Under the pieces are notes generated by a model that made no database searches, was not told the DNA's origin, and saw only the letters and a list, made by a program, of their open reading frames with translations. This document shows positions 1 through 64,000 of a DNA stretch of 64,000 bases, one piece after another (within the stretch, counting starts at the first letter, position 1; the number at the start of each line of letters is the position of its first letter). Location: the NCBI RefSeq assembly GCF_000378985.1, contig NZ_KB905370.1, positions 3,369,342 to 3,433,341 of the forward strand. Direction: 5' to 3'. The position numbers were made by a program, and so were the translations under genes. The DNA is from Ensifer sp. BR816. GTDB taxonomy: Bacteria; Pseudomonadota; Alphaproteobacteria; Rhizobiales; Rhizobiaceae.

Positions 1-188
1 CTTCGGGGCTACACCTTCGCACCCGACGCTGCCGCCGATAGCCCCCTTGAAAAACCGCAGCCGCACGCTTTCCCCATAGGCGCTCTACCCAGCCCCCGCG
101 GCCTCCTCCTTGGGAGGTTTGTCAACGCGGGCCGACACAGGCCCAGCCACCACCGTCGCGCCGCGGCCCGCATCGAAAAACCTTCGCC
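1..188 (+). mobile_element. 3' end of an IS91-type element, copy 1 (rest lies outside the window)
   Basis: These 188 bases are identical to 25633-25820, which lie downstream of a complete IS91-type transposase later in the window. Identity stops at the same base in both places: copy 1 continues AAAGCGGAC and copy 2 TTTGCGGAC. This is therefore the terminus of a second copy whose transposase lies to the left of the window. Both copies have the same orientation. In IS91 elements this transposase-distal end is oriIS, where rolling-circle transfer starts. No coding function is proposed for the short open frames inside it. Confidence 0.85.
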
Positions 189-715
189 AAAGCGGACTGT
201 CAATTCGTTGCGCGTGAACGGCAGGTTTGCGCCCTCATCTCAGCCAATCCAACCACCGGCACGCGCCCCCCGCCTATTGCACGGAACTGACGACAGACGA
301 GCTGAAATCGGCGCTGCGGTCGGCCGATCGTTCGCGCGCGCGCCCGGCTATCGCGACGCCCTGATCGGGAATTCTTGGCAGCCGGGGGCAAGCTGACCTA
401 CGAAGAAATTATTGCCCGCAACCGAGCGGTCACCGCGTGATAGCGAATCTTAAAGGCGCTGAACGCCTCATTCGACGGGAGCGAAGTCGAATGCGCAGAT
501 GCCGGATGGCGGCTTCGCGCTGCTCTCTGGCCGGCTGAAGGCCAAGGTCGACCCTGTGTTGTCGTTGGCGCTAGGCGCGTGCCGCCTCTTCAGCTCTGGA
601 CGCATGCTCGACTATGGGCCACTAAGCATAAGCTCTTGAACTCGGGCGAGCCGCAATCCCGGCGTCTCCTACATACTCTCAATGAGGAGACCGACCTTTT
701 CAGTTTCGATTCAAT
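189..715. other. Gene-poor stretch with probable coding scars
   Basis: About 530 bases between the IS91-type end and the LacI gene. Short open stretches can be read on the plus strand, for example one ending TYEEIIARNRAVTA just before 440, but none has a start, a ribosome-binding site and recognisable homology together. It is most simply debris of a gene disrupted near the insertion point. No promoter, RNA gene or repeat beyond the IS end was identified. Confidence 0.4.
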
Positions 716-1738
716 TCATGCCGAATGTCTCACGACAATTTCAAAGCCGATCTTGATCATCGGCTCGACCTCCTCGCCGGACAGCTTTCGAAGAATTGAT
801 CGCGCTGCCTGCGTGCCGATCATGCGGCGGTCGATGCGTACCGTCGTCAGGGACGGATAGGTATGGGGTGCGAAGTCGAAATCGCCGAAACCGATGATCG
901 CGACATCCTCCGGCATCCGGCGACCCCTGGCGATCGCCTCAGTCAGGGCTCCATGGGCAACGACGTCTGAACTGCCGAAGACGGCGAGCGAGCCGCCGCC
1001 ACGGTCGAGCAGTTGTGCCAAGGCCTGCCGTCCGTCGCTGAAGGTCGAGGGAGAGTTCATCTCGATATCGGGCAATTCGACCGGGGCGACGCTCGCCAGT
1101 CGGTTGATGAAGCCGTCGCGGCGCTGGAGCGCGCGCGGGTCGTTTGCGCCGATCTGAGCGTAACGGTCATACCCCTTAGCCATCAGGTATTCCGCGACCA
1201 GCACGCCGACGTCATAATGCGAGAACCCGACCGCCGTATCGAGCGGCGACGGCGTGGAATCCCATATCTCCACGATCGGCAGTCCGGCCCCGGTCAGCAT
1301 CGACCGCGTTTCTTTCAAGTGCGTGATGCCGGTCAGAATTATGCCGTCTGGTCGCCGCGCGAGAATGGCACGGGTCAGTTCCAGCTCCCGCTGATGGTCA
1401 TAGCCCGACAGGCCCAGCAGCAGCTGGTAGCCTTCTGCTACAAGCTCGGCATTGAGGCCTTCGATCGCCTCGGCAAAGATGGTACTCGATACCGACGGAA
1501 CAATGGCCGCCACCAGCCGAGTGCGGCGCGACGCGAGCCCGCCGGCTAGCAGGTTCGGCACATAACCGGTGCGGGCGATGATGCGCTGGATGGCCTCAAG
1601 CGTATTCGGCTTCACGAGGCTCGGCGTATTGATAGCGCGCGACACGGTCACCGGAGAGACGCCGGCGAGCTTGGCGATGTCCGCCAGCGTAACCGGGCTG
1701 GATTGCTCTGGCTGTCCGCCTCTTTCCCGTCTCGCCAT
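716..1738 (-). CDS. LacI/GntR-type transcriptional repressor of the adjacent tct sugar-acid locus
   Basis: About 340 residues with the classic LacI layout: an N-terminal helix-turn-helix (TLADIAKLAGVSPVTVSRAIN), a hinge with YVPNLLAGGLAS, then a periplasmic-binding-protein-like effector domain ending in VAIIGFGDFDFA. The start at 1738 is preferred over an ATG four codons upstream because GGAG sits six bases before it. It is divergent from tctC, and a near-perfect LacI-type operator lies in between at 1890-1909. The closest described family is the gluconate repressor GntR, so the inducer is probably a sugar acid or its dehydration product; this is inferred. It shares the hinge motif VPNLxAGGLA with the second LacI protein at 21602-22639. 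Confidence 0.9.
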   Translation of the reverse strand: MARRERGGQPEQSSPVTLADIAKLAGVSPVTVSRAINTPSLVKPNTLEAIQRIIARTGYVPNLLAGGLASRRTRLVAAIVPSVSSTIFAEAIEGLNAELVAEGYQLLLGLSGYDHQRELELTRAILARRPDGIILTGITHLKETRSMLTGAGLPIVEIWDSTPSPLDTAVGFSHYDVGVLVAEYLMAKGYDRYAQIGANDPRALQRRDGFINRLASVAPVELPDIEMNSPSTFSDGRQALAQLLDRGGGSLAVFGSSDVVAHGALTEAIARGRRMPEDVAIIGFGDFDFAPHTYPSLTTVRIDRRMIGTQAARSILRKLSGEEVEPMIKIGFEIVVRHSA

Positions 1739-1889
1739 GACTGTCTCCATCTCAAAAATGATTTACGCTTTCATTTTTTGTTTTGGCAAGTCTTTCCCCA
1801 AACAAAATTCTGTAAGTCACTCTAATTGGTTGAAATCACTTGGTTCAGTGGCCTGTAGCCAGGTCTTGCAGAGCGCGAATTTGCTGATA

Positions 1890-1909
1890 AAATGGAAGCG
1901 CTTTCATTT
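1890..1909. promoter_or_regulatory. LacI-family operator upstream of tctC
   Basis: AAATGGAAGCGCTTTCATTT is a 20-base palindrome with the central CG typical of LacI/GalR operators and one mismatched pair (1895/1904). The right half GCTTTCATTTT recurs exactly at 1767-1777, next to the start of the repressor gene, giving a second half-site. The arrangement suits autoregulation plus repression of tctC, probably with looping over about 130 bases. The assignment to the 716-1738 repressor is inferred from position. Confidence 0.7.
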
Positions 1910-1975
1910 TTCGGTTGAGGAGCCGGAAGATTGATTTTCAGAAGGGCACCGGCGTCCAAACGGGAGGAGGAATTC

Positions 1976-2956
1976 ATGCATTTGAAGCGTTTCATCACAT
2001 TGGCGGCGATGGCCGCATCGATCTGTGCGGTGACTGCGACTGCGGGTCGCGGCCAGGACTATCCCTCGAAGACGGTGACGGTCATCGTTCCCTTTGCCGC
2101 TGGCGGCAATACCGACGCATTTGGCCGCCTCGTTGCCGAGCAACTAGACAAGCGGCTGGGTCAGCGCTTCATCGTGGAGAACAAGCCCGGCGCCGGCGGC
2201 AATATCGGTCTTGGCGAGCTCGCCCGCGCCGAGCCCGATGGCTATACAATTGGCATGGGAACGGTCAGTTCCAACGCGATTAATCAGACCCTCTTCAAGA
2301 CGCTGCCCTATGACAAGGCAAAGGGTTTTGCGCCGCTGTCGCTGATCGCCCGAATGCCGAACGTGCTCGTCGTCAATCCGGAAAAGCTGCCGGTCAACTC
2401 CGTGCAGGAACTAATCGAACTGCTGAAGAAGGAGCCGGGCAAGCACACCTATGCTTCCTCGGGCGTCGGCACCTCGATCCACCTCGCCGGCGAACTGCTC
2501 GCAACCAAGACCGGCGTCAAGATCACCCACGTGCCCTATAAGGGCAGCAGCCAGGCGATCATGGACGTGGTAGCCGGTCATGTCGATTTCATGTTCGACA
2601 ACATTCCGACGGCTGCCCAGCAGGTAAAGGCCGGCAAACTACGCGCGCTGGCGGTCACCAGCCTCGACAAGGCATCGCTGCTGCCCGACGTGCCAACGAT
2701 GGATAGCGTCATTCCCGGCTTCGAGGCGACATCCTGGCACGGCATTTTTGCACCGGCGGGTACCCCGCCAGAAATCGTCGAAAAGCTGAGCAAGGAAGTT
2801 CAGGCCATTCTTCATGAGCCTGCAATGAAGGAAAAGATAGAAAGCATGGGCGCGACGCCGGTCGGCAATACGTCGGAGGAATTCGCCACGTTCATCAAGG
2901 GCGAAACCGAGAAATGGGCCGAAGTCATCAAGGCGGCCAACGTTCCGCTGCAGTGA
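1976..2956 (+). CDS. tctC: Tripartite tricarboxylate transporter (TTT) periplasmic substrate-binding protein, TctC/Bug family
   Basis: 326 residues: a Sec-type signal peptide (KRFITLAAMAASICAVTATAG) followed by the TctC fold beginning YPSKTVTVIVPFAAGGNTDAF, the usual first strand and ligand loop of Bug proteins. The ATG at 1976 follows GGGAGGAGG; an in-frame TTG at 1931 would place residues before the signal peptide and is rejected. It binds a carboxylate solute in the periplasm and delivers it to TctAB, encoded immediately downstream. Neighbouring aldonate-type enzymes suggest a sugar acid rather than citrate, but Bug sequences do not reveal the ligand. Confidence 0.92.
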   Translation: MHLKRFITLAAMAASICAVTATAGRGQDYPSKTVTVIVPFAAGGNTDAFGRLVAEQLDKRLGQRFIVENKPGAGGNIGLGELARAEPDGYTIGMGTVSSNAINQTLFKTLPYDKAKGFAPLSLIARMPNVLVVNPEKLPVNSVQELIELLKKEPGKHTYASSGVGTSIHLAGELLATKTGVKITHVPYKGSSQAIMDVVAGHVDFMFDNIPTAAQQVKAGKLRALAVTSLDKASLLPDVPTMDSVIPGFEATSWHGIFAPAGTPPEIVEKLSKEVQAILHEPAMKEKIESMGATPVGNTSEEFATFIKGETEKWAEVIKAANVPLQ

Positions 2957-3021
2957 CCTTTTCGTCCACTGGCCGGCGTATCACGCCGGCCGGTGCATCC
3001 TGACCCGTGGATCTTGAAGCC

Positions 3022-3495
3022 ATGTTGAAGATTAGAAACGGCCGCGACTTCGTCGGCGGCGTAGCGATGATCGTCGTCAGCCTCCTTTTCATCTGGTTCG
3101 GCCGGGAACTCGACGTCGGAAACTCGTTCCAAATGGGACCCGGCTATTTTCCCAGGATGCTGAGTCTGCTCCTGATCAGCATCGGAGTGCTGATTATCCT
3201 TCAGTCATTGGTCGTTGCCTCCGAAGCCGAGCCGGATGAAACAGCCAACTGGAAGGCTTACGCACTGGTCATCCTGGCCCCGATTGTCTTTGGGCTCGCG
3301 CTCTCTCGCCTGGGGCTTGCCCCAACGATGTTCCTGATGATCGTCGCCGTCAGCTTCGCCAGCAAATATGCGGGCTGGCGCCATTCGGTCGCGCTCGCCC
3401 TGTTCATGGCGATCTGTTCGGTCGTGCTCTTCACCCGGCTTCTGTCGCTTCCCGTCAGCGCCTTCGGGCCATGGATTCCGTTCCTCGGCAACTGA
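3022..3495 (+). CDS. tctB: TTT transporter small membrane subunit, TctB family
   Basis: About 157 residues with four predicted membrane segments and the TctB signature GPGYFPRMLSLLLISIGVLII in the second segment region. It pairs with the large permease TctA in a Na+- or H+-coupled secondary importer. The ATG at 3022 is taken because the GTG five codons earlier has no good ribosome-binding site. It sits 65 bases after tctC and 27 bases before tctA, the standard TctCBA order. Confidence 0.9.
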   Translation: MLKIRNGRDFVGGVAMIVVSLLFIWFGRELDVGNSFQMGPGYFPRMLSLLLISIGVLIILQSLVVASEAEPDETANWKAYALVILAPIVFGLALSRLGLAPTMFLMIVAVSFASKYAGWRHSVALALFMAICSVVLFTRLLSLPVSAFGPWIPFLGN

Positions 3496-3522
3496 CCGAC
3501 GCCGTCTGCGAGGAGTTTCGTG

Positions 3523-5022
3523 ATGGATATCTTTTCCGACCTTTGGCTGGGCGCCGCCACCGCCTTTCACCCTGTGAACCTGGCCTATGGCTTCATCGGC
3601 TGTCTTCTGGGAACCGCCATCGGAGTTCTGCCGGGGCTCGGACCGACCGCGACAATCGCCATGCTCTTGCCGATCACCTTCGGCCTGCAGCCGGAGTCGG
3701 CGCTGATCATGCTGGCAGGTATCTTTTATGGTGCCCAGTATGGTGGCTCGACCACGGCGGTCCTCATCAACCTGCCCGGCGAAAGCTCGTCTGTTGTCAC
3801 TGCGATCGACGGCTACCAGATGGCACGCCGCGGGCGCGCGGGCGCGGCGCTGGCAACGGCGGCGCTCGGGTCCTTCTTCGCCGGCACCGTCGCAACCGTC
3901 CTGCTTGCCGTTGCCGCACCGCCCCTCGCCGCTGTCGCGCTGAAGTTCGGACCTGCCGAGTACTTCTCGTTGATGGTGCTGGGTCTGGTGGCCTCGGTGG
4001 CGCTGGCCAGCGGCTCGCTGCTGAAGGCCTTCGCGATGATCGTGTTCGGCCTGCTGCTGGGAGCGATCGGCACCGATGTGGAAAGCGGCACACCGCGCTA
4101 TGTCTTCGACATCCCCCAGCTTTATGACGGCCTCAATTTCGTGGCGGTCAGCATGGGCATATTTGGCCTCTGCGAGATCCTGCGCAATCTCGAAAACGAG
4201 CACGAGCGCTCGGTCGGCGTCAGGAAGGTCACGGGTCTAATGCTGACGCGCGACGATTTCAGGCGCATCCGCGGTCCCGTTCTGCGCGGCACCGCACTTG
4301 GCTCGTTGCTCGGCGTGCTGCCGGGCGGTGGCGCCATGCTGTCCTCCTTTGCGGCCTATGCGCTGGAAAAGCGCGTCTCGCCAAACCGCGCCGAGTTCGG
4401 CAAGGGCGCGATCGAAGGGGTGGCCGCCCCGGAAGCGGCCAACAATGCCGGCGCGCAGACCTCCTTCATTCCGATGCTGACACTCGGAATCCCCGGCAAT
4501 CCGGTCATGGCGCTGATGGTCGGCGCGATGATCATCCAGGGCATCACGCCCGGCCCCAACGTCATTTCCGAGGAGCCCGCGCTGTTCTGGGGCATGATCG
4601 TCTCTATGTGGTCGGGGAACCTGATGCTCGTCATCCTCAACCTGCCGCTGATCGGGTTGTGGTTGCGCATGCTGACCATTCCCTACCACCTTCTGTTTCC
4701 GGCGATCATCGGTTTCTGCTGCATCGGCGCCTACAGCATCAACAACAGCGTTTTCGACGTCTTCATCATGGCGGGCTTCAGCGTTGTAGGCTTTGCACTT
4801 TTCAAGCTTCGCTTCGAGCCGGCGCCTTTGCTCCTGGGCTTCATCCTAGGGCCAATGCTGGAGGAAAACCTGCGGCGCGCCATGCTGATCAGCCAGGGCG
4901 ATCCGACCATCTTCGTGCGCAGCCCGCTCAGCCTGTCGCTGCTGGCGGTCGCCGTGCTCGTGCTGGGCCTCGTACTTGCACCTTCGATCAACCGCAAGCG
5001 TGACGAAGCCTTCACCGAGTGA
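3523..5022 (+). CDS. tctA: TTT transporter large permease subunit, TctA family
   Basis: 499 residues, about twelve hydrophobic segments. Conserved family blocks are visible: GVLPGLGPTATIAMLLP near residue 40, YGAQYGGSTTAVLINLPGE near 70, and the repeat-related block FIPMLTLGIPGNPVMALMVGAM near 320. This is the transport channel of the TctABC system. GAGGAG precedes the GTGATG start region, and the ATG at 3523 is chosen. The downstream lyase begins 39 bases after the stop, so transporter and enzymes are probably one transcript. Confidence 0.95.
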   Translation: MDIFSDLWLGAATAFHPVNLAYGFIGCLLGTAIGVLPGLGPTATIAMLLPITFGLQPESALIMLAGIFYGAQYGGSTTAVLINLPGESSSVVTAIDGYQMARRGRAGAALATAALGSFFAGTVATVLLAVAAPPLAAVALKFGPAEYFSLMVLGLVASVALASGSLLKAFAMIVFGLLLGAIGTDVESGTPRYVFDIPQLYDGLNFVAVSMGIFGLCEILRNLENEHERSVGVRKVTGLMLTRDDFRRIRGPVLRGTALGSLLGVLPGGGAMLSSFAAYALEKRVSPNRAEFGKGAIEGVAAPEAANNAGAQTSFIPMLTLGIPGNPVMALMVGAMIIQGITPGPNVISEEPALFWGMIVSMWSGNLMLVILNLPLIGLWLRMLTIPYHLLFPAIIGFCCIGAYSINNSVFDVFIMAGFSVVGFALFKLRFEPAPLLLGFILGPMLEENLRRAMLISQGDPTIFVRSPLSLSLLAVAVLVLGLVLAPSINRKRDEAFTE

Positions 5023-5061
5023 GCCGATGCGAACCTCACTGACACAAGAAAGAACTAGCCG

Positions 5062-5964
5062 ATGACTGAAGAACTAAGCAATGCCCTCACGGGCATCTCC
5101 GGCATCCTCGTCACCCCCTATGACAACGCCGGTGAGATCGAGCCCCGGCGACAGAAGCCGGTCGTCGACAAGGCGATTGCCGCGGGCGTGCACATTCTTG
5201 TCGCCAACGGCAATACGGGCGAATTCTATGCCCTGACTGTTGAGGAGGCCGAGGCCATGGTCCTCGCCTCGGCGGAGCACGTCGATGGCCGCATACCTCT
5301 ATTGGCAGGTGTGGGGCGGGGCGTGCGCGATGCCTGTCGGTTGGCACGCGCCTCAAAAGCGGCAGGCGCTGCAGCCCTGATGATCCACCAGCCGCCGGAT
5401 CCGTTCTCGGCGCCGCGCGGTTTTGTCGACTATGTGAAGACGGTTGCTGACGCGGCCGATGGTCTGCCGATCGTGCTCTACCTGCGCAACGATGCCATCG
5501 GCATCAAGACGATCCGCGATCTTTGCGCGCTCGCCTCGGTCATCGGGGTCAAGTGGGCGACGCCCAATCCGCTGAAGCTTGCCGAAGCGATCGCCGCCGC
5601 CGATCCCGACATCGTATGGGTCGGGGGGCTGGCCGAAGTCTGGGCGCCCGCCTTCTATGCGGTCGGCGCGCGCGGCTTCACCTCTGGCCTCATCAATGTC
5701 TGGCCTGAGCGATCGGTCGCCATCCATTCGGCACTGGAAGCGGGGGACTACCACGAGGCCAACCGCCTGATTGCGGGCATGAGGGCATTCGAGGATATCC
5801 GCGCCGAGGAACTGAATGGAACCAATGTCACAGGTGTCAAGGCGGCACTGGCAGCGATCGGCCATGACTGCGGCGCCACCCGGCCACCATCAGCTTGGCC
5901 GCTCACTTCATCCCAGCATGCGGCGCTACAGGCATTCATCACATCAAACGAAATCCGCTTCTGA
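5062..5964 (+). CDS. DapA/KdgD-family lyase (5-dehydro-4-deoxyglucarate dehydratase-like)
   Basis: 300-residue TIM-barrel enzyme of the dihydrodipicolinate synthase superfamily. Visible hallmarks are the NGNTGEF substrate loop (about residues 49-55), Tyr140 in VLYLRNDAIG and the Schiff-base Lys164 in GVKWATPNP. The YxRND form, rather than YNVPxRTG, resembles 5-keto-4-deoxyglucarate dehydratase and 2-keto-3-deoxy-acid dehydratases/aldolases. It probably processes the 2-keto-3-deoxy acid made by the IlvD-type dehydratase encoded next. A role in lysine synthesis is unlikely given the operon. Dehydratase and aldolase activities cannot be separated by eye. Confidence 0.82.
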   Translation: MTEELSNALTGISGILVTPYDNAGEIEPRRQKPVVDKAIAAGVHILVANGNTGEFYALTVEEAEAMVLASAEHVDGRIPLLAGVGRGVRDACRLARASKAAGAAALMIHQPPDPFSAPRGFVDYVKTVADAADGLPIVLYLRNDAIGIKTIRDLCALASVIGVKWATPNPLKLAEAIAAADPDIVWVGGLAEVWAPAFYAVGARGFTSGLINVWPERSVAIHSALEAGDYHEANRLIAGMRAFEDIRAEELNGTNVTGVKAALAAIGHDCGATRPPSAWPLTSSQHAALQAFITSNEIRF

Positions 5965-6002
5965 TTGAAGCCAATGCGGCCGAAGACCGGCCGGAGAAGT
6001 CC

Positions 6003-7739
6003 ATGACACCGAAAAAGACCTACGAGCAACTGCGATCCGCCGGCTGGATGGTGCCGGACGACCAGCGTTCCTTCGGCCACCGTTCCAGGGCCATGCAAAT
6101 GGGCTACGATCCGGCGGACTGGGAGGGACGGCCTATCGTCGCGATCCTAAACACCTGGTCGGATGCCCAGCCCTGCCACATGCATTTCAAGGACCGCGTG
6201 GAATGGGTCAAACGCGGCATCTTGCAGGCCGGTGGTTTTCCCATGGAGCTGCCGGCGCTGTCGCTATCGGAGAGCTTCGTCAAGCCGACGACCATGCTCT
6301 ACCGCAACTTGCTGGCGATGGAGGCCGAGGAGCTGCTGCGCTCGCATCCCGTTGACGGCGCCGTTCTGATGGGCGGCTGCGACAAGACTACGCCTGCCCT
6401 CATCATGGGCGCTCTCAGCATGGGCCTGCCCTTCATCTTCCTGCCGGCCGGACCGATGCTGCGCGGTAATTATGCCGGCAAGTATCTGGGCTCGGGCACC
6501 GACGGGTTCAAATACTGGGACGAGCGCCGCGCCGGCACGATCTCAAAAGAGGAATGGCAGGGCATCGAGGGCGGGATAGCTCGCTCCTACGGCCATTGCA
6601 TGACCATGGGGACCGCCTCGACAATGACGGCGATCGCCGAGGCCATGGGCCTCTCCCTGCCCGGTGCCTCTTCAATCCCTGCGGCTGACGCCGGCCACCA
6701 ACGCATGTCGACACAATGCGGCCGCCGCGTCGTCGAGATGATCTGGGACGACTTGACGCCGGACCGGATCGTTACCCCTGCGGCGGTCGAGAATGCCGTG
6801 ACGGTGGCCATGGCAACGGGCTGCTCCACCAATGCGATCATACACGTAATCGCCATGGCGCGCCGCGCCGGCATTCCGCTGGAGCTCGACGACCTCGACC
6901 GGATCGGCCGCACCACACCGGTGATCGCCAATATCAGGCCTTCAGGCAGCAATTACCTGATGGAGGATTTCTACTATGCCGGCGGCCTGCGCGCGCTGAT
7001 GAAGCAGCTTGGCGACAAGCTCGACAGTTCGGCGATTACGGTTACCGGCAAGCCGCTGACCGATGGGCTGGAAGCGGTGAAAATCTGGAACGAGGATGTG
7101 ATCCGGCCTCTCACCAACCCCGTCTATCACGAGGGGTCCCTCGCCGTGCTGAAGGGCAATCTCTGCCCCGACGGCGCCGTGATCAAGCCAGCCGCTTGCG
7201 ACCCGAAGTTCCACCGGCACAAGGGGCCGGCGCTGGTGGCCGACAGCTATGCCGACCTCAAGAAGATCATCGACGATCCCGACTATCCGCTGACGCCGGA
7301 CACGGTGCTGGTACTGAGAAATGCCGGCCCCCAAGGCGGGCCGGGCATGCCGGAATGGGGCATGATCCCCATGCCGAAGGCGCTTTTGAAGCTTGGGTTG
7401 CGCGATATGATGCGCATCTCCGATGCCCGCATGTCCGGCACATCCTTCGGGGCATGTGTGTTGCATGCGGCTCCCGAGGCCTATGTCGGTGGACCACTTG
7501 CGCTGCTCCGGACCGGCGACATGGTCCAGATGGATATTCCCGCACGCAGTCTCAATATGCTTGTGTCGGACGATGAGCTGGCGGCACGACGCGCCGCCTG
7601 GACGCCGCCGCCCCCGCGCTACGGCCGTGGCTACGGCCTGATGTTTTCGAAACACATCGAGCAGGCTGACAAGGGCTGCGACTTCGATTTTCTCAAGACG
7701 GATTTCGGCCCCCGGGTCGATGAGCCCGCGATCAACTGA
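6003..7739 (+). CDS. IlvD/Edd-family sugar-acid dehydratase, L-arabonate dehydratase type
   Basis: 578 residues. The three cluster-ligand cysteines are Cys58 (SDAQPCHMHF), Cys126 (GGCDKTTPA) and Cys199 (SYGHCMTMGTAS), the spacing known for the [2Fe-2S] L-arabonate dehydratase of Rhizobium leguminosarum. It should remove water from an aldonate to give a 2-keto-3-deoxy acid, feeding the KdgD-like enzyme just upstream. ATG 6003 follows GGAGAAG. It is paralogous to the sulfogluconate dehydratase at 15350-17098 but clearly diverged, arguing for a different substrate. D-xylonate, L-arabonate, D-fuconate or galactonate-type acids are all possible. Confidence 0.88.
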   Translation: MTPKKTYEQLRSAGWMVPDDQRSFGHRSRAMQMGYDPADWEGRPIVAILNTWSDAQPCHMHFKDRVEWVKRGILQAGGFPMELPALSLSESFVKPTTMLYRNLLAMEAEELLRSHPVDGAVLMGGCDKTTPALIMGALSMGLPFIFLPAGPMLRGNYAGKYLGSGTDGFKYWDERRAGTISKEEWQGIEGGIARSYGHCMTMGTASTMTAIAEAMGLSLPGASSIPAADAGHQRMSTQCGRRVVEMIWDDLTPDRIVTPAAVENAVTVAMATGCSTNAIIHVIAMARRAGIPLELDDLDRIGRTTPVIANIRPSGSNYLMEDFYYAGGLRALMKQLGDKLDSSAITVTGKPLTDGLEAVKIWNEDVIRPLTNPVYHEGSLAVLKGNLCPDGAVIKPAACDPKFHRHKGPALVADSYADLKKIIDDPDYPLTPDTVLVLRNAGPQGGPGMPEWGMIPMPKALLKLGLRDMMRISDARMSGTSFGACVLHAAPEAYVGGPLALLRTGDMVQMDIPARSLNMLVSDDELAARRAAWTPPPPRYGRGYGLMFSKHIEQADKGCDFDFLKTDFGPRVDEPAIN

Positions 7740-7757
7740 TTAGATTTGGAGACGAGC

Positions 7758-8486
7758 ATGTCCGACTATGTATTGACCGATGCCACACGCGCCAAGCTCA
7801 TGAAGGTCTCGACCGCGTCCGTAGCAACAGCTCTCTACAAAAGAGGGTTGCGCAACCAGTTCATCCAGAATGTCCATCCCATCTCCTGGAAAGGGGTCAA
7901 CATGGTGGGGCAGGCCTTCACTTTGCGCTACATTCCGGCGCGAGAAGACCGCAACCCCATCACAGTGTTTCGTAATGCCGACCATCCGCAGCGGGTGGCG
8001 GTGGAGACCTGCCCGGCCGGACATGTGCTCGTCATGGACAGCCGCAAGGATGCGCGCGCGGCCTCGGCCGGTTCGATCCTCGTCACCCGGCTCGCCGTGC
8101 GAGGCTGCGCAGGGGTCGTCTCCGACGGCGGTTTTCGCGATGCGGACGGCATAGGCCGTCTCGACATGCCGGCCTATCACCAGCGGCCGTCGGCGCCAAC
8201 CAACCTCACGCTGCACGAGGCGCTCGATATCAATGTGCCGATTTCCTGCGGGGACGCCCCTGTGTTTCCCGGCGATGTGATTCTCGGGGACAGCGACGGC
8301 GTGATGGTGATACCGGCGCATCTCGCCGACGAGATCGTCGAGGAATGCATCGGCATGGAAAGTTTTGAAGACTTTGTGCTCGAACAGGTTACCAACGGCG
8401 CTGGTGTCATCGGCCTCTACCCGCCGACATCGGACAAGGCGCAGGCGGACTACTCAGAATGGCGAAAGAAGATGGGACGTGGCTAA
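7758..8486 (+). CDS. RraA-family protein (HMG/CHA aldolase superfamily)
   Basis: 242 residues with the RraA fold markers STASVATALYKRGLRN at the N-terminus, GQAFTLRY, and GVVSDGGFRDADGI containing the Arg-Asp pair used in the metal-dependent aldolase branch. In bacterial sugar-acid operons such proteins are often labelled regulators of RNase E, but the family also includes pyruvate-releasing aldolases acting on 4-hydroxy-2-oxo acids. The operon position favours a catabolic enzyme, by inference. The RD-x2-acidic motif of true HMG aldolase is incomplete (RDADG), so the activity is uncertain. GGAG precedes the ATG at 7758. Confidence 0.8.
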   Translation: MSDYVLTDATRAKLMKVSTASVATALYKRGLRNQFIQNVHPISWKGVNMVGQAFTLRYIPAREDRNPITVFRNADHPQRVAVETCPAGHVLVMDSRKDARAASAGSILVTRLAVRGCAGVVSDGGFRDADGIGRLDMPAYHQRPSAPTNLTLHEALDINVPISCGDAPVFPGDVILGDSDGVMVIPAHLADEIVEECIGMESFEDFVLEQVTNGAGVIGLYPPTSDKAQADYSEWRKKMGRG

Positions 8487-8514
8487 GCAAAAAAACTCTC
8501 TGGGAGGCGATCTG

Positions 8515-8586
8515 ATGGCTGACCCGCAGCGCCTTCATCTCGCCGTCGGCCCTCGCAACGCCTTTTCGGCCTGGATGTCGCCATAG
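8515..8586 (+). pseudogene. Truncated start of a further gene of the tct operon (23 codons)
   Basis: GGGAGG precedes an ATG that reads MADPQRLHLAVGPRNAF and then SAWMSP before a stop, 28 bases after the RraA gene. A strong ribosome-binding site on so short a frame, at the border of two convergent operons, suggests the 5' remnant of a gene lost when the two loci were joined. No homology is claimed. Confidence 0.35.
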
Positions 8587-8630
8587 CCATATCCGCCGCC
8601 ATGAGACGAGAATAGCCGACCAAATCGGCG

Positions 8631-10100
8631 TCACATCCCCGCGACGCAGACATATTTGAGCTCGAGGAAGCCTTCGATGCCGTATTTGGAGCCCTCCCTC
8701 CCCATGCCGGATTGCTTGATGCCGCCGAAAGGCGCCATCTCGTTGGCGATCATGCCGGTGTTGACGCCAACCATGCCGGCTTCGAGCGCTTCGGCGACGC
8801 GCCACACACGCGCGAGGTCCCTGGCATAGAAATAGGAGGCAAGGCCGAACTCGCTGTCATTGGCCATGGCGATCACCTCCTCCTCGTTCTTGAACGTGAT
8901 GATTGGAGCCAACGGTGCAAAAGTCTCCTCTTTCGCCACCTTCATCGCCTGGGTGATTCCGCTGACGACGGTCGGCTCATAAAAGTTGCCGCCAAGCACG
9001 CTGCGCTTGCCGCCGGCAAGCAGCCGGCCGCCCTTTTCGAGAGCATCGGCGACATGCTCCTCCATCTTCTCTACGGCACGGAAGTCGATCAGCGGCCCCT
9101 GGCTGACACCCGCCTCCGTGCCGCGGCCAAGCCTGAGCGACGAAACCTTGGCGAGCAGCTTTTCGGAGAACGCCTCGACAACGCTTTCCTGCACATAGAT
9201 CCGGTTGGCGCAGACGCAGGTTTGGCCGGCATTGCGGAACTTCGAGATCATCGCCCCCTCGACGGCGGCGTCGAGGTCGGCATCGTCGAAGACGATGAAG
9301 GGCGCGTTGCCGCCGAGTTCCAGCGACAACCGCTTGATGCCGTCCGCCGCCTCCCTCATGAGCCAGCGGCCGACGCCCGTGGATCCGGTGAAGGTAATCT
9401 TCGCCACCTTCGGATTGTGGCAGAACTCGAGGCCGATCGGCTGCGCTTCACCGGTCACCACGGAAAAGACGCCCTTGGGCACGCCGGCACGCTCGGCCAG
9501 CACCGCAAGCGCCAGCGCCGACAGCGGCGTCTGGGAGGCGGGCTTCAGGATCATGCTGCAGCCAGCGGCGAGCGCAGGCCCGGCCTTGCGCGTGATCATG
9601 CCGTTCGGAAAGTTCCAGGGCGTGATGGCCGCGCAGACACCGACCGGCTGCTTCAAGACCATGATCCGCTGGCCAGGATTGGCTCCCGGAATGATGTCGC
9701 CGTCGATGCGCTTGGCTTCCTCGGCGAACCATTCGAGATAGGCCGCGTTGGAGATGACCTCTCCCCTGGCCTCAGTGAGCGGCTTGCCCTGCTCAGTCGT
9801 CAGGATCAGCGCCAGATCGTCGGCGTTCGCCACGATCAGGTCGAACCAGCGCTTCAGCACCTGGGCGCGTTCCTTGGCAGTGCGCTTCGCCCAGAGCTTC
9901 TGCGCCTCTGCGGCCGCGTCGATCGCCGCGGCCACAACCTCCCGTCCGAGGCTCGGAACCTCGGCGATCACGGCGCCGTCGAAGGGATCGGTCACCGCGA
10001 ATGTTTTGCCATCCGCGGCCGAGATCCACTCGCCGGCGACAAAGGCTTTGTTCGTCAGCAGCGATGGATCCTGGAGCGCGATCTTGCGGGACTCGGTCAT
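8631..10100 (-). CDS. GabD-type aldehyde dehydrogenase, probable sulfolactaldehyde dehydrogenase of the sulfo-ED pathway
   Basis: 489 residues of the NAD(P)-dependent aldehyde dehydrogenase superfamily. Motifs: PWNFPNGMITRKAGPALAAGC (cofactor site), the FTGSTGVG Rossmann turn, the general-base Glu in LELGGNAPF and the nucleophilic Cys in NAGQTCVCANR. The family subtype is succinate-semialdehyde dehydrogenase. As last gene of the sulfoquinovose operon it is inferred to oxidise 3-sulfolactaldehyde to 3-sulfolactate, the role of the GabD-like enzyme in Pseudomonas putida SQ1. Its ATG overlaps the stop of the exporter gene (ATGA), implying translational coupling; a longer upstream frame is ignored. 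Confidence 0.88.
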   Translation of the reverse strand: MTESRKIALQDPSLLTNKAFVAGEWISAADGKTFAVTDPFDGAVIAEVPSLGREVVAAAIDAAAEAQKLWAKRTAKERAQVLKRWFDLIVANADDLALILTTEQGKPLTEARGEVISNAAYLEWFAEEAKRIDGDIIPGANPGQRIMVLKQPVGVCAAITPWNFPNGMITRKAGPALAAGCSMILKPASQTPLSALALAVLAERAGVPKGVFSVVTGEAQPIGLEFCHNPKVAKITFTGSTGVGRWLMREAADGIKRLSLELGGNAPFIVFDDADLDAAVEGAMISKFRNAGQTCVCANRIYVQESVVEAFSEKLLAKVSSLRLGRGTEAGVSQGPLIDFRAVEKMEEHVADALEKGGRLLAGGKRSVLGGNFYEPTVVSGITQAMKVAKEETFAPLAPIITFKNEEEVIAMANDSEFGLASYFYARDLARVWRVAEALEAGMVGVNTGMIANEMAPFGGIKQSGMGREGSKYGIEGFLELKYVCVAGM

Positions 10101-10867
10101 GAAATGCCTCCGATGATTTTGATCAGTGCAGGAACGGCCAGGGAAAGGCCGGAGATGAGCAGAAGAGCGAACGCCAGACGGCGGAGCGCGAAGTAAGAGA
10201 GCGGCGGCGGCCAGCGCTTGGCCGCGAAGGTTAGCGCGATCACGACCGGGACAGAGAGCAGGCCCCACCAGAAGCCTGCAGCGGGCATGTGCCCGGCCGA
10301 CGCGACGACGCCGAGGCGGATGATGGCGTTGGCCGCGAAGACGGCGACGAGCGTCTCACGTATGGCCGCAGGCCGCAGCGGCTGGCGGTAGAGATGATAG
10401 ACGAGCGGCGGCCCGGCCGTGGAGAAGAGCCCACCCATCAGCCCCGCGATCGCGCCGAAGAAGAGGAAGGACGGCACCGATGACGGTTCGGCCAAGGGCG
10501 CCGGCTTCAGGGCAAGCTGAATGCTCGAGGCTACGATAACGACGCCCAGCACCAGCTTCAGCCAGTCGATCGACGCCGCAGCCAGCACGCCGAGAAGCCA
10601 GTAGCCGATGAAAAGCGCGATCACGCTCGAGAAAATGATCGGCACGAATTCGCGGGCAGCGATATCGCGCCAGCCCTTGAGGAGAACCTGCGCCGCGTTG
10701 ATGAACGTCAGGCAACTGACGAGCACCGCTGCGTCGGGCAAGTCGAGGAGCCCCGTTAACCCGACGCCGCCCATCATGATCAGGCCAAAGGCGAAACCGG
10801 TCAGCGTCTGCACGTACGCCGCCACCGCCGCGAGGGCCAATAGTCCTGCGAGGCCGGCGGGGTCCAT
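10097..10867 (-). CDS. TauE/SafE-family sulfonate exporter (probable sulfolactate exporter)
   Basis: 256 residues with about eight hydrophobic segments and the paired TauE/SafE repeats (GFAFGLIMMGGVGLTGLLDL near the start, AGLMGGLFSTAGPPLVYHLY mid-protein). The family exports sulfonates and sulfite-related anions across the inner membrane. It lies three bases after the sulfoquinovosidase gene and overlaps the dehydrogenase by four bases. Export of sulfolactate, the dead-end product of sulfo-ED, is the expected role; this is inference from the pathway. Confidence 0.88.
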   Translation of the reverse strand: MDPAGLAGLLALAAVAAYVQTLTGFAFGLIMMGGVGLTGLLDLPDAAVLVSCLTFINAAQVLLKGWRDIAAREFVPIIFSSVIALFIGYWLLGVLAAASIDWLKLVLGVVIVASSIQLALKPAPLAEPSSVPSFLFFGAIAGLMGGLFSTAGPPLVYHLYRQPLRPAAIRETLVAVFAANAIIRLGVVASAGHMPAAGFWWGLLSVPVVIALTFAAKRWPPPLSYFALRRLAFALLLISGLSLAVPALIKIIGGIS

Positions 10868-10870
10868 AGG

Positions 10871-12862
10871 TCAGATGTTCCGAAGTTCGGCGAACGACGC
10901 CGAAAGCGACGCGCCTGATCGATAGAAGACCGGCGGCTGCCCGATCGGCGCGGGCACCGTGATCTTCTGCCCACCGGCATATTCGCGGCCGCTCCAGACG
11001 TGAATCCAGTCGTCACCCGCCGGCAAGTAGAGAGTCCGTTCAGATTGTGCCGCCTGCCAAACGGGCGCGACAAGCAGTTCCGTCCCGTAGAGATAGCTGT
11101 CCTGTATCCCGTAGGTGTTGCGATCGTCCTCGTAGTGCAGGAAGAGAGGCCTCTGAACAGGAAGGCCGCGCACCGATGCCTCCTCAGAAAGCGACTTCAG
11201 ATAGGGGGCGAGGTGGACGTAGATGCCAGTCATCCGCGCAAAATGGGCAAGCACCTCCGGGTCCTGGTCGATCTGGACGTTTTCGCGCGGTCGGTTGCCT
11301 TCATGGCTGCGCATCACGGGCGTGAAGGCGGCCATTTCCGCCCAGCGCATCAAAAGCTCTGGCGTGCGCACGTTTCCGAAAAGGCTCGTGTATCCGCCGA
11401 TATCGGAGTGGTGGTAGGCATTGCCCAGGAGCCCTGATGAGAGCGCTGCGCAGATGACGGTCACAAGGCCGTCATGGCGGGAGAAATCGACCGACTGGTC
11501 GCCGCCCCAGAGCAGCGGGCAATGCTTCTGCACCCCGGTGAACCCCGCGCGCATGAAGAACAGGGCCTCGCCGGTCTTGCCTCGACTGGCGACAGCCTTG
11601 GCATTGACTTCGGCCCAAAGGGTCGGCCACTGGTTGTGCATCAGCTTGGCGTCGACGCCGTTGGCGAGCTTCACATCGATCGGCAGGTATTCTCCGAAGT
11701 CGGCCATCCAGCCGGACAGGCCGTAATCGAGCATCTTGCTGCCGATGATCTCGTCGGCAAACCATTCGGCCGCATCCGGATTGGTGAAGTCGACGACGCC
11801 GCACTCAAACTCGCCGAAGTCGACCAGCGCCGTGCCACCGGACGCGTCCTTTGCGAAATAGCCCGCGGCTTCCGCTTCAGCAAACAATGGGCCGTCGACG
11901 CAGAGGTAGGGGTTCACATAACCGAGGAAACGGACGCCCTCGTCGTTCAGTTGCGCAATGCGCTGCCGCAACGCCGGATAGCGATCCTCGTTCGCCTGCC
12001 AATCCCAGAACAGGCGGGCGCCGAAGGAGGTTTGCCGCAGGCCAACCCAGTCCTCGCACCAGAGGCCAGATACGCGCACGCCGGCGTCCCGCATTTTTCG
12101 GAGCCGTGAGAACGAATTGACGCCGTCCTTCAGGCCGACGATCGCGCCGTTGTAGACCCAGTCGGGAAGCGTTGGCTGGCGTCCGAAACGGAGCGACAAT
12201 TTCTCCACAAGCTCCACAAAGGTATCCGCGGCGAAGAACTCGATCCGCTCCGGAATCGACCAGGTTTCGATCTCGTGGAAGGCCTTGCGGCGAAAATCGA
12301 AAACGGAGTACGCCGACGTCTCGACGTGCAGTGCGTAGCGGGCGGAGGAGACGAAGGTCGGCTGCGGATAGTTCGTGTTGAAGTAGTCGCCGCCCGCACG
12401 ATCCTTGACGTTCGACTTGAAGGTGATCTCACTGGTCCTGTCGCGTCCGACGCCGGGTTCGGACGTCCAGAGCGGAAAGCGGCGGCCGCGCATGTCGAAG
12501 TAGGACATCTGCTCGCCGCCGCCCCAGACATGCTCGTCGTGATCGGCCACGACGCGGATCCAGAGCCGGTTCACCGAAGGATCCACGGCGGAGAACTCGA
12601 TGGCACCATCCCGGACGGTCAGCGTCAGGCGCGCCTTCTGACCCTCGGCTTCGGAAAGCACGATGCGACAGCCGTCGATTTCGGCGTGGGCGAGCGGGCT
12701 GCGCTCGACGACGTAATCCTCGATTTCGAAGTTGCCGCGATACATGTCCATGCGCTCCTCGCCGTGGCCGGCATAGATGCAGGGAGATGACGCGCTGTGG
12801 CTAAAGATGACCCGCTCATCAAGGGAAAGCGTGAAGCCGGTCGCGGTGGTCTCAAGTTTCAT
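10871..12862 (-). CDS. Sulfoquinovosidase, GH31 (YihQ / Agrobacterium SmoI type)
   Basis: 663 residues, alignable by eye over its whole length with E. coli YihQ. The nucleophile is Asp388 (WMADFGEYLP) and the acid/base Asp455 (WGGDQSVDF). The sulfonate-binding set is Lys245 (VGLKDG), Glu270 (LWCEDW), Arg283 and Trp286 (GARLFWDW) and Tyr491 (DIGGYTSLF): the K-E-R-W-Y variant of the Agrobacterium enzyme rather than the Q-Q-R-W-Y of E. coli. It hydrolyses alpha-sulfoquinovosides such as sulfoquinovosyl glycerol to sulfoquinovose. No signal peptide is seen, so it acts in the cytoplasm after import by the adjacent ABC system. Confidence 0.96.
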   Translation of the reverse strand: MKLETTATGFTLSLDERVIFSHSASSPCIYAGHGEERMDMYRGNFEIEDYVVERSPLAHAEIDGCRIVLSEAEGQKARLTLTVRDGAIEFSAVDPSVNRLWIRVVADHDEHVWGGGEQMSYFDMRGRRFPLWTSEPGVGRDRTSEITFKSNVKDRAGGDYFNTNYPQPTFVSSARYALHVETSAYSVFDFRRKAFHEIETWSIPERIEFFAADTFVELVEKLSLRFGRQPTLPDWVYNGAIVGLKDGVNSFSRLRKMRDAGVRVSGLWCEDWVGLRQTSFGARLFWDWQANEDRYPALRQRIAQLNDEGVRFLGYVNPYLCVDGPLFAEAEAAGYFAKDASGGTALVDFGEFECGVVDFTNPDAAEWFADEIIGSKMLDYGLSGWMADFGEYLPIDVKLANGVDAKLMHNQWPTLWAEVNAKAVASRGKTGEALFFMRAGFTGVQKHCPLLWGGDQSVDFSRHDGLVTVICAALSSGLLGNAYHHSDIGGYTSLFGNVRTPELLMRWAEMAAFTPVMRSHEGNRPRENVQIDQDPEVLAHFARMTGIYVHLAPYLKSLSEEASVRGLPVQRPLFLHYEDDRNTYGIQDSYLYGTELLVAPVWQAAQSERTLYLPAGDDWIHVWSGREYAGGQKITVPAPIGQPPVFYRSGASLSASFAELRNI

Positions 12863-12872
12863 GGTGTCATAC

Positions 12873-13640
<768 letters not shown>

Positions 13641-14525
13641 TCAGGTTTCCGGATTGAACAGTGGTTTTGCGAGCCCGGCCACGTCGGTGCGCATGGCGAA
13701 GAGGCCGCCCGACAGCGGAAAGGCGTCCAATTCCGCCTCAGGGCGTCCGACACGGGCGCTCGTGCAGTAGAGCGTCCTCATGTCAGCGCCGCCGAAAGCG
13801 ACCATGGTCGGGCAGCGCACGGGTACGGCATATTCGCCGAGCAGGTCCCCGTCGGGACTGTAGCGCTGCACCCGCCCCCCTTCGAAAAGCGCGGTCCAGT
13901 AGCACCCCTCGCTGTCGACGGCGCCACCATCGGGACGGCCCCGATCGGTTTCGCTGCCGAAGTGCGCAAAGACCTTGCGATCGGAAACGGTGCCGGGTTC
14001 CACCTCGTAGTCGTAGGTGTAAAGCGTGTAGCGCAGCGTGTCGGAATGATAGAGACGTCGTCCGTCCGGCGAAAAGGCCGTGCCGTTGGAAGTGAGCAGA
14101 CCTCCCTCGAGCTGCTGCAGCCCCCGCCTGTCGTATCGGTAAAGGCTGGCGGTTCCGTTCTCGCGCGTTTCGTCCACTGTCCCGGCGATGAAGCGTCCGG
14201 CAGGATCGACCGTGCCGTCATTGAAGCGGCTGGCGTTCTGGTCTTCGGGATTGTCCGCCAATTTTTGGATCGGCTGCCCATTAGCGTCGAGAAGCCAGAT
14301 GCCGGAACGGAGACCGGCAACGAAGCCGCCGCCTGCAGCAAGGCCGATGCAGCCGACTTCCTCCGGTAATGCGAAGGTCGCAAGAGCCTTGCTTTCCGGG
14401 TCGAAGGCGTGAATGCGGGCATTCTTGATGTCGACGAAATAAAGCCGCTGCTCGGCCGCCGACCACAGCGGGCATTCGCCGAGCGAGGCTTTCAGGTCGA
14501 GGACGAGGCTGAATTCGCTTTCCAC
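13641..14525 (-). CDS. SMP-30/gluconolactonase-family 6-deoxy-6-sulfogluconolactonase (sulfo-ED step 2)
   Basis: 294 residues of the six-bladed SMP-30 propeller. Expected metal ligands are present: Glu17 in LGECPLW, Asn in ASRFNDGTVDPAGRF and Asp in GGAVDSEGCYW. The family opens aldonolactones. Between an SDR gene and an HpaI-type aldolase gene, it fits sulfogluconolactone hydrolysis to sulfogluconate. The start MESEF at 14525 is ten bases from the aldolase stop. Confidence 0.88.
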   Translation of the reverse strand: MESEFSLVLDLKASLGECPLWSAAEQRLYFVDIKNARIHAFDPESKALATFALPEEVGCIGLAAGGGFVAGLRSGIWLLDANGQPIQKLADNPEDQNASRFNDGTVDPAGRFIAGTVDETRENGTASLYRYDRRGLQQLEGGLLTSNGTAFSPDGRRLYHSDTLRYTLYTYDYEVEPGTVSDRKVFAHFGSETDRGRPDGGAVDSEGCYWTALFEGGRVQRYSPDGDLLGEYAVPVRCPTMVAFGGADMRTLYCTSARVGRPEAELDAFPLSGGLFAMRTDVAGLAKPLFNPET

Positions 14526-14535
14526 GACGATGTCC

Positions 14536-15339
14536 TCAATAGGCGGCGGCGGGAGAAGCGGCGGCCGCCGCCTCGCCCTTCAGCGTCGACAGCCAGTCGT
14601 TCGCCCGGCCGGTCATCATCGCCAGGTCCGAAGCAATCGCAGCGAAGTCGTAGCCGTAGCCGACGAAGCGCTTCACCATGTCCGGATTGGGCCCGACGAT
14701 GCCGATCGGTTTGCCGGCCGAGCGCGCGCTCGCCGCCGCCTTTTCGATCAGCGCCTGCACCTTCGGGTGAGCGATGTTGCCGATATGGCCCATGGCCGCG
14801 GAAAGGTCGCCCGGTCCGACGAAGACTGCGTCGATGCCGTCGACGGCGGCGATCTCAGGCAGGCGCTCGATCGCTTCGGGCGTCTCCAGTTGTACGATCG
14901 TGCAGATCTCGCTGTTGGCACGCTTGAGATAATCGGGGATCGTGCCGAATTTCGAGCCGCGATGGACGGCGGCGACCCCGCGCACGCCCTCGGGCGGATA
15001 GCGCGTGTATGAAGCGGCTTCACGCGCTTCTTCGGCCGTCTGTACGAACGGCAGCATGACGGTGCGTGCACCGGCGTCGAGGGCGCGCTTGACGAGAACC
15101 TGGTCGTTCCAGGCGAGCCTGACGACCGCCTCGGCCGGCGTGCAGCCGATAGCCCGCAGGATACCCGCGAGGTCGGAGACTTCGATCGGAACATGCTCCA
15201 TATCAACGACGAGGAAGTCGAATCCGCAATAGCCCAGCGCCTCGGCTGTGGACGGTGCGGCAGCCATCAGCCAGGTGCCGAACGGCGTCTGCCGGTCCCG
15301 TTCGGTGAGCCAGCTCTTGAAACGATTGGTGAAGCTCAT
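14536..15339 (-). CDS. HpcH/HpaI-family aldolase, probable 2-keto-3,6-dideoxy-6-sulfogluconate (KDSG) aldolase
   Basis: 267-residue class II pyruvate aldolase. The family motifs are GYCGFDFLVVDMEH, the metal-binding block VQLETPEAIE and VFVGPGDLSAAMG. Known members cleave 4-hydroxy-2-oxo acids to pyruvate plus an aldehyde. In sulfo-ED this type of enzyme splits KDSG into pyruvate and 3-sulfolactaldehyde, and its place between the dehydratase and lactonase genes supports that. The C-terminus carries an Ala-rich tail (EAAAAASPAAAY). Confidence 0.9.
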   Translation of the reverse strand: MSFTNRFKSWLTERDRQTPFGTWLMAAAPSTAEALGYCGFDFLVVDMEHVPIEVSDLAGILRAIGCTPAEAVVRLAWNDQVLVKRALDAGARTVMLPFVQTAEEAREAASYTRYPPEGVRGVAAVHRGSKFGTIPDYLKRANSEICTIVQLETPEAIERLPEIAAVDGIDAVFVGPGDLSAAMGHIGNIAHPKVQALIEKAAASARSAGKPIGIVGPNPDMVKRFVGYGYDFAAIASDLAMMTGRANDWLSTLKGEAAAAASPAAAY

Positions 15340-15349
15340 CGTTATCTCC

Positions 15350-17098
15350 TCAGAAAATCGGGGGCTCGGGCACCGGCGCGGCGCCGCTCAGGAAATCGAA
15401 ATCGCAGCCCTGATCGGCCTGGCTGACGTGCTGCTGGTAGAGGGCGGAGAAGGAGCGCTGATAAACCGGCACGGCCGCCTTCCATTCGCTGCGGCGGCGC
15501 TGAAGCTCCGTCTCGTCGACGCGCATGTCGATCCTGCCCGCCGCAACGTCGAGCTCGACGAGATCTCCAGTGCGTAAGAGGGCGAGCGGTCCGCCGACGG
15601 CTGCCTCCGGCGAAACGTGAAGGATGCACGTTCCGTAATGCGTACCGCTCATCCGGCCGTCGCAGATGCGCACCATGTCGCGCACACCCTGCTTCAGCAG
15701 TTTCTTCGGTATCGGCAGATTGCCCCATTCCGGCATGCCGGGCGCGCCGACGGGACCGGCGTTACGCAGCACGATCACGGTGTCCTCGGTGATGTCGAGA
15801 TCCGGATCGTCCAATGTCTTGTTCATCACCGCCGGATTGTCGAAGACGATCGCCGGGCCGACATGTTTCAGGAACTTGGGATTTGCCGCGGACGACTTCA
15901 TCACGGCGCCGTTGGGCGCGAGGTTGCCACGCAGAACCTCCAGTGTCTTGCCGCGCGACAGCGGCACGACCGGGTTATCTTCATCGCGAATGACGTCGTC
16001 GTTCCAGCATTCGGCGTCTTCGATGTTTTCGCCCAGCGTGTGCCCGTTGACCGTCGGCCGCGTTAGGTCGAGATGGCGGGAAAACTTCCGCAGGAGCGCG
16101 AGCAGGCCACCGGCAAAATAGAAGTCCTCCATCAGGTGTTCGCCCGACGGGAAGACATTGGCGGCGACCGGTACCCTGGCGGCCATCGCCGCCATGTCGT
16201 CCAGTGTTAGCTCGACGTCGGCGCGACGAGCCATCGCGATCATATGGACGGCCGCGTTGGTCGAACCGCCAAGCGCCATATAGGCGACGAGCCCGTTGAG
16301 GAAGCTTGCCCGGTCGAGGATCCGCGATGGCGTGAGGTTCTCCCATACCATTTCGACGATCCGCACCCCGCAGGCTGAGGCCATGCGCGGATGGCCGGAA
16401 TCGGTCGCCGGAATGGAGGACGCGCCCGGAAGGGTGAGGCCCATGGCATCGACGATCGACGTCATCGTCGATGCCGTGCCGATGGTATTGCAGGTGCCGG
16501 CCGAACGGGTCATCCGGCTTTCGAGATCGACCCAGTCGGATTTCGTGATGTTGCCGGCGCGCAGCTCGTCCCAATACTTCTTGGTGTGCGTGCCGGCACC
16601 CGTCTTGAGACCGCGCCACTGACCGTTAGACATCGGGCCAGCCGGGCAGAAGATGATCGGCAGGTCCATGGAGATCGCCCCCATGACGAGCGCGGGCGTC
16701 GACTTGTCGCAACCACCGAGCAACACCGCGCCGTCGATCGGATGGCAGCGCAGCAACTCCTCGCATTCCATGGCGAGGAAATTGCGGTAGAGCATCGTCG
16801 TCGGCTTGACCATCACCTCGCCGACGGAAAGAGCCGGCATTTCGACGGGATAGCCGCCGGCCTGCCAGACGCCGCGCTTGACCGCTTCGGCGCGCTCGCG
16901 CAGATGCGCGTGGCAGGGGCTCATTTCGCTCCACGTATTGATGATGCCGATGACGGGGCGGCCGAGGAATTCCTCACGCCGCATGCCCATCTGCTGCGTT
17001 CGCTGCCGGTGAGCGAAGCCGCGCATGTCGTCGGAGGCGAACCAGCGTTGACTGCGCAGTTCGGAAATATCGCGCCTGGTCTTGATCACGTCGTTCAC
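15350..17098 (-). CDS. IlvD/Edd-family 6-deoxy-6-sulfogluconate dehydratase (sulfo-ED step 3)
   Basis: 582 residues starting at a GTG (VNDVIKTRRD) that overlaps the upstream permease stop as GTGA. Iron-sulfur ligands are Cys62 (MSPCHAHL), Cys130 (GGCDKSTPA) and Cys203 (AGTCNTIGTAS). It dehydrates sulfogluconate to KDSG, by analogy with Pseudomonas putida SQ1 and Rhizobium leguminosarum SRDI565 sulfo-ED. Although the open frame continues upstream to 17845, that part is only the shadow of the permease gene. It is a paralogue of the 6003-7739 dehydratase. Confidence 0.9.
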   Translation of the reverse strand: MNDVIKTRRDISELRSQRWFASDDMRGFAHRQRTQQMGMRREEFLGRPVIGIINTWSEMSPCHAHLRERAEAVKRGVWQAGGYPVEMPALSVGEVMVKPTTMLYRNFLAMECEELLRCHPIDGAVLLGGCDKSTPALVMGAISMDLPIIFCPAGPMSNGQWRGLKTGAGTHTKKYWDELRAGNITKSDWVDLESRMTRSAGTCNTIGTASTMTSIVDAMGLTLPGASSIPATDSGHPRMASACGVRIVEMVWENLTPSRILDRASFLNGLVAYMALGGSTNAAVHMIAMARRADVELTLDDMAAMAARVPVAANVFPSGEHLMEDFYFAGGLLALLRKFSRHLDLTRPTVNGHTLGENIEDAECWNDDVIRDEDNPVVPLSRGKTLEVLRGNLAPNGAVMKSSAANPKFLKHVGPAIVFDNPAVMNKTLDDPDLDITEDTVIVLRNAGPVGAPGMPEWGNLPIPKKLLKQGVRDMVRICDGRMSGTHYGTCILHVSPEAAVGGPLALLRTGDLVELDVAAGRIDMRVDETELQRRRSEWKAAVPVYQRSFSALYQQHVSQADQGCDFDFLSGAAPVPEPPIF

Positions 17099-17949
17099 CC
17101 CTTGATACCGCCGGCCGTGAGCCCGGACACGACACGTTCCTGAAAGATCACGATGAGAATGGCGACCGGTACGATGCCGACGACCAGCGCCGCCGAAATG
17201 ACCGGCCAGGGAAAGGCGAACTCGCCCTGATAGAGCTGGATGCCGACAGGCAGCGTGCGCAGCAGGGGATTCGAGTTGAACGAGAGGGCCAGCAGGAATT
17301 CGTCCCAGGCGTTGACGAAAGCGAGAATGCCCGCCGTGAACACGCCCGGTGCGGAAAGCGGCACCACCACCTTGAACAGCGCGCCGAGCCGGGTGCAGCC
17401 GTCGATCATCGCCGCATTTTCGAGATCGCGCGGGATGCCCTCGAAGAACGAGACCAGCATCAGCGTGCAGACGGGCAGGCTGAGCACGGTATAGGGCAGA
17501 ATGAGCGCGATCCAGGTATTGAGGAGGTTCAGCGCGCGCATGATCTCGAAAAGCGGCACGAGCAGCGTCACCAGTGGAAAGGTCGAGACCGCGATGATCG
17601 CGGACAGGATCAGGCCGCGATACCGAAGATCGAGCCGTGCCAGCGCATAGGCCGCGAGCACCGACACCAGCAGGGTGAGCATTGTGGAAAGCAGCGCCAC
17701 CACGAAGCTGTTGAGCAGGAAGATGTGCAGCGGCTGATCGGAGAATGCCTGCATGTAGTTCTGCAGGGTCGGTGCGTGCGGCAGCCATGTGATCGGCTTG
17801 GCCGTCAGCTCGCCCTCGGTCTTGAGCGACGTGAACAGGATCCACAGGGCCGGGAACAGACCGTTTATCAAGAGGGCGGCGGCAGCAAATCCACGCAGCG
17901 GTTTGCCGGACAGCATGGAAAGTGGGCCGGAGGCGGTAACAGCGCTCAT
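17095..17949 (-). CDS. Carbohydrate ABC transporter permease 2, MalG-like (sulfoquinovoside importer)
   Basis: 284 residues with six membrane segments and the ABC-importer EAA loop near residues 190-210 (ENAAMIDGCTRLGALFKVVVPLSAPG). The start MSAVTASG at 17949 is chosen; a much longer frame to 18834 runs antisense-free through the other permease and is artefactual. Together with the next upstream permease it forms the channel of a CUT1-type importer, the transport solution used in rhizobial and Agrobacterium sulfoquinovose loci. Confidence 0.92.
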   Translation of the reverse strand: MSAVTASGPLSMLSGKPLRGFAAAALLINGLFPALWILFTSLKTEGELTAKPITWLPHAPTLQNYMQAFSDQPLHIFLLNSFVVALLSTMLTLLVSVLAAYALARLDLRYRGLILSAIIAVSTFPLVTLLVPLFEIMRALNLLNTWIALILPYTVLSLPVCTLMLVSFFEGIPRDLENAAMIDGCTRLGALFKVVVPLSAPGVFTAGILAFVNAWDEFLLALSFNSNPLLRTLPVGIQLYQGEFAFPWPVISAALVVGIVPVAILIVIFQERVVSGLTAGGIKG

Positions 17950-17954
17950 CGTGA

Positions 17955-18890
17955 CTACTCCTTGGTCCGGATCATGCGCAGGTAGACAGTGGTGACGCAC
18001 ATCGACAGCGCGAACATCACGACGGCGAGCGCCGAGCCGTAGCCGAGATCGAGAAAGGACACCGTGTTCTGGTGGATGTACATGGCGAGCGTCGAGGTGG
18101 AGGTGCCCGGTCCCCCGCCCGTCATCATGTAGGGGATGTCGAAAGTCTGCAGCGCGGTGATCGTGCGGAAGATCAGCGCGACGACGATCGATGGCTTCAG
18201 AAGTGGCAGGGTGATCTCGAAGAACTGGCGCAGGCGCCCTGCCCCGTCGACGTCCGCCGCCTCGTAGAGCGAGCGCGGGATGGTCTGCAGCCCCGCAAGA
18301 ATGATCAGCGCCATGAAGGACGAGGTCTTCCAGATGATCGTCAGACAGATCGCGGCGAAGGCCCAGCCGGGCGAATTGAACCAGATGATGCCCTCGAAAC
18401 CGAGACGGATCAGGACATCGTTGACGATGCCGTATTCCGAATGAAAGAACCACGCGAAGATCAGGCCGGCAAAGGACAGCGGCAGCGCCCAGGGGATGAG
18501 GAGCGATAAGCGCACCGGCCACTGCGTCCTGAACGGCAGGTTGGCCATAAGGGCGAGGGCGAGCCCGACGACAAGTGCGCCGGGAACGGTGATCAAGGTG
18601 ATCAGCACGGTATTCCAGGTCGTCTCCCAGAAGACGGGATCGTCGAACATCAGCCGGTAATTGTCGAGGCCGACGAATTCGGCCGGCATCCCGGACGTCA
18701 GCGACAGGTTGAAGAAGCTCGTATAGGCAAGGCGGCAGACCGGGTAGACGATGATGAGCGCGAGAAGAACGGTCGCCGGTGCCAGGAGCAGGAGGGCGAG
18801 CGGCCTGTCGCCGAGGTCGAGCCAGCGTGTCCACGCCGCAGGCCGCTGCTCTTGGGCATCCGTCGCCTTCAATATAGATGTAGTCGTCAT
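17955..18890 (-). CDS. Carbohydrate ABC transporter permease 1, MalF/UgpA-like (sulfoquinovoside importer)
   Basis: 311 residues, about six membrane segments, with the EAA loop [25 protein letters not shown] near residues 215-240. The N-terminal stretch before the first membrane helix ([13 protein letters not shown] region) is polar and cytoplasmic. The stop is five bases from the start of permease 2, so the two are co-translated neighbours. Substrate inferred from the operon. Confidence 0.92.
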
Positions 18891-18958
18891 GATCGCCGCT
18901 CCGGACCGTTGGGGTTAAGAGGAGTTGCCGGGGCGGCGCGCGGCCGCCCCGGAGCCAC

Positions 18959-21312
<2,354 letters not shown>

Positions 21313-21379
21313 GCTTCCCTCCCATTGGGCGACATACGATCCGCTGTATCCAGTCGCACATGCCACCTCCCATTTCGCA

Positions 21380-21581
21380 AAAATAATAGCGCTACGATTT
21401 GTAAACTTCAAGCGGTTTTGTGAAATGCGGCCTATCACGTGCTCCGCACAGAAGGCTACGGCGCTTCCGCCTCAAACTATCCCATTGATAAAACTCACTT
21501 TACTCGCGACGATAATAAATTCTGGTTTGCCTGACAGCCGATGATGCGCTATGATTGCATGGATCGCAGCGCTATTATTTT
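21380..21581. promoter_or_regulatory. Paired LacI-type operators between the sulfo-ED operon and its regulator
   Basis: AAAATAATAGCGCT at 21380-21393 recurs as its exact reverse complement AGCGCTATTATTTT at 21568-21581, 188 bases apart. Each is centred on AGCGCT with the CG core typical of LacI-family sites; the left one extends to a 20-base imperfect palindrome (21381-21400, two adjacent mismatched pairs). One lies 68 bases upstream of the ABC ATPase start, the other 21 bases upstream of the LacI start, a layout for looping repression and autoregulation. Binding by the 21602 regulator is inferred. Confidence 0.65.
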
Positions 21582-21601
21582 GCATAGCAAAGGCCAACAG
21601 G

Positions 21602-22639
21602 ATGACGGCACCAAAATCGACGCGTACTCGCCGCAAGATGCAAAGAGTAACGATGATGGACGTTGCCGCGCGAGCGGAACTCTCCCCGTCCACCGTATCG
21701 CTTTACTTCCGCAAGCCCGACGCCGTTTCACCGTCAGCGAGCAGGTCGATCGCACAGGCAATAGAGGCCCTGAGCTACGTGCCAAACCTCATGGCCGGAG
21801 GTCTTGCGGCAGCATCGTCCCGCGCGGTCAGCATTATCGTGCCCTCAGTGCGAAATGCTTTCTTTGCCGAGACCGTTGCCACCATGCAGGCCGAGCTCGG
21901 CAAGGAGCGGCTTCAAGTCATGCTGGGGCACACAGAGTACAGTGAACGGGAAGAGGAGAACCTGGTGCGAATGGCGCTTTCCTGGGCACCAGCGGCCGTT
22001 GTCCTGACCGGGCTCTCACACACCAATGCCACACGCAAGCTACTGCGCGACAGCAACGTGCCTGTCGTCGAGATTTGGGAGCTTGGCAGCGAACCAATCG
22101 ATATGGCCGTGGGCTTTCATCATGAGCAGGTCGGTCAGGCCGCCGCCAACCACCTCATTCAGAGGGGCCGCAAGCGGCTTGTCTTCCTGGGTGCACGCAT
22201 GCAGGAAGACAGGCGCGCGGCATTCCGTGCCGAAGGATTTCTGGAAACGGCGCGCAACGCTGGCGGCATCGTCGCGGATGTGATTCAGCACCCCGCCCCG
22301 TCAAATGCCGCGGTTGGCGCAATGTTGCTTGCCGAAACTGTACGGAAGTTTCCCGATGTCGACGGCATCGCCTGCTCGAACGACCACATCGCACTTGGCG
22401 TGATCTTCGAATGCCAACGGTTGGGGATTACGATTCCGCAACGACTCTCCGTCGTTGGATTCGGTGACCTCAGCTTTAGTGCGGCCTGTAATCCAGCATT
22501 GACGACGATCCGACCGCCTGGCGATCTTATTGGAACGGAAGCTGCGCGACTGATCATCGAGAATACATCCGGTGGCAGCGTAAACAAGCAGCACGTGATC
22601 GATACGCGGTTCACTCTCTTGCAACGTCAGAGCAGTTAG
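21602..22639 (+). CDS. LacI-family repressor of the sulfo-ED operon
   Basis: 345 residues: basic N-terminus, helix-turn-helix VTMMDVAARAELSPSTVSLYF, hinge YVPNLMAGGLAAASS, and a sugar-binding-type effector domain (VVGFGDLSF near the C-terminus). The ATG at 21602 is preferred over the frame opening at 21551 because a putative operator lies at 21568-21581. It is divergent from the importer-enzyme operon. The inducer is expected to be sulfoquinovose or a sulfo-ED intermediate, by inference. Confidence 0.88.
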   Translation: MTAPKSTRTRRKMQRVTMMDVAARAELSPSTVSLYFRKPDAVSPSASRSIAQAIEALSYVPNLMAGGLAAASSRAVSIIVPSVRNAFFAETVATMQAELGKERLQVMLGHTEYSEREEENLVRMALSWAPAAVVLTGLSHTNATRKLLRDSNVPVVEIWELGSEPIDMAVGFHHEQVGQAAANHLIQRGRKRLVFLGARMQEDRRAAFRAEGFLETARNAGGIVADVIQHPAPSNAAVGAMLLAETVRKFPDVDGIACSNDHIALGVIFECQRLGITIPQRLSVVGFGDLSFSAACNPALTTIRPPGDLIGTEAARLIIENTSGGSVNKQHVIDTRFTLLQRQSS

Positions 22640-23387
22640 GCTCAGGGCCCATCAACCTGGACGAGGCGCCCCTTGCTCATGATGGGACTCGGTCGCTCAT
22701 CGTCAGTGCCTCGCGCTGGTCGTGGTACCATCATGAGGATTGTCTGGCCGGACTAGCTTTGGGATTGCCATGTACGGAAACAGGAACACTTCTCTCTCAA
22801 CAAAGCTGCTGCTCGTGACAATGAGATCTGCAAGTTGTTGGCCGCGCGATGTGAGCAGGTCCAGATCCCTCTGTGACATCGGCGCGAGCTCGGTTGTGTA
22901 ATCCGTTACGGCATTACGTCGCACGAGACCGGTAGCGTGCCAAAGCCAACCAACTCTGCCGATTCAGAGACCCCAAGTGACTGGACGATAGCTTAGAGTC
23001 CGATCAGCCGCCGCGGCGCCCCGAAGATGAGCCCTGACGTAAGGCTAGTGGATCGGGACTGCGGCGTTCCCAAAGCCAGGTTTTGCTTCACGTCGGATCC
23101 CTTCAAGCGGGTAGTTATCGAAATGTCGGCTTCTCGAGCGCATTGCTGTCGCTCCGCGAGTCGCTCTCCAACCTCCGCTTTCCACCCTGTCGCGATGGAT
23201 GGGAACCGGAAAGATCGACCCACCCGCGACGCTGATGAAGGCGAATTCTCGACCCGAGGACGAAGCCGCTCGCGCGGCACTGGCGCCCGTGGTGAGGGTG
23301 CAGGAATGATCTGAACGGCGTGCATTTGCAGGTGTGCGGTCCTGGCTGACGATTGAGGTGTTCTCAATCTTCAGACAGGAGGTTGCC
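22640..23387. other. About 750 bases without a supported gene, left flank of the IS91-type element
   Basis: Between the LacI gene and the recombinase there are only short overlapping frames on both strands without convincing starts or homology; the minus-strand frame at 22703-22924 is the most protein-like but is unrecognised. The left end (terIS) of the IS91-type element must lie somewhere in the right part, but the other copy's left end is outside the window, so the boundary cannot be fixed by comparison. Confidence 0.4.
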
Positions 23388-24275
23388 ATGACGGAGGAGA
23401 GGACGACCCCGCTGCGCGAGCGGATGATCGAAGACATGCGCATCCGTGGGATGGGCGACAAAGCTCAGCAGGCGCATATCCGAGCCATCAAGGATTTCGC
23501 CGGGTTTCTGAAGCGATCACCGGACACCGCCACAGCCGATGACCTGCGCGCCTACCAACTGCACATGACCAATGCGGGCATCACCCCGCCGACCTTCAAC
23601 GCCCGCATCGTGGCGCTGCGGTTCTTTTTCGCCACCACCTGCGGCCGCGAGGAGATGAAGCGGCATATGCAGTTCCGTCGGCAGCCGCAGACGTTGCCCG
23701 TGGTCTTGAGCATCGAGGAGGTCTCCGACCTGCTGATGGCGGCTCCAGGGCCGGGCCTGAAGTATCGGGCGGCACTCAGCATCTCCTATGGCGCCGGACT
23801 GCGCGCCTCCGAGGTCTGCAACCTGAAGATCAGCGACATCGACAGCGACCGGATGCTGATCCATGTCGAACAGGGCAAGGGGCAGAAGGACCGCAAGGTG
23901 ATGCTGTCGCCCGGGCTGCTCAAGCTGTTGCGCGACTATTGGCGCGAGGCGCGACCACAGGGGTGGCTGTTCCCGGGCAAACCGAAGATCAACCCGATCT
24001 CGCCGCGGCAGCTCAATCGCGCCTTTACCGCCGCCAAAACCATGGCCGGTATCGGCAAGCCCGCGACGCTGCACAGCCTGCGGCACAGCTTTGCCACCCA
24101 CCTCTTGGAAGCGAACACCGATGTCAGGGTCATCCAGGTCCTTCTCGGCCATGCCAGGTTGGTGACCACCGCCCGCTATACCCATGTCGCCACCAAGACG
24201 ATCCGCGACACCGTCAGCCCGTTCGAGACCCTGCAGACGCTGCAGGACCAAACGCTCCGACGCGGACTGGAGTAG
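23388..24275 (+). CDS. Tyrosine recombinase/integrase associated with the IS91-type element
   Basis: 295 residues: an N-terminal SAM-like core-binding domain, then the catalytic domain with Arg in YGAGLRASEVCNL, Lys in GKGQKDRKV, His-x2-Arg in LHSLRHSFATHLL, a second His in LLGHARL and the nucleophilic Tyr in TARYTHV. All five catalytic positions are intact. CAGGAGG precedes the ATG. Such integrases accompany a subset of IS91 transposases in alphaproteobacteria and may process circular intermediates, though that role is not established. Confidence 0.9.
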   Translation: MTEERTTPLRERMIEDMRIRGMGDKAQQAHIRAIKDFAGFLKRSPDTATADDLRAYQLHMTNAGITPPTFNARIVALRFFFATTCGREEMKRHMQFRRQPQTLPVVLSIEEVSDLLMAAPGPGLKYRAALSISYGAGLRASEVCNLKISDIDSDRMLIHVEQGKGQKDRKVMLSPGLLKLLRDYWREARPQGWLFPGKPKINPISPRQLNRAFTAAKTMAGIGKPATLHSLRHSFATHLLEANTDVRVIQVLLGHARLVTTARYTHVATKTIRDTVSPFETLQTLQDQTLRRGLE

Positions 24276-24285
24276 CGCCGGTGCG

Positions 24286-25479
24286 GTGATCCGGCCGAGA
24301 CTGGAGATCGGCGACATCTTCCGTGCCTATGGCCCGGCGTGGCGGCGGGCCAATGCCGGGCATGTCAGCCTCACCCAGCTCAAGGTCATGGCGGCCATCG
24401 AAGCCTGCCGAACCGAGGCGCTCGGCGGGCATGTGGCGGCCTGTGCCAAATGCGGCCACAGCCACATCGCCTATAATTCCTGCAAAAACCGACACTGCCC
24501 CAAGTGCCAGGGGCCTGCCGCGCGGGACTGGATGGCCGCCCGCGCCGAAGACCTGCTGCCGGTCGAGTATTTCCACGTGGTTTTCACCCTGCCGGCCGAG
24601 ATCGCCCAAATCGCCTACTGGAACAAGAAGGCTGTCTATGACCTGCTGTTTCGGGCATCGGCGGAGACACTGACCACCATCGCCGCCGATCCCAAGCGGC
24701 TCGGCGCGCGCATCGGCATGACCAGCGTGCTGCACACCTGGGGATCGGCGCTGACCCATCACCCGCATGTGCACATCATCGTACCCGGTGGCGGACTGTC
24801 GCCGGATCGCACGCGCTGGATCTCATGTCGCCCCGGGTTCTTCCTGCCGGTAAAGGTTCTGTCGCGTCTGTTCCGGCGGCTGTTTGTCGAAGGACTGAGG
24901 GCACTGCATCAATCCGGCAGCCTCGCCTTCTTCGGGGCTCTCGCCGGACTTGCACAGGCGAAGGCCTTCGCTGCCTGGCTTGCCCCGTTCCGCAAATCCG
25001 AATGGGTCGTCTACGCCAAGCCCCCGTTCGGCGGTCCCGAGGCGGTCCTGGCTTATCTCAGCCGCTACACCCACCGCGTGGCGATCTCCAACAGCCGCCT
25101 GATCAGCGCCGACGCCGAGACGGTCTCATTCCGCTGGAAGGATTACCGGATCAAGACCGGTGACCGGCAGAAGGTGATGCGGCTGGCCACCGACGAGTTC
25201 ATCCGCCGTTTCCTGATCCACGTGCTGCCCGACGGATTCCACCGCATCCGCCATTACGGTCTGCTCGCCAGTGCAGGCCACAAGGCCAATATCGCAAGGA
25301 TCAGGAAACTGCTCGGGGCGCAAACGCCATCGCAGCACGACGCACCAAACGCCGAGGTCACGCCGCTCACCCTGAGAGAGCCATGCCCGGTTTGCGGCGG
25401 CCCGATGCGCATCGTCGAGATCTTCCGCCGCGGCCAACAACCCAGATGCCGCGCGCCACCCCGAAAGGACGCCGCATGA
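24286..25479 (+). CDS. IS91-family HUH transposase
   Basis: About 397 residues if read from the GTG at 24286, eleven bases after the recombinase stop; the frame is open further upstream inside the recombinase gene. An N-terminal zinc-binding region (CAKCGHSHIAYNSCKNRHCPKCQ) is followed by the HUH metal motif HHPHVHIIVPGGG and the paired tyrosines YLSRYTHRVAISN of the Y2 nucleophile. A second Cys pair (CPVCGG) lies near the C-terminus. It nicks oriIS and drives rolling-circle transposition. It appears complete. Confidence 0.92.
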   Translation: MIRPRLEIGDIFRAYGPAWRRANAGHVSLTQLKVMAAIEACRTEALGGHVAACAKCGHSHIAYNSCKNRHCPKCQGPAARDWMAARAEDLLPVEYFHVVFTLPAEIAQIAYWNKKAVYDLLFRASAETLTTIAADPKRLGARIGMTSVLHTWGSALTHHPHVHIIVPGGGLSPDRTRWISCRPGFFLPVKVLSRLFRRLFVEGLRALHQSGSLAFFGALAGLAQAKAFAAWLAPFRKSEWVVYAKPPFGGPEAVLAYLSRYTHRVAISNSRLISADAETVSFRWKDYRIKTGDRQKVMRLATDEFIRRFLIHVLPDGFHRIRHYGLLASAGHKANIARIRKLLGAQTPSQHDAPNAEVTPLTLREPCPVCGGPMRIVEIFRRGQQPRCRAPPRKDAA

Positions 25480-25673
25480 CGAAATCCATCTCACATCAGC
25501 CGAGGCTGGTCCGCATCGACGAGGCGTTCCGGGGTGGCGCCGGTCAGCCTAAGGCAACCCAGCACACTGAAAAATCGCCGGCGCGAACCTACCAAAGACC
25601 TGTGACCCCGATCCCGATCGGCTCATGCAAACCTTCGGGGCTACACCTTCGCACCCGACGCTGCCGCCGATAG
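25476..25673 (+). CDS. Small ORF overlapping the IS91 transposase stop (uncertain)
   Basis: An ATGA overlap with the transposase stop opens a 65-codon frame (MTKSISHQPRLVRIDEAF onward) that runs into the conserved terminal region of the element. It is basic, has no recognised domain, and its 3' part falls in the sequence shared by both IS ends. It may be a passenger ORF of the element or chance. Confidence 0.25.
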   Translation: MTKSISHQPRLVRIDEAFRGGAGQPKATQHTEKSPARTYQRPVTPIPIGSCKPSGLHLRTRRCRR

Positions 25674-25995
25674 CCCCCTTGAAAAACCGCAGCCGCACGC
25701 TTTCCCCATAGGCGCTCTACCCAGCCCCCGCGGCCTCCTCCTTGGGAGGTTTGTCAACGCGGGCCGACACAGGCCCAGCCACCACCGTCGCGCCGCGGCC
25801 CGCATCGAAAAACCTTCGCCTTTGCGGACCTTGGCACCTGACCCTATAAACGGCTTGGCTGAGCCCCAGAGCGGACCTCCATGAACCGGTCGAAACCGGC
25901 AACTGAGCATCAAACGCACGCTTGTTGCGGAGCCGAGGCGGTGGCACATAGTCCGCCGAGATTTGAGAAGGAGCAGCGGCGACAATTCCAAATGA

Positions 25996-26187
25996 GTTGC
26001 GCATGCGAGGACCTTAGATGCGGCGACGCACTATCGTGCGCACCCTTCGCTCGACGAGGAGGTGCGGAGACAACGTGAGAAGATGGACCTCCAAGAGGAT
26101 TGGAGCAGACAAGAACTGCTGGAGTTGTACGAGTTTCTCACTTTTCGGCGCCCCTCCTCGCACGGATACTCCGCGTCTGGTTTGTGA
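25996..26187 (+). pseudogene. Gene fragment in the right flank of the IS91-type element
   Basis: A plus-strand frame free of stops from 25996 to 26187 reads a hydrophilic helical sequence (HPSLDEEVRRQREKM, then DLQEDWSRQELLELYEFL) that looks coding but has no upstream start or ribosome-binding site; the only Met is at 26083. It is best explained as the internal remnant of an unrecognised gene. The rest of 25821-26319 holds nothing I can support. Confidence 0.35.
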
Positions 26188-26319
26188 GCGCCAGAGGGTA
26201 TTAGGCGGCGATCTGTTCGGCCACAGCGTGGGTCTCTGAAAGTCTTGAAATCCGCCATTTTCGACACGATATTTTCGTCACTTCTTTTTCATCCGGCGTG
26301 AATGCGAAAGGAGGACATC

Positions 26320-26619
26320 ATGCTCAACCCGGAATTGGTTTGGATGACGCCCGTGACCGTCCGCGTCAAGGACGGGGCGCCCCAGGTCTTTGCTTCTGTC
26401 AACGACGCGCTCGACTTCCTCGAGGAGGATTGGGCGAATCGAGGTAGCAAATACAACCGAGCCGTTCAAACGTGTCGTCGCGCTCTAAACCGAATGACGC
26501 CAGTGGCCATCGCGCGCGAAGCCTTCGTAGACTTCTGCCGTGATGCGGGAATGTCGACGGACACGGATGGAATGTTCGGGCCGAAGACTGGCGCCAGCGG
26601 TCAGCACTCGCCTGCCTAG
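26320..26619 (+). CDS. DUF982 domain-containing protein
   Basis: 99 residues with the rhizobial DUF982 pattern: WMTPVTVRVKDGAPQVFASV, DALDFLEEDW, then YNRAVQTCRRAL and an Ala-rich helix ending AFVDFCRDAGM. Function unknown; the family is expanded on plasmids of Rhizobiaceae. AAAGGAGG sits correctly for the ATG at 26320 rather than the Met six codons earlier. Confidence 0.85.
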   Translation: MLNPELVWMTPVTVRVKDGAPQVFASVNDALDFLEEDWANRGSKYNRAVQTCRRALNRMTPVAIAREAFVDFCRDAGMSTDTDGMFGPKTGASGQHSPA

Positions 26620-26889
26620 GATGGCGAGAAAAGGGGCGCTGTGAGTGCCCCTTTTCGTATTCCTCCTCGCGTGGCCACGCGGCATTTCTTTGTATTTCCA
26701 GCCTTCGCATTCCTCTTGGTTTGCCGCAAGCCGCAGGCTACCGCGCACACCGTTGGAATCAAAGTTGGGCATTTGTCCACTCGAAGAAATCCCCCTCTTG
26801 AAGATCAATTTGCCCCAAATTACATCGTCTTACGCAGCGTGCGCAGCACGCAAAAACACCGTCAACAAGCTTCATTCGTGGAGGTTGTC

Positions 26890-27252
26890 ATGGCAAACGG
26901 ATTGATGGAGGGCAAGAAGGCACAGGATTGGCTTAATCTGGTGCTCGCTGTCGCCCTATTCGTCTCACCGTGGGTGATCGGGTTCGCCCCTGAGACTATG
27001 CCGGCGTGGAACGCATGGATCGTCGGCGTGGTGCTCGGCGCTCTGGCAATTGCCGCGCTCGCGGCGTTTGCGGAGTGGGAAGAGTGGGCCAACCTGGTGC
27101 TCGGGCTCTGGTTGATCGTCTCGCCCTGGCTGCTGCAATTCGCGACGAACATCAACGCGATGTGGACCCACGTGGTCCTGGGTGTGCTCGTCGCAGCCGT
27201 GTCGGCTTGGGCGCTCTGGGACTATCGGCAGAACCCTCACGCCCATGTGTGA
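26890..27252 (+). CDS. SPW-repeat membrane protein
   Basis: 120 residues with two copies of the SPW motif (LFVSPWVIGFAP and LIVSPWLLQFAT), each beginning a two-helix unit, giving four predicted membrane segments. Function unknown. GGAGG precedes the ATG. A strong hairpin follows at 27265-27286. It sits among heat-shock and stress genes. Confidence 0.88.
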   Translation: MANGLMEGKKAQDWLNLVLAVALFVSPWVIGFAPETMPAWNAWIVGVVLGALAIAALAAFAEWEEWANLVLGLWLIVSPWLLQFATNINAMWTHVVLGVLVAAVSAWALWDYRQNPHAHV

Positions 27253-27264
27253 TCCAAGAGTACT

Positions 27265-27286
27265 GTCCGCCGCTGCAGCGGCGGAC
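27265..27286. terminator. Hairpin terminator downstream of the SPW gene
   Basis: A perfect 22-base palindrome (GTCCGCCGCTG and its complement) 13 bases after the SPW stop. No clear T-tract follows, so it may act as a strong stem in either direction; the NDUFS4-like gene ends convergently about 85 bases further on. Confidence 0.5.
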
Positions 27287-27369
27287 GGTTCCGGATTGAT
27301 GATTGGAACCGACGTTCACCGTCAAGACCTGAACGGTATAGCGCTTCGGCGTTTACGCTCCCCTAAACA

Positions 27370-27732
27370 CTAGCGGCGCCTGTCGTCCACGACGATGTAG
27401 TTCAGTTTCTGTCGTTCAGCGTAGGCAATCGCGGCATCGCGGGTCGGGAAGCGCAGTTCGACCTGAGCCAGCGTGTCACTCCCGCCCGTGTAGCCCATCA
27501 GATAGTCGATGACCGGCGGGACTTTCCGCTCGAACACCAGCAGCCAAGGTCGCCTTGAGACGCGCGCTGACGTCATCACGGAACGTGATGGGCGAAAGAT
27601 GCGTGCTACCGCATCGATGCTCTGCCTTGGCTGGTCCTTGTCAGCCGCCGGGCGCTGGCTGTCGCTGACCTGCTCCGCGAACTTCCGATCAGCGCTACCA
27701 GAGTTTCCCTGTCGAAAATGGAGTTCCGTCAT
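27370..27732 (-). CDS. NDUFS4-like 'ETC complex I subunit' domain protein, stand-alone copy
   Basis: 120 residues. The C-terminal two thirds follow the NDUFS4 pattern: ARIFRPSRSVMTSA, then YLMGYTGGSDTLAQVELRF, then RDAAIAYAERQKLNYIVV. In mitochondria and alphaproteobacteria this accessory subunit binds complex I, but here it is alone among heat-shock genes, so it may be a stress-linked paralogue. The start is uncertain: GTG 27750 or ATG 27732; neither has a good ribosome-binding site. It follows an Hsp20 gene on the same strand. Confidence 0.78.
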   Translation of the reverse strand: MTELHFRQGNSGSADRKFAEQVSDSQRPAADKDQPRQSIDAVARIFRPSRSVMTSARVSRRPWLLVFERKVPPVIDYLMGYTGGSDTLAQVELRFPTRDAAIAYAERQKLNYIVVDDRRR

Positions 27733-27760
27733 GAGGTCGGTTGTCGTCACCAGAATAGCT

Positions 27761-27781
27761 GGCCGGGCAATCGACCCGGCC
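27761..27781 (-). terminator. Hairpin between Hsp20 and the NDUFS4-like gene
   Basis: GGCCGGG and CCCGGCC form a 7-base stem with a 7-base loop, 15 bases past the Hsp20 stop and just before the possible starts of the NDUFS4-like gene. Probably an attenuating or terminating stem; no T-tract. Confidence 0.4.
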
Positions 27782-27795
27782 GGCGAGCGGCGGTA

Positions 27796-28308
27796 CTATT
27801 TGGATTTATCGATGCTGATCCGTTTGATGTTGGCTCGCGCCTTCTCGGTCTTAGGCAGCGTCACCGAGAGCAGGCCGTTTTTGAACGTGGCGGCGACCTT
27901 ATTCTCATCCACCTGGCCGCCAAGAGCCAGCCGCCGTTCGAAGCGCCCGTAATAGCGCTCTGTGAACCGGCGATCCTTGTCCTCGGTTTCCGATTTCTTC
28001 TCGCCGCAAAGCGTAAGTACACCATCGTCCAGCAGCACCTCGACATCGTCTGGATCGATGCCCGGAACCTCCGCCATCACGCGGATCTCGTTGTCGTTCT
28101 CCTCGACCTCCACGGTCGGCCACGAGCCATTGAAGGGTGTCGCGCCACCGAACAACGATGGCTGGCCGAAGCCGCGAAAGACGTCGTCAAACAGACGGTT
28201 CACATTGCGGTGCAACGATAGGAACGGATCCATGTCGTCGCCGCCGCGATAGACGCTCGGAACCTGGCTGCTGCCGCGGTTCCACGGGATCAGGTCACGT
28301 ACATTCAT
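27796..28308 (-). CDS. Hsp20/alpha-crystallin small heat-shock protein (class C type)
   Basis: 170 residues. An N-terminal arm (MNVRDLIPW) is followed by the alpha-crystallin domain from about residue 60 (PTVEVEENDNEIRVMAEVPG) to the conserved GVLTLCGEKKSE and the closing NGLLSVTLPK. It binds unfolded proteins as an ATP-independent holdase. AAAGGAGG precedes the start; no thermometer-like pairing of the Shine-Dalgarno was seen here, unlike the neighbouring Hsp20. Confidence 0.93.
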   Translation of the reverse strand: MNVRDLIPWNRGSSQVPSVYRGGDDMDPFLSLHRNVNRLFDDVFRGFGQPSLFGGATPFNGSWPTVEVEENDNEIRVMAEVPGIDPDDVEVLLDDGVLTLCGEKKSETEDKDRRFTERYYGRFERRLALGGQVDENKVAATFKNGLLSVTLPKTEKARANIKRISIDKSK

Positions 28309-28365
28309 GGTTTCCTCCTTTCTTCGGTTTCATTCTCTCCTTTTGGTTTGGCGCAGTCTCCCTCC

Positions 28366-28391
28366 CCTCGCCTGTTCGGAAACAGGCGAGG
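28366..28391 (-). terminator. Hairpin terminator between the two Hsp20 genes
   Basis: CCTCGCCTGTT and AACAGGCGAGG form a perfect 11-base stem with a 4-base loop, 20 bases beyond the stop of the upstream Hsp20 gene on the minus strand. It separates the two small-heat-shock transcripts. Confidence 0.55.
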
Positions 28392-28410
28392 TTCGAGCGG
28401 TGCGCACCGT

Positions 28411-28872
28411 CTAGGCTGCCTTGTCGCCTTCGATCTGCTTCGAAGCTGGCTTAGTCATCTCGGTTCGGATCGCGATCCGACGCGGTTTCATCTCCTCAGG
28501 GATCTCCCTCCTGAGATTGATGACGAGCAGCCCGTTTTCGAGCTTTGCGCCCTCGACAAGGACATGATCGGCGAGTTCGAATTTGCGCGCGAACGGCCGT
28601 ACGGCGAGCCCCTGGTGGAGGTACTGGACCTCCTCATCCTCGGACTTGGCGCCGTTGACCATGAGCATGTTCGCCTCATGGCTGATCGTCAGGTCGTCTT
28701 CAGCAAAACCCGCTACCACGATTTCGATGCGGTAGGCATCTTCGCCAAGTTTGACGATGTTATAGGGCGGCCAGTTTTCAGCGTTGAGGCTGGCGTTTTC
28801 CAGCAGATCGAACATGCGATCGAAGCCGATGCTTGACCTATAGAAGGGGGTGAAGTCGAGACTTGTTCTCAT
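28411..28872 (-). CDS. IbpA-type Hsp20 small heat-shock protein
   Basis: 153 residues beginning MRTSLDFTPFYRSSIGFDRMF, the IbpA/HspA class A start, with PPYNIVKLGEDAYRIEIVVAGF opening the crystallin domain and NGLLVINLRREIPEEMKPRRIAI at its end, including the class A RxI tail. The start at 28872 is set by the thermometer-embedded GGAGG. Heat induction through the ROSE-like leader is expected. It is a cytoplasmic holdase that co-aggregates with unfolded proteins. Confidence 0.93.
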   Translation of the reverse strand: MRTSLDFTPFYRSSIGFDRMFDLLENASLNAENWPPYNIVKLGEDAYRIEIVVAGFAEDDLTISHEANMLMVNGAKSEDEEVQYLHQGLAVRPFARKFELADHVLVEGAKLENGLLVINLRREIPEEMKPRRIAIRTEMTKPASKQIEGDKAA

Positions 28873-28930
28873 AGCTACATCCTCCGTAGAGCAACATAGA
28901 TACGAGGGAGCGCCAAGAAGCTGGCGCTCC
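28873..28930 (-). promoter_or_regulatory. ROSE-like RNA thermometer in the leader of the IbpA-type Hsp20 gene
   Basis: In the mRNA, UUGCUC-UACG-GAGGA lets UU-CUC pair with GAGGA across a UACG tetraloop with a bulged G, masking the Shine-Dalgarno; this U-U/Y-G-C-U motif with a bulged G opposite the SD is the hallmark of ROSE elements. Upstream, GGAGCGCCA and TGGCGCTCC (28907-28930) form a perfect 9-base stable stem, the usual 5' hairpin. ROSE leaders are typical of rhizobial class A small heat-shock genes. Confidence 0.7.
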
Positions 28931-29055
28931 CTGACCAGACCGACCCCAATTGGGCGTCGGCAGAAATGAGATGGGGACTCCACAGCGTCGCGTCAAGGGG
29001 AAAAGAAGAGTACTTGAGCACGATCGGCGCCAAATGGTGCTATGAAATCATGCAA

Positions 29056-29082
29056 TTAGCACTCTGTACGAGGGAGTGCTAA
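29056..29082 (+). promoter_or_regulatory. CIRCE element (HrcA operator) upstream of groES-groEL
   Basis: TTAGCACTC at 29056-29064 and GAGTGCTAA at 29074-29082 are a perfect inverted repeat with the canonical 9-base spacer. HrcA binds such sites and represses groESL until heat shock. A plausible promoter just upstream has TTGAGC at 29014 and TGCTAT at 29038. It lies 150 bases before groES. Confidence 0.95.
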
Positions 29083-29231
29083 AAAATTTTTGCGACCCTC
29101 TTGAAACTCGAAAAATCAGCAACCAGATCGATTGGCGCGATGCCAAAACATCGTGCGTCTCGCGTCGGATTCGAGCCGGATGCGGCGCGGAGGAGCCTCT
29201 AGAAAATCTGTTCGTCCACGAGGAGAGCGAC

Positions 29232-29546
29232 ATGACGTTCCGTCCCTTGCATGACCGCATTCTGGTCCGCCGCATTGAAGCCGAGGAAAAGACGGCCGGC
29301 GGTATCATCATTCCCGACACGGCGAAGGAAAAGCCGCAGGAGGGCGAAGTCATCGCCGTCGGCCCGGGCGCACGCGATGACAGCGGCAAGCTCGTCGAGC
29401 TCGACGTCAAGGCCGGCGATCGCATCCTGTTCGGCAAATGGTCCGGCACAGAGATCAAGCTCAATGGTGAGGAGCTTCTGATCATGAAGGAATCCGACGT
29501 GATGGGCGTGATCGAGAACGAAGCATCGGCGAAAAAGGTCGCCTGA
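29232..29546 (+). CDS. groES: GroES co-chaperonin
   Basis: 104 residues starting [16 protein letters not shown], with the mobile-loop segment [23 protein letters not shown] and the [27 protein letters not shown]-terminal beta region. It caps the GroEL ring during protein folding. It lies 28 bases before groEL in a bicistronic operon under CIRCE control. The frame opens earlier at 29076, but those codons cover the leader. Confidence 0.97.
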
Positions 29547-29562
29547 GAGCCGGGCCAATTGA

Positions 29563-31203
<1,641 letters not shown>

Positions 31204-31215
31204 CCGACGCGAAGG

Positions 31216-31240
31216 GGTCCGCGCCCGATGGGCGCGGACC
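31216..31240 (+). terminator. Hairpin terminator after groEL
   Basis: GGTCCGCGCCC and GGGCGCGGACC form a perfect 11-base stem with a GAT loop, 13 bases past the groEL stop. There is no T-run, as is common for GC-rich alphaproteobacterial terminators. Confidence 0.6.
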
Positions 31241-31405
31241 GCCACGTAGAGCTGTGAAATTGATGCCTTGTCCCGTGGTGGGACGGCATTCGAATATGGG
31301 TTTGGAGCATGGCAGGCAGGAGCCGGAGACGTGGCTCCGACGAGGCTGGACCCGATGGCCCGCCAGTCCGCTCCGAAGGAGGATCTGAAGAAATCGGGGC
31401 AAAAA

Positions 31406-32746
31406 ATGACCACGCGTTCGTCGAAATATGTTGGCGTATTCGCCGCACTCGTCCTCGTCATGGGTCCTGGGCCGCTACCGCCGGCGCAGCCGCAGGCCGC
31501 CATCTCGGCAGTCACTCAACGATCCCTCGCTGACGTCCTGGTGGAGATCACGCCGGCGGTCGTCAACATTGCCGTGAGATCCCGCGTCTCCGCTGAAACG
31601 AACCCTCTCTACAACGACCCATTTTTCCGTCGCTATTTCAAATTGCCTGAGCAGCAGCAGCGACTGAGCGCCGGTTCCGGCGTCATTGTCGACGCAGGAA
31701 AAGGCTATATCCTCACCAACCACCACGTCGTCGCCGACGCCGGCGAGATTGCAGTGACGCTGAAGGACCGCCGTCGCTTCACCGCAGAACTGGTAGGCAG
31801 TGATGAGGCAACCGATATAGCGTTGCTGAGGATCGAGGCCAAAAGGCTGAAGGCGCTGCCCTTGGGCGATTCCAATGCGCTTCGCGTCGGCGACCCTGTT
31901 GTCGCGATCGGCAACCCGTTCGGGCTTGGTCAGACCGTAACCTCCGGCATCGTCAGCGCTCTTGGGCGTGGCGGCATCAATGTCGAGGGCTATGAGGATT
32001 TCATCCAGACGGACGCTTCGATCAATCCCGGCAATTCGGGTGGGGCTCTGGTGACTGCCGACGGCCGGTTGGTCGGCGTCAACACCGCCATCATCGCGCC
32101 GACCGGCGGCAACGTCGGCATCGGCTTCGCGGTTCCGATCGCGATGGCCTCCGCCGTGATGGAGCAACTGATCAAGCACGGCGAAGTGCGGCGCGGCCGG
32201 ATCGGCATCTCCGTTCAGGACCTGACGCCGGACCTGGCCGAAGCGCTCAGCATAGAGGAGAGTTCCGGCGCCGTCGTCGGAAGCGTCGTGCAGAATTCGC
32301 CGGCCGCGCAGGCCGGGCTTCAAGCCGGCGATGTCATCATCGCCGTCAACAACCGCAGAATCACAGGTTCGGCAGATCTTCGCAACCGTATCGGTCTAGC
32401 TCCGGTCGGATCGCAGGTCGAAATCGAATACTTGCGCGACCGGGCTCGCAATACGGTGACAATGCGCATTGAGCCGGCCGACGCAAACGCTGAGGCCGCT
32501 GCGATACCCGCTCCCCTGCAGGGCGCGCAGTTCCAGGATGCGGCGGGCAATGTGGTTGTCTCCAACATCGAAGATGGAAGCGCAGCAGAGCGATCGGGAT
32601 TGCGCGCGGGCGACGTGATCGTTGCCGTCAATCGAAAACCCGTCGCCACCGTCGCGGAGCTCGCCGCGGCGTTAAAGGAGGCGGGCGGCGCGATAGCGCT
32701 GGATCTGTTTCGCGGCGGCTCAAAACTGTTCCTGGTTATCGGTTAG
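31406..32746 (+). CDS. DegP/DegQ-type periplasmic serine protease with two PDZ domains
   Basis: About 446 residues: signal peptide (KYVGVFAALVLVMGPGPLPPAQPQAA), trypsin-like domain with His in YILTNHHVVADA, Asp in EATDIALLR and Ser in INPGNSGGALV, then two PDZ domains (SPAAQAGLQAGDVIIAVN and SAAERSGLRAGDVIVAVN). Degrades or refolds envelope proteins. The ATG at 31406 is chosen to place the signal peptide; upstream in-frame codons from 31268 lack support. A second Deg-type protease lies at 52191-53501. Confidence 0.9.
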   Translation: MTTRSSKYVGVFAALVLVMGPGPLPPAQPQAAISAVTQRSLADVLVEITPAVVNIAVRSRVSAETNPLYNDPFFRRYFKLPEQQQRLSAGSGVIVDAGKGYILTNHHVVADAGEIAVTLKDRRRFTAELVGSDEATDIALLRIEAKRLKALPLGDSNALRVGDPVVAIGNPFGLGQTVTSGIVSALGRGGINVEGYEDFIQTDASINPGNSGGALVTADGRLVGVNTAIIAPTGGNVGIGFAVPIAMASAVMEQLIKHGEVRRGRIGISVQDLTPDLAEALSIEESSGAVVGSVVQNSPAAQAGLQAGDVIIAVNNRRITGSADLRNRIGLAPVGSQVEIEYLRDRARNTVTMRIEPADANAEAAAIPAPLQGAQFQDAAGNVVVSNIEDGSAAERSGLRAGDVIVAVNRKPVATVAELAAALKEAGGAIALDLFRGGSKLFLVIG

Positions 32747-32791
32747 CGGCCGCCCGCGCGCGTGGATGTCGAACGTTGAAGGGAGAATGAG

Positions 32792-33645
32792 ATGAGGACA
32801 ATTGCTCGATGGATCACTGCAGCAGCATTGGCCCTTGGAGCGACATTTGCATGCACACAGGCTGTTGCCCAGGACCAGCAACAGGAGGTGGCCAAGCTTA
32901 CTGGCTTCTGGCTCACGACACCGCATCCGGAACTCGCTATCCGCCCGGGAGAAACCGAAGCGATTCCGCTGACGCTGCGCAATGCCAATCTGCCGCCGCA
33001 ACGGGCGTCACTCGAAGTGACAGGCATTCCCGACGGTTGGGAGTGGACGCTGAAGGGCGGCAACCGCGAGGTTTCGGCTGTCATCGTGGCGCCCGATGCG
33101 ACACAGGAAATCAACCTGGAGCTAACACCGCCCGAGACTGCTAGCGGTGAAGGCGTTCCGATCAACGTGAAAGCGCGATACGCAAACCAGACCATCGATC
33201 TTCCCCTTGTGGTGAAGCTATCGCAGGCGGCAGAGGGCGGCCTGGAGCTGAAATCCGAGCTGCCGGCGCTGAGAGGCACGGCCAGCTCCACCTTCAGTTT
33301 CAAGATCGAAGCCACCAATCACGGCGCGGAAGAGAACCTGTTCAGTCTCGCCGCCAATGTGCCCGAGGGATTTCAGTCACGCTCGAGCGCGGCTATGGCT
33401 CGGAAGAGATTACCGGCTTGCCGATCGAGGCCGGGGCAAGCGAGAACCTGACATTGGAAGTCACGCCGCCGAGGTCAGCACCGGCCGGCCGCTATCCGGT
33501 CGTGGTCGAAGTAGCGGGCGGCCCCCGGCTGGCGCGGCCGTCCGAAGCCGTGCTCGACATCCTGCCCGCCGACGCCTTCAACGGGCCGTTCGTCAAGGAA
33601 GACGGCGAAGCGGTTCTCGACGCGGAGGGCCGGCGCATTGCCTGA
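32792..33645 (+). pseudogene. NEW3-domain (NPCBM-associated) secreted protein, frameshifted
   Basis: Signal peptide (ITAAALALGATFACTQAVA), then two NEW3-type Ig-like repeats. The first frame is good to NVPEGFQ near 33375; the coherent continuation PIEAGASENLTLEVTPPRSAPAGRYPV is in another frame to 33645. Adding one G (CAGTCAC to CAGGTCAC) near 33375 restores a single frame of about 284 residues. The C-terminal membrane segment and the usual neighbouring ABC genes of such loci are absent. It is either a true lesion or a base-calling error; function of the family is poorly defined. Confidence 0.72.
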
Positions 33646-33840
33646 TCTTCCATCCGCTGATCCACGCCATCTGCGCCAGCCCGACCTCGACGCGCTGCGG
33701 CCGCCGGTCTCGACGCATCCGCCGCGGATCCTGATTCTCTATGGATCGCTCCGCCAGGTGTCGTACTCGAGGCTGCTCGCCGAGGAGGCCGGACGGCTGC
33801 TGGAGTACTTCGGAGCCGAGGTGCGCTTGTTCGATCCGTC
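33638..33840 (+). pseudogene. arsH: N-terminal fragment of arsH (NADPH-dependent FMN reductase)
   Basis: Reads [19 protein letters not shown] and then [20 protein letters not shown], the very conserved start of ArsH including the FMN-binding GSLR..SYSR loop. The match ends at FDPSGL near 33840, where the sequence crosses into the 3' end of the convergent cytochrome gene. About 70 of roughly 240 residues remain, so the gene is dead. No other ars gene is in the window. Confidence 0.75.
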
Positions 33841-33862
33841 CGGGCTGCTAGGCGTGTCCCCG

Positions 33863-34429
33863 TTACTCGGACTCGACGCGAAACTTGGCATGGCACGACG
33901 TGCAGGTTTGCAGCATCAGATGGAACGCATGCTCGGCGGGCATGGACGTGGCGTCCTGCTCCGCCGAGCTTTTCTTCGCGAGCGGACCGCCCATCATCGC
34001 GTCACCGGGTCGCATTCGCATTTCAGGACCAAGGACGTCCGGGCTGCGGTCCGCTGCCGCTGAGAGCGTTGAAGCATAGACGCCAAGCTCGGCAGCGAGT
34101 TTCTCGAACTTCTGGCGCTCGGCTTCGATATTGGCGCTGGCTTTCGAGCCAGCGGCAGTAACAGGTCCCTCGAAAAGCGACGACAGGTTCGTTCCTGAAT
34201 GAGACCTTATGGTTTCGGCGGCTCCCTTGAACGCCTTCCCATCGTACGCGGACGTGCCCTTGAACATCCCCGATATGCTCTTGGCTGCCGCCGCCATCGC
34301 CTTCATGTCCTGTTGTCTTTCCTCCACGACATTGCCCGATGACAAACTGTGCGCCGCTCCCGCAGAGATTGTGGCGATGGCAGTCGCTACGAGAATGAGG
34401 ATCGACGTTTTCGCCGCATTCCGATTCAC
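33863..34429 (-). CDS. Cytochrome c' (class II c-type cytochrome)
   Basis: About 188 residues from the GTG at 34429, chosen because GGAAAGGG lies just upstream; signal peptide [27 protein letters not shown]. The four-helix-bundle pattern includes [19 protein letters not shown], and the heme site CTSCHAKFR lies at the C-terminus as expected for class II. Periplasmic; cytochromes c' bind NO and protect against nitrosative stress under low oxygen. A FixK-type box lies 56 bases upstream of the start and is shared with the divergent small Cys-rich gene. Confidence 0.88.
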
Positions 34430-34484
34430 TGCTGTGCCCTTTCCATAAAACGTCATCGACCTTGCAGGTCGACCAGACCAGCGG

Positions 34485-34498
34485 TTGATCGAGGTCAA
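34485..34498. promoter_or_regulatory. FNR/FixK box between the cytochrome c' gene and the copper module
   Basis: TTGATCGAGGTCAA matches TTGAY-N4-RTCAA exactly. It lies 56 bases from the cytochrome c' start and 62 bases from the start at 34560, so it could drive both divergent transcripts. Confidence 0.75.
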
Positions 34499-34559
34499 GG
34501 CAAGCCTTGCAACTGTCTCGCACTGTGCTTGAATACGTACCAAGGGTTCGAGCGAGATC

Positions 34560-34922
34560 ATGATCGCTGCCAGCCAGATAGTCCGGAACCGCGCAAGAGA
34601 ATTGCTGGCCGTTTTGGTCGCAATTATGTTCCTAGCTGCGCCGACGGCTGTGGCCACGCTGGTCAACTGCGACGCACACACCGCCCGAAGCGAGCAGGTC
34701 CTTTCCTCCCAGGAGGACACGGTTCTCCACGTCGAATTTCATCCGGGCGACCAGAAGGCATGCTGCAAAAGTGCCTGCAGCGTATGCAACGCCGTATTCC
34801 CGGCCCCACCCCTGATCGGCGTTACCCTGAAGTCGGACAATCACCGCTATCTCCCAAAGCAGCAGCCAATCGTCGGGCTCGACTCTCGGCCCGCCATCGG
34901 CCCTCCTCGATCCGACGGTTAG
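34560..34922 (+). CDS. Small secreted Cys/His protein upstream of the multicopper oxidase
   Basis: 120 residues with an N-terminal membrane or signal segment (LLAVLVAIMFLAAPTAVATLV) and a compact metal-type motif HVEFHPGDQKACCKSACSVC. It is not securely assigned; size, layout and position recall DUF2946-like proteins found in copper-response operons. It is probably the first gene of the copper transcript that continues with the oxidase and CopA. Confidence 0.6.
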   Translation: MIAASQIVRNRARELLAVLVAIMFLAAPTAVATLVNCDAHTARSEQVLSSQEDTVLHVEFHPGDQKACCKSACSVCNAVFPAPPLIGVTLKSDNHRYLPKQQPIVGLDSRPAIGPPRSDG

Positions 34923-35015
34923 ACGCGGCCGCCCTTCGGCGGCCCTTCCATGGGCGCATCCCCAAAATGCGGCTTACGTCGGCAGTGACCGGCACGGATT
35001 GAGAGGCAAAATAAA

Positions 35016-36482
35016 ATGAAACGTCGTGAATTCTTAGGCGGACTGATGTCGGGCGTCGCCCTCTCCGCGCCGGGTACCGCTCTGTTTCCAACTGTCGCGT
35101 GGCCGCAGAGAACGCCGGATAATGGGGCGAGCACTGGAACACGGTCGCTATCAATCGTGAAGCGCGTGCTGGAGGTGAACGGGAGAGCCGCAGAGGTCTT
35201 CGGGCTGGTTCAGCCGAACGGCGCGGTCGGCCTTGCGCTCGAGGCGGACACTCAGTTCGACGTCAGTCTTTCAAATAAGGGCGGCGAACCCACGCTCATC
35301 CACTGGCATGGACTCACTCCGCCATGGGACATGGATGGCGTGCCGGACAATCCAGCCGGGCTGCTGAGACCAGACGAAACCCGGCACTACACCTTTCCGG
35401 TCGGTTCCGGCGGCACGCACTGGATGCATGCGCATACGCTGCAGGAACAGAATCTGCTTGCAGCACCTCTGATCGTCAGAACCGCCGAGGATCGGCAGCG
35501 CGACGAGCAGGAAGTGGTCATCCTTCTTCATGATTTCTCCTTCACACCGGCCGAGGAATTGCTCGCCAGGCTCAAGGGTCCGGCTCAGATGGGCGAAGCA
35601 ATGGACCACGGTGCCATGATGCAGAGCATGGCTGGTGGAATGCACGGGGGCCATATGTCCGGCTCGGCGATGCCGGGCATGGCCGCCACGGACCTCAATG
35701 ACATCGAGTACGATGCCTATCTCGCCAATGACCGTACGCTCGATGATCCGGAAGTGGTTCCCGTCGAGAACCGAGCCCGCGTCCGCTTGCGCATCATCAA
35801 CGGCGCAACGGCGACAGAGTTCACCATAGATACGGGCCCACTCATCGGCCGGTTGATCGCCGTCGACGGACAGGCAATTCATGCTATCTCCGGGAGCCGT
35901 TTTCCGATCTCGATGGGCCAACGCTTGGACATTCGGCTCGAACTTCCCACGAGTGCCGAAACCCACCCTGTTCTTGCTTTACGCGAAGGAACGGACCATC
36001 GAACTGGCCTGATCCTCGCCCCGCCGGGAGCCAAGATCAGCAAGGTTTCGTCGCGTGGCACGGAAACCGGTCCGGTCGCCGGCCTCGAAACCGAAATGAT
36101 GTTGAAGGCAACCGCGCCGCTTTCCACGAGTCCGGCAGACCGCCGTTTCGAACTCGCGCTGGCGGGCACCATGGACGGCTACCAATGGCGGATCGACGGT
36201 GGCGATGGACTGAGCGTCAGGCAAGGCGAGAGGGTCGAAGTCGTCATGCGCAACATGTCGATGATGGCGCATCCCATGCACCTGCATGGACATCACTTCC
36301 AGGTGACCGAGATCGGCGGCAAGGCTTTCCAGGGCGCGGTGCGGGACACCGTTCTCGTGCCGCCCATGGCGAGCGTGACCGTCGCCTTCGACGCCGACAA
36401 TTCCCCCGGTCGTTGGCCGCTCCATTGCCATCACCTCTATCACATGGCTTCGGGAATGATGTCCTTCGTCGCCTACGCGTAG
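35016..36482 (+). CDS. Multicopper oxidase, copper-resistance type
   Basis: 488 residues with a twin-arginine-like leader (MKRREFLGGLMSGVALSAPG). Copper ligands are in HWHG (LIHWHGLTPPWDMDG), HWMHAHT, the C-terminal HPMHLHGHHF and the type 1/3 block HCHHLYHMASGMM. A Met/His-rich insert (MDHGAMMQSMAGGMHGGHMSGSAM, near residues 195-220) is typical of cuprous oxidases. It likely oxidises Cu(I) in the periplasm after Tat export. Followed 93 bases later by the Cu+-ATPase gene. Confidence 0.92.
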   Translation: MKRREFLGGLMSGVALSAPGTALFPTVAWPQRTPDNGASTGTRSLSIVKRVLEVNGRAAEVFGLVQPNGAVGLALEADTQFDVSLSNKGGEPTLIHWHGLTPPWDMDGVPDNPAGLLRPDETRHYTFPVGSGGTHWMHAHTLQEQNLLAAPLIVRTAEDRQRDEQEVVILLHDFSFTPAEELLARLKGPAQMGEAMDHGAMMQSMAGGMHGGHMSGSAMPGMAATDLNDIEYDAYLANDRTLDDPEVVPVENRARVRLRIINGATATEFTIDTGPLIGRLIAVDGQAIHAISGSRFPISMGQRLDIRLELPTSAETHPVLALREGTDHRTGLILAPPGAKISKVSSRGTETGPVAGLETEMMLKATAPLSTSPADRRFELALAGTMDGYQWRIDGGDGLSVRQGERVEVVMRNMSMMAHPMHLHGHHFQVTEIGGKAFQGAVRDTVLVPPMASVTVAFDADNSPGRWPLHCHHLYHMASGMMSFVAYA

Positions 36483-36575
36483 CTGAGACGGGTGGCCGGC
36501 CCCGAAAGCGTTGGTCCAGACGCAGCGTGCGCTACCATTGTTACACAGCGAGAACCATCACGGAGCTATTCCCAA

Positions 36576-38798
36576 ATGGCCGAGCATAAGCACCCTCAGG
36601 GTCACGAGCACCACCATCACCAACATCAACCGCAGGAGAACGCCGCTCCCGCACACCTCGGTGAGCCCCGCCCGGAAGAGCAGGAGGGCGTCGTCTACAC
36701 CTGCCCCATGCATCCGCAGGTTCGGCAGCTTGGACCCGGTAACTGCCCGATTTGCGGCATGGCGCTCGAACCGGAAATTATTACCGCCGAAACGGGACCC
36801 AGTCCGGAACTCATCGACATGCGACGTCGGTTCTGGATTGGTCTCGTCCTTACGCTGCCGGTGCTGGCGCTCGAAATGGGCGGCCATCTCACCAACCTGC
36901 ACATGCTGCTCGGCCCTCAGGCGTCGAACTGGCTCCAGCTTGTTTTCGCAACGCCTGTCGTGTTGTGGGCGGGCGCTCCGTTCTTCGAAAGGGCCTGGCA
37001 GTCGATACTCACCCGGCACCTCAACATGTTCACCTTGATCGCCATGGGCACCGGGGTCGCCTGGGTCTACAGCGTGGTCGCGACGGTCGCGCCCGGCCTG
37101 TTCCCCACGACGTTCCGTTCCGGGGACGGGGCAGTCGCGGTCTACTTCGAGGCGGCCGCCGTCATCACGGTGCTGGTCCTGCTCGGGCAGGTTCTGGAGC
37201 TGCAGGCGCGTGAGCAGACGGGAGGCGCGATCCGCGCCCTTCTGGACCTCGCGCCGAAGACCGCCCGCCGCATCCGCGATGATGGCACAGACGAGGACGT
37301 GCCGCTCGAAGCCGTCGCTGTCGGCGACAGGTTGCGCGTCCGTCCGGGCGAGAAGGTCCCGGTCGACGGTACCCTCGTCGAAGGCCGCAGCTCGGTCGAT
37401 GAATCGATGATCACCGGGGAATCGATGCCCGTCACCAAGGAGACCGGTGCCAAACTGATCGGGGGCACGATGAACAAGACGGGCGGCTTCGTCATGGAAG
37501 CCGGGAAGGTCGGCCGTGACACCATGCTGTCGCAGATCGTCCGCATGGTCGCCGAGGCCCAGCGGTCTCGCGCCCCTATCCAGCGCCTGGCCGATGAAGT
37601 GTCCGGCTGGTTCGTGCCCGTCGTCATCCTGATCGCCATCATAGCCTTCGCGACATGGATGATTGTCGGGCCGGAACCTCGCTTTGCCCACGGACTGGTT
37701 GCAGCCGTGGCCGTGCTGATCATCGCCTGCCCTTGCGCCCTTGGCCTTGCTACCCCGATGTCGATCATGGTCGGCGTCGGCAAGGGTGCCAGCGTCGGTG
37801 TGCTGATCAAGAACGCAGAAGCGTTGGAACGCTTCGAGAAGGTAGACACTCTGGTAGTCGACAAGACCGGAACCCTGACGGAGGGCAGGCCGAAGGTCAC
37901 TTCGATTGTCGCTGTTGAAGGCGGGTCGGAGGAGGAACTCCTGCGACTGGCCGCCACCTTGGAACGGCCGAGCGAGCATCCGCTGGGGGCCGCAATCGTC
38001 GAGGCCGCCAATGAGCGTGGGCTGTCGCTCGGCAAGGCCGAGGACTTCGACAGCCCGGTCGGCAGGGGCGTGACCGGCGTCGTGGAGGGCCGCAGGCTCA
38101 CTATTGGAAGCCACCGCATCATGTCCGAGGAGAACGTCGACGCCTCGACTCTCGCGAAAGAGGCGGAAGCGCTGCGCGGCGAAGGGGCTACGGTCATTTT
38201 TGCTGCCATCGATGGCCGCCTCGGCGGCTTGTTCGCGATCTCCGATCCGATCAAGGCGACGACACCGGCCGCCGTCGAGGCGTTGGTGAAGGACGCTATG
38301 CGCGTGGTGATGCTCACGGGAGACAACAAGACCACGGCCAACGCCGTTGCCCGCAAGCTCGGCATAAAGGAGGTCGAGGCGGAAGTCCTGCCGGAGCATA
38401 AGAGCGAGATCGTCGCGCGGCTGCGCAGCGAGGGGCGGATCGTCGCCATGGCAGGCGACGGGGTGAACGACGCCCCTGCCCTTGCGGCCGCCGACGTCGG
38501 CATCGCCATGGGAACCGGAACCGACGTGGCAATCGAGAGCGCTGGTGTCACGCTGCTCAAGGGCGATCTTCAGGGCATCGTGCGGGCACGACGGCTGAGC
38601 CACGAGACGATGAGGAACATCCGCCAGAACCTGTTCTTCGCCTTCATCTATAACGCCGCTGGTGTCCCGGTTGCCGCTGGCGTGCTCTATCCGGCCTTCG
38701 GATTGCTGCTGTCGCCGATCATTGCGGCTTTGGCGATGGCGCTCTCGTCGGTCAGCGTGATCAGCAATGCCCTCAGGCTAAGGAGTGCTCAGATATGA
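36576..38798 (+). CDS. copA: Cu+-exporting P1B-type ATPase, CopA
   Basis: 740 residues. A His-rich N-terminus (HEHHHHQHQ) is followed by a heavy-metal-binding module CPMHPQV...[10 protein letters not shown] in place of a standard HMA domain, then eight membrane helices. Functional motifs are the ion-pathway CPC ([12 protein letters not shown], about residue 386), phosphorylated Asp429 in DKTGTLTEG and [10 protein letters not shown]. Exports Cu(I) from the cytoplasm. The stop overlaps the DUF2933 gene (ATGA). The P-type ATPase remnant at 40860-40965 is closest in sequence to this gene. Confidence 0.94.
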
Positions 38799-39004
38799 CC
38801 TGGGATCGCAAATGGACGCTGTTCGTCGCCTCGCTCGCCGTGATCGCCGCGTTCTTCATTCTCCGCGAGCACTGGCAACATGCGCTGGGTCTCACACCCT
38901 ACCTGCTGCTGCTCGCCTGCCCGTTGATGCATCTCTTCCATGGCCACGGCGGTCATCGCCATGATCATCGCGGCCAACGGGCGAAAACGGATGATCTCAC
39001 ATGA
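38795..39004 (+). CDS. DUF2933 small membrane protein
   Basis: 69 residues with two hydrophobic segments and a His-rich tail ([16 protein letters not shown]). It overlaps copA by ATGA and the next gene by another four-base overlap, so it is translationally coupled. DUF2933 proteins commonly sit beside metal ATPases; function unknown, His tail suggests metal handling. Confidence 0.85.
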
Positions 39005-39486
39005 CCTACGCACACGCGGCACAAGCCATCGCCGACATCTCAACGTCCGCCGAGCTGCTTTTTGACTACCTGGACGACCAGGCCAGTCTCGGCTCGCACA
39101 TGCAGAAGTCCTCGATGATGATGCTCGGCGGCCGGATGTCATACGAGTTGGACGCAGCCCAAGGCCGGGCCGTTGGCTCCGTCATCAAGATGTACGGCAA
39201 CATACTGGGGTTGCGGCTCTTCGTGGAGGGAGTCGTCATCGAGTACCAGCCTCCGCGCCGGAAAGTGTGGGAGACGCGGGGACGGCCGAATCTTGTCGTC
39301 ATCGGTGCCTACCGGATGGGCTGCGAGATCAGCGGCTCGGATGGCGCATCGCGGCTTCGTGTTTTCATCAATTATGATCATCCAGCCACGTTCACGGGAC
39401 AGTTCCTGGGGCCGCTGTTTGGACCGATCTACGCACGCTGGTGCGTCAACCGGATGGCGAATGACGCTGCCAGCAAGTTTCGGTGA
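39001..39486 (+). CDS. SRPBCC (START-like) family protein of the copper operon
   Basis: 161 residues with the polyketide-cyclase/START-like pattern: STSAELLFDYLDDQASLGSHM at the N-terminus and a C-terminal amphipathic helix (PIYARWCVNRMANDAASKF). The start overlaps the DUF2933 stop. Role unknown; such proteins bind hydrophobic ligands. Confidence 0.78.
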   Translation: MTYAHAAQAIADISTSAELLFDYLDDQASLGSHMQKSSMMMLGGRMSYELDAAQGRAVGSVIKMYGNILGLRLFVEGVVIEYQPPRRKVWETRGRPNLVVIGAYRMGCEISGSDGASRLRVFINYDHPATFTGQFLGPLFGPIYARWCVNRMANDAASKFR

Positions 39487-39538
39487 AGAAAACCGCTTCT
39501 TCGTGTCGAGTTCCTCGCTAGCCTTGTAAAAGCCCAGT

Positions 39539-39834
39539 TCAGAGCCGCTTTTCATGGAACGAACAACAGAACCGCCGGTTCCTCGCCCGGACCTGCCACC
39601 TCTGCAAGGCCTCGGCGATTCCAGGCGGATAGTCCGCTTGGGGAGACTTCGGGCCGAACGTGAGCGCATCGCGCACGCCTTCCAAGCTTCGACAGGCTGG
39701 GGCGGGCGCAGCAGATTGGGCCCGAAAGGTGGCGCAGCAAACGGCACGCCTTTGAATGAATGAACACCGTCAGCAACGCTGCCTCGCAGATCGCCCGACT
39801 TTGTTTTGACCACATAAGCCTCATTCCGACTCAT
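39539..39834 (-). pseudogene. N-terminal remnant of a type-B carboxylesterase
   Basis: Reads VKTKSGDLRGSVADGVHSFKG then VPFAAPPFGPNLLRPPQPVEAW, the conserved start of carboxylesterase type B. After VEAW, near 39680, the natural continuation GVRDALTFGPKSPQADYPPG is in a different frame, and everything beyond about 100 residues is missing. The gene is therefore both frameshifted and truncated. Confidence 0.75.
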
Positions 39835-39896
39835 GGTGGTGGTCCTGGGTGGGCGCGGTCATAGCAGCTCACCAGAGAGCCTCCCTGCCCGGCAGT

Positions 39897-40529
39897 TCAC
39901 ATCATCCCCATCATCGAAGTCACAAGCAGCCTATCAGCCATCTGTTTCTGTGCTCCCTCGAACGACTGATAGAGAGGAACGAGCGCGGCTTTCAGCTTTC
40001 GTACGCGTTCAAGGCGGCTGGCCAGGGCGCTTTCACTCAGTTCAACACGCTGCAAAGGTGTCACGGCCATGCCCCCTGGTCCTCCCATCCCACCCGGCAT
40101 CTGCATCATACCATCCTGTGTTCCGCGGGCATTAGCTCGCAGAAGCTCGGCAAAGGCGTTCCACAACGTCTCCTGCTGGGGAGTTATCTTGAGCTCTGTT
40201 TTCAGGAACGCGATACGCCCCTCGATGTGTTCGGGGGCCATCATCTGGGCCATCGCACCCATGGCGGTCTGCCCCATTGCCGCCTGACGGTCCATCATAC
40301 CCATGGTGTCTTGTCCCCCGGTCATCATCCGCATCATGCCGCTCATCATGTCACCGCACATCATGCCGCTCGGCATCGCAGCAGTCGGGTTCGCGGCAGG
40401 CATCTGTCGTTGAGCAGTTGCTTCGCTCGCCTGGGTGGTGGCCTCGGGATGGTGTGCGTCTTCGGCAAAACCTGGCACACCCAGCATAAGCAGTGTGCTC
40501 ACCAGCAGAAACGTTCGCAGCGTCGTCAT
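39897..40529 (-). CDS. Spy/CpxP-like periplasmic protein (LTxxQ family), Met-rich
   Basis: 210 residues: signal peptide (RTFLLVSTLLMLGVPGFA), a Met-rich segment (MMCGDMMSGMMRMMTGG and later GMMQMPGGMGGPGGM) suited to Cu(I) binding, and the LTxxQ-type helix LKITPQQETLWNAF. Spy/CpxP proteins are ATP-independent periplasmic chaperones or metal sensors. A FixK box lies 65 bases upstream of the start. It is probably part of the copper and envelope-stress response. Confidence 0.82.
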   Translation of the reverse strand: MTTLRTFLLVSTLLMLGVPGFAEDAHHPEATTQASEATAQRQMPAANPTAAMPSGMMCGDMMSGMMRMMTGGQDTMGMMDRQAAMGQTAMGAMAQMMAPEHIEGRIAFLKTELKITPQQETLWNAFAELLRANARGTQDGMMQMPGGMGGPGGMAVTPLQRVELSESALASRLERVRKLKAALVPLYQSFEGAQKQMADRLLVTSMMGMM

Positions 40530-40593
40530 TTCGCCTCTCCTCACTCTCGCTAAACCATTGGCCTTAAAGCTACGACTGCAGAGAAAATTCGCC

Positions 40594-40607
40594 TTGACGC
40601 AAATCAA
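40594..40607. promoter_or_regulatory. FNR/FixK box upstream of the Spy-like gene
   Basis: TTGACGCAAATCAA, an exact TTGAY-N4-RTCAA match, 65 bases upstream of the start at 40529 on the minus strand. Confidence 0.7.
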
Positions 40608-40859
40608 ACTCGGTCCGCTAAACAGCCGCCGTCACGGCGCGTCGGATGCCCGCCATCGCCAGTGCCCTGTCGCCGGCAGATCCTCTCCGTTCTCGCGGAT
40701 GGAGGGCGAGGGCCCAGGGTCTGTGGCGAGCATCGTATTGCCCTCCGATTGGAGCCAGGAGCATACGCGCCCCGTGCAGCAGCAGATCGAGAATATTGGC
40801 TGCCGTAACGATCTGGACCATCTTTTTGCTTTCGCAAAAAGGCAGAAGAGCTAAGGGGT

Positions 40860-40965
40860 AACTGTCGTCATTGCCGCCTATCGCCGACCGCCTCGGCGAA
40901 TTGTACCGATCCGGTCAAGGCGACGACACTTGCCGCCGCCGAGGGCCCTGAAGAAGGACGCGGCG
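40860..40965 (+). pseudogene. About 105-bp internal remnant of a CopA-like P-type ATPase
   Basis: TGCCGCCTATCGCCGACCGC followed by the region around GATCCGGTCAAGGCGACGACA aligns at DNA level with copA 38200-38310, encoding the segment [30 protein letters not shown]. One or more indels break the frame. The rest of 40608-40975 has no supported gene. Confidence 0.6.
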
Positions 40966-40975
40966 GCCTCGCAAT

Positions 40976-40989
40976 TTGTCCCAGATCAA
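40976..40989. promoter_or_regulatory. Imperfect FNR/FixK box upstream of the DUF6448 gene
   Basis: TTGTCCCAGATCAA, one mismatch from TTGAY-N4-RTCAA, 55 bases before the ATG at 41045. The position is right for activation, the sequence is weaker than the others in the window. Confidence 0.45.
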
Positions 40990-41044
40990 TGTCGAACTTC
41001 CGGCATGCGACAATAATGTTGCGATACTGTCCGAGGACAATCAC

Positions 41045-41581
41045 ATGCCTCCACATTGCGACAGCATGGACGGACCGGTTGTTAATGCCGCGCGCGGGGC
41101 ATTGGAAACCGAGGATGTCAATTTGATCCTGCCTTACGTTCAGGAAAGCAGCGCCGCGGAGTTAATGGCTGCTTTCAAGAAAGTAATGGAAGCCCGCAGC
41201 AGCGGTCCAGAAGCGCGTTCGGTCGCCGACCTCTACTTCTACGAAACTGCCGTGCGGCTGCACCGAGCCGGAGAAGGTGCTCCCTACACCGGAGTCAAGC
41301 CGGCCGGCCTTGACGTTGGTCCGGTCATCCCCGTTGCGGAGAAAGCAATTGAGACCGACTCCCCCGAGGCATTGATCCGATTGCTGGCCGACACCCTCCA
41401 GGATGAGGTGCAGCACCGGTTCGAGCGTGTGCGGAATCTTCGTGATCATAGTCCCTCAGACATTGCAAAGGCTCGAAGGTACGTGGAGGCGACACTTGGA
41501 TTTCTCGTCTACTCGCATCGGCTCTATCAAGCCATAAAGGCGGCGCCCCACGAGGGTGATTCCAAACACCACCATGACTGA
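41045..41581 (+). CDS. DUF6448 family protein
   Basis: 178 residues beginning MPPHCDSMDGPVV, the family's characteristic His/Cys start, then mostly helical sequence with a His-rich end (DSKHHHD). No signal peptide is visible in this start. Function unknown. It lies 86 bases before the second groEL, between two FixK-type boxes. Confidence 0.75.
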   Translation: MPPHCDSMDGPVVNAARGALETEDVNLILPYVQESSAAELMAAFKKVMEARSSGPEARSVADLYFYETAVRLHRAGEGAPYTGVKPAGLDVGPVIPVAEKAIETDSPEALIRLLADTLQDEVQHRFERVRNLRDHSPSDIAKARRYVEATLGFLVYSHRLYQAIKAAPHEGDSKHHHD

Positions 41582-41603
41582 ACATGCCTCGCAACTATTC
41601 GAT

Positions 41604-41617
41604 TTGATGCGCGTCAA
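41604..41617. promoter_or_regulatory. FNR/FixK box upstream of the second groEL
   Basis: TTGATGCGCGTCAA, an exact TTGAY-N4-RTCAA match, 50 bases before the groEL start at 41668. There is no CIRCE element here. Confidence 0.75.
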
Positions 41618-41667
41618 AGCGTCCGTTCGGCCCTGTGCTACGAAAACAGGAACGGAGGGTGAAAGCC

Positions 41668-43302
41668 ATGGCTCACAAGCAAGTCCTTTTCCATTCGGCT
41701 GCCCGAGAGAAGATCTTGAAAGGCGCTACGCAACTCGCCGATGCGGTCCGGGTGACGCTCGGCCCGCGATCAAAAGCTGTGCTGATCGAGAGAAAATGGG
41801 GAGCGCCGATCGTCTGCAATGACGGGGTGACGATCGCCAAGGAGTTCGACCTTAAGGATCCGGAAGAGAACCTCGGGGCACGAATGCTACGCCAGGCAGC
41901 GGAGAAGACAGGCGAAATCGTCGGCGACGGAACGACCACATCGACCATTCTCGCGCATGCGATTTTCGCCGACGGCCTGCGCAATGTCGTTGCGGGCGCA
42001 AGCGCGATCGACATCAAGCGCGGGCTTGATCGCGGCGCTAAACGGGCTGTCGCCGAGTTGAAGAAAAATTCACGCCCTGTCTCAGAGAAGCGCGAAAAGG
42101 AGCAGGTCGCAACAATTTCGGCCCATAATGATGCGCAGATCGGCACGCTCGTCGGCGATGCCATGGAGAAGGTGGGCGATGACGGGGTCATCAGCGTAGA
42201 GGAATCGAAAACGACCGAGACGGTCCTCGAAGTCGTCGAAGGCATGCAGTTCGATCGTGGCTACCTCTCGCCCTATTTCGTCACCGATGCCGAACGAATG
42301 GAAGTCGTGCTTGAAAGCGCCGCCGTCCTCCTGTTCGACCGGAGGATCACTTCGCTCAAGGATTGCGTGGAACTCCTCGAGGCCGTCGCGAAAGCCGGGA
42401 CGCCACTGTTGATTATCGCCGAAGATGTGGAAACCGAAGCGCTGGCAACCCTGATCGTCAACCAGATGCGCGGAACGCTCCACAATTGTGCGGTCAAGGC
42501 ACCTGGATTCGGAGACCGACGCAAGGCCCTGCTGCAGGACATCGCCATTCTCACGGGTGGTCAGCTTATCTCCGAGGAGCTGGGCATAAAGCTCGAAACG
42601 GTCATGCCCGAACAGCTCGGCCGTGCCGAACGGATCGTCATCACGAAAGATACGACCACCATCATTGGTGGCGCGGGCGACAAGGAGGCCATCAGTGGCC
42701 GAGCGGGACAGATACGCAAGGAAATTCCGACCACAGCCAGCGAGTACGACCGAGAAAAGCTCCAGGAGCGACTGGCGAAGCTTTCTGGCGGCGTTGCGGT
42801 GATCAAAGTGGGGGCTGCCACAGAGGCGGAACTTAAGGCAAAGAAGGAAGCGCTTGATGACGCAATCAGCGCGACCAAGGCGGCCGTAGCTGAAGGAATT
42901 TTGCCGGGTGGCGGATTGGCTCTCCTGCGCTGTATCAGCGCGGTCGAAGAAGAGGAACAGGCCTGTGAAGGCGACGAGCGCACCGGCGTTCAGGTGCTTA
43001 AGCGGGCGCTGGAAATCCCGGCACGTCAAATCGCCGAGAACTCCGCGGCCGACGGCGGCGTGGTGGTCGCGAAGATGCTCGAGGGTCAGGGCAATTTCGG
43101 TTACGACGCGGGGCGTAAGGTCTATGTCGACTTGGTCTCAGCCGGCATCATCGACCCCACCAAAGTGATCCGAGTCGCACTCGAAAACGCGGTTTCGGTC
43201 GCAAGCGTGCTTCTGCTCACCGAAGCCACCATGACGGAAATTCCCGAGACGCCGAAGGAAACAATGTCTGAGGCCGCGATGCAGCCCGTAGTCGCAGGCT
43301 GA
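41668..43302 (+). CDS. groEL: Second GroEL-type chaperonin, no linked groES
   Basis: 544 residues. All core blocks are present ([53 protein letters not shown]) but with many changes from copy 1: RSKAVL for KGRNVV and [10 protein letters not shown] for [10 protein letters not shown] in the apical domain. The C-terminus ends [10 protein letters not shown] and lacks the Gly-Gly-Met tail that fills the cavity. Rhizobia carry several GroELs with specialised roles, some for symbiosis. The FixK box suggests low-oxygen expression. GGAGGG precedes the ATG. Confidence 0.93.
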
Positions 43303-43333
43303 GCCGAGCCAGCTACCACGATCGGGAGGAGCA

Positions 43334-43552
43334 ATGGGAACGTCGGAACGCAAGAAAGCGCTGGAAGAAAAGTACATCCTTGATTTCGAGCGCTCCTTCA
43401 AAGTACGAGGGAGGCGATCGCTGTCTGACCACGCGCGGCCGACAGCGCGCGCCGTCACGGCACGCGCAAAAGGTATCCTTCGCGAGCCGCGCTCTCGTCG
43501 GCGGTTCGCAGAAGTTGCTCGAAGAGCACAGCGATGTAGTCTAAAATATTAG
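43334..43552 (+). pseudogene. Probable N-terminal fragment of a DUF1476 (ATP synthase inhibitor zeta-like) gene
   Basis: 72 codons with a good GGGAGGAGC site. The first 28 residues (SERKKALEEKYILDFERSF, then KVRGRR) resemble the start of DUF1476 proteins (KREEAFEKKFAHDEE-xRFKA-ARR). The rest is Arg-rich low-complexity sequence unlike the family, which is normally about 105 residues. Probably a truncated or frameshifted copy; a short genuine protein is not excluded. Confidence 0.4.
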
Positions 43553-43625
43553 CATCGAACCCCGGCAGGGGGATGGTTCGTGTCGATTGTCCGTTGAATG
43601 TCTCTTCTATTTTCGGAGGGATGTC

Positions 43626-44156
43626 ATGAACGTCCTGATCATGTATGGAACGACTGAAGGCCAGACGCGGAAAATAGCGACATGGACGGCAACGCATATT
43701 CGCGAGCGCGGGCACCATGTCGTATTGCTTGATAGCGCAGCACTCGCATCCGATTTGAAACTCGAAGGGTTTCACGCTTTCATTGTTGCAGCGTCGATCC
43801 ACCATAAGCACTACCAAGACACCATCACGAACTTCGTGTTCGCACATCGTGAATTGCTGAACGCCAGACCGTCAGCCTTCATTTCCGTCAGTCTGTCGGC
43901 CGTACTGGAAGACGAAAGACCGGAAGCGCAAAAGTACGTGGATCGCTTCGTCTCCGTAACGGGATGGCAACCACGCACTACCCTTCTTCTCGGGGGTGCT
44001 TTGCGCTTCACCGAATACGACTACTTTCAAGAGCAGGTCGTCAAGTTTATCGTCATGAAGCGCAGCGGCACTGCGATCTCCGAGCGCGATCACGAGTTCA
44101 CTGACTGGGACGTCCTTGCTGACTTCGTAAATCGATTTCTTGATTCGGCCGGCTAG
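43626..44156 (+). CDS. Flavodoxin-domain protein (HemG-like)
   Basis: 176 residues with the FMN phosphate loop YGTTEGQTRKIA at residues 6-17 and the flavodoxin_5 layout (HHKHYQDTITNFVFAHRELL, then PSAFISVSLSA). It resembles menaquinone-dependent protoporphyrinogen oxidase HemG and related flavodoxins. It may supply electron transfer or heme synthesis under low oxygen, by inference. GGAGG precedes the ATG at 43626. Confidence 0.82.
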   Translation: MNVLIMYGTTEGQTRKIATWTATHIRERGHHVVLLDSAALASDLKLEGFHAFIVAASIHHKHYQDTITNFVFAHRELLNARPSAFISVSLSAVLEDERPEAQKYVDRFVSVTGWQPRTTLLLGGALRFTEYDYFQEQVVKFIVMKRSGTAISERDHEFTDWDVLADFVNRFLDSAG

Positions 44157-44316
44157 ATGAGGTCGAGGGGCGCGCCGAGATGACTTGCGACCTCTGCCGC
44201 GACAGGACGCCTCCGCGCGCAAGTCAGAGAACAACGACGTACTGGTCGCGATAAGGCTCGATCGCCTTTGCCGATTTGCTTTGCCGCCCCAGAGCGATTT
44301 GAGAAATGCACGGAGA

Positions 44317-45006
44317 CTATCTCCGTTCCTGTTCGTTGTCGCGCTGACGGCAGTAGGCGTCGAACCAATCCGCTGCTGCAGAGATAACCGCGTCGAGCGC
44401 TCCCGGTTCCGAGAACAGATGGGTGGCGCCGGGGATGGTATGCAGCTTTTTCGGTCCGTCCAGCATTGCCAGAGCCGCGCGATTCAATCCGAGTACATCA
44501 GGATCGCGCCCCCCAACGATGAGGAGGGTCGGCGACGTGACTGCTTCGAGCACCGCCCCCGCAAGGTCCGGGCGCCCGCCCCTTGAGACCACCGCAGACA
44601 CTTGGTCCCCAAGTTCAACGGCCGCTTCGAGAGCAGCGGCCGCACCGGTGCTTGCCCCGAAAAGCCCGATCGGCATCCCACGGGTCTCGTGCGCCATGCG
44701 TGCCCATTTGCATGCGCCGACCAGCCGTTTGGCCAGGAGTTGGATATCGAAAACATTGGCGCGGCTTTCGGCCTCCCGATCGCTGAGGAGATCGAAGAGC
44801 AGACTGGCATAACCTTGCCCGCGCAATGCCTCTGCGACATAGACATTGCGCGGGCTCTTGCGGCTGGAGCCGCTGCCATGAGCGAAGATGATGACGCCGC
44901 GCGGTCTTGGCGGAAGGCGAAGGCATCCCGGCAAGCCGTGCGGCGAGATCTCGACATCGATGACCTCAGTTTGGTTCGTTGTTATCTGCGCAGGGCCGGA
45001 TGTCAT
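44317..45006 (-). CDS. Alpha/beta hydrolase, dienelactone-hydrolase-like
   Basis: 229 residues. The oxyanion loop is FAHGSGSSRKSPRN, the nucleophile elbow is GLFGASTGAAA (Ser in GxSxG), an Asp follows in VGGRDPDVLGLN, and the His is in IPGATHLF. A phosphoribosyltransferase domain is often fused to or encoded beside such hydrolases in rhizobia and was not found here. The start at 45006 places a FixK-like box 73 bases upstream. Substrate unknown. Confidence 0.82.
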   Translation of the reverse strand: MTSGPAQITTNQTEVIDVEISPHGLPGCLRLPPRPRGVIIFAHGSGSSRKSPRNVYVAEALRGQGYASLLFDLLSDREAESRANVFDIQLLAKRLVGACKWARMAHETRGMPIGLFGASTGAAAALEAAVELGDQVSAVVSRGGRPDLAGAVLEAVTSPTLLIVGGRDPDVLGLNRAALAMLDGPKKLHTIPGATHLFSEPGALDAVISAAADWFDAYCRQRDNEQERR

Positions 45007-45078
45007 GGTTTGCCTTTCAAGGGCATGCGATGGCTTCACTGCTAAAGTCCTAATGTCGCACAGGGTCACCGAATGGCT

Positions 45079-45092
45079 TTGATCTGGCTCAA
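45079..45092. promoter_or_regulatory. FNR/FixK-like box upstream of the hydrolase gene
   Basis: TTGATCTGGCTCAA, one mismatch from TTGAY-N4-RTCAA, 73 bases upstream of the start at 45006. Confidence 0.5.
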
Positions 45093-45226
45093 TCAGACTG
45101 GCAACAACGGCCAATCCGCGAGGATCGAGAGAGTCTGTCCAGTAACGTCGGCCTATCGTAGCAAAGCGCAGAACAAGCCGCGGGAGACGATTTTTGTATA
45201 ATCAATGCTGTCGGCCGCCATTCCGA

Positions 45227-45610
45227 TCACTCTTCTAATTTCGGGAGGAGCGGGTCATTGCAACGGACGTCGACAGGAAAACGGATGGCAACAATCGCGA
45301 AGGCGGGCATGGCCATAACCGCCCGGACGATCAGGTCCGCTCCCCTCTGCTTGGCGATGTCAATCAGCGCCTCCCCAGCCTCCCCTTCGCGATGGTCCAC
45401 GATCTCTGCGCGCGCTTTTGCACCATGATTGATAAGATAGCGGACAACGTCAGTGGCACTGGCCATCGCCCGATCCGGTTCGTGGTCCGCGACGGTCGCT
45501 ACAAGGATTTCGCGTGCATGGACAAGGAAGGGCATCGCGTCTGCAACCGCTCGTCTTGCCTCACGGGCATCCTTCCAGGCAACGACGACGCTACTCGCCT
45601 TGGCACTCAC
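45227..45610 (-). pseudogene. Universal stress protein remnant, second Usp domain only, frameshifted
   Basis: The frame reads SSVVVAWKDAREARRAV and GEAGEALIDIAKQRGADLIV, the second half of a tandem Usp like 46784-47614. After GADLIV the expected GGYGHARLRD is present in another frame (single-base indel near 45315), and the last strand is missing. The first Usp domain is absent. The gene is dead. Confidence 0.75.
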
Positions 45611-45670
45611 CCTACAGATGAGCTGACACGCGAGCGCCCTGCATCATTATAGCCTGGGGAATACATCCAA

Positions 45671-45856
45671 TTAGCTCGTCTCGGGGGGCGCCGAAATCTC
45701 CATCGGTGCGGAGCCTGTCTGACTGCCTGAAGTGGTGCAGCCCTTGATCGGCAGCACGACGAAAGGCGACGCAATCATGAGCGCGATGATGATCAGAAGC
45801 AGCCTGTTCAGGACGGCCGTCTGTATGACGTGAAATATGTTGTGCCTGGTCATCAT
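45671..45856 (-). CDS. Small single-span membrane protein, hypothetical
   Basis: 61 codons with one clear membrane helix (NRLLLIIIALMIASPFVVLPI) and a Ser/Pro-rich tail. No family is recognised and the ribosome-binding site is weak. It is included because the hydrophobic segment looks genuine. Confidence 0.35.
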   Translation of the reverse strand: MMTRHNIFHVIQTAVLNRLLLIIIALMIASPFVVLPIKGCTTSGSQTGSAPMEISAPPETS

Positions 45857-45987
45857 CGGGTTCCAGTCGCCTTCATCATCGCTGACGAACGATAGCTGTC
45901 ACCAAGCAGACCATACCTTCAGACAGCGCGCTTTGCTCTTCGTCAAAGCAGGAAACGGGGAATGGCCACTTCAGACTCATGCCACCT

Positions 45988-46001
45988 TTGACGCGGATCA
46001 A
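45988..46001. promoter_or_regulatory. FNR/FixK box upstream of the third Hsp20 gene
   Basis: TTGACGCGGATCAA, an exact TTGAY-N4-RTCAA match, 160 bases upstream of the Hsp20 start at 46162; the divergent small membrane ORF starts 132 bases away on the other side. Confidence 0.65.
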
Positions 46002-46161
46002 TGAGACTGCCGCCGCACAGCGTTTTAATGAATTCATCTGGCTGGGCCAGCGGACGAGAAGCGCGGGTAGAAGCCGGCCAGACTGGCTTTGCGGCCGCGC
46101 TCTTTAAGCAAACCAGCGGCGAGACGAGCCTGGAACCACCGCTTTGAAGGAGGACCACCCC

Positions 46162-46689
46162 ATGGCTGAACCAGCAAGCAAACTGCCCATCAAGTCGGAA
46201 GAGAAAGGGATCGAGCATCGTTCGGAATCCTGGCTCCCGTTCGACAGTCTAAGATCCGAAATCGACCGCCTGTTTGACGACTTCGCCCCAACCCTGTGGC
46301 ACCGGCCTTTTGCGTCCGCGTTCATGCGTCGAATGCCGCAGGTGTCGCACATGAGGGTCGCGCCGGCCGTTGATCTCGCGGAGACAGACACGAGCTACAA
46401 AATTACCTGCGAACTGCCAGGAATGGAGGAAAAGGACATAGAGGTAGCGATCTCCAGCGGAACCCTGACGATCCGGGGCGAGAAGCAGGAGGAAAAAGAG
46501 GAAAAGACCAAGGAATATGTCCTTTCCGAACGTCGCTACGGCTCGTTCCAGCGGGCCTTCCGACTGCCTGACGGCGTTGACATTGACAACATCGCCGCCA
46601 ATTTCGCGAAGGGCGTTCTGACCGTGACTCTGCCGAAGACCGCGGAAGCGCAGCAGAGCGAGCGCAAGATCCAGGTCAAGACGGACTAG
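46162..46689 (+). CDS. Hsp20 small heat-shock protein (third copy)
   Basis: 175 residues. PFDSLRSEIDRLFDDF at the N-terminus, crystallin domain from about residue 70 (APAVDLAETDTSYKITCELPGMEEKDI) through GTLTIRGEKQEEKEE to ANFAKGVLTVTLPK. AAGGAGG precedes the ATG. It belongs to the FixK-box group rather than the heat-shock block at 28 kb; small Hsps in such islands are linked to microaerobic or stationary survival. Confidence 0.92.
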   Translation: MAEPASKLPIKSEEKGIEHRSESWLPFDSLRSEIDRLFDDFAPTLWHRPFASAFMRRMPQVSHMRVAPAVDLAETDTSYKITCELPGMEEKDIEVAISSGTLTIRGEKQEEKEEKTKEYVLSERRYGSFQRAFRLPDGVDIDNIAANFAKGVLTVTLPKTAEAQQSERKIQVKTD

Positions 46690-46783
46690 CACCTCGCGCT
46701 CTGGGAGAGCAAGACGCGCCCGCTGGTGCGTCTTGCCGGGCTCATCCTGATGTCACCCTTCTACGTTGCAACGGAGCAAAACA

Positions 46784-47614
46784 ATGTCATTCAAGACGAT
46801 CCTCGCAGTCGTCGGCGTTTCGCAGACCGACCGCGACCTAAAGGTGGCTGCAGATATCTCTGATCAAGTCTCTGCGCACTTAAGCGCTTTTATCGTCGGA
46901 TTCGCGCCACAACCGACCAGCAGATACGCGACGCTTGCGCCGGCATGGTTCGAACAGCGGGAACGAAACCTGCAAGCGCTTGGCGAAAGCGCGAAGACGG
47001 CCCGCGACCAGCTCTCGAAGCGAGGGATTTCCTTTGATGTCGACAGCATCTATGCGGAGGTGGCAGGCGTCACCTACGACATAGGGGAACGTGCGCTCTA
47101 TGCCGATCTTATCCTGTTGGGTCCCAGCGCCTTCCAGGACGCCGATCTCAAGCAGCAAATTATCGACGGCGGCCTCTTCCAATCGGGTCGCCCGGTGTTG
47201 CTGATCCCGCCCGCGTGTACCCCGACACTGAAGCCGAAGACAGTCCTGTTGGCCTGGGATTCGCGGGCTCAGTCAGCACATGCAGCGCGAGAGGCGCTCG
47301 AACTGATGGCCAATGCCAATTCCGTCCACGTCACCATGGTGGATCCTGCGGCGACGCTCAGGACGAGTGGTGATGAACCCGGAGCAGATGTCGCCGCCTA
47401 TCTTGCCCGCCACGGCATCGACGTGACGGTCGATACGCTGCCAAGCGCCAGCCGGACCGTGGTAGAGGTCCTGCAGCGACATGCCGTTGACGTCGCAGCC
47501 GACATCATCGTGATGGGTGCCTATGGGCACTCCCGGCTGCGCGAGGTCGTCTTCGGCGGCGTCACGCGATCGATGCTCGATGAAGCCCGGCTTCCCGTGC
47601 TGATGGCGCGATGA
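46784..47614 (+). CDS. Universal stress protein, tandem UspA domains
   Basis: 276 residues: two Usp folds, MSFKTILAVVGVSQTDRDL... and KPKTVLLAWDSRAQSAHAAREAL..., the second ending in the ATP-binding signature MGAYGHSRLREVVFGGVTRSML. It is the intact relative of the broken copy at 45227-45610. It is 94 bases after the Hsp20 gene and may share its low-oxygen promoter. Confidence 0.92.
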   Translation: MSFKTILAVVGVSQTDRDLKVAADISDQVSAHLSAFIVGFAPQPTSRYATLAPAWFEQRERNLQALGESAKTARDQLSKRGISFDVDSIYAEVAGVTYDIGERALYADLILLGPSAFQDADLKQQIIDGGLFQSGRPVLLIPPACTPTLKPKTVLLAWDSRAQSAHAAREALELMANANSVHVTMVDPAATLRTSGDEPGADVAAYLARHGIDVTVDTLPSASRTVVEVLQRHAVDVAADIIVMGAYGHSRLREVVFGGVTRSMLDEARLPVLMAR

Positions 47615-47851
47615 TGAGGCGGGAAGATCGGAAACGCCTGCCATAACTCGACGCGTTCATGCGCGACGAAACTATCAACGAACTGGTTCTCGCTGCGGCG
47701 CCGTGCCTTCTTGGCCCCTCGCGCAAATTGCACGCACCGTGGCCACCAGTTTCCAATCACTGAGATCGAGCATTATATTTCTGAATGATATCCACCTGGG
47801 GCGATGCTCGCAGCGGTCGCAGCGACACGCCGGCGAACCGAGGAGCAAGTG

Positions 47852-48571
47852 GTGGAGAACGAGGCATCGGCCATTGCCCTTGAGGCGCGAAAGCTCACCA
47901 AGATCTATCGAATGGGTACGGTGGAAGTCCACGCCCTGCGCGGCGTGGACGTGGATCTTCGCCAAGGCGAGCTCGTGGTTCTTTTGGGACCCTCCGGAAG
48001 CGGCAAATCGACCCTGCTCAACATTCTCGGAGGTCTCGATATGCCGACCAGCGGCAGCGTCATGTTTCGCGATCAGCCGCTGGCGCTGGACAGTGAACGC
48101 GCGCTCAATCTTTACCGCCGCAATCACGTGGGATTCGTCTTCCAGTTCTACAATCTCATTCCCAGCCTCACGGCCCGCGAAAACGTTTCTCTCGTGACAG
48201 AGATCGCCACGAATCCGATGCCGCCGATCGAAGCTCTGACCATCGTCGGCCTCGGCGACAGGCTGGATCACTTCCCGGCGCAGCTTTCCGGCGGCGAGCA
48301 GCAACGGGTCGCCATCGCCCGCGCGATCGCCAAGCGACCCGACCTGCTTCTCTGCGACGAGCCTACCGGCGCGCTCGATAGCAAGACCGGGATCCTCGTG
48401 CTCGACGCGATCCTCAGGACCAATCGGGAGCTCGGCACAACCACGGCGCTTATCACCCATAATGCGGTGATTGCCGAGATTGCCAATCGCGTGCTGTACT
48501 TTGCCGACGGGCGCATCGTCGAAACGCGGCGCAACGCGATTCAGCGCGCCCCCGGCGAACTCGCCTGGTGA
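47852..48571 (+). CDS. ABC transporter ATP-binding protein, LolD/MacB type
   Basis: 239 residues from the GTG at 47852, six bases after AGGAG; an ATG at 47804 is the alternative. Walker [11 protein letters not shown]-loop [17 protein letters not shown], signature [15 protein letters not shown], Walker [13 protein letters not shown] and H-loop THN. The family powers FtsX-like mechanotransmission permeases rather than substrate channels. It overlaps or abuts the permease gene downstream. Confidence 0.92.
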
Positions 48572-48573
48572 GC

Positions 48574-50913
48574 ATGATGAGTAGTCTCGATCGCAAGCTC
48601 ATTCGTGAACTCTGGAGGCTGAAGGCCCAGGTCCTCGCCATCGCCCTAGTGATCGCCTCGGGCACGGCGCTGCTCATCATGGCGCTGACGACCATCGAAG
48701 CGCTGGAAGAGACGACCTCCGCCTATTACGAACGTACGCGCTTCGCCGACGTGTTTGCGCGCGCCAAACGCGCGCCTGAATATCTCGGCCGCGATATCGC
48801 GGAAATTCCGGGCGTACGGCTCGCCGAGACGCGGATTATGGAAGGCGCCATTCTCGACATGCCGGGCTTTCCCGAACCGGTCGTCGCGCAGCTGATTTCG
48901 CTGCCCGAACGCGGCCCTGAGCTTCTGAACGCATTGGTGATCCGGTCCGGTCGTCTGGCAGACCCTACGCGACCCGACGAGGTCGTGGTCAGCGAACCTT
49001 TCGCAGAAGCCCACAGCTTGAAGCCCGGCGATAGCTTCGATGCCGTGTTGCGGGGCCGGAAGCGCACACTTCAGGTCGTGGGCACCGCGCTCAGCCCCGA
49101 ATTCGTCTACGCGATCGCACCCGGCGGCCTCATGCCGGACGACGAGCGTTACGGCATTCTGTGGATGGGGCAGGATGCGCTGGCGGCCGCCTTCGACCTT
49201 GAGGCCGCCTTCAACAGCGTCACGCTCAGTCTGCTGCCCGGTGCGGACGAGAAGGACGTCATCCGGCGGCTCGACAATCTGCTGTCCCCGTTCGGCGGCG
49301 TGGGCGCCTACGGGCGCGCCGACCAGACCTCGAACTGGTTCCTGGAAAGCGAGATCGCCCAGCAGAAGAACATGTCGAGGATCATGCCGACCATCTTCCT
49401 TGCGGTTGCCGCCTTCCTGACGAACATGGTGATGGCGCGGCTGATCGAGACCGAACGTCGCGAGATCGGCCTGCTGAAGGCGTTCGGCTACGACAACGGG
49501 TCGATCGGATGGCATTACACGAAGATGGTCCTCGTTATCGGCACGATCGGCATCCTGATCGGCTCTCTGATCGGCGCCTGGCTTGGCCATTGGAACACGG
49601 AGCTCTACACCAAGTTCTACCGCTTTCCGTTCCTGCTTTATCGCCCCGGCCCGGCCGGTTTCGTGATCGCCGGCGCGATCAGCCTGGCTGCGGCGCTCGC
49701 AGGCAGCCTCGCGGCGGTCCGCCGCGCCGTCCGGCTCCCGCCTGCCGAGGCCATGCTGCCGCCCTCCCCGCCGATCTATCGGCGCACCTGGGCATCGCGA
49801 ACGGTGCTCGCCAGGGCACTGGACGAACCGTCGCGCATGATCCTCAGACGCATCATCCGATGGCCGTTGCGGGCGTTCCTCGCCAGTCTCGGCCTTGCCA
49901 TGTCGATCGCCGTGCTCATCATGGCGCTGCAATGGGTCGACGCCATCGATTCCCTTGCCGAGACCGTCTTTGAACGTGGGCAACACCAGGACGCGACCGT
50001 CGCGTTCAACGACCTGCAGCCGATCGATACGGTCGGAGACTTCGAGGGGCTGCCCGGCGTGCTGGCGGCGGAACCCTACCGCTATGCATCAGCACGCATT
50101 GGCCACGGGCATCTTATCGAGCGACAAGGGATCATCGGCGTCCCGCCAGGCGCAATCCTCAGTCCTGTGTTCGACGTCGAGCGCGGTCGCATCGAGGCTC
50201 CTCCCGGCGGGCTCATGGTCTCGCGCAAGCTCTCCGAACTTCTCGATGTCAGAGCTGGCGACACCGTGGCCGTCGAACTTCTGGAAGGCCGTCAGACGCG
50301 ACTAAGCCTGCCAGTAGTTCAGATCTTCGAAACCTATCTCGGCACGCCCGTCTACATGGACATGGCCACGCTCAATCGGATCGCTGGCGATGGCCGCGTC
50401 GTGAGCGGCCTGCATATCCGTGTGGACGCCCCGAGCCGAGCCACGCTGCTGGCAAGGCTCAAGGACATCCCGAACATCGCCGCCGTTCTTTTCCGCCAGG
50501 CCGCGATCGACACCTTTTACAAGACCATGGGCGAAACGATCTTCATCTTCATCGGCTTCTTCGTCGCTTTCTCGATGACACTGTCGGTCGGCGTCACCTA
50601 CAATTCGATCCGAATCGCGCTTTCCGAACGGGCACGCGAACTCGCGACCTTGCGCGTCCTCGGCTTCAGCCGTTGGGAAATCTCCTACATCCTGCTTGGC
50701 GAAGTCAGCATCCTGACATGGGTCGCCATCCCACTTGGCGCGACCATCGGCTACGGCCTTGCATGGTACATGACGAGCGCCTTCGAGACGGAACTCTACC
50801 GCGTACCGCTCGTGGTTCGGGACGCAACCTACGGCAAGGCGGCGCTGATTGCGCTCAGTGCGACGTGGTTTGCGCTGCAATCGTGCGACGGCGCCTCGAC
50901 CATCTGGATCTGA
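48574..50913 (+). CDS. FtsX/MacB-like ABC permease with a C-terminal frameshift
   Basis: About 779 residues with two FtsX domains (around 270-400 and 650-770), each with three or four membrane helices and a large periplasmic MacB-type domain between. Near 50870 the expected ending IVRRRLDHLDLIAVLKTRE is in another frame and would stop at 50939, three bases before the next gene; adding one base (ACGTGG to ACGCTGG) restores it. As written, the last dozen residues are changed. Works with the ATPase upstream and HlyD protein downstream. Confidence 0.88.
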   Translation: MMSSLDRKLIRELWRLKAQVLAIALVIASGTALLIMALTTIEALEETTSAYYERTRFADVFARAKRAPEYLGRDIAEIPGVRLAETRIMEGAILDMPGFPEPVVAQLISLPERGPELLNALVIRSGRLADPTRPDEVVVSEPFAEAHSLKPGDSFDAVLRGRKRTLQVVGTALSPEFVYAIAPGGLMPDDERYGILWMGQDALAAAFDLEAAFNSVTLSLLPGADEKDVIRRLDNLLSPFGGVGAYGRADQTSNWFLESEIAQQKNMSRIMPTIFLAVAAFLTNMVMARLIETERREIGLLKAFGYDNGSIGWHYTKMVLVIGTIGILIGSLIGAWLGHWNTELYTKFYRFPFLLYRPGPAGFVIAGAISLAAALAGSLAAVRRAVRLPPAEAMLPPSPPIYRRTWASRTVLARALDEPSRMILRRIIRWPLRAFLASLGLAMSIAVLIMALQWVDAIDSLAETVFERGQHQDATVAFNDLQPIDTVGDFEGLPGVLAAEPYRYASARIGHGHLIERQGIIGVPPGAILSPVFDVERGRIEAPPGGLMVSRKLSELLDVRAGDTVAVELLEGRQTRLSLPVVQIFETYLGTPVYMDMATLNRIAGDGRVVSGLHIRVDAPSRATLLARLKDIPNIAAVLFRQAAIDTFYKTMGETIFIFIGFFVAFSMTLSVGVTYNSIRIALSERARELATLRVLGFSRWEISYILLGEVSILTWVAIPLGATIGYGLAWYMTSAFETELYRVPLVVRDATYGKAALIALSATWFALQSCDGASTIWI

Positions 50914-50942
50914 TCGCGGTGCTGAAAACAAGGGAGTAGTCG

Positions 50943-52142
50943 GTGAGGGTCGCAAGGCGCCGCTTGATAATCTGGGGTAGTCTGCTAGCGCTGCTCGCGG
51001 CCGGCATCGCCTATGCGCTCTGGCCCCGGCCAATCCAGGTCGACCTCGCCGTCGCCGAAACCGGCACATTGCGTGTAACCATCGACGAGGAGGGCGAAAC
51101 GCGGGTGCGCGACGTCTACACGCTTTACGCGCCGTTGCGCGGTCAGTTGCAGCGCATCACTCCCGAGGCGGGCGATGTCGTCAAGGCCGGGGAGACTCTG
51201 CTTGCGCAAATCGAGCCCGCCGCGCCGGCCTTTCTGGACGTACGTTCAGAGGCGGAGCAGCAGTCGGCGGTCGAGGCGGCGCGAGCAGCTTACAACCTCG
51301 CCGCCGCCGAACTAAACAAGGCGAAAGCCGATCTGATCTTTGCCGAGGGAGAGCGAGCCCGTGCCCGACTTCTCATCGAACGCAACACGATTTCCAGGCG
51401 GACGCTCGAGGATGCCGAACGTGCCTATAATGTCGCGGAAGCCAATCTCGCCACCGCCGAGGCCGGCCTGAAGGTGCGAGAGCACGAACTTCATCAAGCC
51501 CGGTCGCGGCTCTTGTCGCGCCAGGAGATCAGCAGCCGCAGTGGTCCCTGCGAATGCGTGTCGGTGACGGCGCCGGTGAGCGGTGTGGTTCTGCAGGTCA
51601 TGCGCCGCAGCGAAGGCGTGGTCGAGGCGGGAACCCCTCTGCTCGATATCGGCGATCCTACGGATCTGGAAATCGTCGCCAACTTCCTCTCGGAAGACGC
51701 TGTCAAGATCAAGCCCGGTCAAAAGGCGATCATCACCGGCTGGGGGGGCAAGGATCTGCATGCCCTTGTGCGGCGCATCGAGCCCTTCGGGCAGACCAAG
51801 GTCTCGGCCCTCGGCATCGAGGAACAGCGCGTCGACGTCATGCTCGACTTTGCCGATCCGTCGGAGCTGTGGCGTTCGCTCGGGCATGGTTACCGCGTCG
51901 ACGTTCAGGTTCTCCTGTTCGAAGGTGAAGTGCTCAAGCTGCCGCTCGGCGCCTTGTTCCGGCAAGGCGACACATGGACGGTCTTCGTCATGGAACAGGG
52001 GAGAGCACGCGCGCGCCCCATCGTCGTCGGCCAGCGCAACAACCTCTCGGTTGAAATCCGCGAGGGCCTTAAATCGGGGGAGAAGGTGATTCTATATCCG
52101 AGCGACCGCATCAAGGACGGGGTGACCATCATTCAGCGTTAG
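50943..52142 (+). CDS. HlyD/RND-type periplasmic adaptor (membrane fusion) protein
   Basis: 399 residues from a GTG: one membrane helix (LIIWGSLLALLAAGIAYALWP), a split lipoyl domain (GDVVKAGETLLAQIEP), a coiled-coil hairpin (roughly 100-180, with DAERAYNVAEANLATAEAGLKV) and beta-barrel. Completes a MacAB-like exporter with the two genes upstream. No outer-membrane TolC gene is nearby. Substrate unknown. Confidence 0.9.
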   Translation: MRVARRRLIIWGSLLALLAAGIAYALWPRPIQVDLAVAETGTLRVTIDEEGETRVRDVYTLYAPLRGQLQRITPEAGDVVKAGETLLAQIEPAAPAFLDVRSEAEQQSAVEAARAAYNLAAAELNKAKADLIFAEGERARARLLIERNTISRRTLEDAERAYNVAEANLATAEAGLKVREHELHQARSRLLSRQEISSRSGPCECVSVTAPVSGVVLQVMRRSEGVVEAGTPLLDIGDPTDLEIVANFLSEDAVKIKPGQKAIITGWGGKDLHALVRRIEPFGQTKVSALGIEEQRVDVMLDFADPSELWRSLGHGYRVDVQVLLFEGEVLKLPLGALFRQGDTWTVFVMEQGRARARPIVVGQRNNLSVEIREGLKSGEKVILYPSDRIKDGVTIIQR

Positions 52143-52190
52143 GACAGGCGGGCCGCGAAGTTGTCCTCCGCAGCAGCCCAAAAGGTGAAC

Positions 52191-53501
52191 CTATTCAAGC
52201 TCTATCCGATATGCCGTTCCTGCGCGCAGGATATCGACGGAGGCCTTGACCCCGATGGTTTGCAGAACGTCTCGAACTTGATCAGCGGAGAAGGCCGCCT
52301 TGCCATTGACAGCGGTCAAATAGTCGCCGGTTCTCAGCCCCATCGCATAGACGACGCTACCTCTTGCGACGTCGACGAGGACCGCGCCTGTCGGCATACA
52401 GGCCGGTGACCCGGTCGCCGAGGGGAACTCAACGACGACCGTGTCTCGATCGCTCGATTGCGAAAGCGTCACATTCAGCTTCCGCGGCTCTTCTCCTCGA
52501 CGGATATCGAGTGTGATGCGGGCATTGGCCGGAAGCAAGCTGACCGCGTTCCTGAAGGCTGCGTCCGTTGCGAAGGTCCGGCCATCCAGCGCCATGATGA
52601 CATCGCCAAGCCGCACGCCCTGCCGTTCCGCCGGCGAATTGCAGGCCAGCTCGTTTACGACGAGGCCCTGCCCCTCATCGCTACCTCCGTCGGCTATCGC
52701 CGCAACGGGCGTCACGGAAAGGCCGAGCCAGCCGCGCTTGTATTCTCCGTGGATGATGAGTTCCCGGACGATCTGCATCGCAACGTCGGACGGCATCGCA
52801 AAGCCGATGCCAGTGCTTTCTTCGCTGGGAGCGGGAATGCCGCGCGCAATGCCAATCAGCTCGCCGTAGGCATTGACGAGCGCGCCGCCGGAATTCCCCA
52901 GGTTGATGGCCGCATCGGTCTGGATGTAATCCTGATATTCATCGGCATCCAAGCCCGAGCGACCCAAGCCGCTGATGATGCCGAAAGTCGCGCTCTGCGC
53001 CATGCCGAGAGGATTACCCACCGCGACGACAAAATCGCCGACCTTCAGTTCGGATGAATGCCCCCACTTCAGCGCGGAAAGACCTGGTGCCTTGATCTTG
53101 ACCACCGCGAGATCTGTCGGCCCATCCTCCCCTACCCTGTCGGCCTCGAAAGCCCGTCCGTCCGCGAGCGTCACGGAAACGTCGTCGGCGTCGGCAACAA
53201 GATGACGGCTCGTGACGATATAGCCATCCTCACTGTCGACGATCACGCCCGACCCCACCGCGGTCGCACCGCTCTGGACGATGAAAACGTCGTCCGGAAG
53301 CCCCAAAAACCTTCGGACGTTCGGATCTTCGAGCTTCTCGTTTCTGAAAATTCCGCTGCTGAGGGTGTGGATGCTGACGACCGCAGGCCGCACGCGCTGC
53401 AATATCGCGGATACGCCCGCTTCGATGCTCGTAGCTTCGGCTGCCCCTCCCCAGACGTCGAGTAGAGCAGCCAGACCGAGCAGCCTTGAGATCCTGAACA
53501 T
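52191..53501 (-). CDS. Second Deg-type serine protease with PDZ domains
   Basis: About 436 residues with a signal peptide (FRISRLLGLAALLDVWGGAAEA). Triad: His in YIVTSRHLVADA, Asp in GPTDLAVVK and Ser in INLGNSGGALV. One clear PDZ domain follows (NSPAERQGVRLGDVIMALD) and a second diverged one (RGSVVYAMGLRTGDYLTAVN). Low similarity to the 31406-32746 protease suggests separate ancestry. A FixK box lies 57 bases upstream of the start, pointing to low-oxygen envelope quality control. Confidence 0.88.
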   Translation of the reverse strand: MFRISRLLGLAALLDVWGGAAEATSIEAGVSAILQRVRPAVVSIHTLSSGIFRNEKLEDPNVRRFLGLPDDVFIVQSGATAVGSGVIVDSEDGYIVTSRHLVADADDVSVTLADGRAFEADRVGEDGPTDLAVVKIKAPGLSALKWGHSSELKVGDFVVAVGNPLGMAQSATFGIISGLGRSGLDADEYQDYIQTDAAINLGNSGGALVNAYGELIGIARGIPAPSEESTGIGFAMPSDVAMQIVRELIIHGEYKRGWLGLSVTPVAAIADGGSDEGQGLVVNELACNSPAERQGVRLGDVIMALDGRTFATDAAFRNAVSLLPANARITLDIRRGEEPRKLNVTLSQSSDRDTVVVEFPSATGSPACMPTGAVLVDVARGSVVYAMGLRTGDYLTAVNGKAAFSADQVRDVLQTIGVKASVDILRAGTAYRIELE

Positions 53502-53557
53502 CTTCGCGCTCCTTGGCAGTTGCGCCGTGATTTCAACCGGATTTGCACGCCACTGCA

Positions 53558-53571
53558 TTGACGCGCATCAA
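53558..53571. promoter_or_regulatory. FNR/FixK box upstream of the second Deg protease
   Basis: TTGACGCGCATCAA, an exact TTGAY-N4-RTCAA match, 57 bases upstream of the start at 53501. Confidence 0.7.
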
Positions 53572-53607
53572 TCCGCGCGCTTCACGCCGAGGCGACCCAG
53601 GAAGAGA

Positions 53608-54161
53608 TCAGACCGACAGGACCTTGACCTCTGCCGCGGCGAGGCGGCGATAAAGCCGGCGGCGGCGCACGATCGGCCACCAGCCATAGAGGAAGATCTC
53701 CAGCGCGCGCCAGTTGGCCACCCAGCCGAAGATCAGCAGGCCTTCGCCGATGACACGCGAATATGCGGCAGTCCCCGCGGCATCGCTGATCAATTGGCTT
53801 GCGACGAGACTGACCGCCAGAATAGGAATGCCTACGAACAGGGCTCGCCGTTCCCTCTCTAATGATCTCACGCAGTTCGCGGCGCGCCTGGTCAGCGCGG
53901 CTCTCGAAATTGTATCGGACCGCCTGCCGCACGGTTTGCGTGTATTCCAGATTCACTTCTGTGGGCGGTAACTGGACGACAATCTCGATGGGCACTTTGC
54001 CGGGCGCCTCTTGAGCCCATTCGACGATGAACCGCTCGGCGTCATCATCCAGATCCCGCTCCCGAAACGGCGTCGGATCGAGCGAGTTGAAAAGACGGGC
54101 CACCTGATCGACGCGGATCAGGATCGTGTAGGTTTTACCCGGCGCTGGCATGTGCTCCATT
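53608..54161 (-). pseudogene. Unrecognised two-helix membrane protein gene split by a frameshift
   Basis: The 5' frame from 54161 encodes MEHMPAPGKTYTILIRVDQV and a helical segment to RRELREIIREG; the continuation RRALFVGIPILAVSLVASQ and FGWVANWRALEIFLYGWWP is in a second frame to 53608. Removing one A from GGGAACGGC near 53858 joins them into about 184 residues: a cytosolic N-terminal domain and two membrane helices. No family is recognised. It follows the beta-CASP gene by 31 bases and is probably co-transcribed with it. Confidence 0.65.
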
Positions 54162-54192
54162 CGATCTCCGTTCCCGTGCCAACGGGCGGCTC

Positions 54193-55789
54193 TCATGCCT
54201 CCTCCCGCAGTGCACGCCGTAACCGGCGGATCACGACGCCGCGCGCCTTGTCGTCCGCGGCCTTGGCCAACTCGTCCTGCAGATCGAGGACGAGCGACTG
54301 GAAATCATTGTGCCAATCCGTCCTTCCCACCAGAACAGGATCGATGCGCGGCGCCGCCGCCGCCTCGGATATCTCCACCGCACCATGCGGGGTTAGACGA
54401 AAGGCGCTGTCCAGGCTCGGCCGGATCACCCGATCTTCCGCCAGGAAGGTGGAGAGGCGTTGCCTCAGCCCGTCAAGTGCTTCGGCCTCCCCGTGGACGA
54501 GAAAGACGGCGGCGCTGATTGGCTGCCGGGACTGCACCCATTCGGCGAGTTCACGGCCGTCGGCATGGCCGCTATAGATGTCCAGCTTTCTGATCCGGGC
54601 GCGGACGCGGACATCCTCCCCCTGAATGCGCACGACGGAGGCACCTTCTTCGAGAAAGCGCCCAAGCGTGCCGGCCGCCTGGTATCCCACGAGCAGCACC
54701 GTCGCTTCATCGCGCCACAGCCAATTTTTCAATCGGTGCCGTATGCGTCCGGCCTCGCACATGCCGCTCGCAGCGATGACGATGTGAAAGCCCCGAATGA
54801 AATCGATCGCCTTGGATTGCTCCGCCGTCTCGGTGAAGCGCACGTTCTTCGCCTCGATCGCCCTGACAAGAACATCGGCGTTTTCGAGGCCGCGAGCATG
54901 CCGGTGGAAGATCTCGCTGGCGCGCGTCGCAAGTGGAGAGTCGATGATGATTGGGCATTTGGGGACAGCACTCGTCTCCATAAGATGGACGAGATCGGTG
55001 AGCAGTTCCTGCGTGCGCTCCACCGCAAAGGAGGGAATGATCAGCGCCCCGTTCGGATGCACTGCGTTCAACACTTCCGAGCGCAGGATGTGATGCCGCG
55101 CGGCATCGTCCGTTTCCTTGCGCTCGACATCGCCGTAGGTGCTCTCGCAGATGACATAATCCCAGCCGCTCGGCGCTTTCGCATCGAACTGCAGGAGCTT
55201 GTGGCGCGGACCGATGTCGCCCGAAAACAGCAACCGCAATGGCGACGGCGCTGCATCGATCTCCATCTCGACGGAAGCCGATCCGAGCAGATGTCCGGCG
55301 TTCCAGAAACGGAAGCGAATGCCCTCGCCTGCCTTCTCCCAAGAGCCGAGGCGCACCTGCCGGAACAGTGTGATCGCGGCAGCGGCGTCACGGGCGGTAT
55401 AAATGGGCGTCACCGCATGCCGGCCCCGGCGCAGGTTGCGGCGGTTGAGCTGGACGACTTCGCTCTCCTGGATATGAGCAGAATCCGGCAGCATGACGGA
55501 GCAGAGATCGGTCGTCGCCGGCGTCGCGAAAATAGGGCCCGTCATAACCAAGCCTGGCAAGCTTCGGCAGCAGGCCTGAATGGTCGATATGCGCGTGCGT
55601 GAGGATGACGGCGTCGATCGTCTTGGGATCGAAAGGAAAGGGACGGTAGTTCAGCTCCTTCTCTGTCTTCGATCCTTGGAACATACCGCAGTCGACGAGG
55701 ATCTTCGTGGCACCGAATTCGATGAGCTGGCAGGAGCCCGTGACGTTTCCGGCGGCACCATGAAAGCGGATGGTCGGTTCGATGGGCAT
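54193..55789 (-). pseudogene. Beta-CASP metallo-beta-lactamase RNA-processing nuclease, frameshifted near the N-terminus
   Basis: The first frame (from 55789) carries [18 protein letters not shown] and the metal motif [15 protein letters not shown]; the second (to 54193) carries GHLLGSASVE, SGDIGP, ESTYGD and the beta-CASP blocks AASGMCEAGRI and YSGHADGRELAEW. Removing one C from GGGCCCT near 55543 unites them into about 531 residues, normal for the family. Members act as exo/endoribonucleases. A perfect FixK box lies 62 bases upstream. If the indel is a sequencing artefact, the gene is intact. Confidence 0.82.
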
Positions 55790-55850
55790 AGTCGCGACCT
55801 GATATGGATGACGGCATGCCTAAGCATGCACACTTGCTCCGGCGGGCGAC

Positions 55851-55864
55851 TTGATGCGGATCAA
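55851..55864. promoter_or_regulatory. FNR/FixK box upstream of the beta-CASP gene
   Basis: TTGATGCGGATCAA, an exact TTGAY-N4-RTCAA match, 62 bases upstream of the start at 55789 on the minus strand. Confidence 0.75.
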
Positions 55865-55948
55865 AAACGCAAATCGCGCCCATTCGGGGCGCAGGGACCT
55901 TGCCGGATGGGCGGCAAATGGAACGGTCGTTCAATCCAATCGCCCGGT

Positions 55949-56965
55949 CTAGTTTGGCGCGTTGGTCTCCTGATCTCCAATGGTCGCGACAAAAATCGCC
56001 TTGATGGCATGCATGCGGTTTTCGGCCTGATCGAAGACGACGGAAGCTTTCGATTCAAAGATAGCGTCGGAGACTTCCATGCAATCGAGACCGAACTGCT
56101 TCGCAATGCGCCCTCCGGCCCTGGTGCTCCTGTCGTGAAACGCGGGCAAGCAATGCATAAACTTGCTATGCGGGTTGTCGGTGGCTTCCATGACGTTAGC
56201 CCTGACGCCGAACGGTGCCAGCAGTCTGATGCGCTCGCTCCATCCCGTCTCCTGCTCTCCCAGCCAGGATGCCGTGTAGATGAAATCGGCACCCAACACC
56301 CCGGCGCCCACATGTTCCAGGACTGCGAACTTTCCACCATTCTTGCGCGCCTCAGACGTCACGTGCTCCACAAAGGTAGGAGCGGGCCAAAATATCCGTG
56401 GTGAGACGATACGGAAATCCATGCCGAGCTTGGCCGCCCCTATGGCCAGCGATCTGGCGATGGAACTGCGGCCGTCGCCGAGGAACGCAACAGCAACTTC
56501 GGGCAGCGTCTTGCCGGCGAATTCCTGCACCGTCAGGAAATCCGCCAGCGCCTGGATCGGCTGAAACTCGTCGGTGAAACCATTGTAGACGGGGACGTGC
56601 GCGCAGGCGGCAAGTTCCTCCACAGCGCTTTGGGAACGGCCGCAATATTCGATGGCGTCATAGATCCTTCCAAGCACGCGGGCCGTGTCCTTGATTGATC
56701 CGTGCTGCCCGGTATTACCCGCAGGAAGAAGCATGCTGACGGGGTGAGCGCCTTGGTCATAGGCAGCAACTTCCGATCCAAAGAAAGCGTTGCGCGAATC
56801 CTCGTCGCTCACAAGCGCGATATTTTTGCCGCTGAGCCGGCGGACTTCCTTGCCATCCCGCTTGGCGACCTTCAGCTCCGCAGCGAGATGCAGAAGAAAC
56901 CCGATCTCCTCTGAAGTGAATTCATCGAGCGTCAGGACGCTACGGCCTTGAAGACTGATCGACAT
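55949..56965 (-). CDS. Ornithine-carbamoyltransferase-like protein lacking the carbamoyl-phosphate site
   Basis: 338 residues, the OTCase length, alignable throughout: SEVAAYDQGA, ARVLGRIYDAIEY, VPVYNGFTDEF, ADFLTVQE and MHCLPAFHD are all recognisable. But the carbamoyl-phosphate loop STRT is SRNA (residues 57-60), the YRG arginine is Cys (YCGRSQ) and HPTQ is QPIQ. The reading frame is continuous and no indel explains this. It is therefore probably not an active OTCase; it may be regulatory or have a new ligand. Two FixK boxes lie upstream. Catabolic ArcB-type ancestry is likely. Confidence 0.85.
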   Translation of the reverse strand: MSISLQGRSVLTLDEFTSEEIGFLLHLAAELKVAKRDGKEVRRLSGKNIALVSDEDSRNAFFGSEVAAYDQGAHPVSMLLPAGNTGQHGSIKDTARVLGRIYDAIEYCGRSQSAVEELAACAHVPVYNGFTDEFQPIQALADFLTVQEFAGKTLPEVAVAFLGDGRSSIARSLAIGAAKLGMDFRIVSPRIFWPAPTFVEHVTSEARKNGGKFAVLEHVGAGVLGADFIYTASWLGEQETGWSERIRLLAPFGVRANVMEATDNPHSKFMHCLPAFHDRSTRAGGRIAKQFGLDCMEVSDAIFESKASVVFDQAENRMHAIKAIFVATIGDQETNAPN

Positions 56966-57095
56966 GACATTGCCCGTTGTTTCGATTATCGGCGCCGCCA
57001 AAATGCGACATCTGCGGAAACTCACCCACGGAACCAGTTGCAAATGCCGAGGCGCGCATTCCCAAGAAGTGAACAACAGATGCGAGCCTCGGGCT

Positions 57096-57142
57096 TTGAC
57101 GCTCATCAAATTCATGCCTTCCGGCGCTTTGATGAACATCAA
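57096..57142. promoter_or_regulatory. Two FNR/FixK boxes between the OTC-like and GNAT-like genes
   Basis: TTGACGCTCATCAA at 57096-57109 and TTGATGAACATCAA at 57129-57142 both match TTGAY-N4-RTCAA exactly. They are 131 bases from the OTC-like start (minus) and 182 bases from the GNAT-like start (plus), so each may serve one of the divergent genes. Confidence 0.75.
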
Positions 57143-57323
57143 TGACGAAGCGTCTCGCTTCCTCGAAATTGTCCCTCAATGCGCAAGATCGCGGGCGATG
57201 CGCCGGGTGCCGACGTGGCGGAAAAGGTCCGCCGGGGAGTGCATCGGGTACTGAGGCCGACGTCTTGCTCGGGAATAGAGGACTCGTGGGACTGCGCGAG
57301 GGTTATTTCCAATGGGGAGCAAC

Positions 57324-57764
57324 ATGGCTGTCGCCTACTCCGTCGGTCCGATCACGCGCCGGCAGGTCGACAAAACCCATCGGTTGATTGAGGCCGTGGG
57401 CTACCCTGTCGACTTGCAGGCGTGGCGCGAAGTCTGCGCGTTGGCCTTCGCCCGAAAATGGCCGGCGATCTATTCCGAAGAAGTAATAACCGCGGAGAAT
57501 CCGCTGGGCTATATCGCAGGCGTCTGCATCATGCGCCCTGCGCACGACAGTATGCACGGCAGAGTGCTAGAGGTGCCGGTCTTTGTGGTCGCAACTGCAG
57601 CGGATACGCGCGGCGCATCCAATTCCCTGCTGGACTACCTGATGGAGTCAGCTCGCAACAGACGCTGTCGGTTCATTCGCGTCGCCCCACTCGAACCGGC
57701 GAGCTGGCCTGGGCTAAGGCGCATGCCACACCAAAACGGCCGCGGTCTCCTCATCCCCGTTTAG
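57324..57764 (+). CDS. GNAT-like N-acetyltransferase (tentative)
   Basis: 146 residues. The middle strand EVPVFVVATAADTRGASNSLLDYLM resembles the GNAT acetyl-CoA pyrophosphate loop region (V-x-P-x-x-RGxGxxLL pattern, degenerate), and the C-terminus reads as a strand-helix pair. No closer family is recognised. An ATG at 57324 (MAVAYSVG) is preferred over 57312. It lies behind two FixK boxes and converges with fxkR. Confidence 0.5.
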   Translation: MAVAYSVGPITRRQVDKTHRLIEAVGYPVDLQAWREVCALAFARKWPAIYSEEVITAENPLGYIAGVCIMRPAHDSMHGRVLEVPVFVVATAADTRGASNSLLDYLMESARNRRCRFIRVAPLEPASWPGLRRMPHQNGRGLLIPV

Positions 57765-57812
57765 TAAGTTGAGTCACCAGACTCGATCGGAGAAGCTTCG
57801 CCCTTGCGCCCC

Positions 57813-58553
57813 CTAGGCATTCGCCCGTGTCGTCCTTGCGGCGAAGACATATCCGATGCCTCTGACCGACTTGATGAAAGCAGGCTGGCTGGCATCACGC
57901 TCGATCTTCTTCCTTAGCCGCGAAATCTGCGCGTCGATCGTGCGGTCAAAGGCTTCCAGGTTTCGGCCCCGCGTTAAATCCATGAGCAATTCACGTTGAA
58001 GCACGCGACCTGCATGCTTTACGAGCACACATAACATGTCGAACTCGCCGGTCGTCAGCAGGATCTCCGTTCCATCACCCGAGAGCAGTTGGCGGCGGGC
58101 AACATCAAGGCGCAGTCCCTCGAAACAGTAGACTTCCGACTGCAAGTCGTTGCTATTCGGCGATAGCTGAGAGTGACGGCGACGAAGAGCGCCCCTGACG
58201 CGCGCCAATACCTCCCGAAGATGGAAGGGTTTTGCAACGTAGTCGTCGGCGCCCATCTCCAGGCCAACAATGCGGTCGACCACGTCATTTCGGCCCGTCA
58301 GCATGATGATCGGAATGTCGGAGTACGCCCGTATGTCGCGCGCAAGTGCCAGTCCGTCCTCGCCAGGCAGCATGAGGTCGAGCAGGATGATGTCGATCGA
58401 TTGCTTGTCGAGGCAATCTCGCATCTCCCGACCGTCGGCGGCCAGGCTGACGCGATAACCCTCCTCTTCGAAGTACCGGGACAGCATCTGCCGGATCCTT
58501 GAATCGTCATCGACGACCAGAATGTGCTCGGGCAAGGACCGTGCAACCACCAT
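57813..58553 (-). CDS. fxkR: FxkR, OmpR-family response regulator of fixK
   Basis: 246 residues: receiver domain with Asp59 in IILLDLMLPGEDG, acidic pocket VVDDD and Lys in YVAKPF; C-terminal winged-helix OmpR/PhoB domain ending SVRGIGYVF. In Rhizobium etli the OmpR-type regulator FxkR links the hybrid sensor hFixL to fixK in place of FixJ. Here fxkR, fixK and the hybrid kinase are adjacent, and the FxkR recognition sequence (K-box) lies in the fxkR-fixK gap. Start at 58553 (MVVARSLPEH). Confidence 0.9.
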   Translation of the reverse strand: MVVARSLPEHILVVDDDSRIRQMLSRYFEEEGYRVSLAADGREMRDCLDKQSIDIILLDLMLPGEDGLALARDIRAYSDIPIIMLTGRNDVVDRIVGLEMGADDYVAKPFHLREVLARVRGALRRRHSQLSPNSNDLQSEVYCFEGLRLDVARRQLLSGDGTEILLTTGEFDMLCVLVKHAGRVLQRELLMDLTRGRNLEAFDRTIDAQISRLRKKIERDASQPAFIKSVRGIGYVFAARTTRANA

Positions 58554-58592
58554 GAAGTATCCCCAAATCAGCTCTTTTCTCCCCTGGCACAT

Positions 58593-58608
58593 GTTACACC
58601 TTGTTACA
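58593..58608 (+). promoter_or_regulatory. K-box, FxkR binding site upstream of fixK
   Basis: GTTACACCTTGTTACA, a direct repeat GTTACA-N4-GTTACA, the site described for FxkR control of fixK in Rhizobium etli. It is 88 bases upstream of the fixK start and 40 bases upstream of fxkR on the other strand, so fxkR may also autoregulate. Confidence 0.85.
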
Positions 58609-58695
58609 AAATCGTACCATTTTTTGCACACCAGTCGTCGTCACATCACGGGTAACGCTCAAGCTCTTACCATCGCGGAGATGGAGGGAGACGTC

Positions 58696-59442
58696 ATGAG
58701 CGCTCAGCTAATAAGCATGCGGGATGGTCGCGCAGCAGCGCAGACGCCCGCCTCGTCTTTGGCGGATCTGTCGTCCCTGTTCAGAAGACAGCCAATTGAG
58801 AAGTTCGAGCCAGGCCGGGCGATTTTCTGGGAGGGCGACGAAGCCACGCATATATTCGAGGTCACCGATGGAATGCTGCGAGCGTTGCGGCTGCTCGGCG
58901 ACGGCCGGCGGATCATCGTCGGATTTTTGCGCCCAGGAGATATTCTCGGGGTATCGCTCAGGGAGCGTTATCTTTACAGTGTCGAGGCGGTCTCGCCCGT
59001 AGAACTTCATCGCTTGCCTCGCCGCCGTTTCGAAGACGAAGTGGCAAGGAATTCGCAGTTGCAGCAGCAGGTATTCTCAAGGCTTCGCGATGAGATGACG
59101 GCCGCGCAGGATCAGGCCGTCCTGCTTTCCCGTCGGTGTGCCGATGAGAAGCTAGCGAATTTCCTCCTGATGATGCGGAACGGCCAGAGTTACAATCGCA
59201 CCTCCGTTGTCGATCTTCCCATGACGCGGCTCGACATCGCTGACTATCTGGGCATGACCATCGAGACAGTCTCCCGAACGATAACAAAATTTGCAAACAG
59301 CGGTATTATCGCAGCACCCGGACGGCGCTCGATCACGGTCTTGAAGATGGAAGCGTTACGATCGTTGGCGGACTCCGAGGAAGACCAGCACTGGATGCCG
59401 TCTCGCGCACCCTCTTCGCGGTATGCATCCGCCAACGCATGA
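58696..59442 (+). CDS. fixK: FixK, Crp/Fnr-family transcriptional activator
   Basis: 248 residues: cyclic-nucleotide-binding-like fold (FEPGRAIFWEGDEATHIFEV, GFLRPGDILG) and a C-terminal helix-turn-helix LDIADYLGMTIETVSRTITKF with the E-x2-S-R residues that read TTGA-N6-TCAA. The N-terminal cysteines of FNR are absent, as in FixK. The ATG at 58696 follows GGAGGG. It is probably the activator of the FixK boxes spread over 34-57 kb. The kinase gene starts 15 bases downstream. Confidence 0.92.
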   Translation: MSAQLISMRDGRAAAQTPASSLADLSSLFRRQPIEKFEPGRAIFWEGDEATHIFEVTDGMLRALRLLGDGRRIIVGFLRPGDILGVSLRERYLYSVEAVSPVELHRLPRRRFEDEVARNSQLQQQVFSRLRDEMTAAQDQAVLLSRRCADEKLANFLLMMRNGQSYNRTSVVDLPMTRLDIADYLGMTIETVSRTITKFANSGIIAAPGRRSITVLKMEALRSLADSEEDQHWMPSRAPSSRYASANA

Positions 59443-59457
59443 AGACGGTCCGGTGAG

Positions 59458-61344
59458 ATGGAAAAAAGGGACGCCAAGTTCGTCAACGCCCTCGAGGACA
59501 GCAACGTGATCGTGCACGGGCTCGACGGGACGATCAGCCATTGGAGCAAAGGCTGTGAGGAGCTTTACGGATGGTCCCGCGCCGACGCGCAGGGCAAGAT
59601 CGTTCACGACCTTCTTTCCACCAGCTTTCCCGAACCGCTTGGGGAAATCCGCAATCGCTTGAGCTCCCACGGTAGATGGTCGGGCGAACTGATCCAGAGA
59701 CACAGTGACGGAAGCCGCATCTTCGTCGCAAGTCGCTGGGTGCAGACCGCCGCCGACGGGCGCAACGTTATCGTGCAGACTGACAGCGACATTTCCAATC
59801 TGAGACGCGCACAGGCCGATCTCGCAGCCCGAGAGGCCCATCTTCGCTCTATCCTGGACACAGTTCCCGAAGCAATGGTGGTGATTGATGAAGGAGGAGC
59901 AATTTCCTCATTCAGCGCAGCCGCGGAACGCCTGTTTGGATATGCCGAAAGCGAGGTTCTTGGGCTAAACGTCAAGATCCTGATGCCTTCTCCCCATCGC
60001 GAGGCGCATGACCAGTACCTTGAGAATTATCTGCGAACCGGCGAGCGCCGCATCATCGGGATCGGGCGGGTCGTGACGGGGCATCGCAAGGACGGCACCA
60101 CCTTTCCAATGGAACTTTCGGTTGGAGAAGCGACGTCCGAAGGACGCCGGATATTCACCGGTTTTATTCGAGATCTGACCAGCCGCCAACGTGTCGAAGA
60201 AGAGCTGAGGCAGGCGCAGAAGATGGAAGCCGTCGGGCAATTGACCGGCGGCTTGGCGCACGATTTCAACAACCTGCTTACCGTCATTACCGGCAATCTG
60301 GAGATGATCGAGGCTCGCCTGAAAGATGAGAAGCTCAGGTCGCTCGTGCGAGAAGCCCAGGGCGCGGCCGACGACGGTGCAAAGCTCACTGCCCAGTTGC
60401 TGGCATTCGGCCGCCGGCAGCCTCTCAACCCGAAGCTCGTCGATGTTGGCGAGCTTGTCTCCAATTTTTCGAAACTTCTCGGCAGAACGCTCGGAGAGAC
60501 CATAGAGCTGTCGACGACGGTGAATGGCAGCGCAAACCCCGCGTTGATTGATGTCTCCCAGCTTCAGAACACACTTCTAAATCTGGCGTTGAACGCACGC
60601 GATGCGATGCCGAATGGTGGACATCTGACCATTGAGATCTCGACCACGGTTCTCGACCGCGACTATGCCCTGATGTACCCCGAAGTCCGGATGGGACATT
60701 ATGTTCTGGTGGCCGTCACGGATACGGGCGTTGGAATGTCCGAAGACGTCAAACGCCACGCCTTCGAGCCTTTCTTCACAACGAAGGGAACTGGTGCGGG
60801 AACCGGTCTCGGGCTCAGCATGGTCTATGGCTTCGTGAAACAGTCCGGCGGGCATATTCAGATCTACAGCGAGCCGGATCAGGGGACGAGCGTTCGCCTC
60901 TTCCTGCCTGCCGCGCAGGGACAGAACCATCGTCCGGATTTTGGTGCGGAAGACGACACAAGTCTCGGTGCTCTTCCGAGAGGTCACGAGACTATCCTCG
61001 TCGTGGAAGATGATGCAAGAGTGCGCCGTGTCGTTGTCTCGCGGCTCAGGGACGCCGGCTACTCGGTCATCGAGGCGGAAGCCGGCGCGCAAGCCCTCCA
61101 ACTGCTTGCGGAACACCCGCAAATCTCGCTCGTCTTCACGGACATGATAATGCCGGGCGGGATGAGTGGCGGCGAATTGGCCCAACATGTTCGCGCATCG
61201 AGACCCGATGTGAAGGTGCTGTTCACGTCTGGCTATTCCGAACCGACCGCCGCCGCCAAGGAACTTGCAGCGGCGGGAAGCTGGCTACAAAAACCCTATA
61301 CGGCCAAGGAGTTAGCGGTCCGGCTTCGGACGTTGTTGGACTGA
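59458..61344 (+). CDS. Hybrid FixL (hFixL) oxygen-sensing histidine kinase
   Basis: 628 residues: PAS-A (about 8-115), heme PAS-B (about 128-240), HisKA/HATPase (about 255-485) and a C-terminal receiver (about 512-628). In PAS-B, His184 (REAHDQYL) and Arg204 ([20 protein letters not shown]) are 20 residues apart, matching the heme-proximal His200 and ligand-sensing Arg220 of Bradyrhizobium FixL. Kinase His268 (GLAHDFNN) and receiver Asp562 (FTDMIMPGG) are intact. Under low oxygen it should activate FxkR by phosphorelay. No N-terminal membrane helices, so it is soluble. Confidence 0.92.
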
Positions 61345-61375
61345 CGCGAGGACGCGGCGGCCGTCAGGCGTGCGG

Positions 61376-63997
61376 TCAACGCGCGCGTCGCGTTTTCAGA
61401 ACTCTTCTTCGCTTGTGAACAGCGGGATGACGGGACTTCTCATCCATCCTGCTCTCCCACTGAACGAGGCGATGCTTCGTGATTTCGGAGACACCCAGAT
61501 AGGCCGCAGTGATCAGCAGCAATCCCACCGTGATCGGCCAGGGCAATGGCACGAAACCAAGCCTGCCGGCGAAGGGCGCATAGGGAAGCGCAACGGCGGC
61601 CGCCGCGGTCGCCAGGGTCAGGAGCGACAAAAGTCCTCCGGGCTTGCTTCGCCAGGCGAAGGAACGCGTGCGGACGATCAGCAGGATACCCAGTTCCGTC
61701 AGCAGCGATTCCACGAACCATGCGGTCTGGAACGTCGACGCCCCGGCTTTCGCCAACAAAAGAAGACCAGCAAAGGTCACGAAGTCAAAGAATGAGCTCA
61801 CAAGTCCGAAGCTCACCATGAATCGACGCACATAATTGATGTTCCAACGTCGCGGAAATTGAGTTTCGCCACTATCCACGTTGTCACCCGCAATGGCGAG
61901 CGCCGGAAGATCGGACAAGAGGTTATTGAGAAGGATCTGCTTGGCAAGCAGGGGCAGGAAGGGCAGAAACATCGAGGCAAGCGCCATGCTGATCATGTTG
62001 CCGAAGTTCGCGCTTGTCGTGATCGAGATGTATTTCATCGTGTTGGCGAACGACTTGCGCCCGTCGTCGATGCCGCGAAGAACGACATTCAGGTCGCGCT
62101 TCAGCAGCACGATATCGGCGGCTTCCCGCGCAACATCGACAGCCCCGTCCACTGAGATGCCGACGTCAGCCTCGTGAAGGGCGGGCGCATCGTTGATGCC
62201 GTCACCGAGATAGCCGACCACATGACCGGCACGGCGCAGCGCCTCGATTACCCGCTCCTTCTGGTTTGGATCAATCTCGACGAAAAGATCGACATCGGGC
62301 GCGCGCGCAAAAAGCGAGTCCCTCGTCATTTTCGACAACTCCTCGCCTGTCATGACGCGCGAGGAATGCAAGCCAATAGTCTTCGCGAGATGCACGGCGA
62401 CATGGCGGTTGTCGCCCGTGATCATCTTCAAGCTGATGCCACGCCTTGCAAGAGCGGCAACGGTCTCGGCGATGCCCGCTTTTGGTGGATCGAGGAAAAG
62501 CAGGAAGCCGACGAAACAAAGGTCCTCTTCCTGCTCCCTACCGTAGGTCGGCAGAGGGGTCGACATTCGAGTGGCGAGAGCAAGCACCCTGAAGCCTTGA
62601 GTGCTCCACGCGCGAAATTTCGTGTCGATCGCCTGCCTCTGCATGTCCGTCAACGGCGTGACCGCATCCCCGTGCAACACCGAGGAACAGACCGACAGAA
62701 CATTCTCAACTGCTCCCTTGCAGATCAGCAGGTCGCTGTCTGTATGGCTTTCCATTCGCACGACCACGGATAGCCGCTTTCTAACAAAATCGTACGGAAT
62801 CTCGTCGATCTTCGAATAGAGGGAGTAGTCCGGTGCACGATCGGCCGCAACAATTGCCTCATCAAGCGGGTTTTGCAGGCCCGTTTGCATCGACGCGTTG
62901 AGCCGCGCCCACAAATAAATCCTCGGCGAAGGCTTGCCATTCACGTCAAGACAGGCGTCGAGGCGAACGACGCCTTCGGTAAGTGTGCCGGTCTTGTCGG
63001 TGCACAGCAGGTCCATGCTACCAAGGTTTTCGATTGCTTCGAGACGACGGACGAGGACGCCGTTTCTTGCCATCGTGCGGGCACCACGCGAAAGCGTGAT
63101 GCTGATGATCGCCGGGAGAAGCTCGGGGCTCAGGCCTACGGCCAACGCGATGGAGAACAACAGGGAGTCGACCAGTGGGCGATCGAGAAGCAGGTTGGCA
63201 GAAAACACGACGATGACGATCACCAGCATGATCTGGGTCATCAGATAGCCGAACCGACGAATCCCGCGCGCGAATTCGGTCTCGGGGCTCCGGCGTTCAA
63301 TCGCGGCGGCAATGGCCGCAAATTCTGTGGTCTCGCCGGTCCGGATCGCAATAACGCTTGCGGTACCGCTACGAACCGAGGTTCCCGCGAAGACCGAATT
63401 CGATCTTCGCGACAAGGGCGCATTGGGCTCTGTCATTCCCGGAAATTTCGGGACGGGGAAAGCCTCGCCTGTGAGCGCGGCTTCGCCCACGTTGAAATCG
63501 CGCGCTTCCAGTATGAGGCCGTCCGCCGGGATCAAGTTGCCTGCGGAAAGCTGAACGATATCGCCGGGTACGACATCCACCGCCGAAATCGTCTTTGTTG
63601 TTCCGTCCCTAAGTACCACTGCCCTTTTAGCAATGCGCTTGCGCAGCGCCTCGACGGCTCGCGAAGCGCGGTATTCCTGCATGAAGCTCAATATCGAGCT
63701 CACCAACACTATCAGGATGATGATGGCAGCGTCGTTTTGCTCGCCCACCAACGTGGACACTGCGGCTGCGACCACGAGGATGAGCACGAGAGGGCTGCGG
63801 AACTGCCGGATCAGAACGGAAAGGGCAAGAAACCTTTCTCCTCGCGCCACCGAGTTGCGGCCGCAGCGCGCCAAACGCTGGCGTGCCTCCACGCTGCTCA
63901 ACCCTGTCGCGCGCGTGCCGTACTTGCTCATCAGGTCAGTGGCCGGGAATGCCCAAAATGGAGCTTCTCCACCAAGGTCGGACGGTGATGAGCTCAT
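61376..63997 (-). CDS. mgtA: Mg2+-importing P3B-type ATPase, MgtA/MgtB family
   Basis: 873 residues, complete if the ATG at 63997 is the start; only three bases of the window remain upstream, so its promoter is not visible. Motifs: TGEAFPVPK (actuator), the membrane block SPELLPAIISITLSRGA, phosphorylation site [11 protein letters not shown], and GDGINDAPALHEADVGI. Ten membrane segments. Converges with the hFixL gene, 31 bases apart. Family members scavenge Mg2+ at low concentration or acid pH. Confidence 0.92.
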   Translation of the reverse strand: MSSSPSDLGGEAPFWAFPATDLMSKYGTRATGLSSVEARQRLARCGRNSVARGERFLALSVLIRQFRSPLVLILVVAAAVSTLVGEQNDAAIIILIVLVSSILSFMQEYRASRAVEALRKRIAKRAVVLRDGTTKTISAVDVVPGDIVQLSAGNLIPADGLILEARDFNVGEAALTGEAFPVPKFPGMTEPNAPLSRRSNSVFAGTSVRSGTASVIAIRTGETTEFAAIAAAIERRSPETEFARGIRRFGYLMTQIMLVIVIVVFSANLLLDRPLVDSLLFSIALAVGLSPELLPAIISITLSRGARTMARNGVLVRRLEAIENLGSMDLLCTDKTGTLTEGVVRLDACLDVNGKPSPRIYLWARLNASMQTGLQNPLDEAIVAADRAPDYSLYSKIDEIPYDFVRKRLSVVVRMESHTDSDLLICKGAVENVLSVCSSVLHGDAVTPLTDMQRQAIDTKFRAWSTQGFRVLALATRMSTPLPTYGREQEEDLCFVGFLLFLDPPKAGIAETVAALARRGISLKMITGDNRHVAVHLAKTIGLHSSRVMTGEELSKMTRDSLFARAPDVDLFVEIDPNQKERVIEALRRAGHVVGYLGDGINDAPALHEADVGISVDGAVDVAREAADIVLLKRDLNVVLRGIDDGRKSFANTMKYISITTSANFGNMISMALASMFLPFLPLLAKQILLNNLLSDLPALAIAGDNVDSGETQFPRRWNINYVRRFMVSFGLVSSFFDFVTFAGLLLLAKAGASTFQTAWFVESLLTELGILLIVRTRSFAWRSKPGGLLSLLTLATAAAAVALPYAPFAGRLGFVPLPWPITVGLLLITAAYLGVSEITKHRLVQWESRMDEKSRHPAVHKRRRVLKTRRAR

Positions 63998-64000
63998 GCG

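Follow-up and report, generated by a model that had tools for sequence, protein, structure and literature searches.

A dense set of FixK/FNR boxes, extending over about 49 kb and enclosing a complete hFixL-FxkR-FixK module, begins within the 64,000-nucleotide stretch of Ensifer sp. BR816 DNA analysed here (the window). The box set is a sound finding and a close relative of a published region of Sinorhizobium meliloti. We describe its anatomy, site density, promoter spacing and conservation, and the K-box before fixK, and we consider it highly probable that the island forms a low-oxygen regulon equipped with a dedicated sensor, in which an hFixL-FxkR-FixK cascade acts on the boxes.

Density, position and extent of the boxes

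The initial annotation had listed ten intergenic boxes in an island of 23 kb. All ten positions matched the pattern TTGAY-N4-RTCAA, eight exactly and two with one mismatch (Table 1), and all ten were intergenic by our gene calls, in which starts were taken from a simple gene caller made for this analysis; they lay 28 to 169 nt from the assigned start. In the window, 17 matches with at most one mismatch were counted against 4.3 expected, a number reached in none of 100 shuffles, and exact matches to the looser form TTGA-N6-TCAA numbered 10 against 0.74 expected. The motif scan found no exact site at 1-34 kb of the window, only one-mismatch matches at 10698, 19200, 26902 and 32069, and no TTGA-N6-TCAA in the 20 kb left of the window (L016). 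To the right of 57142, seven more exact sites were present (66870, 67842, 74443, 78445, 80357, 80641 and 83782); the island thus continues to 83782, 20 kb beyond the window end, and measures about 49 kb rather than 23 kb.

Throughout the genome (6.95 Mb) we found 55 exact sites, compared with 6 for the pattern read backward, and 16 of the 55 lay within 49.3 kb (window position 34485 to about 83795), whereas 55 randomly placed sites never gave more than 7 in any 50 kb (20,000 simulations). Equal density elsewhere, which had been named at the outset as grounds for giving up the island, was checked genome-wide and did not overturn it. The search for further dense regions covered 50 of the 55 sites, without four on contigs C2 and C3 and one at C1:5963822; once the latter is counted, the fix/fnrN region at 5.95-5.96 Mb has 4 sites as well. 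Although 86% of the island sequence is coding, 14 of its 16 exact sites were wholly intergenic, one (66870) overlapped a stop codon and one (52306) was coding. Of the 39 sites elsewhere in the genome, 31 were inspected within 3-kb pieces of sequence, and 22 of them fell between genes. No start was found within 400 nt of the sites at 78445 and 80357.

The exact site at 52306 was absent from the earlier list. The idea that every pattern match is a regulatory site was rejected in its case because of its coding position, and the match is probably due to chance.

Table 1. Boxes and module genes of the island that lie in the window, with the hexamer found downstream of each box and the occurrence of the box before orthologues
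Feature	Position	Strand	Context	Hexamer (distance after box)	Orthologues with box
Exact box	34485..34498	.	between cytochrome c' (33863-34456, -) and copper module (34560-39486, +)		
Exact box	40594..40607	-	before Spy-like LTXXQ protein (39897-40529, -)	TAGCTT (21 nt)	6/6, exact
One-mismatch box	40976..40989	+	before DUF6448 gene (41066-41581, +)	AATAAT (22 nt)	single orthologue found, site with at most 1 mismatch
Exact box	41604..41617	+	before groEL2 (41668-43302, +)	TACGAA, weak (21 nt)	9/9, exact
One-mismatch box	45079..45092	-	before alpha/beta hydrolase (44317-45006, -); weak	GACATT (21 nt)	0/3, even allowing one mismatch
Exact box	45988..46001	+	before Hsp20 (46162-46689, +)	TTTAAT (22 nt)	13/13
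Universal stress protein and ABC ATPase / FtsX-type permease / HlyD-type adaptor genes	46784..52142	+	3' of Hsp20, without own boxes; ATPase and HlyD-type labels from annotation of collinear genes in L186		
Exact box	52306..52319	.	within Deg protease coding sequence		
Exact box	53558..53571	-	before Deg-type protease (52191-53501, -)	TGAAAT (22 nt)	12/13
Exact box	55851..55864	-	about 61 nt before beta-CASP metallohydrolase (54193-55789, -, two overlapping frames)	CATGCT, weak (22 nt)	18/19, N-terminal frame
Exact box	57096..57109	-	spacing points to ornithine carbamoyltransferase gene (55949-56965, -)		16/29 relatives; the 13 without box are copies of 46-61% identity
Exact box	57129..57142	+	spacing points to divergent small gene 57312-57764 (+)		18/18
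FxkR-like OmpR-type response regulator	57813..58553	-	Response_reg and Trans_reg_C domains; divergent from fixK		
K-box GTTACACCTTGTTACA (GTTACA-N4-GTTACA)	58593..58608	+	before fixK; sole exact K-box in genome		
fixK	58696..59442	+	CRP/FNR family, 248 aa, without N-terminal cysteine cluster		
hFixL-like sensor	59458..61344	+	PAS, FixL-type heme PAS, HisKA, HATPase, C-terminal receiver		

Promoter spacing and conservation

In class II promoters the activator box is centred near -41.5. The -10 hexamers of the island typically followed the boxes at 21-22 nt, and the mean best -10 score at 20-22 nt after the box was 2.62 for 20 box-gene pairs, compared with -3.25 (sd 0.77) at random intergenic places (0 of 5000 as high) and -2.80 (sd 0.79) at gene-oriented places 50-169 nt before starts (0 of 20,000 as high); the offset 20-22 was the best among 56 offset triplets. 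The class II spacing held for the set and not for each box, and the test is not a clean classifier because the boxes before fixN and fixG scored below zero at the same spacing. No -10 sequence was found at this spacing from the 34485 box in either direction, and its flanking genes had no orthologues among the 33 stretches compared. Another cytochrome c'/copper-ATPase-like pair, likewise separated by a box, is present at C1:3747993.

Among relatives, an exact box was found 5' of 131 of the 158 box-gene orthologues, but of only 10 of the 227 orthologues of other, neighbouring genes; when near-identical stretches were collapsed, the values were 97 of 119 and 9 of 169, and 883 of 20,000 random stretches contained an exact box. 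The count left out 33863 and 34560, for which there were no orthologues, three genes that share a box with a counted gene (45671, 54193 and 84095; exact box in 3/3, 17/18 and 0/4), and the genes with one-mismatch boxes, 41066 and 44317 (exact in 0/1 and 0/3); before these exclusions it stood at 151 of 183 versus 10 of 231. The orthologue counts are not independent, with boxes shared by 55949 and 57312 and likewise by 72799 and 74540. Half of the ten control positives came from copA (36576), which has no box here and has one in 5 of 5 relatives. The regulon island first proposed is upheld by density, position, promoter spacing and conservation, but not in its stated size, and the assignments of the 34485 and 45079 boxes are weak.

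The fixK module and the likely activator

The local fixK lies between an OmpR-type regulator gene and the gene for an hFixL-like sensor. OmpR-type models matched the FxkR-like regulator best. Its domains were assigned from a start at 58529, 24 nt inside the present one, and the domain and solved-structure searches with FixK used a start at 58690. The sensor is a hybrid kinase, the second PAS domain of which matched the S. meliloti FixL heme domain (1d06, E 1.8e-46) and is predicted to bind heme. FixK has a single cysteine (residue 150 of the longer reading), and its closest solved relative is FixK2 (4I2O). The residues E--SR belong to the recognition helix of CRP/FNR proteins, and FixK carries them in an ETVSR core. 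Relatives of fixK (at least 40% identity) were found in 19 of the 33 stretches examined, and hFixL- and FxkR-like genes were present in the same 19. A K-box with at most two mismatches lay 78-85 nt before 18 of the 19 fixK relatives (exact in 11, no more than one mismatch in 14) and upstream of none of 400 other genes in these stretches; it had two mismatches in four near-identical S. fredii-type stretches and three in one distant fixK relative. The backward-read K-box pattern occurred once in this genome and 9 times in 33 congeners, against 18 K-boxes, and with one mismatch allowed it was commoner in this genome than the K-box itself (12 versus 4). An exact K-box by itself is not unusual, so the case rests on its place and conservation.

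From this arrangement we infer a chain of oxygen sensing, phosphotransfer, binding and activation. As oxygen falls, the heme PAS of hFixL would give up its oxygen and the kinase would pass phosphate to FxkR, which would act on the K-box and turn on fixK, and probably hFixL as well. FixK itself lacks an oxygen-sensing cluster; it would then bind the TTGAY-N4-RTCAA boxes and activate in the class II manner. Its putative targets comprise the GroEL2, Hsp20 and Spy-like chaperones, universal stress proteins, the Deg protease, ornithine carbamoyltransferase and the beta-CASP hydrolase, together with more stress and transport genes to the right of the window. FnrN, encoded elsewhere, would probably act on the same boxes at near-anoxia. 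The initial annotation had singled out the local fixK as the activator; its place in an hFixL-FxkR module with a K-box makes an oxygen input likely, but with FnrN also encoded in the genome, FixK is probably not the sole activator.

It is conceivable, though rather unlikely, that FnrN is the main activator of the island, with the local fixK module playing a lesser part or another one. The FnrN-like protein (C1:5963941-5964682) has four cysteines and the same ETVSR core as FixK, and its gene is preceded by two boxes of its own. In the available part of a study of R. leguminosarum UPM791, microaerobic induction of an Hsp20 gene needs the anaerobox and FnrN (PMC11784457). The fixK module, however, lies inside the island and recurs in the relatives described above, and mutation of hfixL or fxkR in free-living R. 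leguminosarum 3841 is reported to abolish most fixNOQP expression under low oxygen and, for hfixL, much fnrN expression as well (PMC7888657, in part).

Less probable still, indeed quite improbable, is a general stress regulon in place of an oxygen regulon, with the boxes recognized by a CRP/FNR protein that senses nitric oxide, cyclic nucleotides, nitrogen/carbon status or some other signal. The fixK product has a cNMP-binding fold in the domain search, and the product of a gene at C1:2667292 shares 93% identity with a CRP/FNR protein of pSymA, which we take to be NnrR or a relative. Three CRP/FNR genes were found with PF00325, and further ones may exist because this was the sole search model. 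As far as the available portions of the two reports go, nitrogen limitation and PHB mutations affect the S. meliloti counterpart region, which is linked to such limitation and to the PHB cycle and not directly to oxygen (PMC5596199), and which holds acid-induced genes (PMC4941405). Against a different signal stand the FixL-type sensor, regulator and K-box adjoining the local fixK, and the presence of same-type boxes before fixNOQP and fixGHIS in this genome. Here fixN was called by 91% identity to the pSymA protein.

It is scarcely credible that base composition or unrelated intergenic palindromes produced the clustering and that the boxes lack a common regulator, since shuffles, simulations, promoter spacing and conservation rule it out for the set, although the pattern does catch such palindromes, as in three identical TTGACAGCTGTCAA sites by repC-type genes at C1:4.30 Mb that we rejected as regulatory sites, and single sites such as 52306 or 78445 may have arisen by chance.

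A classic FixLJ-FixK cascade was rejected because this genome yielded no FixJ orthologue, the best full-length matches among its own proteins having 42-47% identity; FixJ of 77-98% identity was present in 20 of 33 genomes of the genus (E 1e-50). In 6 of the 33, an exact K-box was found with no FixJ match. The FixJ-like loci at C1:0.96 and 3.06 Mb were also dismissed: they adjoin large kinases with 31-33% identity to FixL, from which the ILMP-type stretch of the hFixL heme PAS is missing.

Relation to known systems

In S. meliloti 1021, a 120-kb region of pSymA dense in an Fnr/FixK-like motif (SMa1077-SMa1297) has been described (PMC5596199, available part). Compared with the island, which lies on a 6.13-Mb contig, gene order is largely the same from Hsp20 to nos-type genes, most protein pairs are 71-96% identical, and four boxes are identical in sequence to those at 53558, 55851, 57129 and 66870. 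The product of pSymA 621242-621946 is 76% identical to the island FixK, and hFixL- and FxkR-like genes and an exact K-box (621141) are also present. The two regions are not fully collinear: the pSymA stretch has no matches to OTC and mgtA, the counterparts of 74540 and 78516 lie left of Hsp20, and some protein pairs are merely 44-67% identical. In addition, FixJ is encoded on pSymA, unlike in this genome, the pSymA hFixL lacks its first ~100 residues, and the FxkR-like gene is split over two frames. With its FxkR-like gene split, the S. meliloti 1021 cascade may be broken, which, if true, would account for its having escaped notice in the model strain. From its position and numbering we take SMa1128 to be the orthologue of the island gene 52191. 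In the sources as available, SMa1128 is called DegP4-like (PMC8175422) and degP4 is under FixK control (PMC3164228).

The island might be a portable oxygen-response cassette, its sensor, relay, activator and much of its regulon being carried jointly by pSymA-type megaplasmids, by small accessory plasmids and by a main replicon; in Sinorhizobium lineages without FixJ it would have replaced FixLJ as the low-oxygen head, including control of fixNOQP via shared boxes. This we put forward tentatively, as the less likely case. Because these genes also occur on small plasmids with predicted conjugative or mobilizable character, low-oxygen tolerance may be able to pass between strains as a block. The motif list becomes a circuit that can be tested, in a genus where work on the model species proceeds through FixLJ; promoters are named on which FixK and FnrN could be distinguished, and little-known genes (DUF6448, the beta-CASP hydrolase and the small gene 57312) gain a physiological setting.

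The predicted alphaproteobacterial FixK regulon shares Hsp20, HlyD, ABC permease, kinase and CBS-domain targets with the island; it includes fixL and fixJ, and hFixL-FxkR does not appear in the available part of that source (PMC2908626). The hFixL-FxkR-FixK cascade and the K-box are known from R. etli CFN42 and R. leguminosarum 3841, and the excerpted accounts of hFixL-FxkR-FixKf agree with the island in the hybrid FixL, the OmpR-type regulator adjoining fixK and the K-box before fixK (PMC4999443, PMC7888657). As in those species, FnrN with its two boxes would be the likely second stage. In R. leguminosarum 3841 one hFixL-FxkR-FixK cluster adjoins fixNOQP (PMC7888657, in part), whereas the island encloses the whole module that is predicted to control it.

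Density and extent of the FixK/FNR boxes

The initial annotation had listed ten FNR/FixK boxes between positions 34485 and 57142, and all ten are present, eight of them exact matches to TTGAY-N4-RTCAA and two (40976 and 45079) with one mismatch, as it had stated. A further exact site, absent from that list, falls at 52306 inside the gene for the Deg protease, and no start was found up to 400 nt from it. The exact pattern occurs 55 times in the genome (6.95 Mb, three contigs) versus 6 times for the same pattern read backward; 29 sites are mixed, 11 are TTGAT/ATCAA, and by subtraction 15 are TTGAC/GTCAA. Sixteen of the 55 fall between 34485 and approximately 83795, 7 of these past the window end, and when 55 positions were placed at random the maximum in any 50 kb was 7 (20,000 trials). 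Box density elsewhere in the replicon, the comparison set in advance, favoured the island, because the densest 50 kb outside it held only 4 sites (50 sites compared on C1, the contig bearing the island). Three of those 4 are identical palindromes by a repC gene at C1:4.30 Mb, which are likely partition sites rather than FixK boxes; the fix/fnrN region at C1:5.95-5.96 Mb likewise has 4 sites. Pattern scans detected no exact site in the first 34 kb of the window, and the 20 kb beyond its left end are free of TTGA-N6-TCAA. The island thus stands, but its proposed size of 23 kb does not, the edges being at about 34.4 kb and 84 kb.

Sites of the form TTGA-N6-TCAA that lack the YR pattern were found to the right of the window at 64068, 64106, 69330, 81947 and 92906. 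Such sites recur upstream of relatives of mgtA (6 of 6), an acyl-CoA synthetase gene (12 of 16) and a BON-domain gene (14 of 15), and the regulon is therefore probably larger than the exact pattern reveals. At 93 kb, beyond the island, a TTGA-N6-TCAA variant precedes a cluster matching pSymA genes that we assume to be the nos genes. An exact box at 78445, between the 3' ends of a convergent gene pair and with no start within 400 nt, is either a chance occurrence or belongs to an unannotated RNA. The presence of repC and its neighbours on the 6.13-Mb contig hints that a chromosome and a chromid have fused in this strain.

Conservation and promoter spacing of the boxes

We examined 33 stretches from relatives for an exact box within 350 nt upstream, which was found for 131 of 158 box-gene orthologues versus 10 of 227 other genes (97/119 versus 9/169 with near-identical stretches collapsed), although the orthologue counts are not independent since some counted gene pairs share one box. 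Random 365-nt stretches contained an exact box in 883 of 20,000 cases. The distance from box to start is frequently preserved: it was 52-58 nt for all 12 box-bearing Deg genes, 50-63 nt for all 18 beta-CASP genes and 65-67 nt for all 12 relatives of the stress protein encoded at 66949, while 6 of 9 groEL2 genes had 50-51 nt. The exact box was only partly kept before genes 67921 (10/15) and 74540 (3/6), and was kept in none of the four orthologues of gene 83902. It precedes the OTC gene in 16 of 29 relatives, the 13 without it being copies of 46-61% identity. Relatives lend little support to the one-mismatch boxes: that at 45079 was found in none of three, and for 40976 the single relative has a site that deviates by one mismatch or none.

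Spacing was analyzed with 18 sites; 15 of them lie no more than 400 nt from a start and yield 20 box-gene pairs. The distance from the box to the beginning of a -10-like hexamer tends to be 21-22 nt. The best -10 score at 20-22 nt averaged 2.62, compared with -3.25 (sd 0.77) at randomly chosen intergenic positions (none of 5000 scored that high) and -2.80 (sd 0.79) at gene-oriented places 50-169 nt before starts (0 of 20,000), and this triplet of offsets ranked first of 56. A box to -10 spacing of 20-22 nt is the rule for FNR class II activation. At the double site, the spacing assigns 57096 to the OTC gene and 57129 to the divergent gene 57312, both with modest scores. No fitting -10 was found at class II spacing from 34485 in either direction; the fixN and fixG boxes in other parts of the genome also lack one, so failure in this respect is no proof of non-function.

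The regulator module

The product of the local fixK is a CRP/FNR protein, closest among solved structures to FixK2, with an ETVSR core in common with the FnrN of this genome and one cysteine, located away from the N-terminus. The gene is adjoined by a divergent OmpR-type response regulator gene and followed by a gene for a kinase with PAS domains, HisKA, HATPase and a C-terminal receiver, the second PAS of which matches the heme domain of Sinorhizobium meliloti FixL (E 1.8e-46). Between the regulator gene and fixK lies GTTACACCTTGTTACA, the only exact K-box in the genome. Its uniqueness alone says little, because the backward pattern is found too: once in the genome, 9 times versus 18 K-boxes in 33 congeners, and more frequently than the K-box (12 versus 4) in the genome when one mismatch is allowed. 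Place and conservation weigh more. Before 19 fixK relatives, 78-85 nt from the start, the K-box was exact in 11, within one mismatch in 14 and within two in 18, and none of 400 control upstream regions carried it at up to two mismatches. All 19 stretches also hold hFixL- and FxkR-like genes, a set that, in the portions available of two reports, makes up the hFixL-FxkR-FixK cascade (PMC4999443, PMC7888657). All 16 fixK orthologues that were scored lack an exact FixK box upstream, which fits control via the K-box. The proposal of a low-oxygen regulon island driven by the local fixK largely holds, and the circuit is more exactly named as a predicted hFixL-FxkR-FixK cascade.

Features of the module, the island and related loci (window coordinates unless a contig is given; negative values lie left of the window)
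Feature	Position	Strand	Remark
Recombinase-like locus	-1844 to -153		named by eye
Recombinase-like locus	23388-25479		named by eye
ROSE RNA thermometer	28866-28961	-	82 bits; upstream of Hsp20-like gene in left chaperone cluster
Exported protein and flavin reductase-like fragment	32888-33896		two overlapping frames plus short fragment; by eye
beta-CASP metallohydrolase	54193-55789	-	two overlapping frames
FxkR-like regulator	57813-58553	-
K-box	58593-58608
fixK	58696-59442	+
hFixL-like sensor	59458-61344	+
Cytochrome c'-like/copper-ATPase-like pair	C1:3747993		divergent, FixK-type box between; named by eye
repC and neighbours	C1:4298136

Surroundings and counterparts of the island

A second chaperone cluster (27.8-32.7 kb), comprising by gene calls two Hsp20-like genes, groES-groEL-like genes and a Deg-like gene, lies directly left of the island and has no exact FixK box; heat control, as predicted from the thermometer, is adjacent to predicted low-oxygen control. 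The frames at 32888-33896 are suggestive of gene decay at the island's left edge. The two recombinase-like proteins, approximately 25 kb apart, begin similarly, and one locus has its second gene in two pieces; they may belong to a mobile element flanking the island on its left. The beta-CASP relative on pSymA is one frame of 531 aa, and the split here is either a sequencing error or a recent loss. The divergent pair at C1:3747993 is a second one resembling that at 34485.

S. fredii pSF45436d matches 82% of window positions 44-64 kb and carries much of the gene set; parts are present on pSymA, on pB of S. meliloti LMB1 and on several 144-281 kb plasmids from S. meliloti and S. medicae (37-50% of the 44-64 kb query). 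The fixK relative on pSymA (621242-621946) is, by position and locus numbering, presumably SMa1141. The corresponding 120-kb region, SMa1141 included, was described in 2017 as having the highest density of Fnr/FixK-like motifs, in available text that does not contain the terms FxkR and hFixL (PMC5596199); the accessible parts of other reports note hFixL-FxkR-FixKf orthologues in S. meliloti (2016, PMC4999443) and place degP4 under FixK control (PMC3164228). The FxkR-like gene of S. meliloti 1021 pSymA is in two frames (record 620365-621104). In 16 of 18 other module stretches one frame of approximately 245 residues spans it, the exceptions being a partial match (G142) and a frame beginning at residue 10 (G042). 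A genuine split could mean a broken cascade in S. meliloti 1021; alternatively, the record is in error.

Searched with S. meliloti FixJ, this genome gave full-length matches of 42-47% at best and no orthologue, and it is not among the 20 of 33 in the genus with a match of 77-98% (E 1e-50). Across the 33, an exact K-box and FixJ occur together in 8, the K-box only in 6 (this genome included), FixJ only in 12, and neither in 7. A literature search, conducted mostly without subscription journals and on partial texts, found no description of a FixJ-less Sinorhizobium run by hFixL. Here nifH is on contig C2, boxes are present at fixNOQP- and fixGHIS-type genes, and an FnrN-like gene has two boxes upstream. 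As far as the available portion of the source describes it, Rhizobium leguminosarum 3841 is closer in layout to this genome than S. meliloti 1021 is.
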